DNA of 64,000 nucleotides, taken from Thelephora terrestris (lineage: Eukaryota > Basidiomycota > Agaricomycetes > Thelephorales > Thelephoraceae). This document shows, one piece after another, positions 1-64,000 of this stretch (positions are counted from its first letter, which is position 1; every line of letters starts with the position of its first letter). The translations under genes were made by a program, and so were the position numbers. Location: the NCBI GenBank assembly GCA_015956445.1, contig WIUZ02000012.1, positions 248,001 through 312,000 of the forward strand, in the 5' to 3' direction. The notes beneath the pieces were generated by a model that worked only from the letters and a program-made list of their open reading frames with translations, was not told the origin of the DNA and ran no database searches.

Positions 1-720
1 GCCTCGAGGCAACCTTCACCCTGGTCACCGGACCTCTTCTATTGTTCCTTGGACGTTCTTCCCCGCTTCACATCTTCTTCCCGGGAACCCTGTTTTGAAT
101 CCTCGCGTTCTGCCTTCTTCCACCCGCTACTTGACCCTCCGGAACTTTGATATCCCTGACACCTTGTTCCCCTCGCCTTTTGCCATCGTTTCGACCCTCG
201 TTCTAGCTCTTCGCCATCGCTACCTATAGCTATCGACTCCTTCTGCCATCAATCTCCGGTTATCTCATCATTCTACGCTCTCGTCCCCACGATTCCTTAT
301 CAATCGGAACTTCCCAGTCAATCAATTAGTTACATTCCCCGCACCGTTCCGTTCTCCGGGCATTTGCCTCTGTTGCTATCTTCCGCTCTCGAGTTCTGTT
401 CCCCTGTGTTTTCTCCTGTATGACACGGCTTTCTCTCGTGCCGTCGTCACCCCTTCGTCATCATCCCTGTAGTTACTCAGCCTTCGTTGTCGTTTCTCCC
501 TAGTAGTTACCCCTCTCACCAAGTTCTCCTTAGTTTCGCTTTTCCATTCCCCTTCTCTTTCACAGACTATCCTCGACACTGCCTATTTAGGAGATTCTTT
601 GGTTTCCTTTATATACCGTGTCTTACATAGCCTGGAATGCATCAACGCAGATCCCCCAGTTCAGTTCCAGTCCGAGTTCTCCAGTTCTCCGGTTTGCTCT
701 CCAGTTCTCAAGTCAAGTTC
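1..720. other. Gene-free, pyrimidine-rich left flank (probably part of element Z)
   Basis: No convincing reading frame is visible on either strand; the short open frames show no domain. The plus strand is rich in C and T (runs such as TTCTTCC, CCCTCG), as fungal promoters and 5' leaders often are. It is continuous with sequence on the far side of hairpin element A1 (1710-2047), which is in turn continuous with 14449 onwards. I therefore infer that it belongs to the outermost gene-bearing element Z, whose left end lies outside the window. Confidence 0.4.
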
Positions 721-723
721 TCT

Positions 724-1709
724 CACTGGGGACAAGGGGTCAAATACCCGGTGGGTACATGCTGAACACATTGTGATCACAGTCAACAAGTGATCACAAT
801 GTGCGCAGTGGGGGAAATTTGAATACATTCAAAATGTGCCTGGCCATGTGAGTCCAATGTGCCCAGTGGGCACATTTTGATTGTGATCACAATGTACTCA
901 TCAATGTGATCTCAATGCGCCCACTGGGGACATTTTGATTGCGATTACAATGTACACATCAATGTGATCTCAATGTGCCTGCTGTGCACATTTTAATTTC
1001 TTTCACAATGTTCCCATCAATGTGTTCACAATGTAACCAGCTCATTACATAATAGTTTTTTTCACAATGTTGTCCACAATGTGTCCAGCATGTGGCTGAG
1101 CCACTCATTCAAAATTCTTTCAAAGATTATCCAGTGATGTGTACATAATGTCCCCAGGGGGTTATTTTAGAAGTAATCACAATTTAATCTCAATATTGTT
1201 CAATTTCACCATGAACTTTCAAAGAAATGACTATTTGTATGGCTGTACACATTCTAGACATATCACTGGATCCTTTGTGAAAGAAGTTTGAATGAGTGGC
1301 TCAGCCACATGCTGGACACATTGTGGACAACATTGTGAAAGAAACTATTATGTAATGAGTTGATTACATTGTGAACACACTGATGGGAACATTGTGAAAG
1401 AAATTAAAATGTGCACAGCAGGCACATTGAGATCGCATTGATGTGTACATTGTAATCGCAATCAAAATGTCCCCAGTGTACATTGTGATCGCAATCAAAA
1501 TGTCCCCAGTGGGCACATTGAGATCACATTGATGAGTACATTGTGATCACAATCAAAATGTGCCCACTGGGCACATTGGACTCACATGGCCAGGCACATT
1601 TTGAATGTATTCAAATTTCCCCCACTGCGCACATTGTGATCACTTGTTGACTGTGATCACAATGTGTTCAGCATGTACCCACTGGGTATTTGACCCCTTG
1701 TCCCCAGTG
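724..1709. mobile_element. Hairpin element A1 (CACTG-ended, family A)
   Basis: A 986-bp foldback element. It starts CACTGGGGACAAGGGG and ends with the inverse CCCCTTGTCCCCAGTG, and the two halves are inverted copies of one another almost to the centre near 1215. Flanking TCT (721-723 and 1710-1712) is a 3-bp target duplication. The interior is built from recurring short words (ACAATGTG, CACATTG, TGTGATCACA, CAGTGGGCACATT) in both orientations. There is no coding capacity, so it must be moved in trans. The CACT(G/A) ends and 3-bp duplication fit a CACTA/CMC-type transposase (family knowledge; none is visible here). Confidence 0.9.
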
Positions 1710-2999
1710 TCTGTTTCTCTGTGTCTTGGTGCTACTCCTACCAGCCTACCTCTGTTACTCTACGATGTTGCGGTGATTCTCCATTGCGACTCTTCGCAAC
1801 CTCTGTTCCTATCCCTCCCCGCTTTGTCTCAAATCTCGCGCTTTACTCTAGTCATCGCGGTCTTCCCCGGCGATTCTCCAGACATCTTTGGGCATCTCTG
1901 AACAGATCTTCTGTTCCGGTGGTCGTACAGAACTCAACACTCAACTGGTACCCACCTCAACTGCTTTTCCACTCTTTCTAGGGTATCCGACTACCCGGAG
2001 TGTTCAGCTAGTTCAGCGGGTGGAGTGAGCATGAGGTGGACCAGCTGTGTCAGGGCCACTCTATCCCAACAACTACCAGTGCACTGAGCCAACTCCGCAG
2101 AGTACTCACTAGTCCGACTAGCTTGTGAGAGAACGATCACGTCTCTATTCTTCCGGTAGGTTGTCTGAGGTCACTACAAGTCAGGTCGAAATCCTAAAGA
2201 GAAACCCAACCTAAACCGTACTTCGTTCGGTTTAACAAGCAAGGGTTTATCCCTACAACAGGATTGATGACTCCACCAGGTGATCGACTGGACGCTCGAG
2301 GTGTTCTATAAGGAAAACGCTGAGGTTCTATAGTTACGAGGCGCAGTTGATGCGCAGAGCGGGAGGGAGAGCAGATGGGGGATGTCTTGGATCAAACAAG
2401 AAACTCTGACTTGTCCTTAACTGCAACTGGGCTGAGAAGGGCAGAGGATTTCCTGAGGTAACAAAACTAAGGTACTACGATACAGCCACAGTTGCTACTT
2501 ATACTAAAGGAGTGGCCATGACGTCAATACCCTAATACACCCTTATCAAGTCCGAACAAAGGGAGATAAGGAGTGTGAGAACGCTAAGTAAGGGAAGCGA
2601 ACAAATATGACGCATGGGAGAATAAAGGACAAAGGGCCTTACTAGCGTGTGAAGGATTGCATAAAAGATAAGGAATGTCCGCATGAAACATAGGGGTAAA
2701 GATAACGCTAGTCCTAAAAGAAAGAGGGGCATGGGGTCTGTCAGCGTGCTGAATTTTATTCCCTTTTTAAACCATTTTCACACCCAACTTTCGCCCACTT
2801 TCCTTACCCATACCCCTTTCTTATCTTACCATTTCCCTTATCACGACTCACACGTCATCAAGGAACACAGACAAGGACACTGATGATATTACCCACGGCG
2901 CGCGACAAAGACACAAGACTATCAAACCGACGGAGTTGAATCCGCCCGGACTCTAGGAACGAGGACTAAGGCGTACAAACCCTAGTCGTCAAGACCTGG

Positions 3000-5696
3000 T
3001 CTGCCAGTACTCCTCACACTGGGGGCAAGGGGTCAAATACCCGGTGGGTACATGCTGAATACATTGTGATCACAGTCAAAAAGTGATCGCAATGTGCCCA
3101 GTGGAGAAATTTTGAATACATTCAAAATGTACCTGGCCATGTGAACCCAATGTGTCCAGTGGGCACATTTTGATTGCGATCACAATGTACCCATCAATGT
3201 GATCTCAATGTGCCCACTGGGGACATTTTGATTGCAATCACAATGTACACATCAATGTGATCTCAATGTGCCAGCTGTGCACATTTTAATTTCTTTCACA
3301 ATGTTCCCATCAATGTGTTCCCAATGTACCCAGCTCATTACATAATAGTTTCTTTCACAATGTTGTCCACAATGTGTCCAGCATGTGGCTGAGCCACTCA
3401 TTCAAAATTCTTTCAAAGATTATCCAGTGATGTGTCCATAATGTTCCCAGGGGGTTCTTTTTGAAGTAATCACAATGTAATCACAATATTGTTCAATTTC
3501 ATCATGAACTTTCAAAGAAATCACTATGTGTATGGCTGTACACATTCTAGACACCTCACTGGATACTTTGTGAAAGAATTTTGAATGAGTGGCTCAGCCA
3601 CATGCTGGACACATTGTGGACAACATTGTGAAAGAAACTATTATGTAATGAGCTGGGTACATTGGGAACACATTGATGGGAACATTGTGAAAGAAATTAA
3701 AATGTGCACAGCTGGCACATTGAGATCACATTGATGTGTACATTGTGATTGCAATCAAAATGTCCCCAGTGGGCACATTGAGATCACATTGATGGGTACA
3801 TTGTGATCGCAATCAAAATGTGCCCACTGGACACATTGGGTTCACATGGCCAGGTACATTTTGAATGTATTCAAAATTTCCCCACTGGGCACATTGCGAT
3901 CACTTTTTGACTGTGATCACAATGTATTCAGCATGTACCCACCGGGTATTTGACCCCTTGCCCCCAGTGTCAGCACTGGCAACCTCCTCCTCCGTCCCCT
4001 CCGAGGCATTCTCGTCGACTTCCTCGTCGACCATCTCGACGACCCGAGCTTCCTCCAGACGATGAGCGACGGCCAACTGAACCTCGGCGCGAAGGCGGTT
4101 CCTCGCTGAATCAACCGTAGTCTGATCCAGAGTCCTCTGGACTGACCAACCCTCCACTCTCTCGGTCAGTTGAGCCACCAGGCGAACGGCCTCTACTGCA
4201 CGCTGGACCGACAAGAGCGTAAGGTCGGTTAAGCCGTTCACGTCGACGGACTCCACCGGAATCAGCTCGCCGTGATCCACGCGACACTGTAGCATTGTTG
4301 CATCGGAATAGGACGGTGGACTCGATGTCTCCACCCTGGCGGACAGCGTCTGGATTACTGGGACGCATGCGGTGCGCTGGACGAAGCGCCCCACGATAAG
4401 GAACCCACCGACGAGCACGGATGGAGCGTTGCCCACGCACCGGAGAGATCGATGGAGGCGGAACCGGAACGGCTACCTCGTTCTCCCCCGCATACTCCAA
4501 CTCCGGAGAACTGCTGACCGGGTTAACCGCCGTCTCCTCGGACGTCTCGCGGACGACCTCCTCCCCGCCATCAGTATGCGCAGGTGTGCGGTACGACCCA
4601 TCGGAAGCTAAAAAGGGATGTCAGTGGACAAGTCAAAATATGTCAACCGACATCCCACCTATGGGAGAAGCCATCCGATCCGGTATCGACTCGTCCTCGG
4701 ACTCGTCGCGAACCGCAGCCACCGAGCGAGTGCGGCAGTGACACAACCGCTCGCTCATCGATTCGACCCGAGCGCCCAACAATGGCAAAGCGTCGTCCAA
4801 CGTATCGACCTAGGAGTGGCATGAGCTCTCTTGGACAAAGACCAGGAGAAGTCGCACCAACCTTGGTGTCAAGCTCATTCAGAGCCCTTCTATGACGGTT
4901 GAGCCGTCGGTCGACCTCGATCAGGTCTCGCTGAATGGTGTCGTCCCATTCCTTCAGGGACTCGACCAACCGGTTGTGTTCTTCGCGCATCGCTAGCATC
5001 TTGCTCTCAAACGTAACGCGGAGCGTATCGTTCATCAGGAGCAGCGTCTTCTTCGTGTCCAAAGCTTCGGAGTACATCCTACGGGCATCATCCTTCGCTT
5101 CCTTCACTTCACGTTTCAGCCGCTCATTCTACAAGCCTGTCAGTGTTATCCCACAAGCGGGATGCACAGACCGACTCACCGCTTTCTGTTCCGTCCTCAA
5201 AAGGAACCAAAGGCGGTGACCAACGGCTGCTGTATAATGCTGTGAACGAGTCGCCCCCGGCCACCTTCCTTCGCCGTTTCCCAGATCGTAGATTCCCATC
5301 TTCAGAAGACCCCACAACGATGACGCCACCGGAGTCTCCCATGGCATACGCAACTCGGTGTTGAACGTGACCCTGCGCATAGACTCTTGTAACTTGTGGT
5401 CAATCAAGTTGTGGTACCACAGCTCGTCGTCTATGGTCAAGTAGTTGGGAGGCTTGGCTATCGTCGCCTCCAGTTGTCGGGCATCCACCTTGGCGGCAAC
5501 CGCGAAGATCTACGATGCAATGTCAGTTGTTGCCAGCAAACGGCGACACGTGACGTCGCACCTCGCGATAACTGGGGTACGCCACGTTGGCGTTCGGAAG
5601 GAAGTAACTCTTGTTCTGCACGGAGCGCGGATCCGCAGACTCGATGGTAGCGGTGCTGTTCTCGGCACGGAAGACTCTATCGGAGATCATGGGCAT
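3000..5696 (-). CDS. Family X element gene, copy in X1 (unknown function)
   Basis: A multi-exon gene on the minus strand, starting at a Met at 5696, with its 3' end interrupted by A2. In order, the protein has a conserved block with the motif DDELW, a charged, probably coiled-coil block (EVKEAKDD, EEHNRLVESL), an acidic/Ser region with SPELEY, and a helical C-terminal segment (QRAVEAVRLVAQLTERV) with an acidic end. The DDELW and ELEY blocks are shared with family Y genes. I do not recognise it as a transposase, Gag or host enzyme. Several short GT-AG introns seem to be present, so the reading is approximate. Confidence 0.45.
3017..3969. mobile_element. Hairpin element A2 (family A) inside X1
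   Basis: A 953-bp foldback with CACTGGGGGCAAGGGG ends, flanked by TCA at 3014-3016 and 3970-3972. X2 carries the same flanking sequence near 11246 with a single TCA and no element, so both the boundaries and the 3-bp duplication are proven within the window. It lies in the last codons of the X1 gene. Interior words are the same as in A1. Confidence 0.95.
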
Positions 5697-5728
5697 AGTG
5701 GATGAGTAGTTGGTGGGATTGTTGATTT

Positions 5729-6679
5729 CACTGGGGGCAAGGGGTCAAATACCCAGTGGGTACATGCTGAACACATTGTGATCACAGTCAACAAGTGATC
5801 ACAATGTGCCCAGTGGGGAAAATTTGAATACATTCAAAATGTGCCTGGCCATGTGAGTCCAATGTGCCCAGTAGGCACATTTTGATTGTGATCACAATGT
5901 ACCCATCAATGTGATCTCAATGTGCCCACTGGGGACATTTTGATTGTGATCACAATTTACACATCAATGTGACCTCAATGTGCCTGCTGTGCACATTTTA
6001 ATTTCTTTCACAATGTTCCCATCAATGTGTTCCCAATGCACCCAGCTCATTACATAATAGTTTCTTTCACAATGTTGTCCACAATGTGTCCAGCATGTGG
6101 CTGAGCCACTCATTCAAAATTCTTTCAAAGATTACCCAGTGATGTGTCCATAATGTCCCCAGGGGGTTCTTTTTGAAGTAATCACAATGTAATCTCAATT
6201 GTTCAATTTCATCATGAACTTTCAAAGAAATCACTATGTGTATGGCTGTACACATTCTAGACACATCACTGGATTCTTTGTGAAAGAAGTTTATATGAGT
6301 GGCTCAGCCACATGCTGGACACATTGTGGACAACATTGTGAAAGAAACTATTATGTAATGAGCTGGGTACATTGGGAACACATTGATGGGAACATTGTAA
6401 AAGAAATTAAAATGTGCACAGCAGGCACATTGAGGTCACATTGATGTGTAAATTGTGATCACAATCAAAATGTCCCCAGTGGGCACATTGAGATCACATT
6501 GATGGGTACATTGTGATCACAATCAAAATGTGCCTACTGGGCACATTGGACTCACATGGCCAGGCACATTTTGAATGTATTCAAATTTTCCCCACTGGGC
6601 ACATTGTGATCACTTGTTGACTGTGATCACAATGTGTTCAGCATGTGCCCACCAGGTATTTGACCCCTTGTCCCCAGTG
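5729..6679. mobile_element. Hairpin element A3 (family A) inside X1
   Basis: A 951-bp foldback with family A ends (CACTGGGGGCAAGGGG to CCCCTTGTCCCCAGTG), flanked by TTT at 5726-5728 and 6680-6682. X2 lacks it at the equivalent place near 13007, where TTT occurs once. It lies just upstream of the X1 gene start, in the promoter side of that gene. The interior is close to A1 and A2, so the three copies look fairly young. Confidence 0.93.
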
Positions 6680-8266
6680 TTTGGGAAGAAGGGAGTTTGA
6701 TGGATCCAACGGCCGGTTCGCGCTACGCTTTATTCGACCATCGACAGCGCTCGCGCCCTATTCGCCATTGGATCGGTCCATCGTTTCACCGGTCTAGACT
6801 CCTCATACATTCGCCTTCGACATTCACGCCCCACTCGGTCTTTTGTTGTCCCGATCGGACGAGCTGACGCGTTGTCCTCTCATTGGTTCGTCCTTGCATG
6901 TGATATTATCCTTTGTCATTCCTTTCCCACACGACGTCATGACCCCTTTCTTATTCTCTCACGAACCCTGACTCATTAGTCATTCCTTTATCATTTCAAT
7001 TCTATACTCCGGGCCGCTTACTGTTCGTGCTTACTCCCGGCCCTTCTTTGCTCCGAGTTATTATTAGATAGGGTTATCTCTGTCCCAGCCGCTCTCCTAT
7101 ATAGGTACCAGTAGAGTAGCTGAGGACTCCCCATCTTTGATATCTCGGGAAGTCCTCTTCTCCTTGCAGCATCGGTGTATTTGCTGTAGGCCACTGAAGA
7201 GCTTATCGAGTAACTCCTTGAACCGTTCGCTCTCCTCTCTCACTCAGTCTTGATCCTTAACCGGTGTTAGAAGCGAGCTCGGACACGACATCGAGTTCCG
7301 CACTGCTCTTTGGGTCAAGTCATCAGTTTGAGGCGCCATCCTTGGGCTCTTGTATCTGCCCTCAGAAGACGATAGGGATTTACCTGATAGAGGCTCGGCA
7401 CTCCTGCTGTGAATTCGGACAACCTACCGGAGAACGCTCGTCCATCGCGTTTTGGACCACATAGACTTTGGGTGGATATAGGGAAGTCGTTCCCCCTTTG
7501 CCCCATTGTTTCTTGTTGGTTGGAGTTGCGACTCACCAACAGCACTGGTACCTGAAGGGCGAAGAGTGGCCCTGACAGGGTCATGAAAGTTCGTACCTGG
7601 GGATCACACCCAAGGGCTAAGTGAGAATCTTCTTGGATGCTTCCTTTGGAGAGGCCAAAGATAGAGACCATGCAGCATCCCTTGTTGTCTGTAGGCAGTA
7701 ACAGCATCACAGACTAGTGGCAACCTTATCGTGCGTCCGAACATGAGGAGCGTGGGCCTAGACTCATGGGACATAAGGGATTACAGATTCGCCGGTGTTT
7801 CACGCTAACGGCTACTTCTACATTTGCTGAGCTAAACAAAAGGAGTCTAAGGCACTCCTTCCGAATAACGGCGATTCCTTCCTCCGGTTAGGAGACTGGG
7901 ATGTGACTGTCCACGTGTGTGATCAGGGTCCAGGGTTGACCGTAATCGTAAAGTCATGAGGGGTCGTAAAAGGGGTTCGTGATGTCGTAAAGGGGTCATC
8001 AGGGTCTTGAGACCTATTTTTAGTGCGCGCGCGTTCTAGGCGTTCCGGAACGAAGTTCTTCCAAGGCCGTTCCGTGGGCTGAGGTGTCAGCTTGATGTAG
8101 TAAGCCAACGATGATAGTACAGGGGTGGAAGTTGATGTGACCCGGACCAATGAGGTTCGTCGAGGTAGGTCACATGAAGGATCACCGATCTAGGCTATAA
8201 GAAGGACGTCTTCTTGGAGCCATCCTTGATCAGCAACACCAGCAACTTCCCCATCATCTCACCAAA

Positions 8267-11200
8267 ATGTCTTTCCCCAACAACCATACCTACAAAGTTG
8301 CCAATGGGATTTCTACCATCTCCCGCATCGACCGCCGTGCCGCCAACCGCAAGACCTACGCCAATGAGGCAGGGGTTCCCTATATCACTGATGACCAGGT
8401 ATGGGGGAGATCTAGTGCTTTTGTGCTTGCGCTAACTTTTCCCTCTAGGTAGAGGTTACGTTCTTTTGGCGTTGATGTCAAGCTAACGGCTTCTAGATCT
8501 TGGAGGTCGTCAAGAAGGTGGACGCCAAACGTCTCAGGGAGACGATCCCACATTTGATGGGGTTGACCTGGGACGATGAGCTCTGGGTCCGGTCCATGAT
8601 CGCCGAGAAGGTGATCTTCCAAATGAGGGGTAGGTTCGGGGAACTGGAGCATCCAATCAAGAAGGAGCTCTGGTACACCCTGCAGAGGGGGATCTATGAT
8701 CAGGACCTGTTGGAGCACAGAGCAACTGTTCCTCGGGCCGTCCGCCATGCCACCGCTTCCACCAGTGTCTTGTGGTCGCTCGTTCGGGAGGGGGAAAGCC
8801 GAGTAGGTTTTCCGTTTGGATATTCGAGTATGACTCTCGACTAACCAAACTGCCTAGGTTGAACGGTTGGAGCGCGAGGTGAAGGAGGCGAAGGCAGACG
8901 TCCTTCATCTGTCGGTGGAGGGTCTTCTGATGAAGGAGACTCTGGCCGCATTCCAGAAGGGGACGAACGAGGCGTTGGAGGTGATGGTCGCTAACCATCA
9001 GGAGTTGGTCGCCGGTCTGAAGGTCAGGGACAACAACATTAAGGGGGCATTGGCTAGGAGGGATGAAAAGGTGCTTTCAGCCTTTGCAGGTTTATGCAAT
9101 GACTGAGAGACTTCTTTTAGACTGAACAACTCGAAGACGTGGTGGCCGTGTTGACTGCGCAGGTCGTGTCCTTGCAGGATAAGACCTGCAACTGCAAGGA
9201 GGGTCCTGTGTTGGTGGGACAAGGTACAGCTGACGTGCCGTTCGAGTTGGAATATGCTAATGAGGTGGTACTTCCATCGCCTAACCCATCGTCCTATGCG
9301 ACACCTCCGATCGAGAACACGGTTTCTGTTCCTACTCCGGCTCCGGCTTCCACGTTGGCCGAGTCCGACAAGGAGAACTGTCGGCGTTGCCCGTTGCAGC
9401 CGATCAGTCAGCTGGTCAAGATCGAGGATGAGGTCATAGAGGTTGACTGGGCCGAAGATGCTCCGAGGGCCATTGAGGTACGTCCGGTGACAACAGGGCA
9501 GCGTTGTAAACGCTCTCGACGCCGTGTTGCTCATCGCATGGCTCCTTCCGCTAACCCGTACCCTCGACCAGTCACTGGGGGCAGGGGTTGGTTTACTGAG
9601 TCAGTAAACTGTGAGTAAATCACAAGTAAATGGAAAAAGAACCCAGCGAAATACTTGTCTGGCAAGCACAAAGCAAATTCACAATTTACTGAGCCAATTT
9701 ACCTGCAATTTACTGGGTCATGTGACCACAGTTTCCCCATTAGGTAAACCTCGGAAAAATTCACAATTTACTGAATAAATTTACCTGCAATTTGCTGAGC
9801 CACTTGCCCAATCAGTATGTTTTTAATTTGCTGAGTGGTTTGATCACGGTTTACTGGACTCAGTAAACTGGAAAAAAACCAAACTGGTTTACTGACGACA
9901 TCCCTGATTGGTCAATTTGAAAATAACCGAAAATTTACCTGGACGTGTCATTGTCAGTAAACTGCAAGTTTTCTTTCAGTAAATTGGAAATACACGTCAG
10001 GTAAACTGGGAAAACACATGACGGTTTGATCATGGTTTACTGGACTCAGTAAATCAGAAAAAAACCTAACCAGTTTACTGACGATGTACCTGATTGGCTA
10101 ATTTGAAAAAAAAACTCGAAAATTTACCAGGACGTGTCTTTATCAGTAAACTGCAAGTTTTCTTTCAGTAAATCGCAAGTACACGTAAAGTAAACCAGAA
10201 AACACATAAACTTTGAATTTACTTACAGTTTACACGTGTTTTCTGGTTTACTTTACGTGTACTTGCGATTTACTGAAAGAAAACTTGCAGTTTACTGATA
10301 AAGACACGTCCTGGTAAATTTTCGAGTTTTTTTTTCAAATTAGCCAATCAGGTACATCGTCAGTAAACTGGTTAGGTTTTTTTCTGATTTACTGAGTCCA
10401 GTAAACCATGATCAAACCGTCATGTGTTTTCCCAGTTTACCTGACGTGTATTTCCAATTTACTGAAAGAAAACTTGCAGTTTACTGACAATGACACGTCC
10501 AGGTAAATTTTCGGTTATTTTCAAATTGACCAATCAGGGATGTCGTCAGTAAACCAGTTTGGTTTTTTTCCAGTTTACTGAGTCCAGTAAACCGTGATCA
10601 AACCACTCAGCAAATTAAAAACATACTGATTGGGCAAGTGGCTCAGCAAATTGCAGGTAAATTTATTCAGTAAATTGTGAATTTTTCCGAGGTTTACCTA
10701 ATGGGGAAACTGTGGTCACATGACCCAGTAAACTGCAAACATACTGAACGCATACTGAACCCATAAATTGCAGGTAAATTGGCTCAGTAAATTGTGAATT
10801 TGCTTTGTGCTTGCCAGACAAGTATTTCGCTGGGTTCTTTTTCCATTTACTTGTGATTTACTCACAGTTTACTGACTCAGTAAACCAACCCCTGCCCCCA
10901 GTGAGTTGAGTCGGATGGTGACCAGTCTGGTCGAGATGAGGGACGTGGATACCGATATCGGGTCAACCGTCCTTACTGTCAGCGTGCTGAATTTTATTCC
11001 CTTTTGAACCATTTTTTCACACCCAACTTTCGCCTACTTTCCTTACCCATACCCCTTTCTTATCTTATCTGTCCCCCTTATCACGAACTCACACGTCATC
11101 AAAGAACACAGACAAAGGCACAGATGATATTACACACGGACGCGCACACGACGAACAGCCAACGGAGTTGAATCCGCACGAACTCTATGGACGAGGACCA

Positions 11201-14200
11201 AGGTGTATAAACCCTAGCCGTCAAGACCTGGTCTGCCAGTACTCCTCAGCACTGGCAACCTCCTCCTCCGTCCCCTCCGAGGCACTCTCGACGACTTCCT
11301 CGTCGACCATCTTGACGACCCGAGCTTCCTCCAGACGATGAGCTACGGCCAGCTGAACCTCGGCGCGCAGGCGGTTCCTCGCTGAATCGACCATAGTCTG
11401 ATCCAGAGTCCTCTGGACTGACCAACCCTCCACTCTCTCGGTCAGTTGAGCCACCAGGCGAACGGCCTCTACTGCACGCTGGACCGACAAGAGCGTAAGG
11501 TCGGTTAAGCCGTTCACGTCGACGGACTCCACCGGAATCAGCTCGCCGTGATCCACGCGACACTGTAGCATTGTTGCATCGGAATAAGACGGTGGATTCA
11601 ATGTCTCCACCCTGGCGGACGGCGTTGGGATTACTGGGACGCATGCGGTGCGCTGGACGAAGTGCCCCACGATAAGGAACCCAACGACGAGCACGGGTAG
11701 AACGTTGCCCACGCACCGGCGAGATTGACGGAGGCGGAACCGGAACAGCCACCTTGTTCTCCCCCACGTACTCCAACTCGGGAGAACTGCTAGCCGGATT
11801 CACGGCCGTCTCCTCAGACGTCTCGTGGACGACCTCTTCCCCGCCATCAGTATGCGCCGGTGTACGGTATGAACCGTTGGAGGCTAAAAAGGGATGTCAG
11901 TGGACAAGTCAAATATGTCAACCGACATCCCACCTATTGGGGAAGCCATCCGGTCCGGAATCGACTCGTCCTCGGACTCGTCGCGAACCACAGCCACCGA
12001 ACGAGTGCAGCAATGGCACAACCGCTCGCTCATCGATTCGACCCGAGCGCCCAACAACGGCAAGGCGTCGTCCAACGTGTCAACCTAGAAGTGGTGTGAG
12101 CTCTCTTGGACAAAGACCAGGAGAAGTCACACCGACCTTGGTGTCGAGCTCATTCAGAGCCCTTCAATGACAGTTGAGCCGTCGGTCGACCTCGATTAGG
12201 TCTCGCTGAATGGTGTCGTCCCGTTCCTTCAATGACTCAACCAATCGGTTGTGTTCTTCGCGCATCGCCAGCATCTCGCTCTCAAACGTCACGCGGAGCG
12301 TATCGTTCATCAGGAGCAGCGTCTTCTTCGTGTCCAAAGCTTCGGAGTACATCCTACGGGCATCATCCTTCGCTTCCTTCACTTCACGCTTCAGCCGCTC
12401 ATTCTACAAGCCTGTCAGTGTTATCCCACAAGCGGGATGCACAGACCAACTCACCGCTTTCTGTTCTGTCCTCAAAAGGAACCAAAGGCGGTGACCAACG
12501 GCTGCTGTGTAATGTTGCGAACGAGTCGCCCCCGGCCACCTTTCTTCGCCGTTTCCCAGGTCGTAGATTCCCATCTTCAGAAGACCCCACAACGATGACG
12601 CCACCGGAGTCTCCCATGGCATACGCAACTCGGTGTCAAACGTGACCCCGCGCATAGACTCCTGTAACTTGTGGTCGATCAAGTTGTGGTACCACAACTC
12701 GTCATCCATGGTCAAGTAGTGGGGAGGCTTGGCGATCGTCGCCTCCAGTTGTCGAGCATCCACCTTGTCGGCAGCCGCGAAGATCTACAAATGCGATGTC
12801 AGTGATTGCCAGCAAACAGCGACACGTGACGTCGCACCTCGCGATAACTGGGGTACGCCACATTGGCATTCGGTAGGAAGTAACCCTTGTTCTGCACGGA
12901 ACACGGGTCGGCGGACTCAATAGTAGCGGTGCTGTTCTCCGCACGGAAGACACGGTCGGAGATCATGGGCATAATGGATGAGTAGTTGGTTGGTAGGATG
13001 GTTGGTTTGAGAAGAAGGGAGTTTGATGGATCCAACGGCCGGTTCGCACTACGCTTTATCCAACCATCGAGAGCGCTCGCGCCCTAATTGCCATTGGATC
13101 GGTCCATTGTTTCACCGGCCCAGACTCCCCATACATTCGCTTCAACCATTTAAGCCCCACTCGGTCTTTTGTTGTCCCGATCGGACGAGCTGACGCGTCG
13201 TCCTCTTATTGGTCAGTCTTCACATGTGATATTGTTCTTTATCATTCCTTTCCCACACGACGTCATGACCCCTTTCTTATTCTCTCACGAACCCTGACCC
13301 ATTAGTCATTCCTTTATCATTTCTATTCTCTGTTTCGGGCCGCTTACTGTTCCAGCTTACTCTCGGCCCTTCCTTGCTCCGAGTTATTATTAGATAGGAT
13401 TATCTCTGTCCCAGCCGCTCTCCTATATAGGTACCAGTAGAGTAGCTGAGGACTCCCCATCTTTGATATCTCGGGAAGTCCTCTTCTCCTTGCAGCATCG
13501 GTGTATTTGCTGTAGGCCACTGAAGAGCTTATCGAGTAACTCTCTGAACATGTTCGCTCTCCTCTCTCTCTCAGCCTTGCGTTAAGAATCGGCGAACGCG
13601 CTTACGAAAAGGAGTTCCTCGCCGCTCTCTTAATCAAGCACCAGTTTGAGGCGCCATCCTCGGGCTCTTATCTCTGCCCTCAGAAGACGATAGGGATTGA
13701 TCTGATAGAGGCTCGGCACTCCTGCTGTGAATTCGGACAACCTACCGGAGAACGCTCGTCCATCGCGTTTTGGACCACGTAGACTTTGGGTGGATATAGG
13801 GAAGTCGTTCCCCCTTTGCCCCATTGTTTCTTGTTGGTTGGAGTTGCGACTCACCAACAGCACTGGTACCTGAAGGGCGAAGAGTGGCCCTGACACTTAC
13901 CGACAGGTCGAGCCGGAGATCCAGCTTCACCACCAGCTTTGACTCGCACGACAGGATCCCACCCAGGGGTCCGACGAGGGAGACGGAGGGTCGCTCGTCG
14001 ACTACATCGATAGTGCTGCCGAGCAGTCACCCGGTGATGGAGATGTGGGACCAGGTGTTCCGCAGTTCAGTGACATCTGGGAGGCTGATCGGACCGCTCG
14101 AAGGCATCTCTTCTTAACGGCTTGAACTAGTCGTTCAGCTGAGCGCCGAAGATGGTGACGCCATGTTCGGGGAGGTCCTTGCAAGGAGGGGCCAGCACTA

Positions 14201-14261
14201 CGATCTCCAGGATGGACAGTTGATGACCTTTAGGCCTGCCGTAGATAGAGTTGACTTTTGA
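8267..14261 (+). CDS. Family Y element gene, copy in Y1 (unknown function; carries insertions)
   Basis: The start is the Met of MSFPNNHTYK at 8267; the last exon ends at 14261. Order of parts: a conserved N-terminal block containing DDELW, a coiled-coil-like charged block (EREVKEAKADV), a Cys-containing linker (CNCKEG), the shared ELEY motif, a Pro/Ser-rich stretch, a Cys pair (ENCRRC) and a basic patch (RCKRSRRR). Short introns separate the blocks. B1 (9573-10903) and X2 (10977-13895) sit inside the gene, so this copy is broken. The DDELW and ELEY blocks show kinship with family X. No enzymatic motif was found. Confidence 0.5.
9573..10903. mobile_element. Hairpin element B1 (CACTG-ended, family B) inside the Y1 gene
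   Basis: A 1331-bp foldback. Ends CACTGGGGGCAGGGG and inverse, flanked by AGT at 9570-9572 and 10904-10906. Y2 has the empty site with one AGT near 19082. The two arms are almost perfect inverted copies meeting near 10235. The interior is an array of TTTACTG / CAGTAAA words in both orientations, quite unlike family A, which points to a different DNA-binding specificity behind the same ends. Confidence 0.95.
10977..13895 (-). mobile_element. Element X2: uninterrupted gene-bearing TGTCA-class element
   Basis: 2919 bp, flanked by CTTAC at 10972-10976 and 13896-13900. On the minus strand it begins TGTCAGGGCCACTC and ends GCACGCTGACA. Terminal inversion is only TGTCAG; the first and last few hundred bases are not repeats of each other, so no long terminal repeats are present. 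It looks structurally whole and carries one gene on its own sense strand (12972-11221). It sits inside the Y1 gene. It differs from X1 by scattered substitutions and its own target duplication, so it is an independent insertion. Confidence 0.88.
11221..12972 (-). CDS. Family X element gene, copy in X2 (unknown function)
   Basis: The same gene as in X1 but with no insertion. The start is taken at MPMISDR (12972); the final exon ends with a stop at 11223-11221, just before the 250-bp tail of the element. Blocks in order: a short N-terminal exon, the DDELW block (about 12780-12440), a charged coiled-coil block (about 12400-12160), an acidic region with SEDES, the SPELEY block near 11775, and a C-terminal helical and acidic segment (EEVASAEEYW). 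Introns are short, as in host genes. Not recognised; it could serve the element itself or be a captured host gene. Confidence 0.5.
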
Positions 14262-14610
14262 TGGGACATTGATAGCACCGTATATAGCCATGTTGTTTCG
14301 ATTCGCTGGGAATTGTATGTGCGTGTGTGTGTTTTGAATGATTGGTGCAAAGGATAAGGAGTGTGAAGCATTCAAACATAAGAAGTGGTAAGAAGAGTTC
14401 GAAGAAAGAGCGTGTTATAAAAAGTTTAAAAATACCATGTTCCTGACAAGCTGGTGTTGTTCTACATGAGCCTGGATGTTCACCTGATACGGTCGCAGGC
14501 GTACGGGCTGGAGACGATCTTGCGCTATCAGGATAGAGTCTGTCGAGAATGGACCTTTCGCCTCAAGACCAATCCATACTCAATCGCAACGGTCAATGAT
14601 GATCTAATGA

Positions 14611-15790
14611 CACTGGGGGCAGGAGTTGGTTTACTGAGTCAGTAAACTGTGAGTAAATCACAAGTAAATGGAAAAAGAACCTAGCAAAATACTTGCCTGG
14701 CAAGCACAAAGCAAATTCACAATTTACTGAGCCAATTTACCTGCAATTTACTGGGTTCAGTATGCACTCAGTATGTTTACAGTTTACTGGGTCATGTGAC
14801 CACAGTTTCCCCATTAGGTAAACCTCGGAAAAATTCACAATTTACTGAATAGATTTACCTGCAATTTGCTGAGCCACTTGCCCAATCAGTATGTTTTTAA
14901 TTTGCTGAGTGGTTTGATTACGGTTTACTGGACTCAGTAAACTGGAAAAAAACCAAACTGGTTTACTGACGATGTCCCTGATTGGTCAATTTGAAAAATA
15001 ACCGAAAATTTACCTGGACATGTCATTGTCAGTAAACTGCAAGTTTTCTTTGTGTAAATTGGAAATACATGTCAGGTAAACTGGGAAAACATGTGGCGAT
15101 TTGATTGTGGTTTACTGGACTCAGTAAATCAGAAAAAAACCTAACCGGTTTACTGACAATGTACCTGATTGGCTAATTTGCAAAAAACTCGAAAATTTAC
15201 CAGGATGTGTCTTTGTCAGTAAACTGCAAGTTTTCTTTCAGTAAATTGCAAATACACATAAAGTAAACCAGAAAACACGTGTAAACTGTAAGTAAATTCA
15301 AAGTTTATGTGTTTTCTGGTTTACTTTACGTGTATTTCCAATTTACTGAAAGAAAACTTGCAGTTTACTGACAATGACACGTCCAGGTAAATTTTTGGTT
15401 ATTTTTCAAATTGACCAATCAGGGACATCATCAGTAAACCAGTTTGGTTTTTTTTCCAGTTTACTGAGTCTAGTAAACCATGATCAAACCACTCAGCAAA
15501 TTAAAAACATATTGATTGGGCAAGTGGCTCAGTAAATTGCAGGTAAATTTATTCAGTAAATTGTGAATTTTTCCGAGGTTTAACTAATGGGGAAACTGTG
15601 GTCACATGACCCAGTAAACTGCAAACATACTGAGTGCATACTGAACACAGTAAATTGCAAGTAAATTGGCTCAGTAAATTGTGAATTTGCTTTGTGCTTG
15701 CCAGGCAAGTATTTGGCTGGGTTCTTTTTCCATTTGCTTGCAATTTTTTTATAGTTTACTGACTCAGTAAACCAGCCCCTGCCTCCAGTG
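14611..15790. mobile_element. Hairpin element B2 (family B) inside Z
   Basis: A 1180-bp foldback with CACTGGGGGCAGGAG at the left and CCTGCCTCCAGTG at the right, built of TTTACTG / CAGTAAA words like B1. Flanking triplets (TGA and GAA) do not match, so either the target duplication has decayed or the ends have been altered. Its arms are a little less symmetric than those of B1, suggesting greater age. Confidence 0.88.
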
Positions 15791-17286
15791 GAAGATGGAG
15801 AAGCCATGCTCGGGTCGTTGATGGTCGGTCGTGGTTGTTCCTTGAGTCTGGAGTGGGAAACAGGTCGAGAGGATGGAGAGGAGGTTGTTGATTACTAAAG
15901 GGTTCTGTCAGGGCCACTCTACCCCAACAACTACCAATGCACTGAGCCGACTCCACAGAGGACTCACTAGTCCAACTAGTTGTGAGAGGATGGTCACACC
16001 TCTATTCTTCCGGTAGGTTGTCCAAGGTCACTGCAAGTCGGGTTGAAATCCTAAAGGGAAACCCAACCTAAACCGTGCTTCGCTCGGTTTATCCAACAAG
16101 GGTTTATCCCTACAGCAGGATTGATGACTCCACCAGGTGATCGACTGGACGCTTGAGGTATTCTATATGGTGAACGCTGGGGTTCTATAGTTACAAGGTG
16201 CAGTTGACGCACAGAGCGGGAGGGAGAGCAGATGGTGGTGTCTTGTGTTCAAACAGAAAACTCTGACTTGGCCTTAACTGCAACTGGGCTGAAAATGGCA
16301 GAGGATTTCCTGAGGTAACAAAACTAAGGTACTACGATACAGCCACAGTTGCTACTTATACTACTGGAGTGGCCATGATGTCAGTAACCCTAATATACCC
16401 TTATCAAGATAGAACAAAGAGAGATAAGGAGTGTGTGAATGCAAAGTAAGGGAAGCGAACAAGTATGCCATGTGGGAAGATAAAGGAAAGAGGGCCTTAC
16501 TAGTGTGTGAAGGACGGCATAAGGGATAACAATAGTCCGCATGAAACATAGGGGTAAAGATAACACTAGTCCTAAAAGAAATAGGGGCATGGGGTTATGA
16601 GAGTTCGTTCCTGGGGATCACACCCAAGGGTCAGGTGGAAATGTCTCATTGCTTCATGCAATTTTCGAGCGGCTCCGAGATTAGGAACCATGCATCATCC
16701 CTTGTTGTTGGTAGGCGGTAACAGCATCACGGACTAGTGGCAACCTCAACGTACGTCCGAACATGAGGAGGTCGGGCCTAGACTCATGGGACATGAGGGA
16801 TTACATGCTTTGCCAGTGTTTCACGCTAACAGCTACTTCCACATTCGCTGAGCTAACCAGAAGGATCCTAAGGCGATTCTTCCGAGTAGCAGTGATTCCT
16901 TCCTCCGGTTAGGAGACTGTGATGTGACTGTCCACATGTGTGATCAGGGTCCAGGGTTGGTCATTATCGTGATGTCATCAATGAGTCATCAGGGTCGTAA
17001 AGGGGTCGTAAAGGGGTCGTCAGGGTCATGAAACCTATTTTTAGTGCGCACGTGTTCTAGGTGTTCCGGAACAAAGTTCTTCCAAGGCAGTCCTGTGGGC
17101 CGAGGTGTCAGCTTGATGTAGTAAGCCAACGATGATGGTACAGTGGCAGAAGTTGATGTGACCCGGACCAATGAGGTTCATCGAGGTAGGTCACGTGAAG
17201 GATCACCGATCTAGGCTATAATAAGGACATTTTCTTGGAGCCATCCTTGATCAGCAACACCAGCAACTTCCCCACATCTTACCAAC

Positions 17287-19515
17287 ATGTCTTTCCCCAA
17301 CAACTATACCTACAAAGTCGCCCAAGGGATCTCCACCATCTCTTGCATCGACTGTTGTGCTGCCGCTCGCAAAGACCTACGCCTGTGAGGCGGGAGTTCC
17401 ATACCGTACCGATGAAGAGGTTGGCTTCATCTCTCGGGGTTTAACCCAAGAAATTGACCGGCCACTTCTAGATCTTAAAGGTTGTCAAGAAGGTGGACGC
17501 CGAACGTCTCAGGGAGATGATTCCTCATCTGATGGGGTTAACCTGGGATGATGAGCTTTGGGTCCGCTCTATGATTGCCAAGAAGGTGATCCACCAAATG
17601 CAAGGACGTTTCAGAGAATTGGAGCATCCCATCAAGAAGGAGCTGTGGTACACCTTGGTGAGAGGCGTCTAGGATCAGGACCTGTTGGAGCACAGAGCAA
17701 CCATTCCTCGGGCCGTTCGCCACGCCACTACGTCTACCACCCTGCTCTGGTTACTGGTGCGAGAAGGAGATAGCAAGGTGGGTTGCTAGGTTGTTCCGAG
17801 TATGACTCTCATTAACCATAGCTTCCGTAGGTCGAGTGTTTGGAGAGGGAGGTGAAGGAGGCGAAGGCAGATGTCCTTTGATTATCCTCCGAAAGTCTCT
17901 TGATGAAGGAGACCATGGCCGAGTTCCAGAGGAAGACAAATGAAGCATTGGAGGCAATGGTAGCTAACACTGGGGGCAGGGGCACCTGGAATTGGTGATT
18001 ACATCTTGACTACATGGTGAATTCATGTGCACTTTTCAATAATTGTAATTGCCGATTCCAGGTTGATTACATTTCAAATGTTACCTTGACATGTAATCCA
18101 ACCAATGTCCACCAATTTCATTTAAAATGTTCTCAACAAATGTTTCTGGGATGCTTTTGACCTGTCGGCAAAAATGATACTGCAATGTAATCAGCATGTT
18201 CTTCAATCGTCCGAGATGTAATCTAAATGTGCTCAAAAACATGAGATGTTTTCACAATGTACCCACTGGGCACATTCAGGAAACGTTGCTTGGGAACATC
18301 TTGAGGAAATTCCAAATGGAGTTGGTGGCAACAGTTGGATTACATGTCAAGGTAACATTTGAAATGTAATCAACCTGGAATCGGCGATTACAATTATTGA
18401 AAAGTGCACATGAATTCACCATGTAATCAAGATGTAATCACCAGTTCCAGGTGCCCCTGCCCCCAGTGTAACCATCAGGACTTGGTTGCTGGCTTGGGCA
18501 TTCGGGACGAGAACATGACAGGGGCCTTTGATAGGCAGGACAACCGCTTGGACCGGCATTCCAAGGAGATCGACGAGGAGAGCACTCGGGTGAGTGATCC
18601 GAAGTACACTCTCTTTTGTGAGAGGGACTAACGTTCACTAGGCTGACGAACTCAAGAATATGGTGTCCATGTTGACCGCGCAGGTCAAATCCCTTCAAGA
18701 CAAGATCTGTCGCTGTGACAAGTCGCCACGATTGGTGGGCCAGGGTTCGGCCGATGTTCCCTTTGAGTTGGAGTATGCCAATGAGGTGGTACTCCTGTCA
18801 CCTAATCCTTCGTCCTACGCCACGCCTCCGGTAGAGAACGAGGCTCCTATCCCTACTCCGGCTCTGGCTTCCACTCTGGCTGATTCCGACAAGGAGAACT
18901 GTGAGCGCTGCCCAATGTGGCCGATCAGTCAGTTGGTGCCGAACGAGGAGATGGTCGTGGACAGGGCTGAAGATGCTCCGAGGGTTGCCGAGGTACGTCC
19001 AGTGACTAAGGGACAGTGTTGTAAATGCTCCCGATGCCGTATTGTGCATCGCATGGCACCCTCGTTTTACCCTTACCTGCATCCAGTTGAGTTGGATGGT
19101 GACCAGTCTGGTCAAGATGAGGGAAGACGGTTCCAGTACCGGGTCAACCGTCCCAACTGACAGGTTGAGTCAGAGGTCCAGCGTAGGCACCTCACTCAAC
19201 TTGCAGTACAGGATCCCACCCAGGCCTCTGATGAGGGAGATGGAAGGTCTCTCTTCAACTACATCGACAGCGCTGCCGAGCAGTCACCCGGTGATGGAGA
19301 TGTGGAACCAAGTGTTCCAAAGTTCAGTAACGTCTGGGTGGCTGGTGGGTCCCTTCGAAGGGCTCTCTTCGTATCGACTTGAACTAGTCGTTCAGTTGAG
19401 TGCCAAAGATGGGGACGCCATGTTCAGAGAGATGCTTGCTAGGAGAGGCCAGTGGTTCAACCGGGATGGCCAGCTTGAGCATTGGGTGCCTGCCGTAGAT
19501 AGGATCGACTTTTGA
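17287..19515 (+). CDS. Family Y element gene, copy in Y2 (unknown function)
   Basis: Starts at MSFPNNYTYK and ends at VDRIDF followed by a stop at 19513-19515. It has the same block order as the Y1 copy: N-terminal block, DDELW block, coiled-coil-like block, a Cys-containing linker (CRCDKS), ELEY, a Pro/Ser-rich region, ENCERC, a Cys/Arg patch (CCKCSRCR) and an acidic C-terminal exon with SPGDGD. C1 lies inside it. The Cys pairs (CxC, CxxC) could bind metal, but this is only suggestive. Function unknown; probably decayed. Confidence 0.45.
17968..18468. mobile_element. Hairpin element C1 (CACTG-ended, family C) inside the Y2 gene
   Basis: 501 bp, ends CACTGGGGGCAGGGG and inverse, flanked by TAA at 17965-17967 and 18469-18471. 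Y1 shows the unoccupied site near 8992 (GCTAACC). Interior words differ from A and B (ACCTGGAAT, GATTACAT, ATGTAATC). The arms are inverted copies for roughly 200 bp. Confidence 0.93.
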
Positions 19516-20234
19516 TAGGACATTTATAAGCATCGTAGTATAGCCTTGTGGTTCCAGTTTGGCTTGAATGTATTGTGTGTCGTGTGTTTGAATGATGGAA
19601 CGAAGGAAAGGGAGTGTGAAGCATGCAAACAATAGGAAATGGTAAGAAGAGTTTGCAGAAAGAGTGTGTTATAAAAAGTTTAAAAATACCATGTTCCTGA
19701 CAGGTTCCTGGCACACATCAGGTCAACTAGGAGTTGCCTCCTAGTTCATTGTATAACCATGTGTTTCGTGTCCATTTCGTCCGGAATTGATTGTGCGCTT
19801 TGTTTTCTTGATGATTCAATAAGATGAAAGTGTGATAAGGAAGGTGATGGGTAATGGGTAAGATAACATAAGAAAAAGAAAGAATGTGAGTTTGGAAAAG
19901 TTGAAGAAAATCATGATGAAAAATCCATGGTCGTGACAAAGAACTTCATCAACCAATTCATCACTGCCCACCACAACCGTATCCCCAACACTGTCTTCTA
20001 CAGTGGCATAGCCTGCAGCTGGGTCATTGATACCGCTGCCGCCTACTTCATCCAGGGAGACCACAAGTCCGGCAAAGCCTTCTACCAATGGAACTGGTAC
20101 ATCTTCACGCTCACCAACAACAAGGAACATATCAACACTTGGATCAAGACCCTCACAGTGATCAAGTTCAACGGTGGTGTCACAAATGCGTGACATTTTG
20201 AGAAAGATCACACAGGTCATTCAAGAAATTCATG

Positions 20235-21072
20235 TCATTTGCAATAATAGTACAAAGCCAAGTAAAAAGGTTGAACCAAAACAAAGGGATCTACTTCATA
20301 AGAACAGCCCTGATGATTGGGACAGCGATGAGCAAAGTGAAAAGGGTTGTACACACTCTGAGGGTAATACGAATACCGACCCAAAGTTGGATTCACCCAA
20401 CACTCCTGACATCCCAAGACATCATGGAATACCCCCTCATGCATCTCCGTCATCACTTGATCTAGCCCTTCTCTCACTAAGTCGAACCCATACTCCTCCT
20501 GCAACTTCGCCACCTCCAACTTCAGCCTCATGCGCACTTGATGAATCTTGGCTGATGGATGAAAACACTGTCCAGAATGCATCATCGGACTTTTTTGAGT
20601 CTTCTTCAAAGTCCTCTCCACCATCAGAGGGGCTGGAACAGGACTCCAAGGAGGGGATAGAGGGAGAGGAACTCCCTAATCCTGGTGGAGTTGGAGGGAC
20701 GACTGGGGACTGATCCTTGGGAAGACACAGTCTACAGATGCAGTGCTCCTGGACAGCCACCTGCAAGGGTTTCCAATGTTCATCAACAAAATGCACAAAC
20801 TCCTCATTGAAACTTCCAAACATAACGTACATGAGATCCATCTGCTTCTCTAACCTAATGATTCTCACCTCCCTATTGCGCTCCATAGTATCAAGGAGGG
20901 GAATGAGGTATCCCACCTGGTCCCAGACACAGAAAGGGGCCTCATGCTGACAAAGGAACTCTTGAGTGATTTTGTTGTCTTGAGCAATGGCAGCAGGGCT
21001 GTCATAAAGGTAGTTGGCGACATCGTAGGGGGTGGTGGTGTCAAAGGGAGTAGCATTGACGTTGAGAGACAT
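20235..21072 (-). CDS. Family W gene alpha, copy in W1 (unknown, Cys-rich C-terminus)
   Basis: The start is MSLNVNATPFD at 21072. Parts in order: an N-terminal block rich in helix formers (HEAPFCVWDQVGYLIPLL, RLEKQMDLMYVMF), an acidic Ser-rich middle (SSSPSIPSLESCSSPSDGG) and a C-terminal Cys-rich block (DVLGCQECWVNP, YNPFHFAHRCPNHQGC, EVDPF). The Cys spacing could hold a metal ion. The middle and C-terminal parts are in different frames, joined by a short intron or broken. No known domain was identified. It is paired with W2 alpha. Confidence 0.45.
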
Positions 21073-21989
21073 AGTGAGCATAGGTTATTTATAAGAGGAG
21101 AGGGTTGTTGTGTGATTGTGGGAGGGGAAAAGAGACGATGGGGGGAAAAAGTCCAAGAAACCCCACAAGCTATATACATTTGAAACAATGGGACACCAAA
21201 AGGGTTAAAACAATAAACCATTATCCATTGATGTTCCAAAAAGGACAAATGAACCCTCACCCCCAATTGCGATCCCATCAATCATGAGAAATCCCCATCA
21301 TTCTTCTATTGCTACCATGAAACCCGAGAAATCCCCATTGTACTTCTATTGACTCATCCCCTGTTGTTCCCCTATTTGTATTTACCATTAGTCGTCCTAA
21401 GTTCCCTTCCCCTGACTCATCCACCCTACCCTAAACTACACACAGACCCTGTTGACTCATGTTTGACTCATTGTAGGATTACTAAGCATGTAAAGGATTG
21501 GGTATATAAGGAGGAGCAATTGCACTTTCTTCCCCCATTCTCAATCTCTTCTGTACTCCCCTACCAACTGCTCAATATACAAAGTAAGCTGAGGATTCTC
21601 CTCATGTCTTACTCTGACTAAATCATTAAAAGCAGGAATCTTCCTGCTAGTGTATGTTTAGTGCTCCAAACCCCTTTCCCTCTACTACCGACATCCCCTG
21701 ACGCTCGTGGGTCTATCTGGAAGTACAAACTTATCAGAAGCCTACAAGTTAATAGATCCAACAGTCTCTTAACTCGCTACCCCTACTATCGCCCCTTCAC
21801 TGCTCTTGACACCAGCTTCACCACTCCCCCTTTCCTTCTCGGAGATCATCAATTCTTGTGGTCCTCAACGATCACTGGTTGTCAGGGTTGAAGGCCTGCT
21901 TACTGTTTATGGGGCGCTAGAGGATTAGCAGGATAAGAAGTATCTGGTCAAGGTTTGGTAAAGGGGGTTCCGGGGGTAGAGGTTAGAGG

Positions 21990-22527
21990 TGGCGGGATAT
22001 CAAGAGTGAGTGGGAACTTGAATTGATTGAGAAGGATAGATGGGGGAGTTGTAGTCTTGGCAGAATTCAGCGAGATATTGAATGAAGGGTTCGAAGTCTT
22101 GATCGCTAAGTCATTCAAAGCTGTTGAGGTATTCTATAACCGCAAAAGGGAGATCAGTTGGGATATCCCACCAGAGAACGGTAATAGCGGGACAATTAGT
22201 GTGAACGTTAGTAGTTAAGTGAATTTGTGGAGTGGGGAAGTAAAAGGATGGGCTGATACTAAAATAGACGGTGGCTAGCACACTGTTGGTGAAGTCGGAC
22301 TTCCACAAAAATTGGTGATTGGCACCAAGCAAGAATGGCAGGGAGATGACTCCGGCGTCGAGAGCAGCGAAAGGCCGATAATAGGGATGATGAGTTAATA
22401 GACCACTAGTCCTATTAACTTGGAGACTCCTGATGAGCTTATACTCCCAAATAGATCTCCGAGCATCGGGGATGACAGGTCGTTGGATGGGACTATTAGA
22501 AGGGAAAGGGTTTGGTGCACTGAACAT
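21990..22527 (-). CDS. Family W gene beta, copy in W2 (unknown function)
   Basis: Reads MFSAPNPFPSNSP at the start, then IWEYKLIRSLQVNR, YYRPFAALDAG, FLWKSDFTNS, YFSISPSFYF, VLWWDIPTD and DQDFEPFIQ, about 170-180 residues. It is colinear with the W1 copy but read from the opposite strand to alpha in the same element, so W elements carry two divergent genes about 540 bp apart. No domain recognised. Perhaps slightly damaged near its 3' end. Confidence 0.45.
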
Positions 22528-23070
22528 ACACTTGCAGGAGAATTCCTGCTTGAATGAGTCAGATAAAGAGTAAGACGTGAGGAGGATTCCTCAGCTTACT
22601 TTGTTTATTGAGCAGTTGGTAGGAGAGTACAGAAGAGATTGAGAATGGGAAAAGAAAGGAGCGAACACTCTTCCTTATATACCCAATTCTCTACATGCCT
22701 AGTAATCATACAATGAGTCAAACACAAGTCAGCATGGTTTGTATGTAGTTTAGGGCAGGAGGAATGAGTCAGAGGAGGGGACTTAGGACGACTGATGGTA
22801 AATACAATTAAGGGAACAATAGGGGAGGAGTCAATAGGAGTACAATGGGGATTTCTCATGATTGATAGAATCGAGATTGGGGTTGAGGGTTCATTTGTCC
22901 TTTTTGGGATGGCAATGGATGATGGTAGATTGTCTTACCCCTTTTGGTGTCCCATTGTTTTAAGTGTATATAACTTGTGGGGTTTCTTGGTCTTTTTCTC
23001 CCATTGTCTCTTTTCCCTTCTCCCAATCATACCACAACTCTTTCCCTCTTATAAACAACCTTTGCTCACT

Positions 23071-24652
23071 ATGTCTCTCAACGTCAACACTACTCCTTTT
23101 GACGCCACCACCCCTTACAATGTCAACACCTCTGACGTCGTCAATCACCTCTACGACACCCCCACTGCCATTGCTTGTGACAATGAAGTCGCTCAAGACT
23201 TCCTTCGCCAGCATGAGGCTCCTTTCCAAGTCTGGGATCAAGCCGGGCATTTGATCCCCCTTCTTGACACCATGGAGCGTGACAGGGAGGAGAGGATCAT
23301 TAGGTTGGAGAAGCGGATGGACCTCATGTATGTCATGTTTGAGAGCTTTGATGAAGACTTCCCACATTTTTGTGACGAACATTGGAAACCCTTTCAGGTG
23401 GCTGTCCAAAAGCACTGCGTCTCCACACACTGGGGGCAAGGGGGTACTTACCCAGTGGGTACATTGTGAGTTCATTGTTGGTTTTGAAACCATTCACCCA
23501 GTTGTTACCCACCAGGTACTTTTTGGGGACTTTTTGAAAGATACTCATCAATTTGCCTGCATTTTACCCACTGGGTACATGGTGGGTACTTTGTAAAATT
23601 ACCCACTCAGGAACCCAGTGGGCATTTTTTGAGTGAAACCCCTGGGTTCTTTCACAATTCACTTTCCAATGTGCCCATCAAACACCTGAGTCACTCATTG
23701 AGAGTTCTTTCATAAAGTACCCACCAATCTGATTACAATGTACTCAACCGCATACACAATGGGTTCTTTGAGAGTTTGTGGTAAAATGAGCCACATTGTT
23801 AGTTCTTTGTGAGTTCTTTCATAAATACCCACTGATCTGATCAAAACATACCCAGTGGGTTTTTTTCAAAGAACTCTCAATGAGTGACTCAAGTTTGTGA
23901 TGGGCACATTGGAAAGTAAATTGTGAAAGAACCCAGGGGTCTCACTCAAAGAGTACCCACTGGGTTCCTGAGTGGGTACTTTTACAACATGCCCACCATG
24001 TACCCAGTGGGTAAAATCCAGGCGAATTTATGGGTATCTTTCAAAAAGTACCAAGAAAGTACCTGGTGGGTAATGACTGGTCAAATGGTTTCAAAACCCA
24101 CAATGACCTCACAATGTGCCCACTGGGTAAGTACCCCCTTGCTCCCAGTGACAGACCAGCCCCCAGTCATCCCTTCAACTCCACCAGGATCAGGGCATTC
24201 CTCTCCCTCAATCCCCTCCTTGGAGTCCTGCTCTGGTGCTTCAGATGGTGGAGAGAACCATGAGGAAGAGTCGCAAGAGTCCAATGACTTGTTCTGGACA
24301 ACGGTGTTGCCTGTCGAACAAGTCTTGTCAAGTGCAGATGCGATTGAAGTTGGAGGCGGCGAGTCTTCAGGACAAGTATGGATTTGATCTAGTGAGTGAA
24401 GGGCTAGATCAAGTGAGGAGGGAGATGTATGATGGGTTGGAACATGACGTGTTGGGGTGTTGGGACTGCTGGGTGGACCCGACGTCCAGAGAGTATTCTT
24501 ACTGTCCGAAAAGTGTGTACAACCCTTTTCATTTCTCCCATTATTGTCCTCTGGGTCAATCTTGTGCCTGTGAGGTAGATCCTTTCCTCCTTGTTTACTC
24601 TGTTTACTTTGTCTTGTATTACTACTGCGAATGGTACAGATTTCTCAAATAA
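23071..24652 (+). CDS. Family W gene alpha, copy in W2 (interrupted by D1)
   Basis: Starts MSLNVNTTPFD at 23071, 15 nt after a TATAAA box. Blocks: HEAPFQVWDQAGHLIPLL, RLEKRMDLMYVMF, DEHWKPFQVAVQ, then D1, then the acidic Ser-rich region and the Cys-rich end (GCWDCWVDP, YNPFHFSHYCPLGQSCAC). The conservation between W1 and W2 of both the N-terminal block and the CxxC / CxC pattern argues that this was a real protein. Function unknown; this copy is broken. Confidence 0.45.
23428..24150. mobile_element. Hairpin element D1 (CACTG-ended, family D) inside W2 alpha
   Basis: 723 bp, starts CACTGGGGGCAAGGGGG and ends with the inverse CTTGCTCCCAGTG, flanked by ACA at 23425-23427 and 24151-24153. Interior words are TACCCA(C/G)TGGGTA, GTGGGTACTTT and TTCTTTCA; it shares the pattern of A but not its sequence. 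Its insertion separates the N-terminal and middle blocks of W2 alpha. Confidence 0.92.
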
Positions 24653-25189
24653 CCTGTGTGATTTTACTCAACATGTCACGCGTTCGTGACAGGGGTTCCT
24701 CTCCCTCTATCCCCTCCTTGGAATCCTGCTCCAGTCCTTCAGATGGTGAAGAGGACTTTGAAGAAGAGCCAGAAGAGTCCGATTACTCGTTCTGGACAGC
24801 GGTGTCGCCCATCGAACAAGGCTCACCAAGTTCATATGCAGTCGAAGCCGGAAGTCGCGAATCTTCAGGACAAGTATGGGTTCAATCTAGTGAGTGAAGG
24901 GCTAGAGGAAGTGAAGAGAGAGATGAATGAGGGGTTGCATTATGATGTACTAGGGTGTTAGGACTGCTGGGTAGATCCGACGTTTGGACAGTATTCTTAC
25001 TGTCCTCAAAGTGTGTACAACCCTTTCCATTTCTCCCATCGTTGCTCTCTTGATCAGCCGTGTGCTTGTGAAGTAGATCCGTTCCTCCTTGTTTAGTTCA
25101 CTTGATTTGTTTTGTAACACTACTGCGAATGATACAAATTTCTTGAATAACTTGTGTGATTTTTCTCAATATGTCACGGGTTTGTGACA
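24193..25189 (+). repeat. Tandem duplication of the W2 3' end (about 2 x 499 bp)
   Basis: 24193-24691 and 24692-25189 are direct copies that both start in the acidic region (TTCCTCTCCCTC) and both end with the W terminal motif GTGACA. They differ by many substitutions (by eye about 80% identical), so this is not a fresh slip duplication; a second, diverged W tail has been joined to the first, perhaps by unequal recombination between two W copies. Confidence 0.7.
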
Positions 25190-25215
25190 CTGGCGATGTC
25201 CTAGTCACCGTCTAT

Positions 25216-25686
25216 CACTGGGGGCAAGGGCACCTGGAATTGGTGATTACATCTTGATTACATGGTGAGTCCATGTGCACTCTTCAATAATTGTAATTGC
25301 CAACTCCAGGTTGATTACATTTCAAATGTTACCTTGACATGTAATCCAGCCAATATCCACCAATTCCATTTGAAATGTTCTCAACAAATGTTTCTGAGAT
25401 GTTTTTGACCTTTCGGCAAAAATGATACTGCAATGGAGTCAACATGTTCTTCAATCGTCTGAGATGTTTTCACAATGTGCCCAGTGGGCACATTCAGGAA
25501 ACATTGCTTGGGAACATTTTGAGGAAATTTCAAATGGAGTTGGTGACATCAGTTGGATTACATGTCAAGGTAACATTTGAAATGTAGTCAACCTGAAATC
25601 AGCAGTTACAATTATTGAAAAGTGCACATGAGCTCACCATGTAATCAAGATGTAATCACTGGTTCCAGGTGCCCTTGCCCCCAGTG
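25216..25686. mobile_element. Hairpin element C2 (family C) inside W1
   Basis: 471 bp, CACTGGGGGCAAGGGCACC to CTTGCCCCCAGTG, flanked by TAT at 25213-25215 and 25687-25689. It is almost identical to C4 at 41103-41573 (only a handful of differences by eye), so the two descend from a recently active source. Confidence 0.93.
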
Positions 25687-26184
25687 TATTTTAGTATCAG
25701 TCCAGCCTTCTACTTTCCTTCTCCTCGCATCCTCTTGGCCACCAATGTTCATACTCATTGTCCCACTCTCATTGTTCTTTGGTGGGACATACCAAGTGAT
25801 CTCCATTGGGGCATTATAGAATATCTCCACGAATTCAAACAACTTAGTGATCAAGACTTTGAACCATTTATTCAATCCCTCTTGGACTTCTGCCGGGACT
25901 ACAACTCCCCCACCCATCCTTACCAGTCTGATGCCCCTCTCGCTCTCGACATCCCTCCCTCTCTACCACTTACTCCGGGAACCCCTTTCATCGAACCCAG
26001 ATCCAACACACCCTACCCTCGCTAATCCTCTAGTGTCCTACAGAAAGTAAGCAGGCCTACAACCCTGACAGGTGAAGCCCTTGGAGTAGGTATTATGGTC
26101 ACCAACCTCAACTGCCTCCACTGCAAGTTGAGCAATCACAACAAAGCAGTAGTCCTTACTATTAGATTCTTTAAAAATTTGTGA

Positions 26185-26800
26185 GAGTATGTCACAATTT
26201 GAAGTGTTTTCTCTCATGATTTTTTCATTGCTTTGAGGGAGACATTTTGCTCATAGAACCCCTAAAACTTTTATAGGGGAGGCTAGGACCCAGCCAACCG
26301 AGCACTGGTGTTCCCAATTAGGCAGGTGCCAACAGTGTGGATGACCCAGGGGAGTGGATTGCTTATATAATAGCTTTAAAAAAAAACTTTTGATGGTTTA
26401 CATAAGCGACTCAAAAATGCTTTTGGCAAAAATTTCCAAAAAAAAATTCTTAGAAAAAAAATTATATGCCAGAAATTTTTGAAAAATGCTGGAAAAATCC
26501 TAAAAAATACCTAAAAAATTCCCACAGGTCTAGAAAGTGCCCAAAATGGCAAATCAATTTTTGAAATATTCAAATAAATTGTTTTTCTGGCTGGAAAAAT
26601 CCGGAAAAATTCCAAATAAATTGCCAAAAATTCCAGAATATATATATTATTTAAAATTATTGTGATTTTCTTTGTCCATTAAATAGCTCATAATTTTGAT
26701 ATTAAAGCATTTTATGCTCCTAAAAATTCATAAAAATTGGAAATTACAAATATACCTGTAATCCTCATTATATCATAAGGTACAGACCTGTTCATGGTCA
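26185..26800. other. AT-rich gene-free stretch
   Basis: From about 26380 to 26760 the sequence is dominated by A and T runs (AAAAATTTTTGAAAAA-like words with repeated GGAAAAATCC and CCAAAAATT). No reading frame, terminal repeat or RNA gene is recognisable. It borders the telomere-like tract on its right. Confidence 0.6.
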
Positions 26801-26809
26801 TAAACTAGC

Positions 26810-27005
26810 CCTAAACCTAGTCCTGGACCTAACCCAATTTAACCCTAACCCTAAACCTAAACCTAAACCTGCCCTAAACCTAAACCTAACCTGACCTGAC
26901 CTGACCTGACCTGACCTAACCTGACCTAACCTAACCCCAAATCTAACCTAACTTAGTACCAAACCTAAACCTAAACCTAACCTGCCCTAAACCTAATCCA
27001 ATTCT
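26810..27005. repeat. Telomere-like CCTAAA/CCTGA tract, left side
   Basis: Irregular tandem units CCTAAA, CCCTAA, CCTAACC and CCTGA. The C-rich strand lies on the plus strand here, as at the left end of a chromosome. It is degenerate rather than a perfect telomere array, and faces the reverse tract at 28890-29035. Confidence 0.75.
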
Positions 27006-28935
27006 AACCTCACCTAGTCCTAACCCTGACCTGGCCTAGTTTGGCCTTATCTTATCTTATCATGTCTCACCTGGCCTAAACATCCTAACCCAGCCTAGCC
27101 TGACCTGACCTAGTCCACCACAGGTCACCCAATCTAACCTAAAGTGGTCCATCTGACCCAGCCTAATGCAACTTGACTTGATCCTATCTCATCGGCTGTT
27201 TTATTATCTACCCTTAATCTAAATACAAATACTCTAGCCAACCAACATCAAATCCAACCTCACCCAGCTCAACAGCACATGACTGGGCTACAGGAACACA
27301 CTGTGAGCTGTACCACCCCATATCCTGTATCCAACTGTCACTCAAGCACAACAACTGTGGTGGACCTACAAGTTAGTGGACCTATGACCTCACACACCCA
27401 CAACTGTAGACTGCTCACTCAGTGGAAACATCTGTAATCCAACCTCACCCATGTACTACCCTCACCCTATGTTTTGTGCCAGACCACAACTTCACCACAA
27501 CTCAAGTTCAACCACCTGGCTGAACCTGCAAGCCAGACTAATATAGACTACTAGTTATGCACCCCACTGGGGGCAAGGGGTCAAATACCTGGTGGGTACA
27601 CACTGAACACATTGTGATCACAGTCAACAAGTGATCACAATGTGCCCAGTGGGCACATTTTGATTGCAATCACAATGTACACATCAATGTGAACTCAATG
27701 TGCCTGTTGTGCACATTTTAATTTCTTTCACAATGTTCCCATCAATGTGTTCACAATGTACCCAGCTCATTACATAATAGTTTCTTTCACAATGTTGTCC
27801 ACAATGTGTCCAGCATGTGGCTGAGCCACTCATTCAAACTTCTTTCACAAAGTATCCAGTGATGTGTCCATAATGTCCCCAGAGGGTTCTTTTGAAGCAA
27901 TCACAATGTAATCACCACATAGTTGTTTCTTTGAAAGTTCATGGTGAAATTGAACAATATTGTGATTACATTGTGATTACTTCAAAAAGAACCCTCTGGG
28001 GACATTATGGACACATCACTGGATACTTTGTGAAAGAAGTTTGAATGAGTGGCTCAGCCACATGCTGGACACATTGTGGACAACATTGTGAAAGAAACTA
28101 TTATGTAATGAGCTGGGTACATTGTGAACACATTGATGGGAACATTGTGAAAGAAATTAAAATGTGCACAACAGGCACATTGAGTTCACATTGATGTGTA
28201 CATTGTGATTGCAATCAAAATGTGCCCACTGGGCACATTGTGATCACTTGTTGACTGTGATCACAATGTGTTCAGTGTGTACCCACCAGGTATTTGACCC
28301 CTTGCCCCCAGTGGGATGCATAACTAGTAGTCTATATTAGTCTGGCTTGCAGGTTCAGCCAGGTGGTTGAACTTGAGTTGTGGTGAAGTTGTGGTCTGGC
28401 ACAAAACATAGGGTGAGGGTAGTACATGGGTGAGGTTGGATTACAGATGTTTCCACTGAGTGAGCAGTCTACAGTTGTGGGTGTGTGAGGTCATAGGTCC
28501 ACTAACTTGTAGGTCCACCACAGTTGTTGTGCTTGAGTGACAGTTGGATACAGGATATGGGGTGGTACAGCTCACAGTGTGTTCCTGTAGCCCAGTCATG
28601 TGCTGTTGAGCTGGGTGAGGTTGGATTTGATGTTGGTTGGCTAGAGTATTTGTATTTAGATTAAGGGTAGATAATAAAACAGCCGATGAGATAGGATCAA
28701 GTCAAGTTGCATTAGGCTGGGTCAGATGGACCACTTTAGGTTAGATTGGGTGACCTGTGGTGGACTAGGTCAGGTCAGGCTAGGCTGGGTTAGGATGTTT
28801 AGGCCAGGTGAGACATGATAAGATAAGATAAGGCCAAACTAGGCCAGGTCAGGGTTAGGACTAGGTGAGGTTAGAATTGGATTAGGTTTAGGGCAGGTTA
28901 GGTTTAGGTTTAGGTTTGGTACTAAGTTAGGTTCT
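26945..28935. repeat. Large near-perfect palindrome centred on hairpin A4
   Basis: Sequence from about 26945 to 27564 returns as its reverse complement from 28314 to about 28935 (for example TAATATAGACTACTAGTTATGC left, GCATAACTAGTAGTCTATATTA right, each over 600 bp and nearly exact). The spacer is element A4, itself an inverted repeat, so the whole 2 kb can fold as one stem. No gene is seen in it. Confidence 0.9.
27565..28313. mobile_element. Hairpin element A4 (family A) at the palindrome centre
   Basis: 749 bp with CACTGGGGGCAAGGGG ends and family A interior words; shorter than A1-A3, lacking one subterminal block on each side. The flanks are inverted rather than direct copies (left ...GCACCC, right GGATGC...), so no ordinary 3-bp duplication is visible. 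Confidence 0.9.
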
Positions 28936-29035
28936 GTGCTAGGTTAGGTTTAGAGCAGGCTAAGTTTGGGGTGGGTTAAGTTTAGGTTTAGGTTAGGTTT
29001 AGGTTTAGGGCAGGTTTAGGTTTAGGTTAGGTCAG
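28890..29035. repeat. Telomere-like TTTAGG tract, right side
   Basis: Units TTTAGG, TTAGGT and GGGCAGG on the plus strand, i.e. the G-rich strand runs rightwards as at a right chromosome end. Together with the tract at 26810 it brackets the palindrome with outward-facing telomere-like DNA. Confidence 0.75.
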
Positions 29036-30094
29036 GTAGGGGCGTTGTTTACAAAGAGTGTGAAAGCTTGTGCCTACAAAGATCTGACAAAAAGGTAGAT
29101 TAAGAGGATGCGGAATGCCAGTTATATGTGCACTTAGCTTGTCAGTCACAGTGCCTTTTTGTGCATATTGGATCAGGCAGCAGGACAAATGAGAGACCCT
29201 AGAGCAAATGTAGGTGATTTCTGCTGCAACCATGAACCCACAGTAGCCCCAGAGCCACGTAAAACGAGAGCCATAAACTTGGACAGAAGCAAAACTCTGA
29301 CGAGATGGCAATGTCGTTGGGTAGGTACTAAGCTCCGGCAAAGTTCATGCCCAATAAATCAGGTGAGAACAAGCAAGACAGGTGGTGTAAGACCAGTTCA
29401 TACCCGATAGATCAGGTGAGAACCAGCACAAGGGGGGAATGGATGACGCACAAGGCGTCTAAGAAAAAGGGGCACAGATGACAGGCAAGGAACCCTCCTA
29501 GGAAGGGTAGAAATTGTTGCCATCCGATAAATCAGAGGCAACAGAGCCTCGTGGTACCGATCACTGATGGTGATGGAACTTCACTCGGTGAACAGGGGGT
29601 CTTCTGGGGGACCTCCGTGGTGGTAGAGGATCAAGGCCCAGAGAGTTCCTGTGAAGGTGGGTCCTAGGTTGTACAGTGTCAAGGAACTCCAAGCAGCGAC
29701 TGGGGAACAGTTGCGAAGAAAGCGCAAAGGTGGAGATACCAGAAGAGAGCTAGAGACAAAGCAAGAAGAACAGAGAGATCACAAGAGTTCCGAAAGAGTT
29801 CCGAGGGGTTCCGAAGGGAAGATTCGACGAGGGGAGCAGAGAACACTAGGGGAAAACACTGAGGAAAGCAAGAAGACACTGGGGACGACGAGGGGACTAG
29901 AGCAAAGCTTCAGACTAGGAGGAGGGGAACATGGCTGACTGGACTTCAATAGGATGGAGCGCAATTGTCTCCGGAGTAGCTAGTACAGGATATATATACT
30001 AAGGTCTGCTCTGAGAAGGATCCAGAGAAGAAAGGAGGGAAACTGCGAAATAGGGACCTATGATGCAATGGCGAAGTCATAGGGGAAGAGGAGA

Positions 30095-30235
30095 AAAGGG
30101 GAAAGTCGTCATGAAAGGGGAAAGTCATCATAAAGGGGAAAGTCATCATAAAGGGGAAAGTCATCATAAAGGGGAAAGTCATCATAAAGGGGAAAGTCAT
30201 CATAAAGGGGAACTAAGCAAAGGGGAAAGTCTTCT
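30095..30235. repeat. 18-bp minisatellite
   Basis: About seven tandem copies of AAAGGGGAAAGTCATCAT. The unit is a multiple of three, so one frame stays open (repeating HHKGES on plus, PLYDDF on minus), but no start, homologue or flanking coding sequence supports a gene. Confidence 0.92.
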
Positions 30236-30244
30236 GGAGAAGAG

Positions 30245-30345
30245 GAAGCTCCGGCGAAGGAGAGGATGTTCCGGCAAAGGAGAGGATGCTCCGGCGAAGG
30301 AGAGGATGTTCTGAAGAGGAGGATGTTCCGAAGGAGGTTGTGAAG
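30245..30345. repeat. 20-bp minisatellite
   Basis: Three clear copies of (C/T)TCCGGC(G/A)AAGGAGAGGATG followed by decaying units rich in GAAGAGGAGGATG. It directly follows the 18-bp array. Confidence 0.8.
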
Positions 30346-30884
30346 GTTGCGAAGGGGAGGAAAAGCGAAGAGGAGGAATGAGGACTGAGGACGGCAAACC
30401 TCAGAATCCCACATCCCCAGAACTGGAGGCACTACATCAGCTATTCCCTCTTCAGCTTCAACTCCCACCTTCTCTTCCCTGCACCTCTTTTCTTGGACAC
30501 CTTGTGCATTGTCTGTTCCCCCTCATGCTTGTTCTCACCTGAATTATTGGGTGTGAACTGTGCCAGAACTTTGTACCTCGTCAACGACATGCTGTTGCGT
30601 TGGAGGTTTGCTTCTGCCCACATTCACTGCTGTTGGTTTACGCAGCTCTTGCTGCTGTGGGTTCTGGGGGTTTCGCCTCATCAACGACATTGCTATCTCA
30701 TTGGAGGTTTGCTTCTGTCTGTGTTCACTGCCTGTCGGTTTGCGTGGCTCTGGGCTGCTGTGGGTTCTGGGGACTGTTACTTGTCGAAGATTTGGTATCT
30801 TTGGTCTTTGTGGTATTTTTGTATTTATAATATCACCCCCCCAATCCTACCGACCTTGTTTTCTCTCCCAACCTGTTCTGTGAC

Positions 30885-31202
30885 TCTGTGCTCAGGTGCA
30901 CTTCCCAATAATTGTAATCACTGATTCCAGGTTGATTACATTTCAAATGTTTCCTGAATGTGCCCAGTGGATACATTGTGAAAACATCTCATGTTTTTGA
31001 GTGCATTTAGATTCCATCTTGGACGATTGAAGAACATGTTGATTACATTGCAGTATCATTTTTGCTGACAGGTCAAAATCATCCCAGAAACATTTGAAAT
31101 GTAATAAACCTGGAATCAGTGATTACAATTATTGGAAAGGGCACCTGAATTCACCATGTAATCAAGATGTAATTGCTGATTCCAGGTGCCCATGCCCCAG
31201 TG
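30885..31202. mobile_element. Hairpin element C3 (family C), left end missing
   Basis: Family C words (TTGTAATCACTGATTCCAGG, GATTACATTTC) and a right end CCCATGCCCCAGTG. The left CACTGGGGG terminus is absent; the copy starts inside the arm near GTGCACTT. Shortened and diverged relative to C1, C2 and C4. Confidence 0.75.
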
Positions 31203-34200
31203 ATTGCAACTTGATGGTGGCCCCAAGGAAAAAAATTCTTCCGAAGGACCTTCCAGGGAGTGGGTTTGATTTTGAGCATTGAGCGACCCCCCCTTGTTGC
31301 CCCACTCGGTTGAACTCTCAAAACTCCTGTAAATGGGAAGGTCCTTTCTTGATGTCAGATGTTTGCTCACAGAAACTTCCAGACATGAACCCTGATGCAG
31401 AAGGGGCAACTCCTGTATTTCCAGAGGGACAGAGGGATACCAGGGACCTGGAGTCCGCTGTTCCAATTTGGTTAACTGTCCCAGTGCTTCTACAATATAT
31501 GCAGACTTCAGGATCAGACAATGTTTCTAGGGGACTGTTTCCTGTCTGACCAGCCAGTTTGATGTTGAGAAGGCGGTCCTAAAGTCAATGTCAGAGCAGA
31601 CTAGAAGGACTCAGAGGAGCCTATCTCAGTCTAGTTGCTTGTCAACTTCCTCCTCAGGTTTTCCGAACTCTTTCCTTCCTTGTGCCAGTTACACTGGTGA
31701 ATTATACCTGGGACAGAAAGGTTCTGGGTCAAGCCAGGCTTCACCCAGGCCCCAGGAACTCTTGTACCAGGAGGTGTCCTCCACTTCAGGAAGTCGAAAG
31801 CAGAAGAGAAACCCAGAAGGAGGATCTGATCACTGACAGAAGAGACGGAACACCACGCCTTGCCACCTCAACCTTGAATGCTCAAAAAGGAGGGCATACT
31901 GAGGCCTTTCTTAACATTACCCCTCTTCTTAAAGACACAAACTGTGTCCCTTCCAGGTCCCAAAATCCCTAGTAGCTCTAGGCTCCCCTGAAAATGCTCA
32001 AGTAGTGAATGCCCTCCTGAAGCACCCGGCCATGGCCAGGATCAATGGGTTTGTGAACCGTAAGTGGAGATATTCCATTAGCTACAGAGTGGGTGCTCAC
32101 TTTGCAAATGCAGACTTGATGATGATGTTTTCCCTGAGACTTCATCGTTTTAGATAGAGACACTGGCAGCTGTACAGAAGGCAACCCCTACAAGGGTCAT
32201 CCATTTGCAATGTTAACATTCAACAATACCTGAATATCCAAAAATGTTACCTTGGAATGGTTGTTGTTCACTCAAAAGGTAAGGCAGGTGTAAATCTGTG
32301 GAGCCATTAGGATCCTTCAAACGTCTGGAAGCAGGGGACGTACAGGTGGAACGTGGAAGGACTGCCCAAGAAGGACACCTGCCAAAAGGCATTGGAACTG
32401 GAATGGGGTTCAGCCTGGTAGCTGGCGTAAGTTCTGGACGCCACAATGAGAGAGCTCAAGAAGCCTGACTAAAGGAGCGGAATTCCCAGAGACAGTTCCA
32501 AGGTTATGTGAGGTTACAAGGAGCGGAGGTCCAGGCAGTGGAGAACTACTGGCAGAGAAGTAAAGTCGAAAAAATGGCTGATGCCCACATTGGATACCCC
32601 AGTGCTCTGAGAGGTTGTATTGCCGTCCCCACAGTACATGAGGTCGCCCCTTTCTTTGTCCAAATGGGTGTGGACGATCAGGATCACTTGGTCAAAGTTT
32701 TCACTAGTTGTATCAGGGTTAGCTATGGTATTGATAATGGGGGTAGCCGACTTAGTTGCTCACCGGTTCAACAGATTCTGGCAACCTTCTCATAGTGCAG
32801 TTCAAGGTTGCTGGTGTTGATGTTGAAAGGCACACAGCGGTACTTCAGGTCTTGGGGATTTTGTGAGAAGAAACCCTGGAGCTGCATGTGGAGAGCCAGT
32901 GCAGGGGTGCCCTTGGTATGTACTTGAAAATTGAGGGGGGAGGGGGGTTGAAACCAGGGGCAAGATGGAAGATATTCTAGACAATTGCAGGAATGTTACA
33001 AGGTTGCTATTGAACACTCCTTTGTCAAAAATCCTGTCCGATGATCCTCCACTTATTGAAAACCTGCTTCGTTTGGGACTGGTATCTCAGGTTTTTCGCC
33101 CATTGATTCATAGAATATGGTTGGGTTCTGCCCTCTTGGATCTGCTCAAGATGTTTCCGGAACCATCTTTCGCACATTGGCATCCAGCACCCAAGATTGA
33201 GACCGCATCCTTCCCCAGGTGTTAACCTTGGGCCACCACAACGAGTCCTTTGTCTGATCTCCCTTCCCTGCTCTGGGGTGAGCTCGACAAAGTTGGTTGA
33301 AGTGAAATCACCAACCAGTTAGGATCTCATAACCTCCGACAAGGCAAAACCACTCGCCCTCGGTGAGCTTGCCATGCCAGTACTCCTTCTTCTCCACCTT
33401 CAAAGAGGACCCTGAGTCGGGATAGGTGTTGAGTAGGACATCCAGGGATTCTTCTATCCCAAGCACCTCCCTAGCAATTTGCCAGGCAATCCCCCCCGAG
33501 AAAAGGCTGCTGCTGCAACATAAGGACATTCATGGAAGAGGGTCCGGTTTTATGGCCTCGAGTGAACCCAAAGTGAACAGGCAATTCAGGTTCTATGTGG
33601 CCAAGCTCCACCAGCATTCCACCGCTAGCTACTTTGATGGAAGCAGTCAGCTTGTTGTCCAGAGATGCCCAGAGTATATGAGTGTCCTTGTCCAAGAACC
33701 ACCACCCGCCTTTTTGAACGTAGTCCCAGGTTCAGCGCTTGAGAGGCTTTCTGCTCGGATTTGAGTTTTGCACACACAAAGGAGAGAGACAACCCACCGA
33801 GTGACCTATTGCATGCCAACACGTTACTAGTGTTATCTGGCCACAAAGTCTGCCTTCAACCTGCCAGTAAGTGGCCTTGGAGTTCCTCCGCTTTCCATTG
33901 GCATCTTCTCCTGCAGTAGGCTTCGTGGTTTCACAAAGTTTAGCACAATTGTTGTTGAACTTGTTCTGCCTCAAAGTCAGTATGCGAAAATTAGCAAGGC
34001 AGAAGGACAGACACCAACCAGTGATTTAGTTCACTGCCAGCCAGGTATATGGAGGACTATGGGAATACCATTCTTGTCCACAGTGAGACAGTGTTTGTCA
34101 TCAAGCCATGCAGTCTCCAGCTCCAGTACTAAATTACAGGGTGGAGGTCTCTTTCCACCGGTGGCTTCAATAGTCTGACAGAGGTCAAAACCACCAAAAA

Positions 34201-35229
34201 CAACTTGAGACCAGGATTCAGGTCAGTGTTCAATGCAAAACTGAAAGCGACATAGAGCCCCTACCCAGCACCTTTCTGGTTTTAGGACAGATCTGACATC
34301 ATGTCTGAAAAGCCCACGGAGGCATTCAGCATCACTTGCCTTGGTCGAAGCACTGCTGGAAGGAAACCTAGTTGAGAGCTTCAAGTGGGAAAGACAAACT
34401 GGCTTACTTTTTTTTGAGGTAGATGCATTCCCCTCTTTGTTTGATTCATGCTCCATTGGAGGAAATGAGATTCTGGGAGCCTGCCCGGAAGGCTCATCCT
34501 CCTCTAAATCAGTCAACATTGGGTTGTTGAAATATGCCTCATTTATCTCTTCCCAACTCCAACTGTCATACTCGTGGCCTTGGGAGTCCATGGGGCTGAA
34601 ATTCCACTGGATTAGAAAGGGAGGGCTGATGATTCAACCAGGGGCAAGACAGGACCAACCGGAAAAGGGGGGTACTGCTGGGGCAAAGATTTGATGGAGA
34701 CCAAGGCCAAGGTATATCCCAATGATCAAGCAGCAGGCGTCTCCCAAGGGGCGTTGAAGGGAGGAGAGACAGAGGGGGACAAAGAGAAGAGGAAGACACT
34801 GACAATTGACTTTGCGGAACGGCAATTGAATTAAGACCCGGCTATTGGAGATGTTGTGGAAGGCTAAAACACTTGAAACAGATCCAGCTGCAAGGCAAGA
34901 AGACAATCGACTCAGAGGTTTTTGTGAAGTTTCTATTGGGAGGTAGAACATCCCTGCAGAGGACGTGGCCAACATCTACAGGACTGTTTGCCAAACAAGA
35001 ACAATGCAAGCAGCTTGTGCCAGGGAGAAGAAACTAAGGCCAAGTTAGAGTTGGACTAAAAAAGGAAGTGGAAGGGAAGTCACACTTGGGTTCAAACTTA
35101 GGCTGGGTCAAAAAGGGACATAATGTATGGCATAAGCCTATCTAGGATCTGGCACGAAAAGAGCCACCGAACAGGTAAAAAGAGAGAACACAGAGTATGG
35201 CAAGAAACAACCTGTTTGGGTTCCAGCAA
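31203..35229. other. Eroded DNA with scattered coding-like fragments, mostly minus strand
   Basis: No intact gene. On the minus strand several stretches look like former protein: 34591-34223 (DSWSWEEINEAYFNNPML), 33720-33470 (WWFLDKDTHILWASLDNK, SGGMLVELGHIEPELP), 33520-33308 (REVLGIEESLDVLLNTYP) and around 32870-32780 (KYRCVPFNINTSNLELHY). They are separated by stops and frame changes. The WWFLDKD phrase loosely recalls the N-terminal region of agaricomycete dioxygenase-like proteins of the kind seen at 35.7-36.3 kb, but this is a weak impression. Otherwise nothing is identified. Confidence 0.35.
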
Positions 35230-35284
35230 ACACAGCATATAATCAAGATGTAATCACTGATTCCAGGTGCCCCTGCCCCCAGTG
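35230..35284. mobile_element. Family C hairpin remnant (right end only)
   Basis: About 55 bp: ATAATCAAGATGTAATCACTG, then TTCCAGGTGCCCCTGCCCCCAGTG-like end. Only the right terminus is left; the rest has been lost. Confidence 0.75.
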
Positions 35285-35729
35285 AATTTCAATTTGGTAG
35301 TCAAGTTCGTTTCAAATCCGAAGAGACATGCGATCGGTCACATGTGCATCTTGATCGACAGTTGAACTTGAACTCGCGTTAACACTGAGTTCAACATGAA
35401 ACCACATCTTACTCTGGATACTATGTAAAATTGGCATGCCTTTCTTTCTGGCATGTGCTCCCTTGTTGCTGGGTGATGTGGTCACCTTTCGGCACGTCCC
35501 CAGTCTGAGACACGATAAACAAGTTTGTTGGTTTCTGGAGCAGACTATACACACTGTGTTCCGTCCATATGTCAATTTCTCATGGTGGTCCACAAGATGT
35601 CTATGCAACGTCCCCCCTGTCTCCAGTTGATGTTATGGAGTTTATGAACATCACACTCTTGGTTGTGAACTTCTGGAATATGACTGTGGAGGTTGCTGAG
35701 CAGAAGGAAAGTGGAGGGCAGCGGAGGCT

Positions 35730-36270
35730 TGGATGCCAGGAAGGATTCAGGATTTTGGGGCCCAAGAAGCCATGAAGCCTCTTGGGAATATTCCTTGGGG
35801 ATTGCAACTGTGGTCACTTACAGGTCATGACAAAGAGACCTGTGTTGGGCATCTCACTGGCCTCCTCTCAAATGACTGGCTTGGTGAAAGGCATATCAAA
35901 GCAGTCTCTTCATAGGCCCCAGTGTCATCACAAACCTGTACAAGGACCTGAAGAACCCGAGCTGGGGCTGGTGTGCAATTACCAGCTTGGATAACTACAG
36001 CCCCAAGAATGGCAGAGAACTTGTGCTTTGGGACCTGAACCTCATGGTTGAGTTCCCCCTAGGTTCCATTATCTTCATTCCCTCTGCAATCCTATGCCAC
36101 AGCAATATGTCCGTTTCGGGCTCTGAAACACAGTCAAGTTTAATCCAGTACAACTTGGAAGGGTTGTTCTGGTGGGCAGCATATGATTTCTCCCTGGAGA
36201 GGGGAAGGAAAAAAGTGGAAAGCAGTGGTAGGACTCCCTGCATCCAATGTTCTCCAAGGTACGTGAGTTG
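35730..36270 (+). pseudogene. TET/JBP-like 2-oxoglutarate/Fe(II) dioxygenase relic
   Basis: Fragments in order on the plus strand: LLSNDWLGERHIKAVSS (about 35855-35910), VITNLYKDLKNPSWGWCAI then TSLDNYSPKNG (about 35930-36015), LVLWDLNLMVEFPLGSIIFI, PSAILCHSN and SSLIQYNLEGLFWW (to about 36200). From family knowledge, the related agaricomycete proteins read H-x-D about where YKD stands, HSN with the distal metal-binding His, and an Arg after GET; here the first His is Tyr, the Arg position reads Gln (SETQ), and the fragments lie in more than one frame. It is a dead gene. Known TET/JBP expansions in basidiomycetes travel with DNA transposons, which fits this setting. The exact subfamily is inferred from memory of the pattern. 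Confidence 0.55.
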
Positions 36271-36351
36271 GAAAAATAACTTGAGCTCCTTGACTGATTT
36301 CGTAGTTGGTGTGCTCCAAGCTCTCCTAACAGCCCCTACACCACCTCTGTG

Positions 36352-37036
36352 TTGGAGTTAGCTATGACAGCCAGTCATGTGATTGTGGGAACTTTTGTAG
36401 TGGTATATAGTAAGTAGTGTTGATCCCATCAATACAACTTGGCTTTTCTCTGCCATCATGTCTTGCAACACCCTGATCAGGTATGACCGGTAAATTGTAA
36501 TAACCCATACACACACTGGGGGCAAGGGGACCTGGAAACAAGTGATTACATGCTGAAAACATTGTGAGACCAGGTGCACTTTTCTCACAATGTTACCACT
36601 GTGATCACACTTTGGGAACACTGGAAAGTACACCACAAGTAACATCACAGGACTGTTCTTTGGAGAAAGTCAAGATGTTCCCATGATTCATCTAATCCGA
36701 GCACTGCAGTGACATGACCTGTTTCTGTGGGTGAGCCACTTAGGTACACAGAGGGTACTTTTTTGGATAAATTCAGAATGTACCCACCACAGGTTACCTA
36801 GTGGGAACGCTGTGAATGTACTGAGAGATCTGTGCTGGAAATTTTCAAGAAATTTGGCTTGGAAAATTAAGAATTTATTTGTGATATTTGGCCAGGTACA
36901 TTTGTTGAAAGTAATGATGCTCCGGAGAGAAGAGCAAGGTGTATTGATGGGATCAAATACTACTACAAAATAATCTCTACAATCACATGATTAGGTCACA
37001 TGACTGGCTAGCACAGCCAACTGCAACACAAGCCCA
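36352..37036. repeat. Inverted repeat (about 125-bp arms) with family F hairpin end inside
   Basis: 36352-36475 (GTGTTGGAGTTAGCTATGAC ... ATCATGTCTTGCAACACC) is repeated as its reverse complement at 36907-37036. Inside, from 36514, lies CACTGGGGGCAAGGGGACC, a CACTG-type end (family F) whose partner end is not clear. Further direct copies of the arm occur at 37765-37893 and 38168-38258, and part of it at 40205-40265, so this is a dispersed repeat with a TATATA-like core (GGTATATAGTA). Confidence 0.65.
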
Positions 37037-37039
37037 AGT

Positions 37040-39087
37040 CCTGCACACGTCCATTTTTGGCAGCTGATCTGCAGAGTGCTCAGAACCTCATGGCTCTAAT
37101 TGATGGTACTTCGCTCAGCTAACTCTATTTCCCATGTCCAGCCTGACTTTCACCGTGTTTCCCTTTATCACTGCTTCATTTTTCCTTGCCCCACATGCCC
37201 TGCAATGCCACATCTACCGGATCTTGGGCAGATTCTGTTGCTTTCATTCAAAGGGGACTCCAAGGCGTGTGCACAGGGCTTTTACACGGCCTTTCCAATG
37301 AGACCATGTCCACCAAATCCCAGACAGGCTTGTTTTTCCCAGCAGGGCTCCAAGGTGTGTGTACATGGCCTCTGCTCTTTATCTTTTGCTCCAGTTTGTC
37401 TCCCTACCCCAATGTATAGTCTGTCTGCCAGTGTCTCGATTTGGTTCATGTTCTTCCCCCCCCCCCCCCCCCCCATTTATTCGCAGAGCAATCAAGCCCA
37501 AGAGCATTGTGGTGCCCATCATCAATGGGACTTGCCTCGGCTATCTCTCCTTCTCTGGGCTATTTTGTTGGAGTTTGTTGTTCCAAGCCAGTTTTGTAGG
37601 AGCAGCAAGTGTGAGAATGTTTGTCTTGTGATATTTGATGTTTAGTTACCTAATTTTATCTTTGTCTTTTTTCTCCCATCATGTCCTGCAACATATTTCT
37701 CCTTTCCTTCAACTCCGGACTCCCTCCATTTCCTCTTCTATTTTGTCCTCAATCTCATCTAGTGTTGGAATTAGCTGTGACAACCAGTCATCTGACCTGA
37801 TCATGTGGTTGTGGGGATTTTTGTAGAGGTATATAGTGGTGTGTTGATTGCATAAATACCACTTGGTTTTTCCCTTCCATCATGACCTGCAACATCTGGG
37901 TTTTCATCCCTCATGCTGGAACCAGGAAGAAACCTCTCCTCAATGATGTTTGGAGGTACAATTCCATCCTCATTTTTCACTCTCATTTTTCACAATTGTA
38001 ACTTTATTCCTTGTTTCCTGCCTGCCATCTTAACAGCTGTAGCCTCCACTGGTTCTGGGGGATCCTGCCTCTTAATGATGTTGCTCTCACATCAGAGGAG
38101 TAGTTCTGTATGTGTTCTTCACTTTTGGCTCCAGTAGATGGTTGCCCAAGCGGGGCTACCCATCTGGCAATGCAGCTATGTGACCTAGTCATGTGATTGT
38201 CATAATTTTCTTGTAGTATATAGTAGTATTTAATCCCATCATGACTCTCAACATGTTCCCAGCCAGTAAAATTCAAAATGCACCCAAACAGTGTATTTGC
38301 GATGTTCTGGGATGGTACATTCAAAAGTATACAATGCACTGAGCTCAACAAACATCAGGAAAATTGTAGGTACACTGGAAGGAGACTGGAAAAACTGGGA
38401 ATATCACAAGCCTATTCAAAATGTTCCCAGTTTTCCAGTTTCTTCCCAGTGTTCCTGCAGTTTGCCTGAGACTGCGGGCAAGGGGACCTGGGGTCAGTGA
38501 TTACCCTTTAATTTCTAAACCTTTTTCTATGGTTATCTGCCTCTACCCCTCCAACCATCATCTTCATCCACAATCAATCCATCATCCCATTCCCCTCTTC
38601 AAGCAAACCTCCTCCTCAAGACTTGCACTTCAAGATGTGTTCCTCCTCCATCCTTTGCTTCTGTCTGCAAGTTTAGGCATCTGGCTATCACAGTTAACTC
38701 CAACACCTCCCATTCTCACCCTCTGATTCATCAAAGCCATGGCCAGGGGAAAGTGTACGACAAGGAAGACTATAGGGGGCACATTGACTTTTTGTCTGCT
38801 CAACCAATCCGGATTCCCCATAGTTGCACCCCAGTCTCCACTGCCTGAACCCCATCTCTCCCAGCCTTTGTTTCTGTCAATCAAGCCACCTCCTCCTGTC
38901 AAACCCCTGCAAGTCATGGTGAACTCGGTGTGCCTCATCTTCAAGGGACTGGTGAAAGTTGGAGGTGGATTCAGGTCCCAAAGTTGTGATTTTGTACGTG
39001 TACCCATCTTATACAGCAGTCCCTCCTAAATTTCTGACCATACAACAGTTGCGTTCACTGTGCAGCAATAATGGCAGGACACAGAAA
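37040..39087. other. Gene-free, decayed repeat DNA with a poly-C run
   Basis: No gene is recognised. It contains two more copies of the 125-bp dispersed repeat, a 19-base C run at 37456-37474, and a degenerate CACTG-type left end near 38470 (CTGCGGGCAAGGGGACCTGG), which looks like a family F relative. Pyrimidine-rich plus strand throughout. Confidence 0.5.
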
Positions 39088-39235
39088 TCTTTCCCCCATT
39101 GCCCCACCTATCCTTGTTGGTTGGAGTGATACTCAGCAACAGCACTGGTACCTGATGGGCAAAGAGTGGCCCTGACACCCTCCAACTCCACCAGAATTAA
39201 GGATTCTCTCTCCTTCCATCCTCCTTGTTGATGAA
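39088..39235. mobile_element. Junction of an X-type element end and a W alpha fragment
   Basis: 39088-39177 matches the terminal 90 bp of X1 and X2 (TGTTGGTTGGAGT, GCACTGGTACCTGA, GTGGCCCTGACA). Immediately after the TGACA end, 39178-39235 resembles the acidic region of family W alpha (CTCCAACTCCACCAG). This records an old X-type insertion into a W-type element. Both are decayed. Confidence 0.6.
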
Positions 39236-40740
39236 ATTGCAGATGGGGGGAAAAAATATGAAGCAAAAGTCCCCACTGCAGGTACTAAGCAAAGTATAGC
39301 ATGGGAAAACTATATAGTAGTTGCCTCAAAAGAATCGTCCAAATATGAAAGATTGATGGGTAGGTATTACCAAATAAAGAAATGTTGATTTTGTCAGGGG
39401 GCAAGGAAAATTCAAATAGAAGCAAACCAAAAAGAATAAATGATGTTACACTTGATGTCACACTTCAACGCTCCTTGGAGTCCTGCTCCAACTCCAGTGT
39501 CATGGCTGCATTCCTGCAGCTGTTGGATCAGCAGGTTTCCCCATGTTTTCCATGCCTCGCACTTCCCAACTATCCCAACCATCCCAATGTCCCAACATTT
39601 GCCCCCCCCCCCCCCCCCCCCCCCGATGTTCTCGACCTCCTAGTGTTCCCGACTCTTCGCGATGTTCCCCTATTCTTCCCAGTTCTTCCCCCTTCATTGT
39701 TATCCCCTGTTTATCCATTCTCCATACTTAGACCCCTATCCCCTGTGATTTCACCATCGCATCATGGATTCTCAGTCATCCTCCCCCTAGCTTTCTCAGA
39801 GATTCCTTAGATATATATATGTCTCCCTTTGTCTTAGCTAGAAGAATAAAATTGACTGGAGTTGTGCCCCATTCCCCTAGAGTTGCGATGAGTTCCCCCT
39901 CTATCTAATAGGGAGATTCTGTGTCTCCTTATCATCTCCAGTGTCTCCCTATCAATTCCAGCGTCTCCCTATCATTGCCCAAGTCTCCCTATTGTTGCTT
40001 CAGTCTCCCTATCTTCTGCTTTGTCTTGCTATCACTCACTCTGGTTCTCTCTTGCTCGCTCTGGCTCCCTACTCGATCCCAATGTTTCCCGATGTTTCCC
40101 TACGCTTTCCTGAGGAGCTTGTTGGCACTGTACAACCACAGGACCCCCTCTCAACCCTTCCCTCTCCTAGCCATCCCAACTCTCCAGCGAATTGAGGGAA
40201 AACTGTTGCAGGACATGATGGGAGAGAAAAGCCAAGTTGTATTGATGGGATCATGTCCTGCAACAGTTTTGGGGACTGGCAACCCTCTGCCAAATTTAGG
40301 CTCCACATGGACTTTTCCACGCACTCAGCTTGTTGCCCATATTTCAAAATTAGATTTCTGTAGACTGCCACACACCACATGCAATTTAAAAACATAGAGC
40401 ATGAGATATAGCAAAGTTTTATTTCATGGTTGTGCTTCAAGAGAAAGTACCTCAATTGCCAGAATTGATGTTTTTCTTCAAATATTGGTAATTGAATCGA
40501 GCGAGGCAGCTCCACCCAACAAGGGTGTGTGCTGTGCACAGTTCACTCTTAGATGCAGTGGCTGTAACTTGGATATATGAGACTATCAGGATAAAGACCA
40601 TGTAGCTTGAGACTGATGTGGGACGTGCTAACATTGTCAAGTGCAGTGCGGGGTGTGATGTTTTACCACCCGGACTATGGCAAAATTTGATGCCTATAGC
40701 ATCCCCACAGCTGAGTATGGGTAGCCCTTTGTTGACCACC
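39236..40740. other. Gene-free, low-complexity region
   Basis: Contains a 23-base C run at 39602-39624, a pyrimidine-rich stretch with repeated GTCTCCCTAT(C/T) words at 39900-40080, another W alpha-like scrap near 39470-39500 (CTCCTTGGAGTCCTGCTCC), and a short perfect hairpin around 40200-40270 (TGTTGCAGGACATGAT and inverse). No gene is recognised. Confidence 0.5.
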
Positions 40741-41102
40741 GGTATGTCTTTCAATTTGTTGGATTCTGACTTCTCACATTTTGCCCATGAACACTGGCAT
40801 TCCTTTTAGGCATCTTTCAGGCAACACCTCCAACACACTTGTGGAGGCTCCCACTGTGTCCCTCCATAGAATTACCAGTCATCTGTCTCTAGGAAGTTGA
40901 AGCTAGAGTTTGCAAAACTTCAGGAGAGGCCTGGTCACTACCAAGTGAGTGAAATGCTAGATAAAGTGACAACATCATGAAAACAATTTTTAAGGAAAGT
41001 GCCAAAGTGTCAAAGTCAATCGAAAGTGATTGAGCAAAGGCGGAAACAGGGTAAAAAGCCATTGTTTGCCGAAAAGACCCTCAATGTGGTCAATGTGGCA
41101 AA

Positions 41103-41573
41103 CACTGGGGGCAAGGGCACCTGGAATTGGTGATTACATCTTGATTACATGGTGAGTCCATGTGCACTCTTCAATAATTGTAATTGCCAATTCCAGGTTG
41201 ATTACATTTCAAATGTTACCTTGACATGTAATCCAGCCAATATCCACCAATTCCATTTGAAATGTTCTCAACAAATGTTTCTGAGATGTTTTTGACCTGT
41301 CGGCAAAAATGATACTGCAATGGAGTCAACATGTTCTTCAATCGTCTGAGATGTTTTCACAATGTGCCCAGTGGGCACATTCAGGAAACATTGCTTGGGA
41401 ACATTTTGAGGAAATTTCAAATGGAGTTGGTGACATCAGTTGGATTACATGTCAAGGTAACATTTGAAATGTAGTCAACCTGAAATCAGCAGTTACAATT
41501 ATTGAAAAGTGCACATGAGCTCACCGTGTAATCAAGATGTAATCACTGGTTCCAGGTGCCCTTGTCCCCAGTG
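41103..41573. mobile_element. Hairpin element C4 (family C)
   Basis: 471 bp, CACTGGGGGCAAGGGCACC to CTTGTCCCCAGTG. Near-identical twin of C2. Flanking triplets (AAA left, TCT right) do not match, unlike C1 and C2, so the flanks may have been rearranged after insertion. Confidence 0.92.
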
Positions 41574-41967
41574 TCTGGAACCTCTGAGTTTCTCACGCGT
41601 TCCTCTACTTCGATAAACCTTCCACCACCTTTCGACTGATTTTCTTATCTTTTTTTCTCTTCAGATCTTTCCTTGGTGTCTCACTCATCAAGTTGACTCA
41701 TCGACCACCACCCAAAGTCTTCTTGTTCTTCCTAGCCTCAAACTCAGGCATGCTGTCACACTCCCCATTGCAATGACATGCGTTTATCGTCCCAGGAGGC
41801 TTTGAAATTGACAGGCCTGTAGAACTGTGGGGGAATTGGAGTGGTAAGCCCTGCCGTTCCTCTCAACTTCCTTGCTCCCTCTGTGGTCCCGGTCACACTC
41901 GTCACTGAGGTTGAGGGAGTCATTCGTGTGCAGGCTGTCGCCTGCAGGGTCTTTGTTACTGATATCT

Positions 41968-42302
41968 CACTGGGAACAAACCCCAGTTTCCTGGCCCGGG
42001 ACATCATAAATACATTCAAAATGTCCAGGCCAATTTTCTTAGAGTGTTGCCAGCACAGGAAATGCTCAGTACATTCATGGTGTTCCTGGTCATGTGATCT
42101 CAGTGTTCCCATTAGGTAATCCATGGGAAAATTCATGATGTTCCCATGGATTACCTAATGGGAACACTGAGATCACATGACCAGGAACACCATGAATGTA
42201 CTGAGCATTTCCTGTGCTGGCAACACTCTAAGAAAATTGGCCTGGACATTTTGAATGTATTTACGATGTCCCGGGCCAGGAAACTGGGGTTTGTTCCCAG
42301 TG
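41968..42302. mobile_element. Hairpin element G1 (CACTG-ended, family G)
   Basis: 335 bp, a nearly perfect palindrome with ends CACTGGGAACAAACCCC and inverse, flanked by TCT at 41965-41967 and 42303-42305. Centre near 42135 (GGGAAAATTCATGATG). Arms share words such as CATTCA(A/T), GTTCCC and AGATCACATGACC. Arm identity is very high, so it is young. Confidence 0.92.
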
Positions 42303-42305
42303 TCT

Positions 42306-42970
42306 TCAACCCTGCCCCCAAAACCCATGACTCAATCAAGCTTACCACAACTCAGGGTGGACCTCCCCCCGAGGCCAGCAAGCACTATCGCTCAGCCAAC
42401 TCAGGCCCCAGTTCAACCCTCTGCACCTTACCCAGCAACTGTATGCGATTACCTCATGTCCTTGTTGACCCCTTCTTCAACGTGTTGTTACCCCTTCAGT
42501 ACGTAACTAATCCCACAGCTACAACAGAATCCCACAATGACAACTCAAACACTAGGGTTTAATAATGTCCAACAGCCCTCATCCGGAGCAACCCCAGTCC
42601 CAGTCCATGAACTTGCTCGCCCCACAAATACAGCAATTCCCTCACTCAAATTCCACTCTCTTACTGTTGCTCGCTATAGCTCTTTAGTTCATTATTAGTA
42701 CCCATATCTACCTGTAGGTGGGCTAGTATGTGCGCAATACATTTGATTTATCCCCAAACAACCAAAATTATGCTAAAGTGGTTAAAAGTGGCTAAAACAC
42801 GAGCTGTCACTTTGCGCACTTTTGTGATCTTCAAAGTGACCGTGTTGCTCAAAAGGGCTTAAAAGATTGACCCGCGTCTTTCACGTACTTCCAAAATGGT
42901 ATGAAACTTTGGGCTCTTTGGGACTTTTGATTGCTTGAAAGTCCTTCAAAGAGATTTCTATTTTCGTGAT
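42306..42970. other. Gene-free stretch, Pro/Ser-coding look then AT-rich
   Basis: 42306-42570 has an open frame with proline-rich composition but no recognisable domain; 42720-42970 is AT-rich with repeated AAAGTG and TTCAAAG words. It may be part of the decayed W-family element that ends at 43247. Confidence 0.4.
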
Positions 42971-43603
42971 GAACAGAGATGAAGGAGGGGATGTTCCATG
43001 ATGTTTTGGGATGTAGGTGGGTTCAATAGATTCAACAACAGGGAATGTTTTCTACTGTCCTTTGAATGTTTATAATCCTTTCCACTTCTCTCACTATTGT
43101 TCTCTTGGCCAGTCTTGCAATTGTGGCATAAATCCTTTCATCTTGGTTTAGTGGTCCTTCTTTGACTCTGTGCACTATAATGAAGAATGGAATGCTTGTC
43201 TTGAAAAATTTGCATGATCTTCCTCAACATGTCACATGTTCATGACATCTTCAATACCTGACCAAAACACGAAGCTTTTGTGGCCTAGTTGTCAAATGAT
43301 TCAAGGAATCCTGTTGGTTCAAGGACCACTTGATCACTATGTATGTTTTCCACAGAAAGCATGGTGAAAATTTAGCTGGCTAATTGTCATTGGTATTGGG
43401 ATGTAGGGGTTTCACATAGAATTATAGGGCCAGTCCCGAACCATAGAAATCCAGTAAATAATTGTGATTCCCAAAGATCAACTCCATGAAAATAACCGGG
43501 CGATATTTTCCTGATGGTTGTTTCCCAATAACAAACACGTCTGGTGACTGATAATCTATACAACAGCGTGCACACTATAGTTTTGCACAGGAACTATAGG
43601 TTA

Positions 43604-45838
43604 TCAGGATACCTGGGGGCTACTCCTCCCCGTGCTTTGTGGTCTCGCTAGCCCGGCAGCCGCAAGGTTTCTCGAGAGGAACCGACCCCTCCCTGGCCCG
43701 CCTCTTCCGCGAAATCCGCCCTCGCGATTTTCGCGGTCGACCGCTTGCTTAACCTCAGGTATCATGTCATGTAACGTCTGCAAGAAGTATCAGTCCCATT
43801 TAACACGGATTTATCAAGTTCCCGTCTACCTCTGCGTGTCCATCCAGCGCTGCTCTCATCGCTTCTTCATCCCCGAACTCCACAAATGCGATCTTTTGCG
43901 CCTTTCCAGTGGGGTAGCTCACCCGAATTATCTGGGAATACATCAGTGCTGAACATGATAGAGTTCGTTGAGCCTACCCCGGACCCGTGTTCTCTAAAAA
44001 ACTCTCGGATTTCCGCCTCGTTAGCACTAACCTGCATCCTCATGAATAAAGTCCAAGTTTTTCTAAAAGGTTTTCGGCTGGTGGGTGTACGCGTCCCGTT
44101 ACTTTCCACGGGCGACTGCACATCTTCCATGGGCCCGGCTGCGGACTTTGGGGCAGAATCAGAGACAGGAGATATCGGAGTATCCTTCCCAGAAATGGAT
44201 GCCTGCTCTCCTTCAACTATGTCCTTGGCACTGTCTTTTTCCGCACGCTCTCGCTCTTTCTTCTCCTTTTTTCGCTCCCGTTTCATCCTCTCCTTTTCCG
44301 CCCTTTCCGAAGCGGCATACTGCGATCCGTTGGGTCTGTCCTCCGGAGTGGTCGCAGAATCCCTTGTACCCGGCTTCCCTGGTGACTGGGGAGTCGTAGT
44401 GGTGACTTTACTGTTGTTGACAACATGCGGAGGAGTGGATCTACCGGGAGCAGGAGTCGAAACTTTTGTTGGGGGGTGCGATACATTGTTGGACGGGAGG
44501 TTGACAGTAGAGGATCCTGGGGTAAGCGTAAGGTTGTTCGAGGCAGTTCTCCGGTAAGCGTAATTGAAACCTGCGGCAATAACGTCAACGACCATCCACC
44601 CACAAGTCCAGCGGGCACTAACCTTGGCTTTTAAGTTCTGCGCTTACGCGGCCCTCCTTTATATCAAGCACCAACGATCCGTAGGCTGCGTCGCAGAGAT
44701 TCCAATTCCAGCAATTCTTCCATGCGGGGTCTTCCGGCGGAACCGCGGGGTTGGTGGTGACGGGGTTTTGAGAAGGGATTCGATCGACTACGGAAAGTGC
44801 CTTATCCAACAAAACACGCTGGTGTTCATCGATAACCGCGTCGACTTGATTCTTGACGCTTTCCCACACCCTATCAAAGTTCTCCTTTCCAAGAAGTAAC
44901 TTGCTCCTGAAACCCTGGAAATCCCCCTGCACACTGAATTCGTTGTAGGAACTTGCATAACGAAAGTGTAGCCCAGCGGATAATGTGAGGTCGGCCCTGA
45001 GAACAAGGGCAAGCTGTGCAATTATGCCCTCGCGGCCAGAGCTTGCATGTGTCACAAGTAATCTGGTTTCAGTATGATCGTGCACGCGTTGAGCGGTGTC
45101 AACAAGCTCTCCGATCTGGAGAGCGGTCGTCCACATGGTACCTTGACCACCAGCAATCGTCGCACTTCCGTCGCCATTATCGAACATTTTGTGGGGTACC
45201 AATGCACCTCCTAGACCAAGCAGGCGAAGCTTGATGCCACCGAGGTCTAAACACCGTGTTGTCGCTTCATCCAGAACGTGAAGGTTTTCGATGTCATAGG
45301 TTCCAGCCCTGAACTTTTCCACAACGACGATATCTTCGCACGCGCCCCAGACAGTGTATACGGGGATTTGAAGTTTTATCTGGCCCGACAGTAAGAGGGG
45401 AAATTCAGATAACATGGAGATGTTGACAGTTGATCGAATGGCTGAAGGAGGATTTTCTGGGGCGAGTAGGTGGTTTCGTTGTGCCGCAGGAATTAGAGGA
45501 GAATACATTGTGAGATGGCGGAGTGTCCTGTCATTAATCTTTTCCAGACTTGAAGACTCTTCGTCGGTGCCTTCATTGAGTTTAATGGGTGCAGAAAGAA
45601 AGGGGGATCACAGACCAAAAAAACCAAAATCTCCCGTGTGTATGACAGCAATGGCATTAGTATCCCTGGCCATGTCATTAAGGGCGGATAGGCGTCCCCG
45701 GATGTCGGCAATACAAAGGATGCGCCCATGGGCTGAGTCGAGCACTTTCGTCTGTGTGTTGACCTGGTATTGGACACGAGGAGCTGGAGAGCCCGTGGGT
45801 CTATTGGAAGCCGACGCTGGCCTTGACCCTCCTTGCAT
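43604..45838 (-). CDS. DUF2433 metallophosphoesterase-like protein with RNA-binding C-terminus
   Basis: Five exons: 45838-45616, 45570-44623, 44570-43978, 43931-43830, 43777-43604; every intron is GT-AG and 46-53 nt; 679 residues. The N-terminal half has the calcineurin-like fold motifs in fungal DUF2433 form: [37 protein letters not shown] and [12 protein letters not shown] Ser/Thr/Pro-rich linker and a charged Lys/Glu stretch ([18 protein letters not shown]) follow. Near the end lie an RRM-like domain (LFMRMQV as RNP2, KIAFVEF as RNP1) and an RGG tail ([14 protein letters not shown]). Metal-binding positions are partly altered from the active phosphatase pattern, as I recall for this family, so catalysis is doubtful and an RNA-linked role is likelier. 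Divergent from MED13 with 167 bp between starts. Confidence 0.88.
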
Positions 45839-46005
45839 AGCGATTCGTAGGGTGATTTAGAAGTGGGGAAAGTGAAAATTGAGGGAGGCGGATGAAAGAC
45901 TGAAATAAAAGCTGGGGTGTGGCGGAAGGTCGGCAAACCCCGAGCAGTGGCGGGTTGGCCATCGTCCCACACGACCGCTACGGACGGGCAGAGTCCCTGA
46001 AGGCT
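45839..46005. promoter_or_regulatory. Shared divergent promoter, DUF2433 gene / MED13
   Basis: Only 167 bp separate the two start codons, which read away from each other. No canonical TATA box is obvious. The two genes are probably controlled from a common nucleosome-free region. Confidence 0.5.
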
Positions 46006-49000
46006 ATGACGACGAGAGGAACATTAACCGTCGACAGTACTGGCTCTGTTTCGCTGGCCCAACTACCACCGCAGATATCTCTTGCTTCTCCCTTGCTCGC
46101 ATCCATCGTATGTTTACCTCCAGACCCTTTGATCGCATACACCATCTTTGAGCCATCCGACACTCTCGATCCATCTCTTCGCCTATCTGCTATCGAGTCT
46201 GCACGCAGATCCCTCGTTTCTGGCTCTCGCTCTATTCTGAAGTCTATTCTCTTCACCGTTAAAATCCTCCCTCCTCTTCCGTTGCTTTATGTTTTCGCCA
46301 TAAGTTCCTCTGGCCAACGATCTCCTCCTCACGATGCACTACTTAACCTCAAGTTCGATGGTCTTGTCCGTATGTCTCCCTCCCTGTTCCTATCCAATTT
46401 CTCACTCCACTGGAAATACCAACTCTCATTCCTGACCCATAGCCTCATCCAGCTCTGTTTTCTCTCTCAAAGGACTTTACCCGTGCAGTGTCGCCTGCTC
46501 GGATACCGATGACCCGTGTCCAAACTGCCTGGCCGTCCCCTTCGATCCCCCACTCGAGCCCCCATTTATGCCGCGGCCCCTCGTACGGCAACTTCCCCGC
46601 TCTCCATTGCGAACTGTGTATGTGCAATTGTTGCATAGTATCCGTGAATTCGTATCCGATCGACTTGGAAATATCGCGAGCTCCTCTGACCTGTTCCCGA
46701 CCTTTCGGTATCAAGATGGTGTTGTCCTCGCGGGAACGGACGGGCTTTCTGACTGGGGAACTGGTTGGGTTCACAGATCCAGAAACAGGTTCGCCTTCCT
46801 ACCTGCCCATGCTATTTATTCCTAATTACAATATATCTATTCATTTCATAGGAGACTCGTATTCTGCCACTTTGAAATCTATTTCTCTCATTGCTCCCTC
46901 CTATTGCACCCAATTCTACGCCCGGTTGACTTACTTCCCCTTGCACGGAGCACCACCATCACCCCAGGTTCACCCATAAAACTGCTACCATTCAACACCC
47001 CCGCCTATTATCTTGGGCCTTATACAGGTCCCACGAATGCACTCACGGCCCAATTCGAAGATTCCCTCCGCGGCCTAGGGGTAGGTGGGTGGAAAGACTT
47101 TTTTCACAAACCCCTAGGGAAACATTTGGAAGGTCCTTCGTACGTGGTTGTTTGGGTGGCGGTGCAAAATAAACGTGGGGAGGAGAAGGGCATCGGTGTT
47201 GTCTGGCCACTCAGTCTGTGTCTTGTGTTTCTCCCGGAGTCACCGCAAGCAAGACAAGGCCTTCTTTCCCTCCCAGAACTTCCCACATCTCTTCGGCTAC
47301 ATTCTTCAATTCCCCCTCCTTCATCTACAGCGGCTAACGTACCACTCATATTCCCCCAGGATTTGAAGCCCGCTACAAGTGCCATTCCTGCCGCCCCCCC
47401 GGTCGGGCTGCCTCCCCTCGTTGCAATCCACTCAGCACGCTCCCTTCTCTCTCTGCCCTCCCCTATTGAAAACACGGTCGATGGTGTGTCACGTGAGGTG
47501 AGCGGATTCGTTGATTACGTTGCCAAGGAAAGGGAGAAAGAGAGAGAGCGGATCAAGAGGGAGAGGGACAATCATCCAAATCCCATCCCATTTTCTCAGC
47601 CAGTGACTACCCATACGAACGATCTGGGACGAGAGCGGACCCCATCTCCGCCCCCGGTTGTGGGTTTGGCTATTTCTGACAACCAAGAAGTAAATGAACC
47701 TCCTTTAGCGGAATCGAGTGAGCTCTTCGATGGTTCTGAAGCAAACCCGACAGACCTGGGTCAGGATACTCCAGCCGCATGCGAGAAATCACCGGAGGTC
47801 ACTGGCCCTCACGGAATTTACCCTGGTTTCAATTCCTCTTGGGTCCAGGGCGCCGACCAATTCTCCGCCCTGGAAATTGACTACGAGATGAATTTTGGTA
47901 TGGAGATGAACGCGATGGACCGTGGCGCCGGTGTTAGTGGCGAGGCCGGCCTCACGACGGATCTAGATGACATATGTGGCGTTTTTACTGACGATGACTT
48001 CAATTTCTTCGACCGTCCCACCCTCGATGAAAGTTATTTGGAACAGACGCCGCCCTTGAGTCTCTTCCGCGGTCCACTCGTCCTGCAACGTGGAGCTATT
48101 CCATCCGTTGCAGCTCCCACCTCCCCGACTAACGGAGTGACGACGAACCGTGATCATGTCGCGGGCCTCCAGCACCTCACCTCCCCTTCCCCTTCCCTAT
48201 GGACCCCTACGCCGCGGGTCGATCCATTGGCCCCCATCGACTCTATGGAATTCTTGTCATCCCCGTCTATCTCATCGCAGTCCACCCCCTCCACCCCTCA
48301 GGCCGTCCCTGATTCTAAGAGCCCCTCGACAATCCATGGATCTTCAATATTCGATCCTATCTGGTTTGCGCCTACCCATCGAACCTCCGACCACAAGTAT
48401 GCTTCAGGGAAGTTTTCCCTTCCTAATCAAAAAGCTGTACGCGTTCCCGACGTCTCTCAGCACAACACTGGCTGGCGGTTTCGATATGATGATGCCACCG
48501 ACCCAAGGAAGTCGGTCGTACGCAGGCTAAAAGGCCTCTCGTTCTCTGTTAACTCGAAAGAGGAAGACCTGACGGGGGGTGAGTGGGAAAATCTGTCAGA
48601 ACGAGAAGGGGAAGACTGGTCCGACGTGGAATCCATTGCGGAGGGAAGTGCAGAATTTGCAGAAGCGGACATCTCTGTACTTTTGGACCGCCCCTGCACA
48701 CCCCCGCCACAGTCCACGCCGCTAGGCCCTTCATTGCTGGATTGTCAGTTTCATCACAGTCACCTTATACCGCTTAGCCGCCCGCTACGTTCCCCCTCGT
48801 CCGCCTTTACCGCAACAAGTCTTCCAGGTGTCGTTCCAACTATATCAGTCCCAACCCCCATATCCCCCCCAGCAATGTTGGGAGAAAAATTAAAGTCTTT
48901 GGAGGCTGCAGCGGGTCTTCTCGTAAGAGAAGTGGTGGAGAACCCTTCATGGGCAGAGAGTTGGCAAATAAACAATCATCACACTTACCGTGCCACTCCT

Positions 49001-50925
49001 TATGCATGGAACACCTACCAGGGCGATGTGTCACAGCTCGCTATTGCACTCGACACTTTGGACGATAGCCGCACCTCGTTAGAAATCGGCACCCTATTTG
49101 ACCTGGGTACGCCTTATACCCGTCGCACCTTGACTTTTTAACCACCATATTTTGACATCTTGTAGCTGCTGGTTCCCTTCAACCCTCTCAGGGTGACTTA
49201 TCGTCCTCCTTGCAAAGCATAGAACCGCCCCTTCTTAGCGTAGGAAAGGGAAACAGTATCATCAATGTCTCGCCCTCAACATTACGCTTCTGGGAGAAAG
49301 CCGGACTGCATCCACTGGGAGGGCAGAAAAATGTGAATGCGTTCGTTCTTTACGAAGGGGAAAGCATGGAGACGCGTGAACACGCTTTACGATGGTTCAA
49401 GCGGGTCTCCGTTGCCTACACAGTGAGTTCGTACTTCCCACGCTCTACCCACCATGTCATTTATTACGGTAGTCCAAGAATTTTGGATCCCACGAACCAG
49501 GCAGTTTTAAGGACCAGTCACCGCTTGCACCTGTCGTTAAAGTACAATTCGACTCTATCCGGAAGTTCCTTCGTAAGCTCCCATGAAATTTGCGAATCCC
49601 ACGCTGTCTAATGTGATCAAAAGCTACATTCACCTCCAATATCGAAGCCTCGGAGTATCTGGTGTTTTACGTCGTCACACCTTTGTCCATGATGACGTTG
49701 GCATCTTCCAATTTCCGACAAGTGCTATCCGCTGCGAAACGTACTTTAAAGGGGTCACCCGCTACGTCCACACTTTTCCACTTTGTCCCGGAGTCCATGG
49801 TGACCGACTCGGTGAATGAGTGCCAAGGAACAATGTCCGCCTTTGTGACATCAGTCTACGACCGTCTTCTTAAGTTGGTGGTCAGAGGCATGTCTCGCCC
49901 GTTTTTTGATCAAGAAGGAAGTACCAGGGTTCTGGTGCAGTCACCTGCATTCGCCCTCTCTCGTCCAAAACATCCAAGGCCAATCTTCCTCCGGCAAGCT
50001 CCTGCTCGTTCCCTGGACGTGATGGACCGCCATCTATTGCTTCATGTTGGATACAGTACGAGTTCGTGTGGAAAGTGGGTGATGGCATCGTGTATAGACC
50101 AAAGAGGTGGTGGCCACGATTTCGGGCTTTGGCTCAATCAACCAGACGACGAACTTCCCGAAGAATTCGTTATTGACAAAGTGTGGGAGTTCGCCATGTC
50201 TTTCACGAAGCGAACCGATGTAGAATGGAGGGTTGCCTTTTCGAAGGCCGGGTCGATTGATGAACGAGAAATGGAAGGTCAGTCTGCTGGCCCTTTTGCG
50301 TCATGCGTCTTTATGTTGAAATGACCGGGTAGCCTGGCATTCAAAAGTATCTCAGGGAATATCTATCCGGGGAGCATCGCCCATCCATATTTCTATCCTA
50401 GCTGCTGTTTCGGATGCGTCCTGGGCTTTGCTCTCCCCTACAACACCTTCTCAAGGTCTTGCAGGCCTTGCAAAGGCCGGTCCGTCAATGGGGTTTCAAG
50501 ATGTCTCTTCCACCACCTACGCTCTCATCCACGCCACCCCTGTCACCTTGTTCTCACCCCTTTCAACAGAGTCGTCCGTGGTGATCGAGAATGCTGTGCC
50601 GGAGCTGGATGAAGTGGTGACCCCAGGGATCGGCATTCGCCCATTATCCACGGCAACTTTGATTAGGGTTCCCGCGGACACAGACTATACATCAGTGTCC
50701 ATGCTTCGCGTCCACCTCCTGTTGACCCTCAAATCAGCTGGATCGCACCTCCATATGCCGGATGAAGACACTCACCTGGATGTCATCCATAACTTCCACG
50801 AACTCGCTGTATTGGGGGATGCAAGGTGGAACCTTGGGGCGAAAGTAAATCCCATCCTGCCTTTTCATTTGGGCTGCCTTGAAGTGATGGATCGCGTGCT
50901 TGCAGCGGAAGTCCAGGTAGACTAG
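46006..50925 (+). CDS. MED13: Mediator complex subunit 13 (kinase-module subunit)
   Basis: Seven exons: 46006-46369, 46443-46788, 46852-49106, 49166-49422, 49473-49572, 49648-50277, 50333-50925; all GT-AG; 1514 residues, normal for fungal MED13/Srb9. The N-terminal Med13 region contains LVFCHFEIYF and HPILRPVDLLPL. The family signature TDDDFNFFDRP lies near residue 616. The C-terminal domain shows SPSTLRFWEKAGLHPLGG, FHFVPES and a conserved end (NFHELAVLGDARW). MED13 links the CDK8-cyclin C module to core Mediator in the nucleus and so gates RNA polymerase II activation. The disordered middle is rich in Ser/Pro. The start at 46006 is the first in-frame ATG of the open frame. Convergent with the BIG1-like gene, 102 bp away. 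Confidence 0.95.
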
Positions 50926-51027
50926 GGTTTACTACGGTCTGGGGACTCTTTTAGGGCCAGCAGTGTTTGTGTTAATATGTGGAGTTTATTGAGTAATCTT
51001 CTGAGTACAGTAGCCATAAGTATCATA

Positions 51028-51986
51028 TCATTGATTCTTCTTATCCTTTGCACTAAAAGATCTGGGTGGTTCCGCTCGGAGAGGGGATTGGATACCCGCA
51101 AGCACATTGACACCGAAAACGATTATGGGCACAAACACAAAGAACACTACAATGAGAGTCAGGATGAGACCAGGGGTGAGCAGCTGATAACGTTTCAGAA
51201 TGCCGCCGTCAGCCAACGCTCGATCCGGCACTGAAAACAATGAGCCAGGATCGTCTCCAAGTTGCCTTCGGAGAAAACGGGACGAATCCGAGGAGTAGAT
51301 GATTAGATGGTCCGGAAAAGCGGAGGTCACTTTCTCCATGACTTTGGAACACTATTAGGTATATGGTGTAGATGACGACAGGGGACAAGCTCACAGTCTG
51401 CGAAGATTGCAGGGGAATCGACTGAGTTTTGTGCAACCGAGAAAACATATTTGTTGCCCGGAATGTTCAGGATCTCGTCATTAAGTTGTGACTTAACCAC
51501 TTGGGCGCTGCAGCGGCGAGAAACGACGTTTGCCAGCTCGTCAAATGAGGGGTCCGAGATACCAGAGCGGGCATATGGAAATTGAATCGATGATGCGGCT
51601 GCAGCGATTCTGCGAACAAGGGGGGAACTTTGCTCCAACCTCCTCAGGTGCGAAGCCCTAAGCTACTTCAAGATTCAGGCAGAGAACATGAGGGTTTGGG
51701 AAGGCACGCACGCCCGGATGATCGACCAGAACCACCGCGTCATGTCGACAAACGTCTTCATCGGAGAGGATCGTCTCCAAGATCGATTGGAAGTGGCCTT
51801 GTTTTGTGACTGTGGATGGAAGGTTCTCCAGTGACATGGTGCTGCAATGATTCATTTGTGGTGCAGTCAATATTCGAGAGGGCTGACATACCGTTGGGAT
51901 GTCCATGCGACAATTGGCGCAGAGTCCGAGTATGCAAATGTGAGCAATGGCGCAAGCGCAGCAAGGCAAACGAATAGCGGGGACAT
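51028..51986 (-). CDS. BIG1: BIG1/VOA1-type ER membrane protein (V-ATPase assembly family)
   Basis: Four exons: 51986-51892, 51841-51712, 51662-51395, 51341-51028, introns 49-53 nt, 268 residues. A signal peptide (MSPLFVCLAALAPLLTFAYS) is followed by a lumenal domain with DHPG-LRASHLRRL and SSIQFPYARSG, then a single C-terminal membrane span (TPGLILTLIVVFFVFVPIIV), with the phrase LAGIQSPLR typical of the Ac45/VOA1/BIG1 family, and a short basic tail. In yeast, members sit in the ER, where they support beta-1,6-glucan synthesis (Big1) or V-ATPase Vo assembly (Voa1). Intron 3 was chosen to keep the membrane-span frame (splice after GCAGACT, acceptor CCAAAG). Divergent from the lipase gene. Confidence 0.82.
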
Positions 51987-52102
51987 GAACGCGTCGGTGG
52001 TGAAGGCAAGCGGCGGACGGAAGTTGCCGAGGGTGAGTGATAAGGAAACGGCAAGTTATATGGCACGAGCTTTGCACGAGACGAACAACTGCGCAACGCT
52101 CC
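51987..52102. promoter_or_regulatory. Shared divergent promoter, BIG1-like gene / lipase
   Basis: 116 bp between opposing start codons. No clear TATA or CCAAT element could be singled out. Confidence 0.45.
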
Positions 52103-54513
52103 ATGAGCCTCAATTTCGAAAGAATTTCCCGTGCAGGGCTTGATGCAGCTTCTATCGCAACGTCTCTTGGTTTTACCGCAGCCAAGCTAAGTACTAGGCT
52201 CGGGGTACGTTCGCGGACCTCTCAAAGCTCGTTCAATTCAGGCGTTCACGAGATACTTTATAGTTTTCTATAACGCGGGGCATCACAGCAACAGCTGCTG
52301 GTATTACTGGGTCTGTCTTAGATTATGGGCTTTTTGGTGGTCGTACCAGCACCGGACCCGTCTTATCGAACGCTGTGGCCTCCACGCTCTCCGTTATCGA
52401 ACAAATTACGTTGGCCCCGATACTCATATCAGAATCCCTGACATCGACCTCGTTTACCGCGGCGATTGGTTCCTTGGATCTCATTCCCGCAATCATGCCT
52501 GGAGGGGATGAAGCGACGTTCTCTCTGGGTAGTTTCATCCAACTCGTGCGGAGAGAATGGACTGACCCGGTTGGCAAACACTTCCTCCCGGAGAAGAGAT
52601 ATTCGGTGCTCCAGGTGGCTAAAGCGGTCGCCGCATGGGCCACATTACAGGGCTTAACTCACAAGTGGCAAGAGAAACGGTGGTCTCCCTACTTGAGGCA
52701 AATCCACCTCCACAAACCCCCTCATTCAGACGCGAACCCTCTCCAACCCTCGGTATACGGGACCCCAGCCCTTCGCGTGACTGCGGACGTCATTTTTCCA
52801 GGGAGCAAAGGACAAATCATAAGTGCAGACATTGGCGAGGCTGTGGAAGGCGAGCCTCGGGATCCACATGCAGACCACCAGGCCTCAAATCTGGAGCTCT
52901 ATCTCGTCTTCCGACGTCTTTCTAAACTCGTTCTAGCAGGGTATGGGGGCGCGAGCTTGTTATTCTTTGGACTTTCCCAAAACGCTTTCGTTTCTCCTGG
53001 GCCCTCAGCAGGTGGTGACGCAAATCTTGCCGAGGCTGTTGAGGCATCAGAGAGACAACCTTCGCCAAGTCCTCCCAACGTGGCCCATTACTCGTGGTGG
53101 AATCTTTTACTTGGACGACACGATCACGATATCTTCCACAACCATGCCCGGTCGTCCTTGGATACCCATTTTGACGCCATAACAGGGGCCGAACCACAGA
53201 TGCCTAGGTACTGGGTCCTTAGCGACCATAGGAGAAAACAGGTCGTACTCGTAATACGAGGTAAGTACAATGCTGGCGTTCCAACTGGGACTCACGACAA
53301 AACTCTGGCGCAGGCACAGTGTCTTTAAGCGATTTGGCCGTAGATCTCACCTGCGAGCCCGAAGAAATGGGCCTTGACCACGGCGCTCAAGCAGGCTCTC
53401 CGCCGTTGTCGCCATTTCCTGGGGATGAGGACGACTCATTCATTGACATCAAAGATATCCTCGAGTCCATCCCTGGATCATACCCCGGATTTCTAGACAA
53501 CAATGCTGTATGTGGGCTTCCTCCATCCGCATCGCACCTTTCGATCAGTGGCGACAGCTATCAAGTACATGGAGGAATTCAGAAAATGGCGATGGAAATG
53601 GGAAGTGTCGGTCGGCCAGTCTGGCTTGTAGTCAATGATGCACTGAAAAGGAACCCCTCATATGAGCTTATTCTCTGTGGGCACAGTCTTGGTGCTGGAC
53701 TTTGTACAATGCTGGGATTGGTAATGTCTCTCTAAATTTTTTTGACACTCTGATGACATGGATGTTCAGATGTGGGCGGATCCGGGGACTTGCGTCACCG
53801 TCTGTAAAGGTGGCTTACCACCAGGTCATAGGGTACAGGTCTACGCATTGGCTCCCCCGTACGTTTTTGGCAGAATCCACCACCGCTTACTAAGTGGTAT
53901 TTTTAAGATGTATTTTAGACTCGAAGCTGTCGAAGCTCTCTTCATCACTTGTTCACTCCTTCGTCTACTCAAACGACGTTGTCTCTCGTCTGTCCCTTGG
54001 GTCTGTTCGTGATATGACCTCCGCTGCATCCTGGCTTTGCGACGCAGACGAACGAGGGAAAGGCGAGGGATATACAGGCATCTTGAGGCGAGCCTTAATG
54101 CAGAAAGCAGGATATGGAGACAGCGGGTCTTTGGACTGGGTATAGTTCACGCTGTTCTGCGTCCCCTCCCTTACACTTCCCGTAGTTCCTCTCCATCAGA
54201 AGAACTCTCGAGGCGAACATGCAGATGGACCGTCTGTATCCCCCAGGGAGGGTATTGTGGGCAGTAAGTGATAATCCCAACACCCCCACCCACTCCCAGG
54301 CCACTTCCATCGGCGAAAGTTGCGATGTCATAGGTAATGTCAGGCTCTATGAGGTGCTTGATGTGGAGAAGGTTTTTGGTCAGGTTGTTTTCGCTAGGGA
54401 TATGTTGAGGTACGCATCAATGTGTGAGACGAAGGATTGAGTGAACTGATCAAAATTTAAGCTCCCACATGCCTCACATGTACGATCGGGTGTTGCAACA
54501 ACTCTGTCCTTAA
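52103..54513 (+). CDS. Class 3 lipase, sn1-specific diacylglycerol lipase type
   Basis: Seven exons: 52103-52204, 52264-53260, 53314-53720, 53770-53858, 53908-54139, 54186-54409, 54462-54513; 700 residues. Features: a Gly/Ala-rich N-terminal segment (RGITATAAGITGSVLDYGL), a hydrophobic stretch (LAGYGGASLLFFG), the lipase core beginning VVLVIRGTVSLSDLAVDL, the nucleophile elbow CGHSLGAG (Ser), the acid residue in YSNDVVSRLS, and a C-terminal His in HMPHMYDRV. This order is that of DAG lipases, which release a fatty acid from the sn-1 position of diacylglycerol at membranes. Intron 4 ends at TTTTTAAG, not the nearer TTTTAG, because only that acceptor gives APPCILDSKL in frame. A gtaagt inside exon 6 is kept as coding because splicing there breaks the frame. 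Confidence 0.9.
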
Positions 54514-54595
54514 GCTAATGCGTGGGATAATACAGTCGTGTGCCACGGTTAAATTGTGAGAGCTTCCGAAACCGATGGTACCCCGCCCAATGTCC

Positions 54596-55566
54596 CTAGG
54601 GTTGTGGGGGTAAAAATGACCCATTTTCCTGTCCTGCTAACGCCAGATCGGCATGGTGGAATGAACCCATCGCGGTGTGCAAGGAATTTGAACTCGGAGG
54701 AGAGGATGGGAACGATAAAGCTGGGATGATAGGGTTCGACTTCTGAATGTCAGTGAAAGAGGTAGTGAACGGTTGCTTAAACGAAGCAGAGGAAGACTCG
54801 GAAAGTCGACCCCGGTAAGTGAGCGACGAAGAAGAGTGCGATGACCAGAACGAGTCATACGTTAACGTCGACCCAGATAAACTACCAGTAGATCGGCCAG
54901 CGGAACCATCCAAGGACGAGAGGGTTGGCTGACGAGATAAACTCTGTGGCGCAGGAGAGTGGGTCATAAGTGACGAGGAGGTTTGGGTATTTGAGTTGGC
55001 TGCCTGTTGGCGGTGCGAAATTGGGCCGTCGAGGTCTGGGGGGATCGTCTCCTCCGCGGGACTTGACAAAGATCTTGTCAGATGGTTGGTTCGACAATCG
55101 CTGCTCGGAGGTTGAGCAGTTTCCTCCACAGTGACACGTTCATCCACGGGAGAACTGATGGATAGTGGTGGGACGTTGTTGTCAGGCCTGGGCATATTTG
55201 CCAAGGGACGCATCTCTCCACGTTCCAGTGACTCGTCCGGTTCAGAATCTGGGCGGGACTTGCGAGAGTGACGGAAGTAAAGGTTTTCGACTTCGTTCAA
55301 GTTTTGCTTAATCCTAAATCAGACCTTGAGAGGAAAAGAAGGGTAGTAAAGAGAAGAGCCTACCATCCATGTTCTACCTTTAGTTTTGCGTACTGCAGGC
55401 GTAGGCGCAACTGCCTTGATAACTTGTTGGAGGATGTCAAACTTCTGGCCCCACGCCTCAGACGAATGAAGAGACATACGTGGGTGGCCCTTGCTTTTTC
55501 GAACGCGGTGTATATGCTCCTCTGCCGTCTACATTCGTTATCGCCGCTGACACCATTATCGGCCAT
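54596..55566 (-). CDS. Uncharacterised Ser-rich protein with conserved N-terminal helix block
   Basis: Two exons, 55566-55364 and 55313-54596, intron 50 nt, 306 residues. The first 90 residues are basic and helical (YTAFEKARATHVCLFIRLRR, LRLRLQYAKLKVEHGW, QNLNEVENLYFRHS) and look like a conserved small domain. The rest is disordered: acidic, then Ser/Pro/Thr-rich with many SSP and SSSS words (SFWSSHSSSSLTYRG). There is no signal peptide or membrane span. An ATG farther upstream (55676) is less likely because it would overlap the HEM25 start on the other strand. Not recognised; a nuclear or chromatin-associated role would be a guess. Convergent with the lipase, 82 bp apart. Confidence 0.72.
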
Positions 55567-55672
55567 CGCGTTTAGCGTCGGAGGCGGGAGGCCAGCAGAG
55601 AGAGAGTGAGTGCCGGTTGTATCACGTGCCTGGTCTAGCCCTTTCCCTACGTACGCCGACCATTTCGACTTC

Positions 55673-56899
55673 ATGAGCAATGTTGGTCACCACCTTCTTT
55701 CCGGAGCATCTTCAGGGTTCGCTGCCACTCTGATTCTCCAACCCTGTAAACCGATACTTTCCCTTCTCTCCAACAAATTTGACCTCGCTTCTCGTAGTCG
55801 ATTTACTCAAGACCCGGCTTCAGAAAGATGACACTTTCCGTTCAAGGTAGAGCATGTCCACGGAGAAACCTACAATGGTCTCACGACAACCAATGTTTCC
55901 AATAGAGCTTCCGTTGTACGCGTTGCAAGGGGAATTGTGGCTTCCGATGGTTTCAAGGGCTTATGGAGCGGATCCACCGCCAGCCTGATTCGGAATGTAC
56001 CCGGGATTGCAATGTATATGACAGCGCTTTCTCGGGTTCGCTTTGCCATGGCAAATTCTCCGTATTTCGCTGCTGTTCGCGCCGCTGCACCCTCCGAAAA
56101 TTCATCCACATTACCCCGCCTTTCCACCACCGGAAACTTGGTCGCTGGGGCTACAACACGGGTGGGAGTGGGATTTTTACTCAACCCCTTTTCCGTTCTC
56201 AAAGCCAGATATGAAGTACGCTTTTCGAAATGGCCCGAATGACGTACTACGATGATAATCTCTGCAGAGCAACATGTACACGTACCCGTCCTTTTCAACT
56301 GCGCTGGTCTCCCTTGTGCGAGCAGGGCCATCTGAGTTGTTCAGGGGATTCGCTGCGTCCAGCCTTCGGGATGCCCCTTATGCTGGACTTTTTGTAGTCT
56401 TTTATGAAAGCATCAAACAGGAATTAAGTCAGGCACTCGTTCAACCTGTTTGACCAGGCTTTTTTACATCCTCTACAGGTCGTTTAGCCCCTTCAAATTC
56501 CAGCGCGAATTTTGCGGTCGTCCACAGCTTTTCAGCCGCAGCCGCGGGGGCCGTTGCAACGATGGTGACGCATCCATTCGATGTCATAAAGGTTTTTGCA
56601 CGCCCCTCTGGTCACATACTATCGAGATGTTGATATGTATGTATACCCAGACCAAGATCCAAGTACGTAGGGAAGAGCCTTATCATGGTCTCGTTATGAC
56701 GGTGAGGACTATTTGGAAGGTTCGCAACGTCCCCTTTAGGTGAAGCCACTTTCGTTGATCGTCTACACAGCAACGTGGCATCTCGGGTTTCTTAGACGGT
56801 GCTTCGCTCCGGCTTTCTCGTAAGGTAGCCAGTTCTGCGATTGGATGGGCAGTGTATGAAGGATTATTAATTCTGGTAAATTCGAATGGCCGGGTTTGA
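55673..56899 (+). CDS. HEM25: Mitochondrial glycine transporter, SLC25A38/Hem25 type
   Basis: Seven exons: 55673-55745, 55798-55846, 55906-56215, 56268-56427, 56479-56591, 56651-56719, 56771-56899; 300 residues, the usual carrier length. It opens with HHLLSGASSGFAATLILQPF as in SLC25A38 and shows three carrier repeats: QPFDLLKTRLQ, NPFSVLKARYE (Ser in the usual acidic slot, as I recall for this family) and HPFDVIKTKIQ. It also has GLWSGSTASLIRNVPGIAMY and FRGFAASSLRDAPYAGLFV. It imports glycine across the inner mitochondrial membrane for 5-aminolevulinate, the first step of heme synthesis. The second exon is only 49 bp. It ends 38 bp from the convergent dehydrogenase gene and starts 106 bp from the divergent Ser-rich gene. 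Confidence 0.9.
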
Positions 56900-56937
56900 C
56901 AGCCCGAGATATAACAATGCCAATGGAATGACCGCTC

Positions 56938-58621
56938 TTAGGAGTACTCCTTTTGGATGAACTTGGCGATTGTTTGCAGTTGAATGTTTGACGTTCCCTC
57001 GTAAATCGCTCCCTATTCAATATTCAAGTCTGAGTTCCGCATGGATGAAGAGCGTAAAAGTTGCTTACGATTTTCGAGTCTCTCCAGAATTTCTCGATCC
57101 CTGTCTCTCTCGTGAAACCGACACCGCCTGCCCATTCTATCGCCTGCCCGCTGACTTTCTGTGCAACGACACTGGCATAATACTTGGCCATCGCAGCTTC
57201 CTTGGTGAAGGACTTGCCTTCGTCCCTTCTCCTAGCAGCGTTGTACGTCAACAGCCGCGCAGCTTCAAGATCGGTAGCAGCCTGGGCGATGGAGAAAGCC
57301 ATGCCCTGGAAGGTTCCAACAGGTTGCCCGAACTGGTGTCGCTGGTATGTGTAAGGAACGGCCTTGTCGAAAGCACCCTGAGCGAGCCCGACCATTTGGG
57401 CTGCGATCCCAATTCGACCTGATGAAGTAGCTAAGCATGTACAGAACAGTCCCCCTGCGCAACATCACACCTTCGTTCAGGATCTCGATCGCTATCTGAA
57501 ACGGGAGAGGTCATACAAGAGGGATAACACACGTGTAAAGAGCATACCTTGTAACCTTTCCCTTCGCCGCCAATGACGTTCTCTTCTGGAACCTTGAGGT
57601 CGTCGAAGTTGAGGGTGCAAGTTGAGGATGCACGGATGCCGAGCTTTTCCTCCTTCTTGGAAATCTGAATTCCCATATCCCTTGTTGCCAAGAAGCAGGT
57701 AATGCCTTTGTACCCCTTGCTGGGGTCAATCTATCGTGGTGGAGGGTGAATCGTCCGATCACGCTGGACAGTCGGAGAGCATACATTGGCAAAGATGAGG
57801 AAAATGTCCGCCTCGTATGAATTTGTGATCCACATTTTTGAGCCGTTTATGATCCAGTTATTACCCTCTTTTTTCGCCCTCGTCTGTAACGCGAAAGCGT
57901 CTGACCCAGATGCGGCCTCTGACAGACAGAACGACCCGAGCTGCACCACAAGAAGTTCGGACCTCTTTGGTACAATGACAGGCAAGACTCACCTTCGATT
58001 GAGCGAGAAGAGGCAAATACTTCTCCCGTTGCTCTTTAGTACCGTATTTGCGAACGACAGTGTTAACAAGGGTGTTGTGGACATCACACATAACTGAGAC
58101 CGACGGGTCGATCTTTGCGAGTTCCTCAATGGTCAGGACGGCGGAGGTGAAGGAGGATTCAGCGCCACCGAGTTCAGACGGTATTTCGATACCCATTAGC
58201 TGTGAGTTTGCAACGATTAAACGTACGACAACCATCGAGGAATTAACCGCACCCCTTGCTCGAACAACCCCTTGATGATCGTGGGGTCCATCATCTCATT
58301 CTCGTCCATTTCCCGGACCTTCGGAGCAACTACGTCCTTTGCGAATCTTCGTACTACCACAGTAATCAGAGTGTCGGTGTCAATATTTTATCTGGGAAGC
58401 TTTGCGGCGCACCAGAATCTCGAAACATCTCCTCGTCATCGGAGAGGGTATCCAAAGAGTTGAGGAAAGTTGGTCGCGAGGATGAGAATAACCTGCTGAG
58501 GTCAGTGAAAATACAGCGGCCCGACAACGTCTTATGGGGAAACCAGGGAATACCTTGTGGAGGGGGCGAGAGCCCGCCTCGTAAAGAGGAGCCCACGAAA
58601 TGCAGCGACTCGGTGGTACAT
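56938..58621 (-). CDS. ACADSB: Short/branched-chain acyl-CoA dehydrogenase, mitochondrial
   Basis: Nine exons: 58621-58554, 58495-58413, 58353-58253, 58199-57993, 57940-57785, 57730-57548, 57495-57471, 57418-57069, 57012-56938; 415 residues. An Arg/Ala-rich N-terminal leader ([18 protein letters not shown]) suggests a mitochondrial presequence. The acyl-CoA dehydrogenase domains follow: [25 protein letters not shown] (flavin/substrate loop), [33 protein letters not shown] and [16 protein letters not shown]. The Glu of YEGTS sits where the family's catalytic base is expected. It oxidises 2-methylbutyryl-CoA-type or short acyl-CoA, passing electrons through ETF. One exon is only 25 bp. Exon 2 has a NAGNAG acceptor, so two products differing by one residue are possible. 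Exact chain-length preference is inferred. Confidence 0.93.
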
Positions 58622-59197
58622 GCTGGGTGACACTGAAAGCTCAGGAAACAGCGCACATGTGATTCCCTAAATACCCCGTCGGAATTTCAAATTGGCCCAT
58701 CACCGGCACCGGTGAAGCTTGAAGTTAAATTCAACCCCGGAAGCGGAACGCGGGGAAGTGTCGGATGCCCAAAGGGCCAAAAGTCAATGTTGTGCCACCA
58801 GTTTTCCGGTCAAGCCTAAGCAAGGGCTCCGCTAGGCTTGTGACTCATTTCTTCTCGACTCCTGGCGCTTTCACTCACTCGACGAGAGGTGAATAAAAAT
58901 AGCGGAAAATGAAGCAAGAAATCTGCGCGCAACGACGCCCACAACCTCCCGGTGCAAGTCACATTAGCCCTAACGGCACGTCCGCGTCATCCCCAATTAC
59001 TATCCATCCGCTCACCCTCCCATAGATTGACAGACTTACCTCAGTCGCTCAGTTTCTCTTCCTCACCAGCTGTTTCTAATCTCCCACTTCATCGGTTGTA
59101 GGCATTTGTGGAGAAACTGTATTAAAGCTCTAGAAAAAGCCTACGTAGTATTCCCACATCGGGAATAGAATTTAAACCAGGTGAAGCTCGACCCAAG
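58622..59197. other. Intergenic region upstream of the acyl-CoA dehydrogenase gene
   Basis: 576 bp holding the promoter of the dehydrogenase gene and the 3' flank of the glucosidase II beta gene. I see no gene, RNA or repeat. A CCGGCACCGGTGAAGC-type GC-rich patch lies near 58701. Confidence 0.5.
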
Positions 59198-61204
59198 CTA
59201 TAGTTCGTCCTTCGTATTTCCCTCAGACTCCAATGGAGTACAAAGGGCAGGAGTAGTCCCAGTAATCAGATATTCACACTTCTCCGGCTCTGCCACGGTC
59301 AAAAGCTCGTTTTCAAGTCCACACGATAGATCAACCTGCCAAGCATGAGTAAATCTGCCCGTACCCATATTGAGGAAGCATACCTGCACACTTCGCTGTG
59401 GGCCGTTCCAACACTTTGCCCCACCGACAAATGCCTGACGAGAATAGTAGTCAGGTGTGCCAGGTTCCTCATCATACCTCCATGAAGAGAAGTGGCCTAG
59501 GGAGTGTACGGAGCCCCCCGAGTTTGCCTTTTGTCTTGCTTCCCCGAAGAGGCAAACCTCATATGTGTAACTACGGAAAGGTGAACAGCTGGACGCCGGG
59601 AGTAGTGGATAGCACGTACTCCCCTGTGTCTTTTTCCAGACACAACCTATCCAATTTTTTCCACTCGCCGTGCTTCCCGAACACGCCTGGATTGTAAAGA
59701 TCTTCGAGCTCTTGTTGCACATTTCTAAGCCTCTCTTCCGCTTCGCGAAGGCGAGCCTCAGCGTCAGAAAGCGACTGACCCAGTCTGGAGACTTTGGCAG
59801 AGTCGTTCGGAGGAGAATTTTCACCAAGGATGGCTGAGGTAAACGAGCGGATATAGTTGAAAGCAGGAGTTAAAGAGTTAGGAAGGTAAGAAGCAAAGTT
59901 CAGCCCTAAATTGCACATCAAGAAGTGGAAAACTCGATGTGGGATAGAGGCACACCCGTTGAAGACGCCTGGGGAGATTCCGCGTATTCATCGTGTTCCA
60001 TCAGTAAGGAAAGGTAATCTGTGTTGAGGATGCTCTCGGCTTGACGCTCCGTTTCTTCGCTGGAAATATCGTCCTGGACGTCAAAAGGAAGGGATCCTTC
60101 TCCGCTTTCATCTTCATCCTTCTTAACATCATTGATATGGGGTAGGCCAGCGACCTGCTCCCATCCGCGAACTGCTTCAAGGACTGCCATATCCTGGTAG
60201 TTGGGATTATATCCACTCCGCAGACTCGAGAGAATATCCTCGAGGGTATCGAGTCTCTGCCCCCGGTCCTTATGGAGAGCGAGAAGTGCTGCGAGCAATT
60301 CCGAATGGGACTCGAGTGATTTGAACAGCGCTGGTAACGGCAGTCACGTAAGGAATGATCGAGAAAAGTGAATGGACTAACGGGACAATTTCTTCCTCTC
60401 GAGGGCTGCGGAGGAAAGGGATTCAGTTCGATCGACGATCTCTGGATCGAAAGAGTGAGACAGGTTAGGTACACGAGATGGGTTGGATGCACACCCTTAA
60501 TGCGAACGAGCTCGTCGGCCCGCGCGGTGACTTCCCGTTTGGTGGAAGTGACAGCTGCCTCGAGACGGGCCTTTTCTTTCTGAGCAAAAGAGATGTAAGA
60601 TGCGCGGATTTTCGAACCCTAGATATGTGCCGAAGTGAGAGGGTTTCGAAAAATGAAGAGAGGGAAACACACGGTTTTACGTAGTTTTGTCTCCTGTTCT
60701 AAGAGTGCTCGATACTCGATGCCGACCTGGTCACAGATGTTGGGACATACGCCGGAGGGTTCATCGGATCCATCGCAGCATTCAGGTTCTGGTCGTGGAT
60801 GAGGACGGGCCAGGAAGTAAGAATAGAGTAGACGGACCGCATAGACCGTCGTTGACTCTTGTCGCGGAGATCGAGGCTCCGACGTGGCCGATATTGGGAC
60901 AGAAGAAAGTGGAGTTACTACACGCGCCAGTGCCTGAATGTCAAATTAATGCGTTGTAGGTCTGAATCGGACGGGTAGGTATGGCCATACCTGGCTCGTC
61001 AGAACCATCTGGACAATCGCAATAGTCGTCGTTCACAGCGGACCATGGGATAGAGCGGGATCCATCGAGACAGAACCAGCGGTCAGAAGACGCAGGGACG
61101 TATTTTGGACATAAAGAGGGATGGACCCCTTTGACCTCTGGGCTAGGGGACGCCTGGGCCGGGACGGGAACGGAGAGGGAGAGTAGAACGGGTAGGAGGA
61201 GCAT
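59198..61204 (-). CDS. GTB1: Glucosidase II beta subunit (ER lectin/regulatory subunit)
   Basis: Starts MLLLPVLLSLSVPVPAQASP, a signal peptide. The Cys-rich G2B domain follows (LCPKYVP, WFCLDGS, VNDDYCDCPDGSDEPG, then after introns FFCPNIG, CCDGSDEPSGVCPNIC), with two calcium-binding LDLa-like modules. Next come a charged coiled-coil middle, an acidic stretch (KKDEDESGEGSLPFD, EETERQAES), GYNPNYQDMAVLEAVRGWE, a second coiled coil (DAEARLREAEERL) and the MRH mannose-binding domain (CLEKDTGEYVLSTTPG, YTYEVCLFGEA, GHFSSWRY, FVGGAKCWNGPQR, LITGTTPALC). It ends KDEL, an ER retrieval signal. It partners the catalytic alpha subunit in trimming glucose from N-glycans during ER quality control. Several short introns; the stop is at 59200-59198. 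Confidence 0.93.
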
Positions 61205-61383
61205 ACGGCAATTACCGAAACGGGATTCGTGGGAAAGTGGATGAAAATAATAATGATATAATTACGTAATTTTATGACGCATGTGGCTAAACATTGAAAA
61301 ACAAGGCACGTCATCAAAAATGAATCTGTGTCGTCCCCCTTCTCTTCCCTCCCTCACGACCCCGCCTGTCCGCGCTCCCAACT
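61205..61383. promoter_or_regulatory. Shared divergent promoter, glucosidase II beta / bZIP gene
   Basis: 179 bp between opposing starts. It contains ATGACGCA near 61275 and CACGTCATC near 61308, both close to ATF/CREB-type sites (core TGACG / ACGTCA). The adjoining ATF/CREB-like factor could therefore act on this promoter; that is inference. Confidence 0.45.
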
Positions 61384-62940
61384 ATGACCGTATCGTCTTC
61401 GTCCCCGTCGACTACGTCACCGCCCTCTGCCGCCCATTCGTCGACGACTGTCACAACGGCGACGACTATCATCGCAAAGTCCAAGCTCGATTTGGAACCC
61501 AATCCTTTCGAGCAATCCTTTGCCAGGCCCGCTCCAAAACAACATCAGCACCATCATCAAAAATCGTCATCTACCTCCTCCCTCTCATCCGACAATGGCT
61601 CTCCTAAAGAGCAGGCCAATGGTAACGCTAGTCAGAGCAAACCTGTCTTGCCTCCCCTCGCCGCCATCGCTTCCCCTTCCGACTCTTCCTATGTGTGGTC
61701 CTTTCCGGCATCTGCGCTCTCCAACTCTCTCCGCGCGGGCCCCCTCTCACCGGCAATGCTCGCCGGTCCACAAGAGCCCCAAACATCATCCTCTCCAGAT
61801 TTCAGGACAGGTCTTACTCCACGCACAGGTCTCACACCTGGCTCTGGACTAACCCCCCTCCTCGCCGGTCCAATTTCCTTTCCCCCACCATCGCCCAATA
61901 CTGCCGCTTTCTTATCTATGATGAACAATCCACAAACTCCTTCTACCGCTCTTGCAAACGCTGCTGCCACGATCACTCCGAACACTCTGAACGCTATCAC
62001 TGGTGTGCTTGCCAACCACAGTTCAACGAACCCCACCTCCGCATCTCAGCCCCATCCCCTCTCAGTCTCCCACTTGCCATCCAACGGTGGTGACAACACA
62101 ACACAGTACTCGTCAAATAACAATGGATACTCATCTCAGGCCGCCAACGTCGCCTCCACGGCAGCCAATGGTCTTTTCCTCCTATCCCAGGCTCATCAGG
62201 AGCTTACTAAGCGGGAAGCTCAAGCCCGCAATAGCAATATCCCAGTAGTCTCTACTTCTCCCTCCCTCCAACAACAGGTTCAAGATTCGCAGCTTATAAA
62301 ACGCGGAACGAAACGAAAGTCGACTGCCGATAGTGTTTCCCCGAATTCTCCATCACTGCCCACCACGAAGGGCAAGCGTTCGAGGGCCGACACCACATCG
62401 TCGATTAACAGCAGCGTTATGCGGGTCACCTTGAGCCCAGATATGGATGGACAGGAAGAAGAGGAGGAGGAAGACGAAATCGAAGAGCCTCTGCCGAAGA
62501 GAAATTCTCTCAAGTCAAATGGAACTGCCACCACAAACGGCGCTGGCGGTCGCTCCAAGGTACCTATGACAGAAGAGGAGAAGCGGAAGAATTTCTTGGA
62601 GCGCAACCGACAAGGTAAAATCGATCTCCACCCTCATGAAACTTGAAGTCTAAATTTACCGTGCTTGGTAGCCGCTCTTAAGTGTCGGCAGCGAAAGAAG
62701 GCGTGGCTCGCTCAACTCCAGGCTAAAGTAGAATATTTGGAAAACGAGAACGAACGTCTGACAAACGCACTCGTTTCCTCTCGGGAAGAGATCTCTCGGT
62801 TGTCTGCCATCGTCGGCGCTTCGGGTGTATCTAATAACGTACCGAACCCGCCTCCGCCTTCCACGAGTGTAGTCGTATCCACTGCCGGAGCAGCGCCAAA
62901 CGTTCCCGCACCCACAGGTGGGCGGGGTTATGGGTATTGA
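61384..62940 (+). CDS. ATF/CREB-family bZIP transcription factor (Atf1-like)
   Basis: Two exons, 61384-62614 and 62672-62940, intron 57 nt inside the bZIP, 499 residues. The long Ser/Thr/Pro-rich N-terminal region includes NPFEQSF and repeated threonine-proline motifs (RTGLTPGSGLTPLLAGP), as in the HRA/OSA region of fungal Atf1 proteins, with many SP/TP sites that MAP kinases could phosphorylate. After an acidic run (QEEEEEEDEIEE) comes the basic region KRKNFLERNRQAALKCRQRK, whose N-x7-R contacts DNA, and a leucine zipper (LQAKVEYLENENERLTNAL). In other fungi such factors act in the nucleus downstream of the Sty1/Hog1 stress kinase. Divergent from the glucosidase II beta gene. Confidence 0.92.
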
Positions 62941-63565
62941 TTGCTCTCTTTTTTCCTTGGCGTTTTCGTGCTCTTGCCCTCTTTCGCATCTGGGATAGAG
63001 TTTGTGACCTTATCTTTCCACCTTCTATCTCCTCGGTTAGTTCTTCTGCCCCTGTTGTGCTGTTGTATCTTACGTTTTCCCCACCCGCCACCCTTCGATC
63101 CCTCATTCTCGTTCTCCAGCTCCATTCGATGACGCGTCTCACGGAAATGAACAATCTTCGTATATGCGTTGTCAATTACATACACATCCATATACTCAGG
63201 TATAGGAAATTGTATATCCTCTCATCCTGGTACGCCACGACGTGAGCACGAGAGCGGCGTCAAGTCCAGTCCGGACCGCAGCCAAGAGCGAACAATCGCG
63301 AGCCATTTGGCCCTCAACAATGTATGGGGGAGGACGGGAAGCCAAAGGAATTCCAGATTCCGCGACGATGATCCTGTAGATTCCGGAGGGAAATTGAAGC
63401 GATGATGCAAATTAGACGTGAGCCGTGACGTGTGATGCGTGACAGACGCCGCGATAACATTTCGGCACGATGCCAATGTTATCAGTATAGAGTTGAATCC
63501 CATCGCTCTTCGTCTCCCTTGCATGAAACGAGGCCTCGATTCTGCAGCTCGCCTTTAATCAGGAC
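62941..63565. other. 3' flank of the bZIP gene, no gene seen
   Basis: About 620 bp with pyrimidine-rich plus strand up to 63140 (likely 3' UTR), then mixed sequence containing GTGACGTGTGATGCGTGAC near 63425. No repeat, RNA or convincing reading frame. Confidence 0.5.
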
Positions 63566-63985
63566 TTAGATCGGAAGGAAATGCAATCCGTGGTTGGAGG
63601 TTACCCGACGAACGGCGACCACGATGCAGTGTGTCCAGAGCGATCCAAAAGAGAGTGCCTCGTCAGATGGCCGAGTTGATGGCGCCTGCATACACTGAGT
63701 AACCGCCGCTAGAAGCACGTCCCATGATTTGAGGATATTCGTACCGCAAGCGAGCTTCGAGTCCCGGTTATGAGGCTCGTAAATAAGGCTTACCGTCGAA
63801 GCGCAGACCCAGGGTGAGAGAAGTTTATCGAGCAGCCACCGAGAGCGAAAAAGAGTTGGGAGGCCGGCTCGCATGGGTGAGACAGACAAGACCACGATCC
63901 CACAGTTATTGCCATTCGAAGGGAAACCCTCAGCGTCTGTGTCAGACTTGCGAGGCCAAGAACGGATACGCCGGAAGGAAGACAT
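63566..63985 (-). CDS. Possible hypothetical protein
   Basis: A 139-residue open frame starting MSSFRRIRSWPRKSD at 63985, with no known domain. A GTAAGC donor near 63792 (after SPWVCAST) and a TACTCAG acceptor near 63694 suggest the real product may be spliced differently. It borders the window edge on its upstream side. Low confidence that it is a gene at all. Confidence 0.3.
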   Translation of the reverse strand: MSSFRRIRSWPRKSDTDAEGFPSNGNNCGIVVLSVSPMRAGLPTLFRSRWLLDKLLSPWVCASTVSLIYEPHNRDSKLACGTNILKSWDVLLAAVTQCMQAPSTRPSDEALSFGSLWTHCIVVAVRRVTSNHGLHFLPI

Positions 63986-64000
63986 GGCGGATATTGCAGA

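Follow-up and report, generated by a model that had tools for sequence, protein, structure and literature searches.

Long terminal repeats (LTRs) are usually regarded as regulatory DNA, and solo LTRs as gene-free scars. HBZ of HTLV-1 is an antisense, spliced retroviral regulatory gene tied to the 3' LTR, and it is by this description that it is likened to the gene considered here; its coding sequence lies mostly outside the LTR. In the MMTV-type betaretroviruses, as far as the account cited goes, sag lies mostly in the U3 of an LTR that is long conserved owing to sag, and the gene persists in solo LTRs (PMC4667437). The plant elements Grande, RIRE2 and Retand and the Botrytis element Boty (brtn) carry an extra gene antisense to gag-pol, for which a nuclear regulatory role has been proposed; in the descriptions drawn on, it is placed between pol and the 3' LTR, is single in each element and is lost with solo-LTR formation (PMC7264820, PMC11963269).

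The elements of Thelephora terrestris described below share with Ty3/gypsy chromoviruses the gag-pol order with protease, reverse transcriptase, RNase H, integrase and chromodomain, the TG...CA LTRs and the 5-bp duplications. They differ in that their LTRs (families X and Y) are 2.9-3.3 kb long and hold a spliced antisense gene. Like sag, as outlined above, that gene is an accessory gene within the LTR that persists in solo LTRs, but sag is sense and specifies a superantigen, whereas the X/Y gene is antisense, multi-exon and fungal and specifies a coiled-coil protein (homology of the two proteins is judged by the absence of Pfam matches alone). It is antisense to gag-pol, as are its plant and Botrytis counterparts, but located inside the LTR.

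Gene-bearing units in the window

The window, a 64-kb stretch of the T. terrestris genome, was scanned for TGTCAG and CTGACA ends that pair up between equal 5-mers (the chance of equal 5-mers in the window is 0.00115; a few chance pairs elsewhere are also listed). The scan recovers Y1, X1, X2 and Y2 with the four perfect duplications listed in an earlier note on this DNA, whose observation holds; the duplications of W1 and W2 are near-perfect. The units and their genes are:

2048..14448, plus strand (that of the antisense gene; Y gag-pol is opposite): Y1, a Y-family solo LTR bounded by AGCTG (2043-2047 and 14449-14453)
8267..14258, plus strand: Y1 LTR gene, located by tblastn (exons 8267-8401, 8491-8805, 8858-9073 and 9121-9495, last part 13941-14258)
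2739..7577, minus strand: X1, a solo LTR of the X family inside Y1, with GGGTC on both sides; holds two foldback elements
3969..5696, minus strand: X1 LTR gene, from P0073 matches running from 5696 down to 3969
10977..13895, minus strand: X2, a solo LTR of the X family inside Y1, with CTTAC on both sides; 2,919 bp, without nested DNA
11224..12972, minus strand: X2 LTR gene, modelled exons 1-5 and a last exon with two frames; exon 3 contains a single in-frame TGA
15906..19702, plus strand: Y2, a Y-family solo LTR bounded by GGTTC; one foldback element within
17287..19512, plus strand: Y2 LTR gene, in decay, with 2 stops over 450 aligned codons and one exon 1 insertion that breaks the frame
20178..26070, minus strand: W1, a presumptive LTR split by nested W2, with the imperfect duplication GGTGG/GGTGA
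20440..21072, minus strand: W1 gene, whose first reading frame matches P0084 at 54% identity; another frame overlaps it and continues downstream
21880..25189, plus strand: W2, inside W1 in opposite orientation, with the imperfect duplication CTGGT/CTGGC
23071..24927, plus strand: pieces of the W2 gene, split by the foldback element 23428-24150

Y1 is split by X1, X2 and foldback elements, and its gene, broken up by X2 and a foldback element, is decayed (1 stop in 456 aligned codons). Without nested DNA, Y measures ~3.3 kb and X ~2.9 kb. Tabulating the flanking 5-mers of copies throughout the genome, as had been proposed, gives exact 5-bp duplications at 13 of the 17 Y loci fetched with both ends (one further locus matches at 4 of 5 positions and three mismatch) and, for X, at seven of the nine loci with both ends in range, from 16 fetched.

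The W units are more weakly delimited than Y1, X1, X2 and Y2, each duplication having one mismatch. W2 carries, besides its foldback element, a tandem duplication at its 3' end (24198-24691 and 24696-25189). No W pair clearly brackets a pol among the W matches listed, and the model of the W protein is poor (mean pLDDT 51.2). That the W units are LTRs we only infer.

Two sister families of chromodomain elements

The earlier note saw no mobility enzyme in the units and offered two accounts of them: solo LTRs that happen to hold genes, or terminal-inverted-repeat (TIR) elements moved in trans. The enzyme is indeed absent from the copies in the window; elsewhere in the genome, X and Y pairs bracket gag-pol. 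In one full Y element (C11) the paired LTRs, 3,299 bp each, are without a single difference and AGGAT lies on both sides. The 6,017-bp interior holds a gag frame of 681 residues and a pol frame of 1,322 residues, both opposite in strand to the LTR gene, and pol matches the Pfam families RVT_1, RNase H, Integrase_H2C2, rve, Chromo and SH3_Tf2-1. The junction of this interior with the Y LTR is found in eight exact copies, all eight of Y type, and the partner LTR starts within the predicted 401-bp piece at five of six further loci (8.4 kb off at the sixth).

The pol matches comprise eight of Y type (98-100%) and three at 61-62% identity, which represent the X sister family. Beside one of these three an X LTR starts straight after a purine tract, and, among the matches listed, two of them (C23 being the third) are bracketed by X ends at a spacing of 8.8 kb. 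C12 is a full X element with GTTTT on both sides; C11 and C12 are the two elements in which duplications around a full-length copy were looked at. C14 and C45, also considered as full-length X elements, were rejected, their X LTRs being split by nested elements. At the 5' LTR junction of Y, TGG is absent, a shared interior motif beginning ~12 bases inside, and no tRNA genes were found among the 21 sources scanned.

X and Y are the LTRs of two sister chromodomain Ty3/gypsy families in T. terrestris. The first account is thus borne out for both, with pairs that flank gag-pol, PBS-side and PPT-side junctions and 5-bp duplications, and the units are no new transposon class: what had been put forward as an undescribed system consists, for X and Y, of Ty3/gypsy LTRs with an unusual cargo gene. 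The TIR account, with mobilization by a Ginger/Tdd-like or LTR integrase, would fit the ends and 5-bp duplications taken alone, as well as the lack of an enzyme in most copies. It is contradicted for X and Y by the identical direct copies that flank gag-pol, with junctions on both sides, and by terminal complementarity that is restricted to the first bases, as at the usual short LTR end. Where a transposase, own or related, would be expected between inverted ends, the full X and Y elements have gag-pol between direct LTRs. For these two families we reject this account, the least credible of all those weighed here.

About 411 Y ends and 171 X ends were counted, with 0 in controls. Set against eight and three pol matches, these numbers mean that most copies are solo LTRs or fragments; the best explanation is that nearly all X and Y copies, those of the window included, are solo LTRs left by LTR-LTR recombination. 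The refutation that the earlier note had envisaged, copies that always flank a shared interior, is correct in making the units LTRs and fails in that most of them are solo. In the public annotation the LTR genes are entered as hundreds of hypothetical proteins (the source gene models may be computed).

A spliced gene antisense to gag-pol

All X and Y LTR members examined carry, or once carried, a multi-exon gene antisense to gag-pol. Codon position 3 is the most divergent in all 17 Y gene copies. The median dN/dS is 0.15 for Y (153 pairs) and 0.07 for X (45 pairs), the pairs not being independent, and the share of parsimony changes that falls on position 3 is 0.63 in exons vs 0.32 in introns for Y, and 0.78 vs 0.24 for X. 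Splice sites are conserved. The X and Y proteins are 31% identical (E 2e-34), while the DNA of X2 and the Y LTR shares a single 35-bp match; the complete gene was compared between the paired LTRs of one element. Exons 1-5 are open in nine of ten X copies. Stops occur in six of 17 Y copies and frame-breaking indels within the gene in three of 17, which accords with what dead solo LTRs should show (most Y copies also have an insertion at the final base of their stop codon, which is outside that count). Changes private to single copies fall on positions 1/2/3 as 30/26/117 in X and 70/60/145 in Y.

Judged by these substitution patterns, the LTR gene is under strong purifying selection, common to both families. 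Codon-level conservation confirms the intron-containing genes as real, and together with dN/dS and the exon-intron difference at position 3 it disposes of annotation noise. The view that repeated LTR families with spliced genes of their own are unusual still holds, and the tests for selection reinforce it: accessory genes are not usually located in an LTR, and this one is spliced, lies on the opposite strand and has, by the same signs, been kept in working order through evolution.

In both families, two frames remain open through the last exon. This, with the coding-like evolution of Y intron 4 (the last intron), makes the case for dual coding, since retention of the intron would yield two C-termini. 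The initial Y gene model, of 465 aa, ends in the retained frame, and the source models mostly use the spliced one. Where the two frames overlap, changes are spread flatly over the codon positions, a pattern that in Y cannot be told from that of introns (p 0.15) or flank (p 0.41) and in X differs only weakly from them (p 0.032 and 0.013); an exon-like pattern was not seen in the retained intron of X (p 0.0004 vs exons, 0.077 vs introns). Occasional retention of the last intron, with two alternative C-termini, is what these reading frames suggest.

The protein is predicted to form a long coiled coil (residues 133-278), outside which the model is poor (mean pLDDT 47.8). Searches at E up to 1 and E up to 0.01 found no Pfam family, and Transposase_28 (PF04195), as in Retand, is not among the matches. 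Solved structures, searched by profile, yielded no convincing match (best E 0.13), and the viral contigs searched held no relatives of either protein. Our best guess, from position, coiled coil and analogy, is a regulatory accessory protein that outlives solo-LTR formation in the manner of MMTV sag, but antisense.

What the LTR gene may do

The reading that we prefer, and to which (with the solo-LTR origin of the copies) we assign a probability of about 0.85, is that X and Y are chromovirus-type LTRs, mostly solo, with a selected antisense spliced gene whose product is a putative coiled-coil regulator. The gene would be transcribed from a conserved LTR segment upstream of it, and its product would serve the element as a regulatory accessory protein. 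Given its location in the LTR, the gene is present twice in a full element and once in a solo LTR, so that the protein could in principle come in trans from hundreds of elements that are themselves dead. A bolder proposal, offered tentatively and at well below even odds, is that an essential trans-acting regulator moved into the LTR, in antisense and with a last exon given two frames by intron retention; solo-LTR formation, ordinarily the end of an element's genes, would then multiply the gene, and the pool of several hundred copies built up by this genomic clean-up might control or license the few full elements.

Captured genes are known in LTR elements, at least in the account consulted (PMC7264820), and the LTR gene might be such a passenger, derived from a host gene that entered an ancestral LTR in a single capture and has since been of no use to the element. 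It has no Pfam domain and its effect on the element is only putative; but a passenger should decay, yet median dN/dS is 0.07-0.15, and the gene has been kept in both families despite pols that are only 61-62% identical and the loss of similarity in the surrounding LTR DNA. We think this unlikely. Slightly less probable still is selection on an antisense RNA rather than a protein, for example through dsRNA formation or the damping of sense transcription: the element's own transcript runs opposite to the gene, and other elements are described as being under antisense control (PMC7264820, as far as drawn on), but a protein is needed to explain constraint at the level of codons, the conservation of splice sites and a protein identity of 31% where the DNA shows no similarity. 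An RNA role in addition to the protein is possible. That the host has taken over the genes of solo LTRs and now maintains them would account for private X changes that still favour position 3 and for exons 1-5 remaining open in X; however, many diverged active lineages, recently inserted, would leave the same pattern, and the Y copies, with their more even private changes and their stops, are more decayed. We rate such a takeover a little lower again.

On the preferred reading, of a selected gene within mostly solo chromovirus-type LTRs, hundreds of solo LTRs in this genome bear a selected, spliced gene, which permits LTRs to be aligned over long times and provides what looks like a natural example of reading frames that overlap through a dual-use intron. 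Were the protein to act in trans, solo LTRs would play an active part in the biology of these elements, aiding or restraining the full copies, and the gene counts of such genomes would be inflated by them.

LTRs with and without an interior

Thelephora terrestris is a basidiomycete (Thelephorales) with a 40.6 Mb assembly in 60 contigs. Scanning the window bore out, as the earlier note gave them, the four perfect units Y1 (2048-14448), X1 (2739-7577), X2 (10977-13895) and Y2 (15906-19702); Y1 contains X1, X2 and foldback elements as nested DNA. X, taken in minus orientation, and Y, taken in plus, share the start TGTCAGGGCCACTCT. A third family is made up of W1 (20178-26070) and W2 (21880-25189), whose duplications have one mismatch. 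Seven of the foldback elements, which are long inverted repeats, end in CACTGGGG...CCCAGTG and sit between exact 3-bp duplications, as CACTA-type elements do; one has 502-base arms of 100% complementarity.

Foldback elements and other repeats of the window
724-1709, foldback element
3017-3969, foldback element
5729-6679, foldback element
9573-10903, foldback element
17968-18468, foldback element
23428-24150, foldback element
25216-25686, foldback element
26928-28950, inverted repeat, nearly perfect, whose arms of 966 bases enclose a further foldback element and whose end is made of degenerate TTAGG-like repeats
39084-39177 and 40750-43247, an X end, truncated, and another W-like remnant, which has gene pieces of its own and holds a nested foldback element

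The first 700 bases of Y have at least 42 matches in the genome (best 40 of 462 candidates scored). The earlier note had proposed that such units could be solo LTRs of large elements, and a Y pair around gag-pol was indeed found, on contig C11: two copies in the same orientation, 9,316 bases apart, each of 3,299 bases, without a single difference and with AGGAT outside both ends. The 6,017 bases between them hold overlapping gag (681 residues) and pol (1,322 residues) in different frames, both on the strand opposite to the gene in the LTR; pol matches retroviral-type protease, reverse transcriptase, RNase H, integrase and chromodomain. The pattern joining the interior's end to the Y start has eight exact genome matches, all of them Y-type, and five more at 2 mismatches (control, 0). 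At five of six further loci examined the partner LTR starts inside the predicted piece; at the sixth, on C4, it lies 8.4 kb off. One of these loci, on C23, has Y LTRs starting at 1032754, 1042064 and 1051374 (~9.3 kb spacing): full elements in tandem, with three LTRs and two interiors.

X is the LTR of a sister family. A pol search returned at least eight matches at 98-100% identity and at least three at 61-62% (best 35 of 162 candidates scored), with a TGA in one pol of each group. On C12, the 361 bases 3' of a 61-62% pol pass a purine tract and then enter an X LTR, read from the 3' end of the X gene. X starts bracket this pol (1328738 and 1337501) and a second one on C5 (1119263 and 1128062), that is, two of the three 61-62% matches, the third being on C23; GTTTT flanks the C12 element at both sides. 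At the junctions fetched for X and Y (L061, L009/L010), no tRNA-type primer site lies directly at the LTR; in both families a CTGGTA close to the end of the LTR is complementary to a TACCAG ~14 bases within the element.

As established for LTR elements in general, the solo LTRs here would have arisen through LTR-LTR recombination. Genome-wide there are 171 X starts (up to 1 mismatch) and 411 Y starts (up to 2), with none in either control, against the at least three and at least eight pol matches; most ends must thus be solo LTRs or fragments. Exact 5-bp duplications, the mark of a solo LTR in the strict sense, flank 13 of the 17 Y copies and 7 of the 9 X copies that were fetched with both ends. 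W-type genes are diverged, with at least 189 matches (best 150 of 382 candidates scored); no W pair around pol was found among the matches listed, and W is therefore an LTR by resemblance only.

A spliced gene antisense to gag-pol

In the C11 LTR the Y gene has five exons (1376 to 3116) and encodes 479 residues when the last intron is removed. Both forms occur among the source annotation's models, P0009 with this intron removed and P0001 with it kept. Intron 1 (1508-1607) is ~99 bases long in most copies and ~50 in others, and source models sometimes place a two-residue microexon in it. The X gene has five exons and a last exon (spliced form, P0073), including one extra intron absent from Y. 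The two proteins are 31% identical (E 2e-34), and inspection of the models puts introns 1-3 at matching places, one alignment supporting the third and another putting a gap there; the DNA of X2 and the Y LTR shares a single 35-base match and nothing more.

The gene is under selection in both families. Divergence at position 3 exceeds that at positions 1 and 2 in all 17 Y copies compared with the C11 copy. Median dN/dS is 0.15 for Y (range 0.01-0.23; exons 1-4, 18 copies, 153 pairs) and 0.07 for X (0.02-0.21; 10 copies, 45 pairs), the pairs being non-independent through shared ancestry. Parsimony changes on the tree at positions 1/2/3 number 284/175/794 in Y exons against 91/109/93 in introns 1-3, and 57/48/366 in X exons against 27/29/18 in introns. 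Aligned codons are stop-free in 11 of 17 Y copies, several of them partial, and three of the 17 have a frame-breaking indel within the gene; X exons 1-5 are open in nine of ten copies, the exception being X2 of the window.

The segment upstream of the gene (Y LTR 200-1375, X LTR 200-880, gene orientation) evolves more slowly than the gene's silent sites in both families, and in Y also more slowly than introns (0.62-0.68 changes per site against 1.65-1.95), which suggests constraint, or else unusually fast silent sites.

A Pfam search with the LTR proteins returned no family at its cut-off. The predicted model has a long helix of good confidence (residues 133-278) and little else; a Cys-x-Cys motif lies C-terminal to the coiled coil, and the retained Y C-terminus opens with a basic stretch. 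Of 72 matches to the Y protein, 71 are labelled T. terrestris and one is short and weak. The X/Y alignment has 13 matches (six T. terrestris, five JGI, two from another source) and the W protein nine (three T. terrestris, six JGI); relatives thus exist beyond this assembly.

Two readings of the last exon

The last Y intron reads like an exon. It begins with GT and ends with AG in all 17 copies and measures 94 bases in 16 of them. Unlike introns 1-3, it shows divergence of 11.8/11.0/29.6% at positions 1/2/3 when read in the frame coming from upstream, with one stop in 459 codons; its parsimony pattern does not differ from that of exons (p 0.25) but does from those of introns 1-3 (p 4.7e-6) and of the flank (p 8.6e-6). 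Of 14 Y copies, 12 keep the spliced frame open downstream of the intron, 11 the retained frame and none the third; for X the counts are nine, seven and none of ten. Silent divergence is lower in the overlap of the two frames than in other exons (Y, 0.21 vs 0.57; X, 0.11 vs 0.44), and past the retained stop the Y spliced frame is codon-like again (p 0.00011 vs introns). Two results count against dual coding: the Y overlap alone has a flat position pattern, indistinguishable from noncoding DNA, and the retained X intron (64 bases in all ten copies) has a pattern that is not exon-like.

Precedents and a possible role

No report of antisense spliced genes inside LTRs was found in the literature searched (subscription papers being mostly outside its reach), nor anything comparable in the accessible part of a fungal LTR survey. 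Antisense ORFs of plant elements and Boty lie between pol and the 3' LTR (PMC7264820, PMC11963269). The sag gene of MMTV lies in U3 of the LTR; solo LTRs retain it, and because of it LTRs stay alignable (PMC4667437). The element type, LTR-borne accessory genes and antisense accessory genes are thus already known; what would be new is that they occur together, in a gene that is spliced and has an end open in two frames.

Our overall explanation, to which we give a probability of about 0.85, is that X and Y are LTRs of two sister retrotransposon families and carry an antisense gene kept by selection. The analysis shows that the units are LTRs, that the gene is antisense and under selection, and how its reading frames are arranged. 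The gene's own promoter would lie within the conserved segment upstream of it, and solo LTRs may be able to express it. The product would be nuclear and regulatory; that it regulates, with either sign, is the tentative part of this explanation, and we put it at somewhat less than an even chance.
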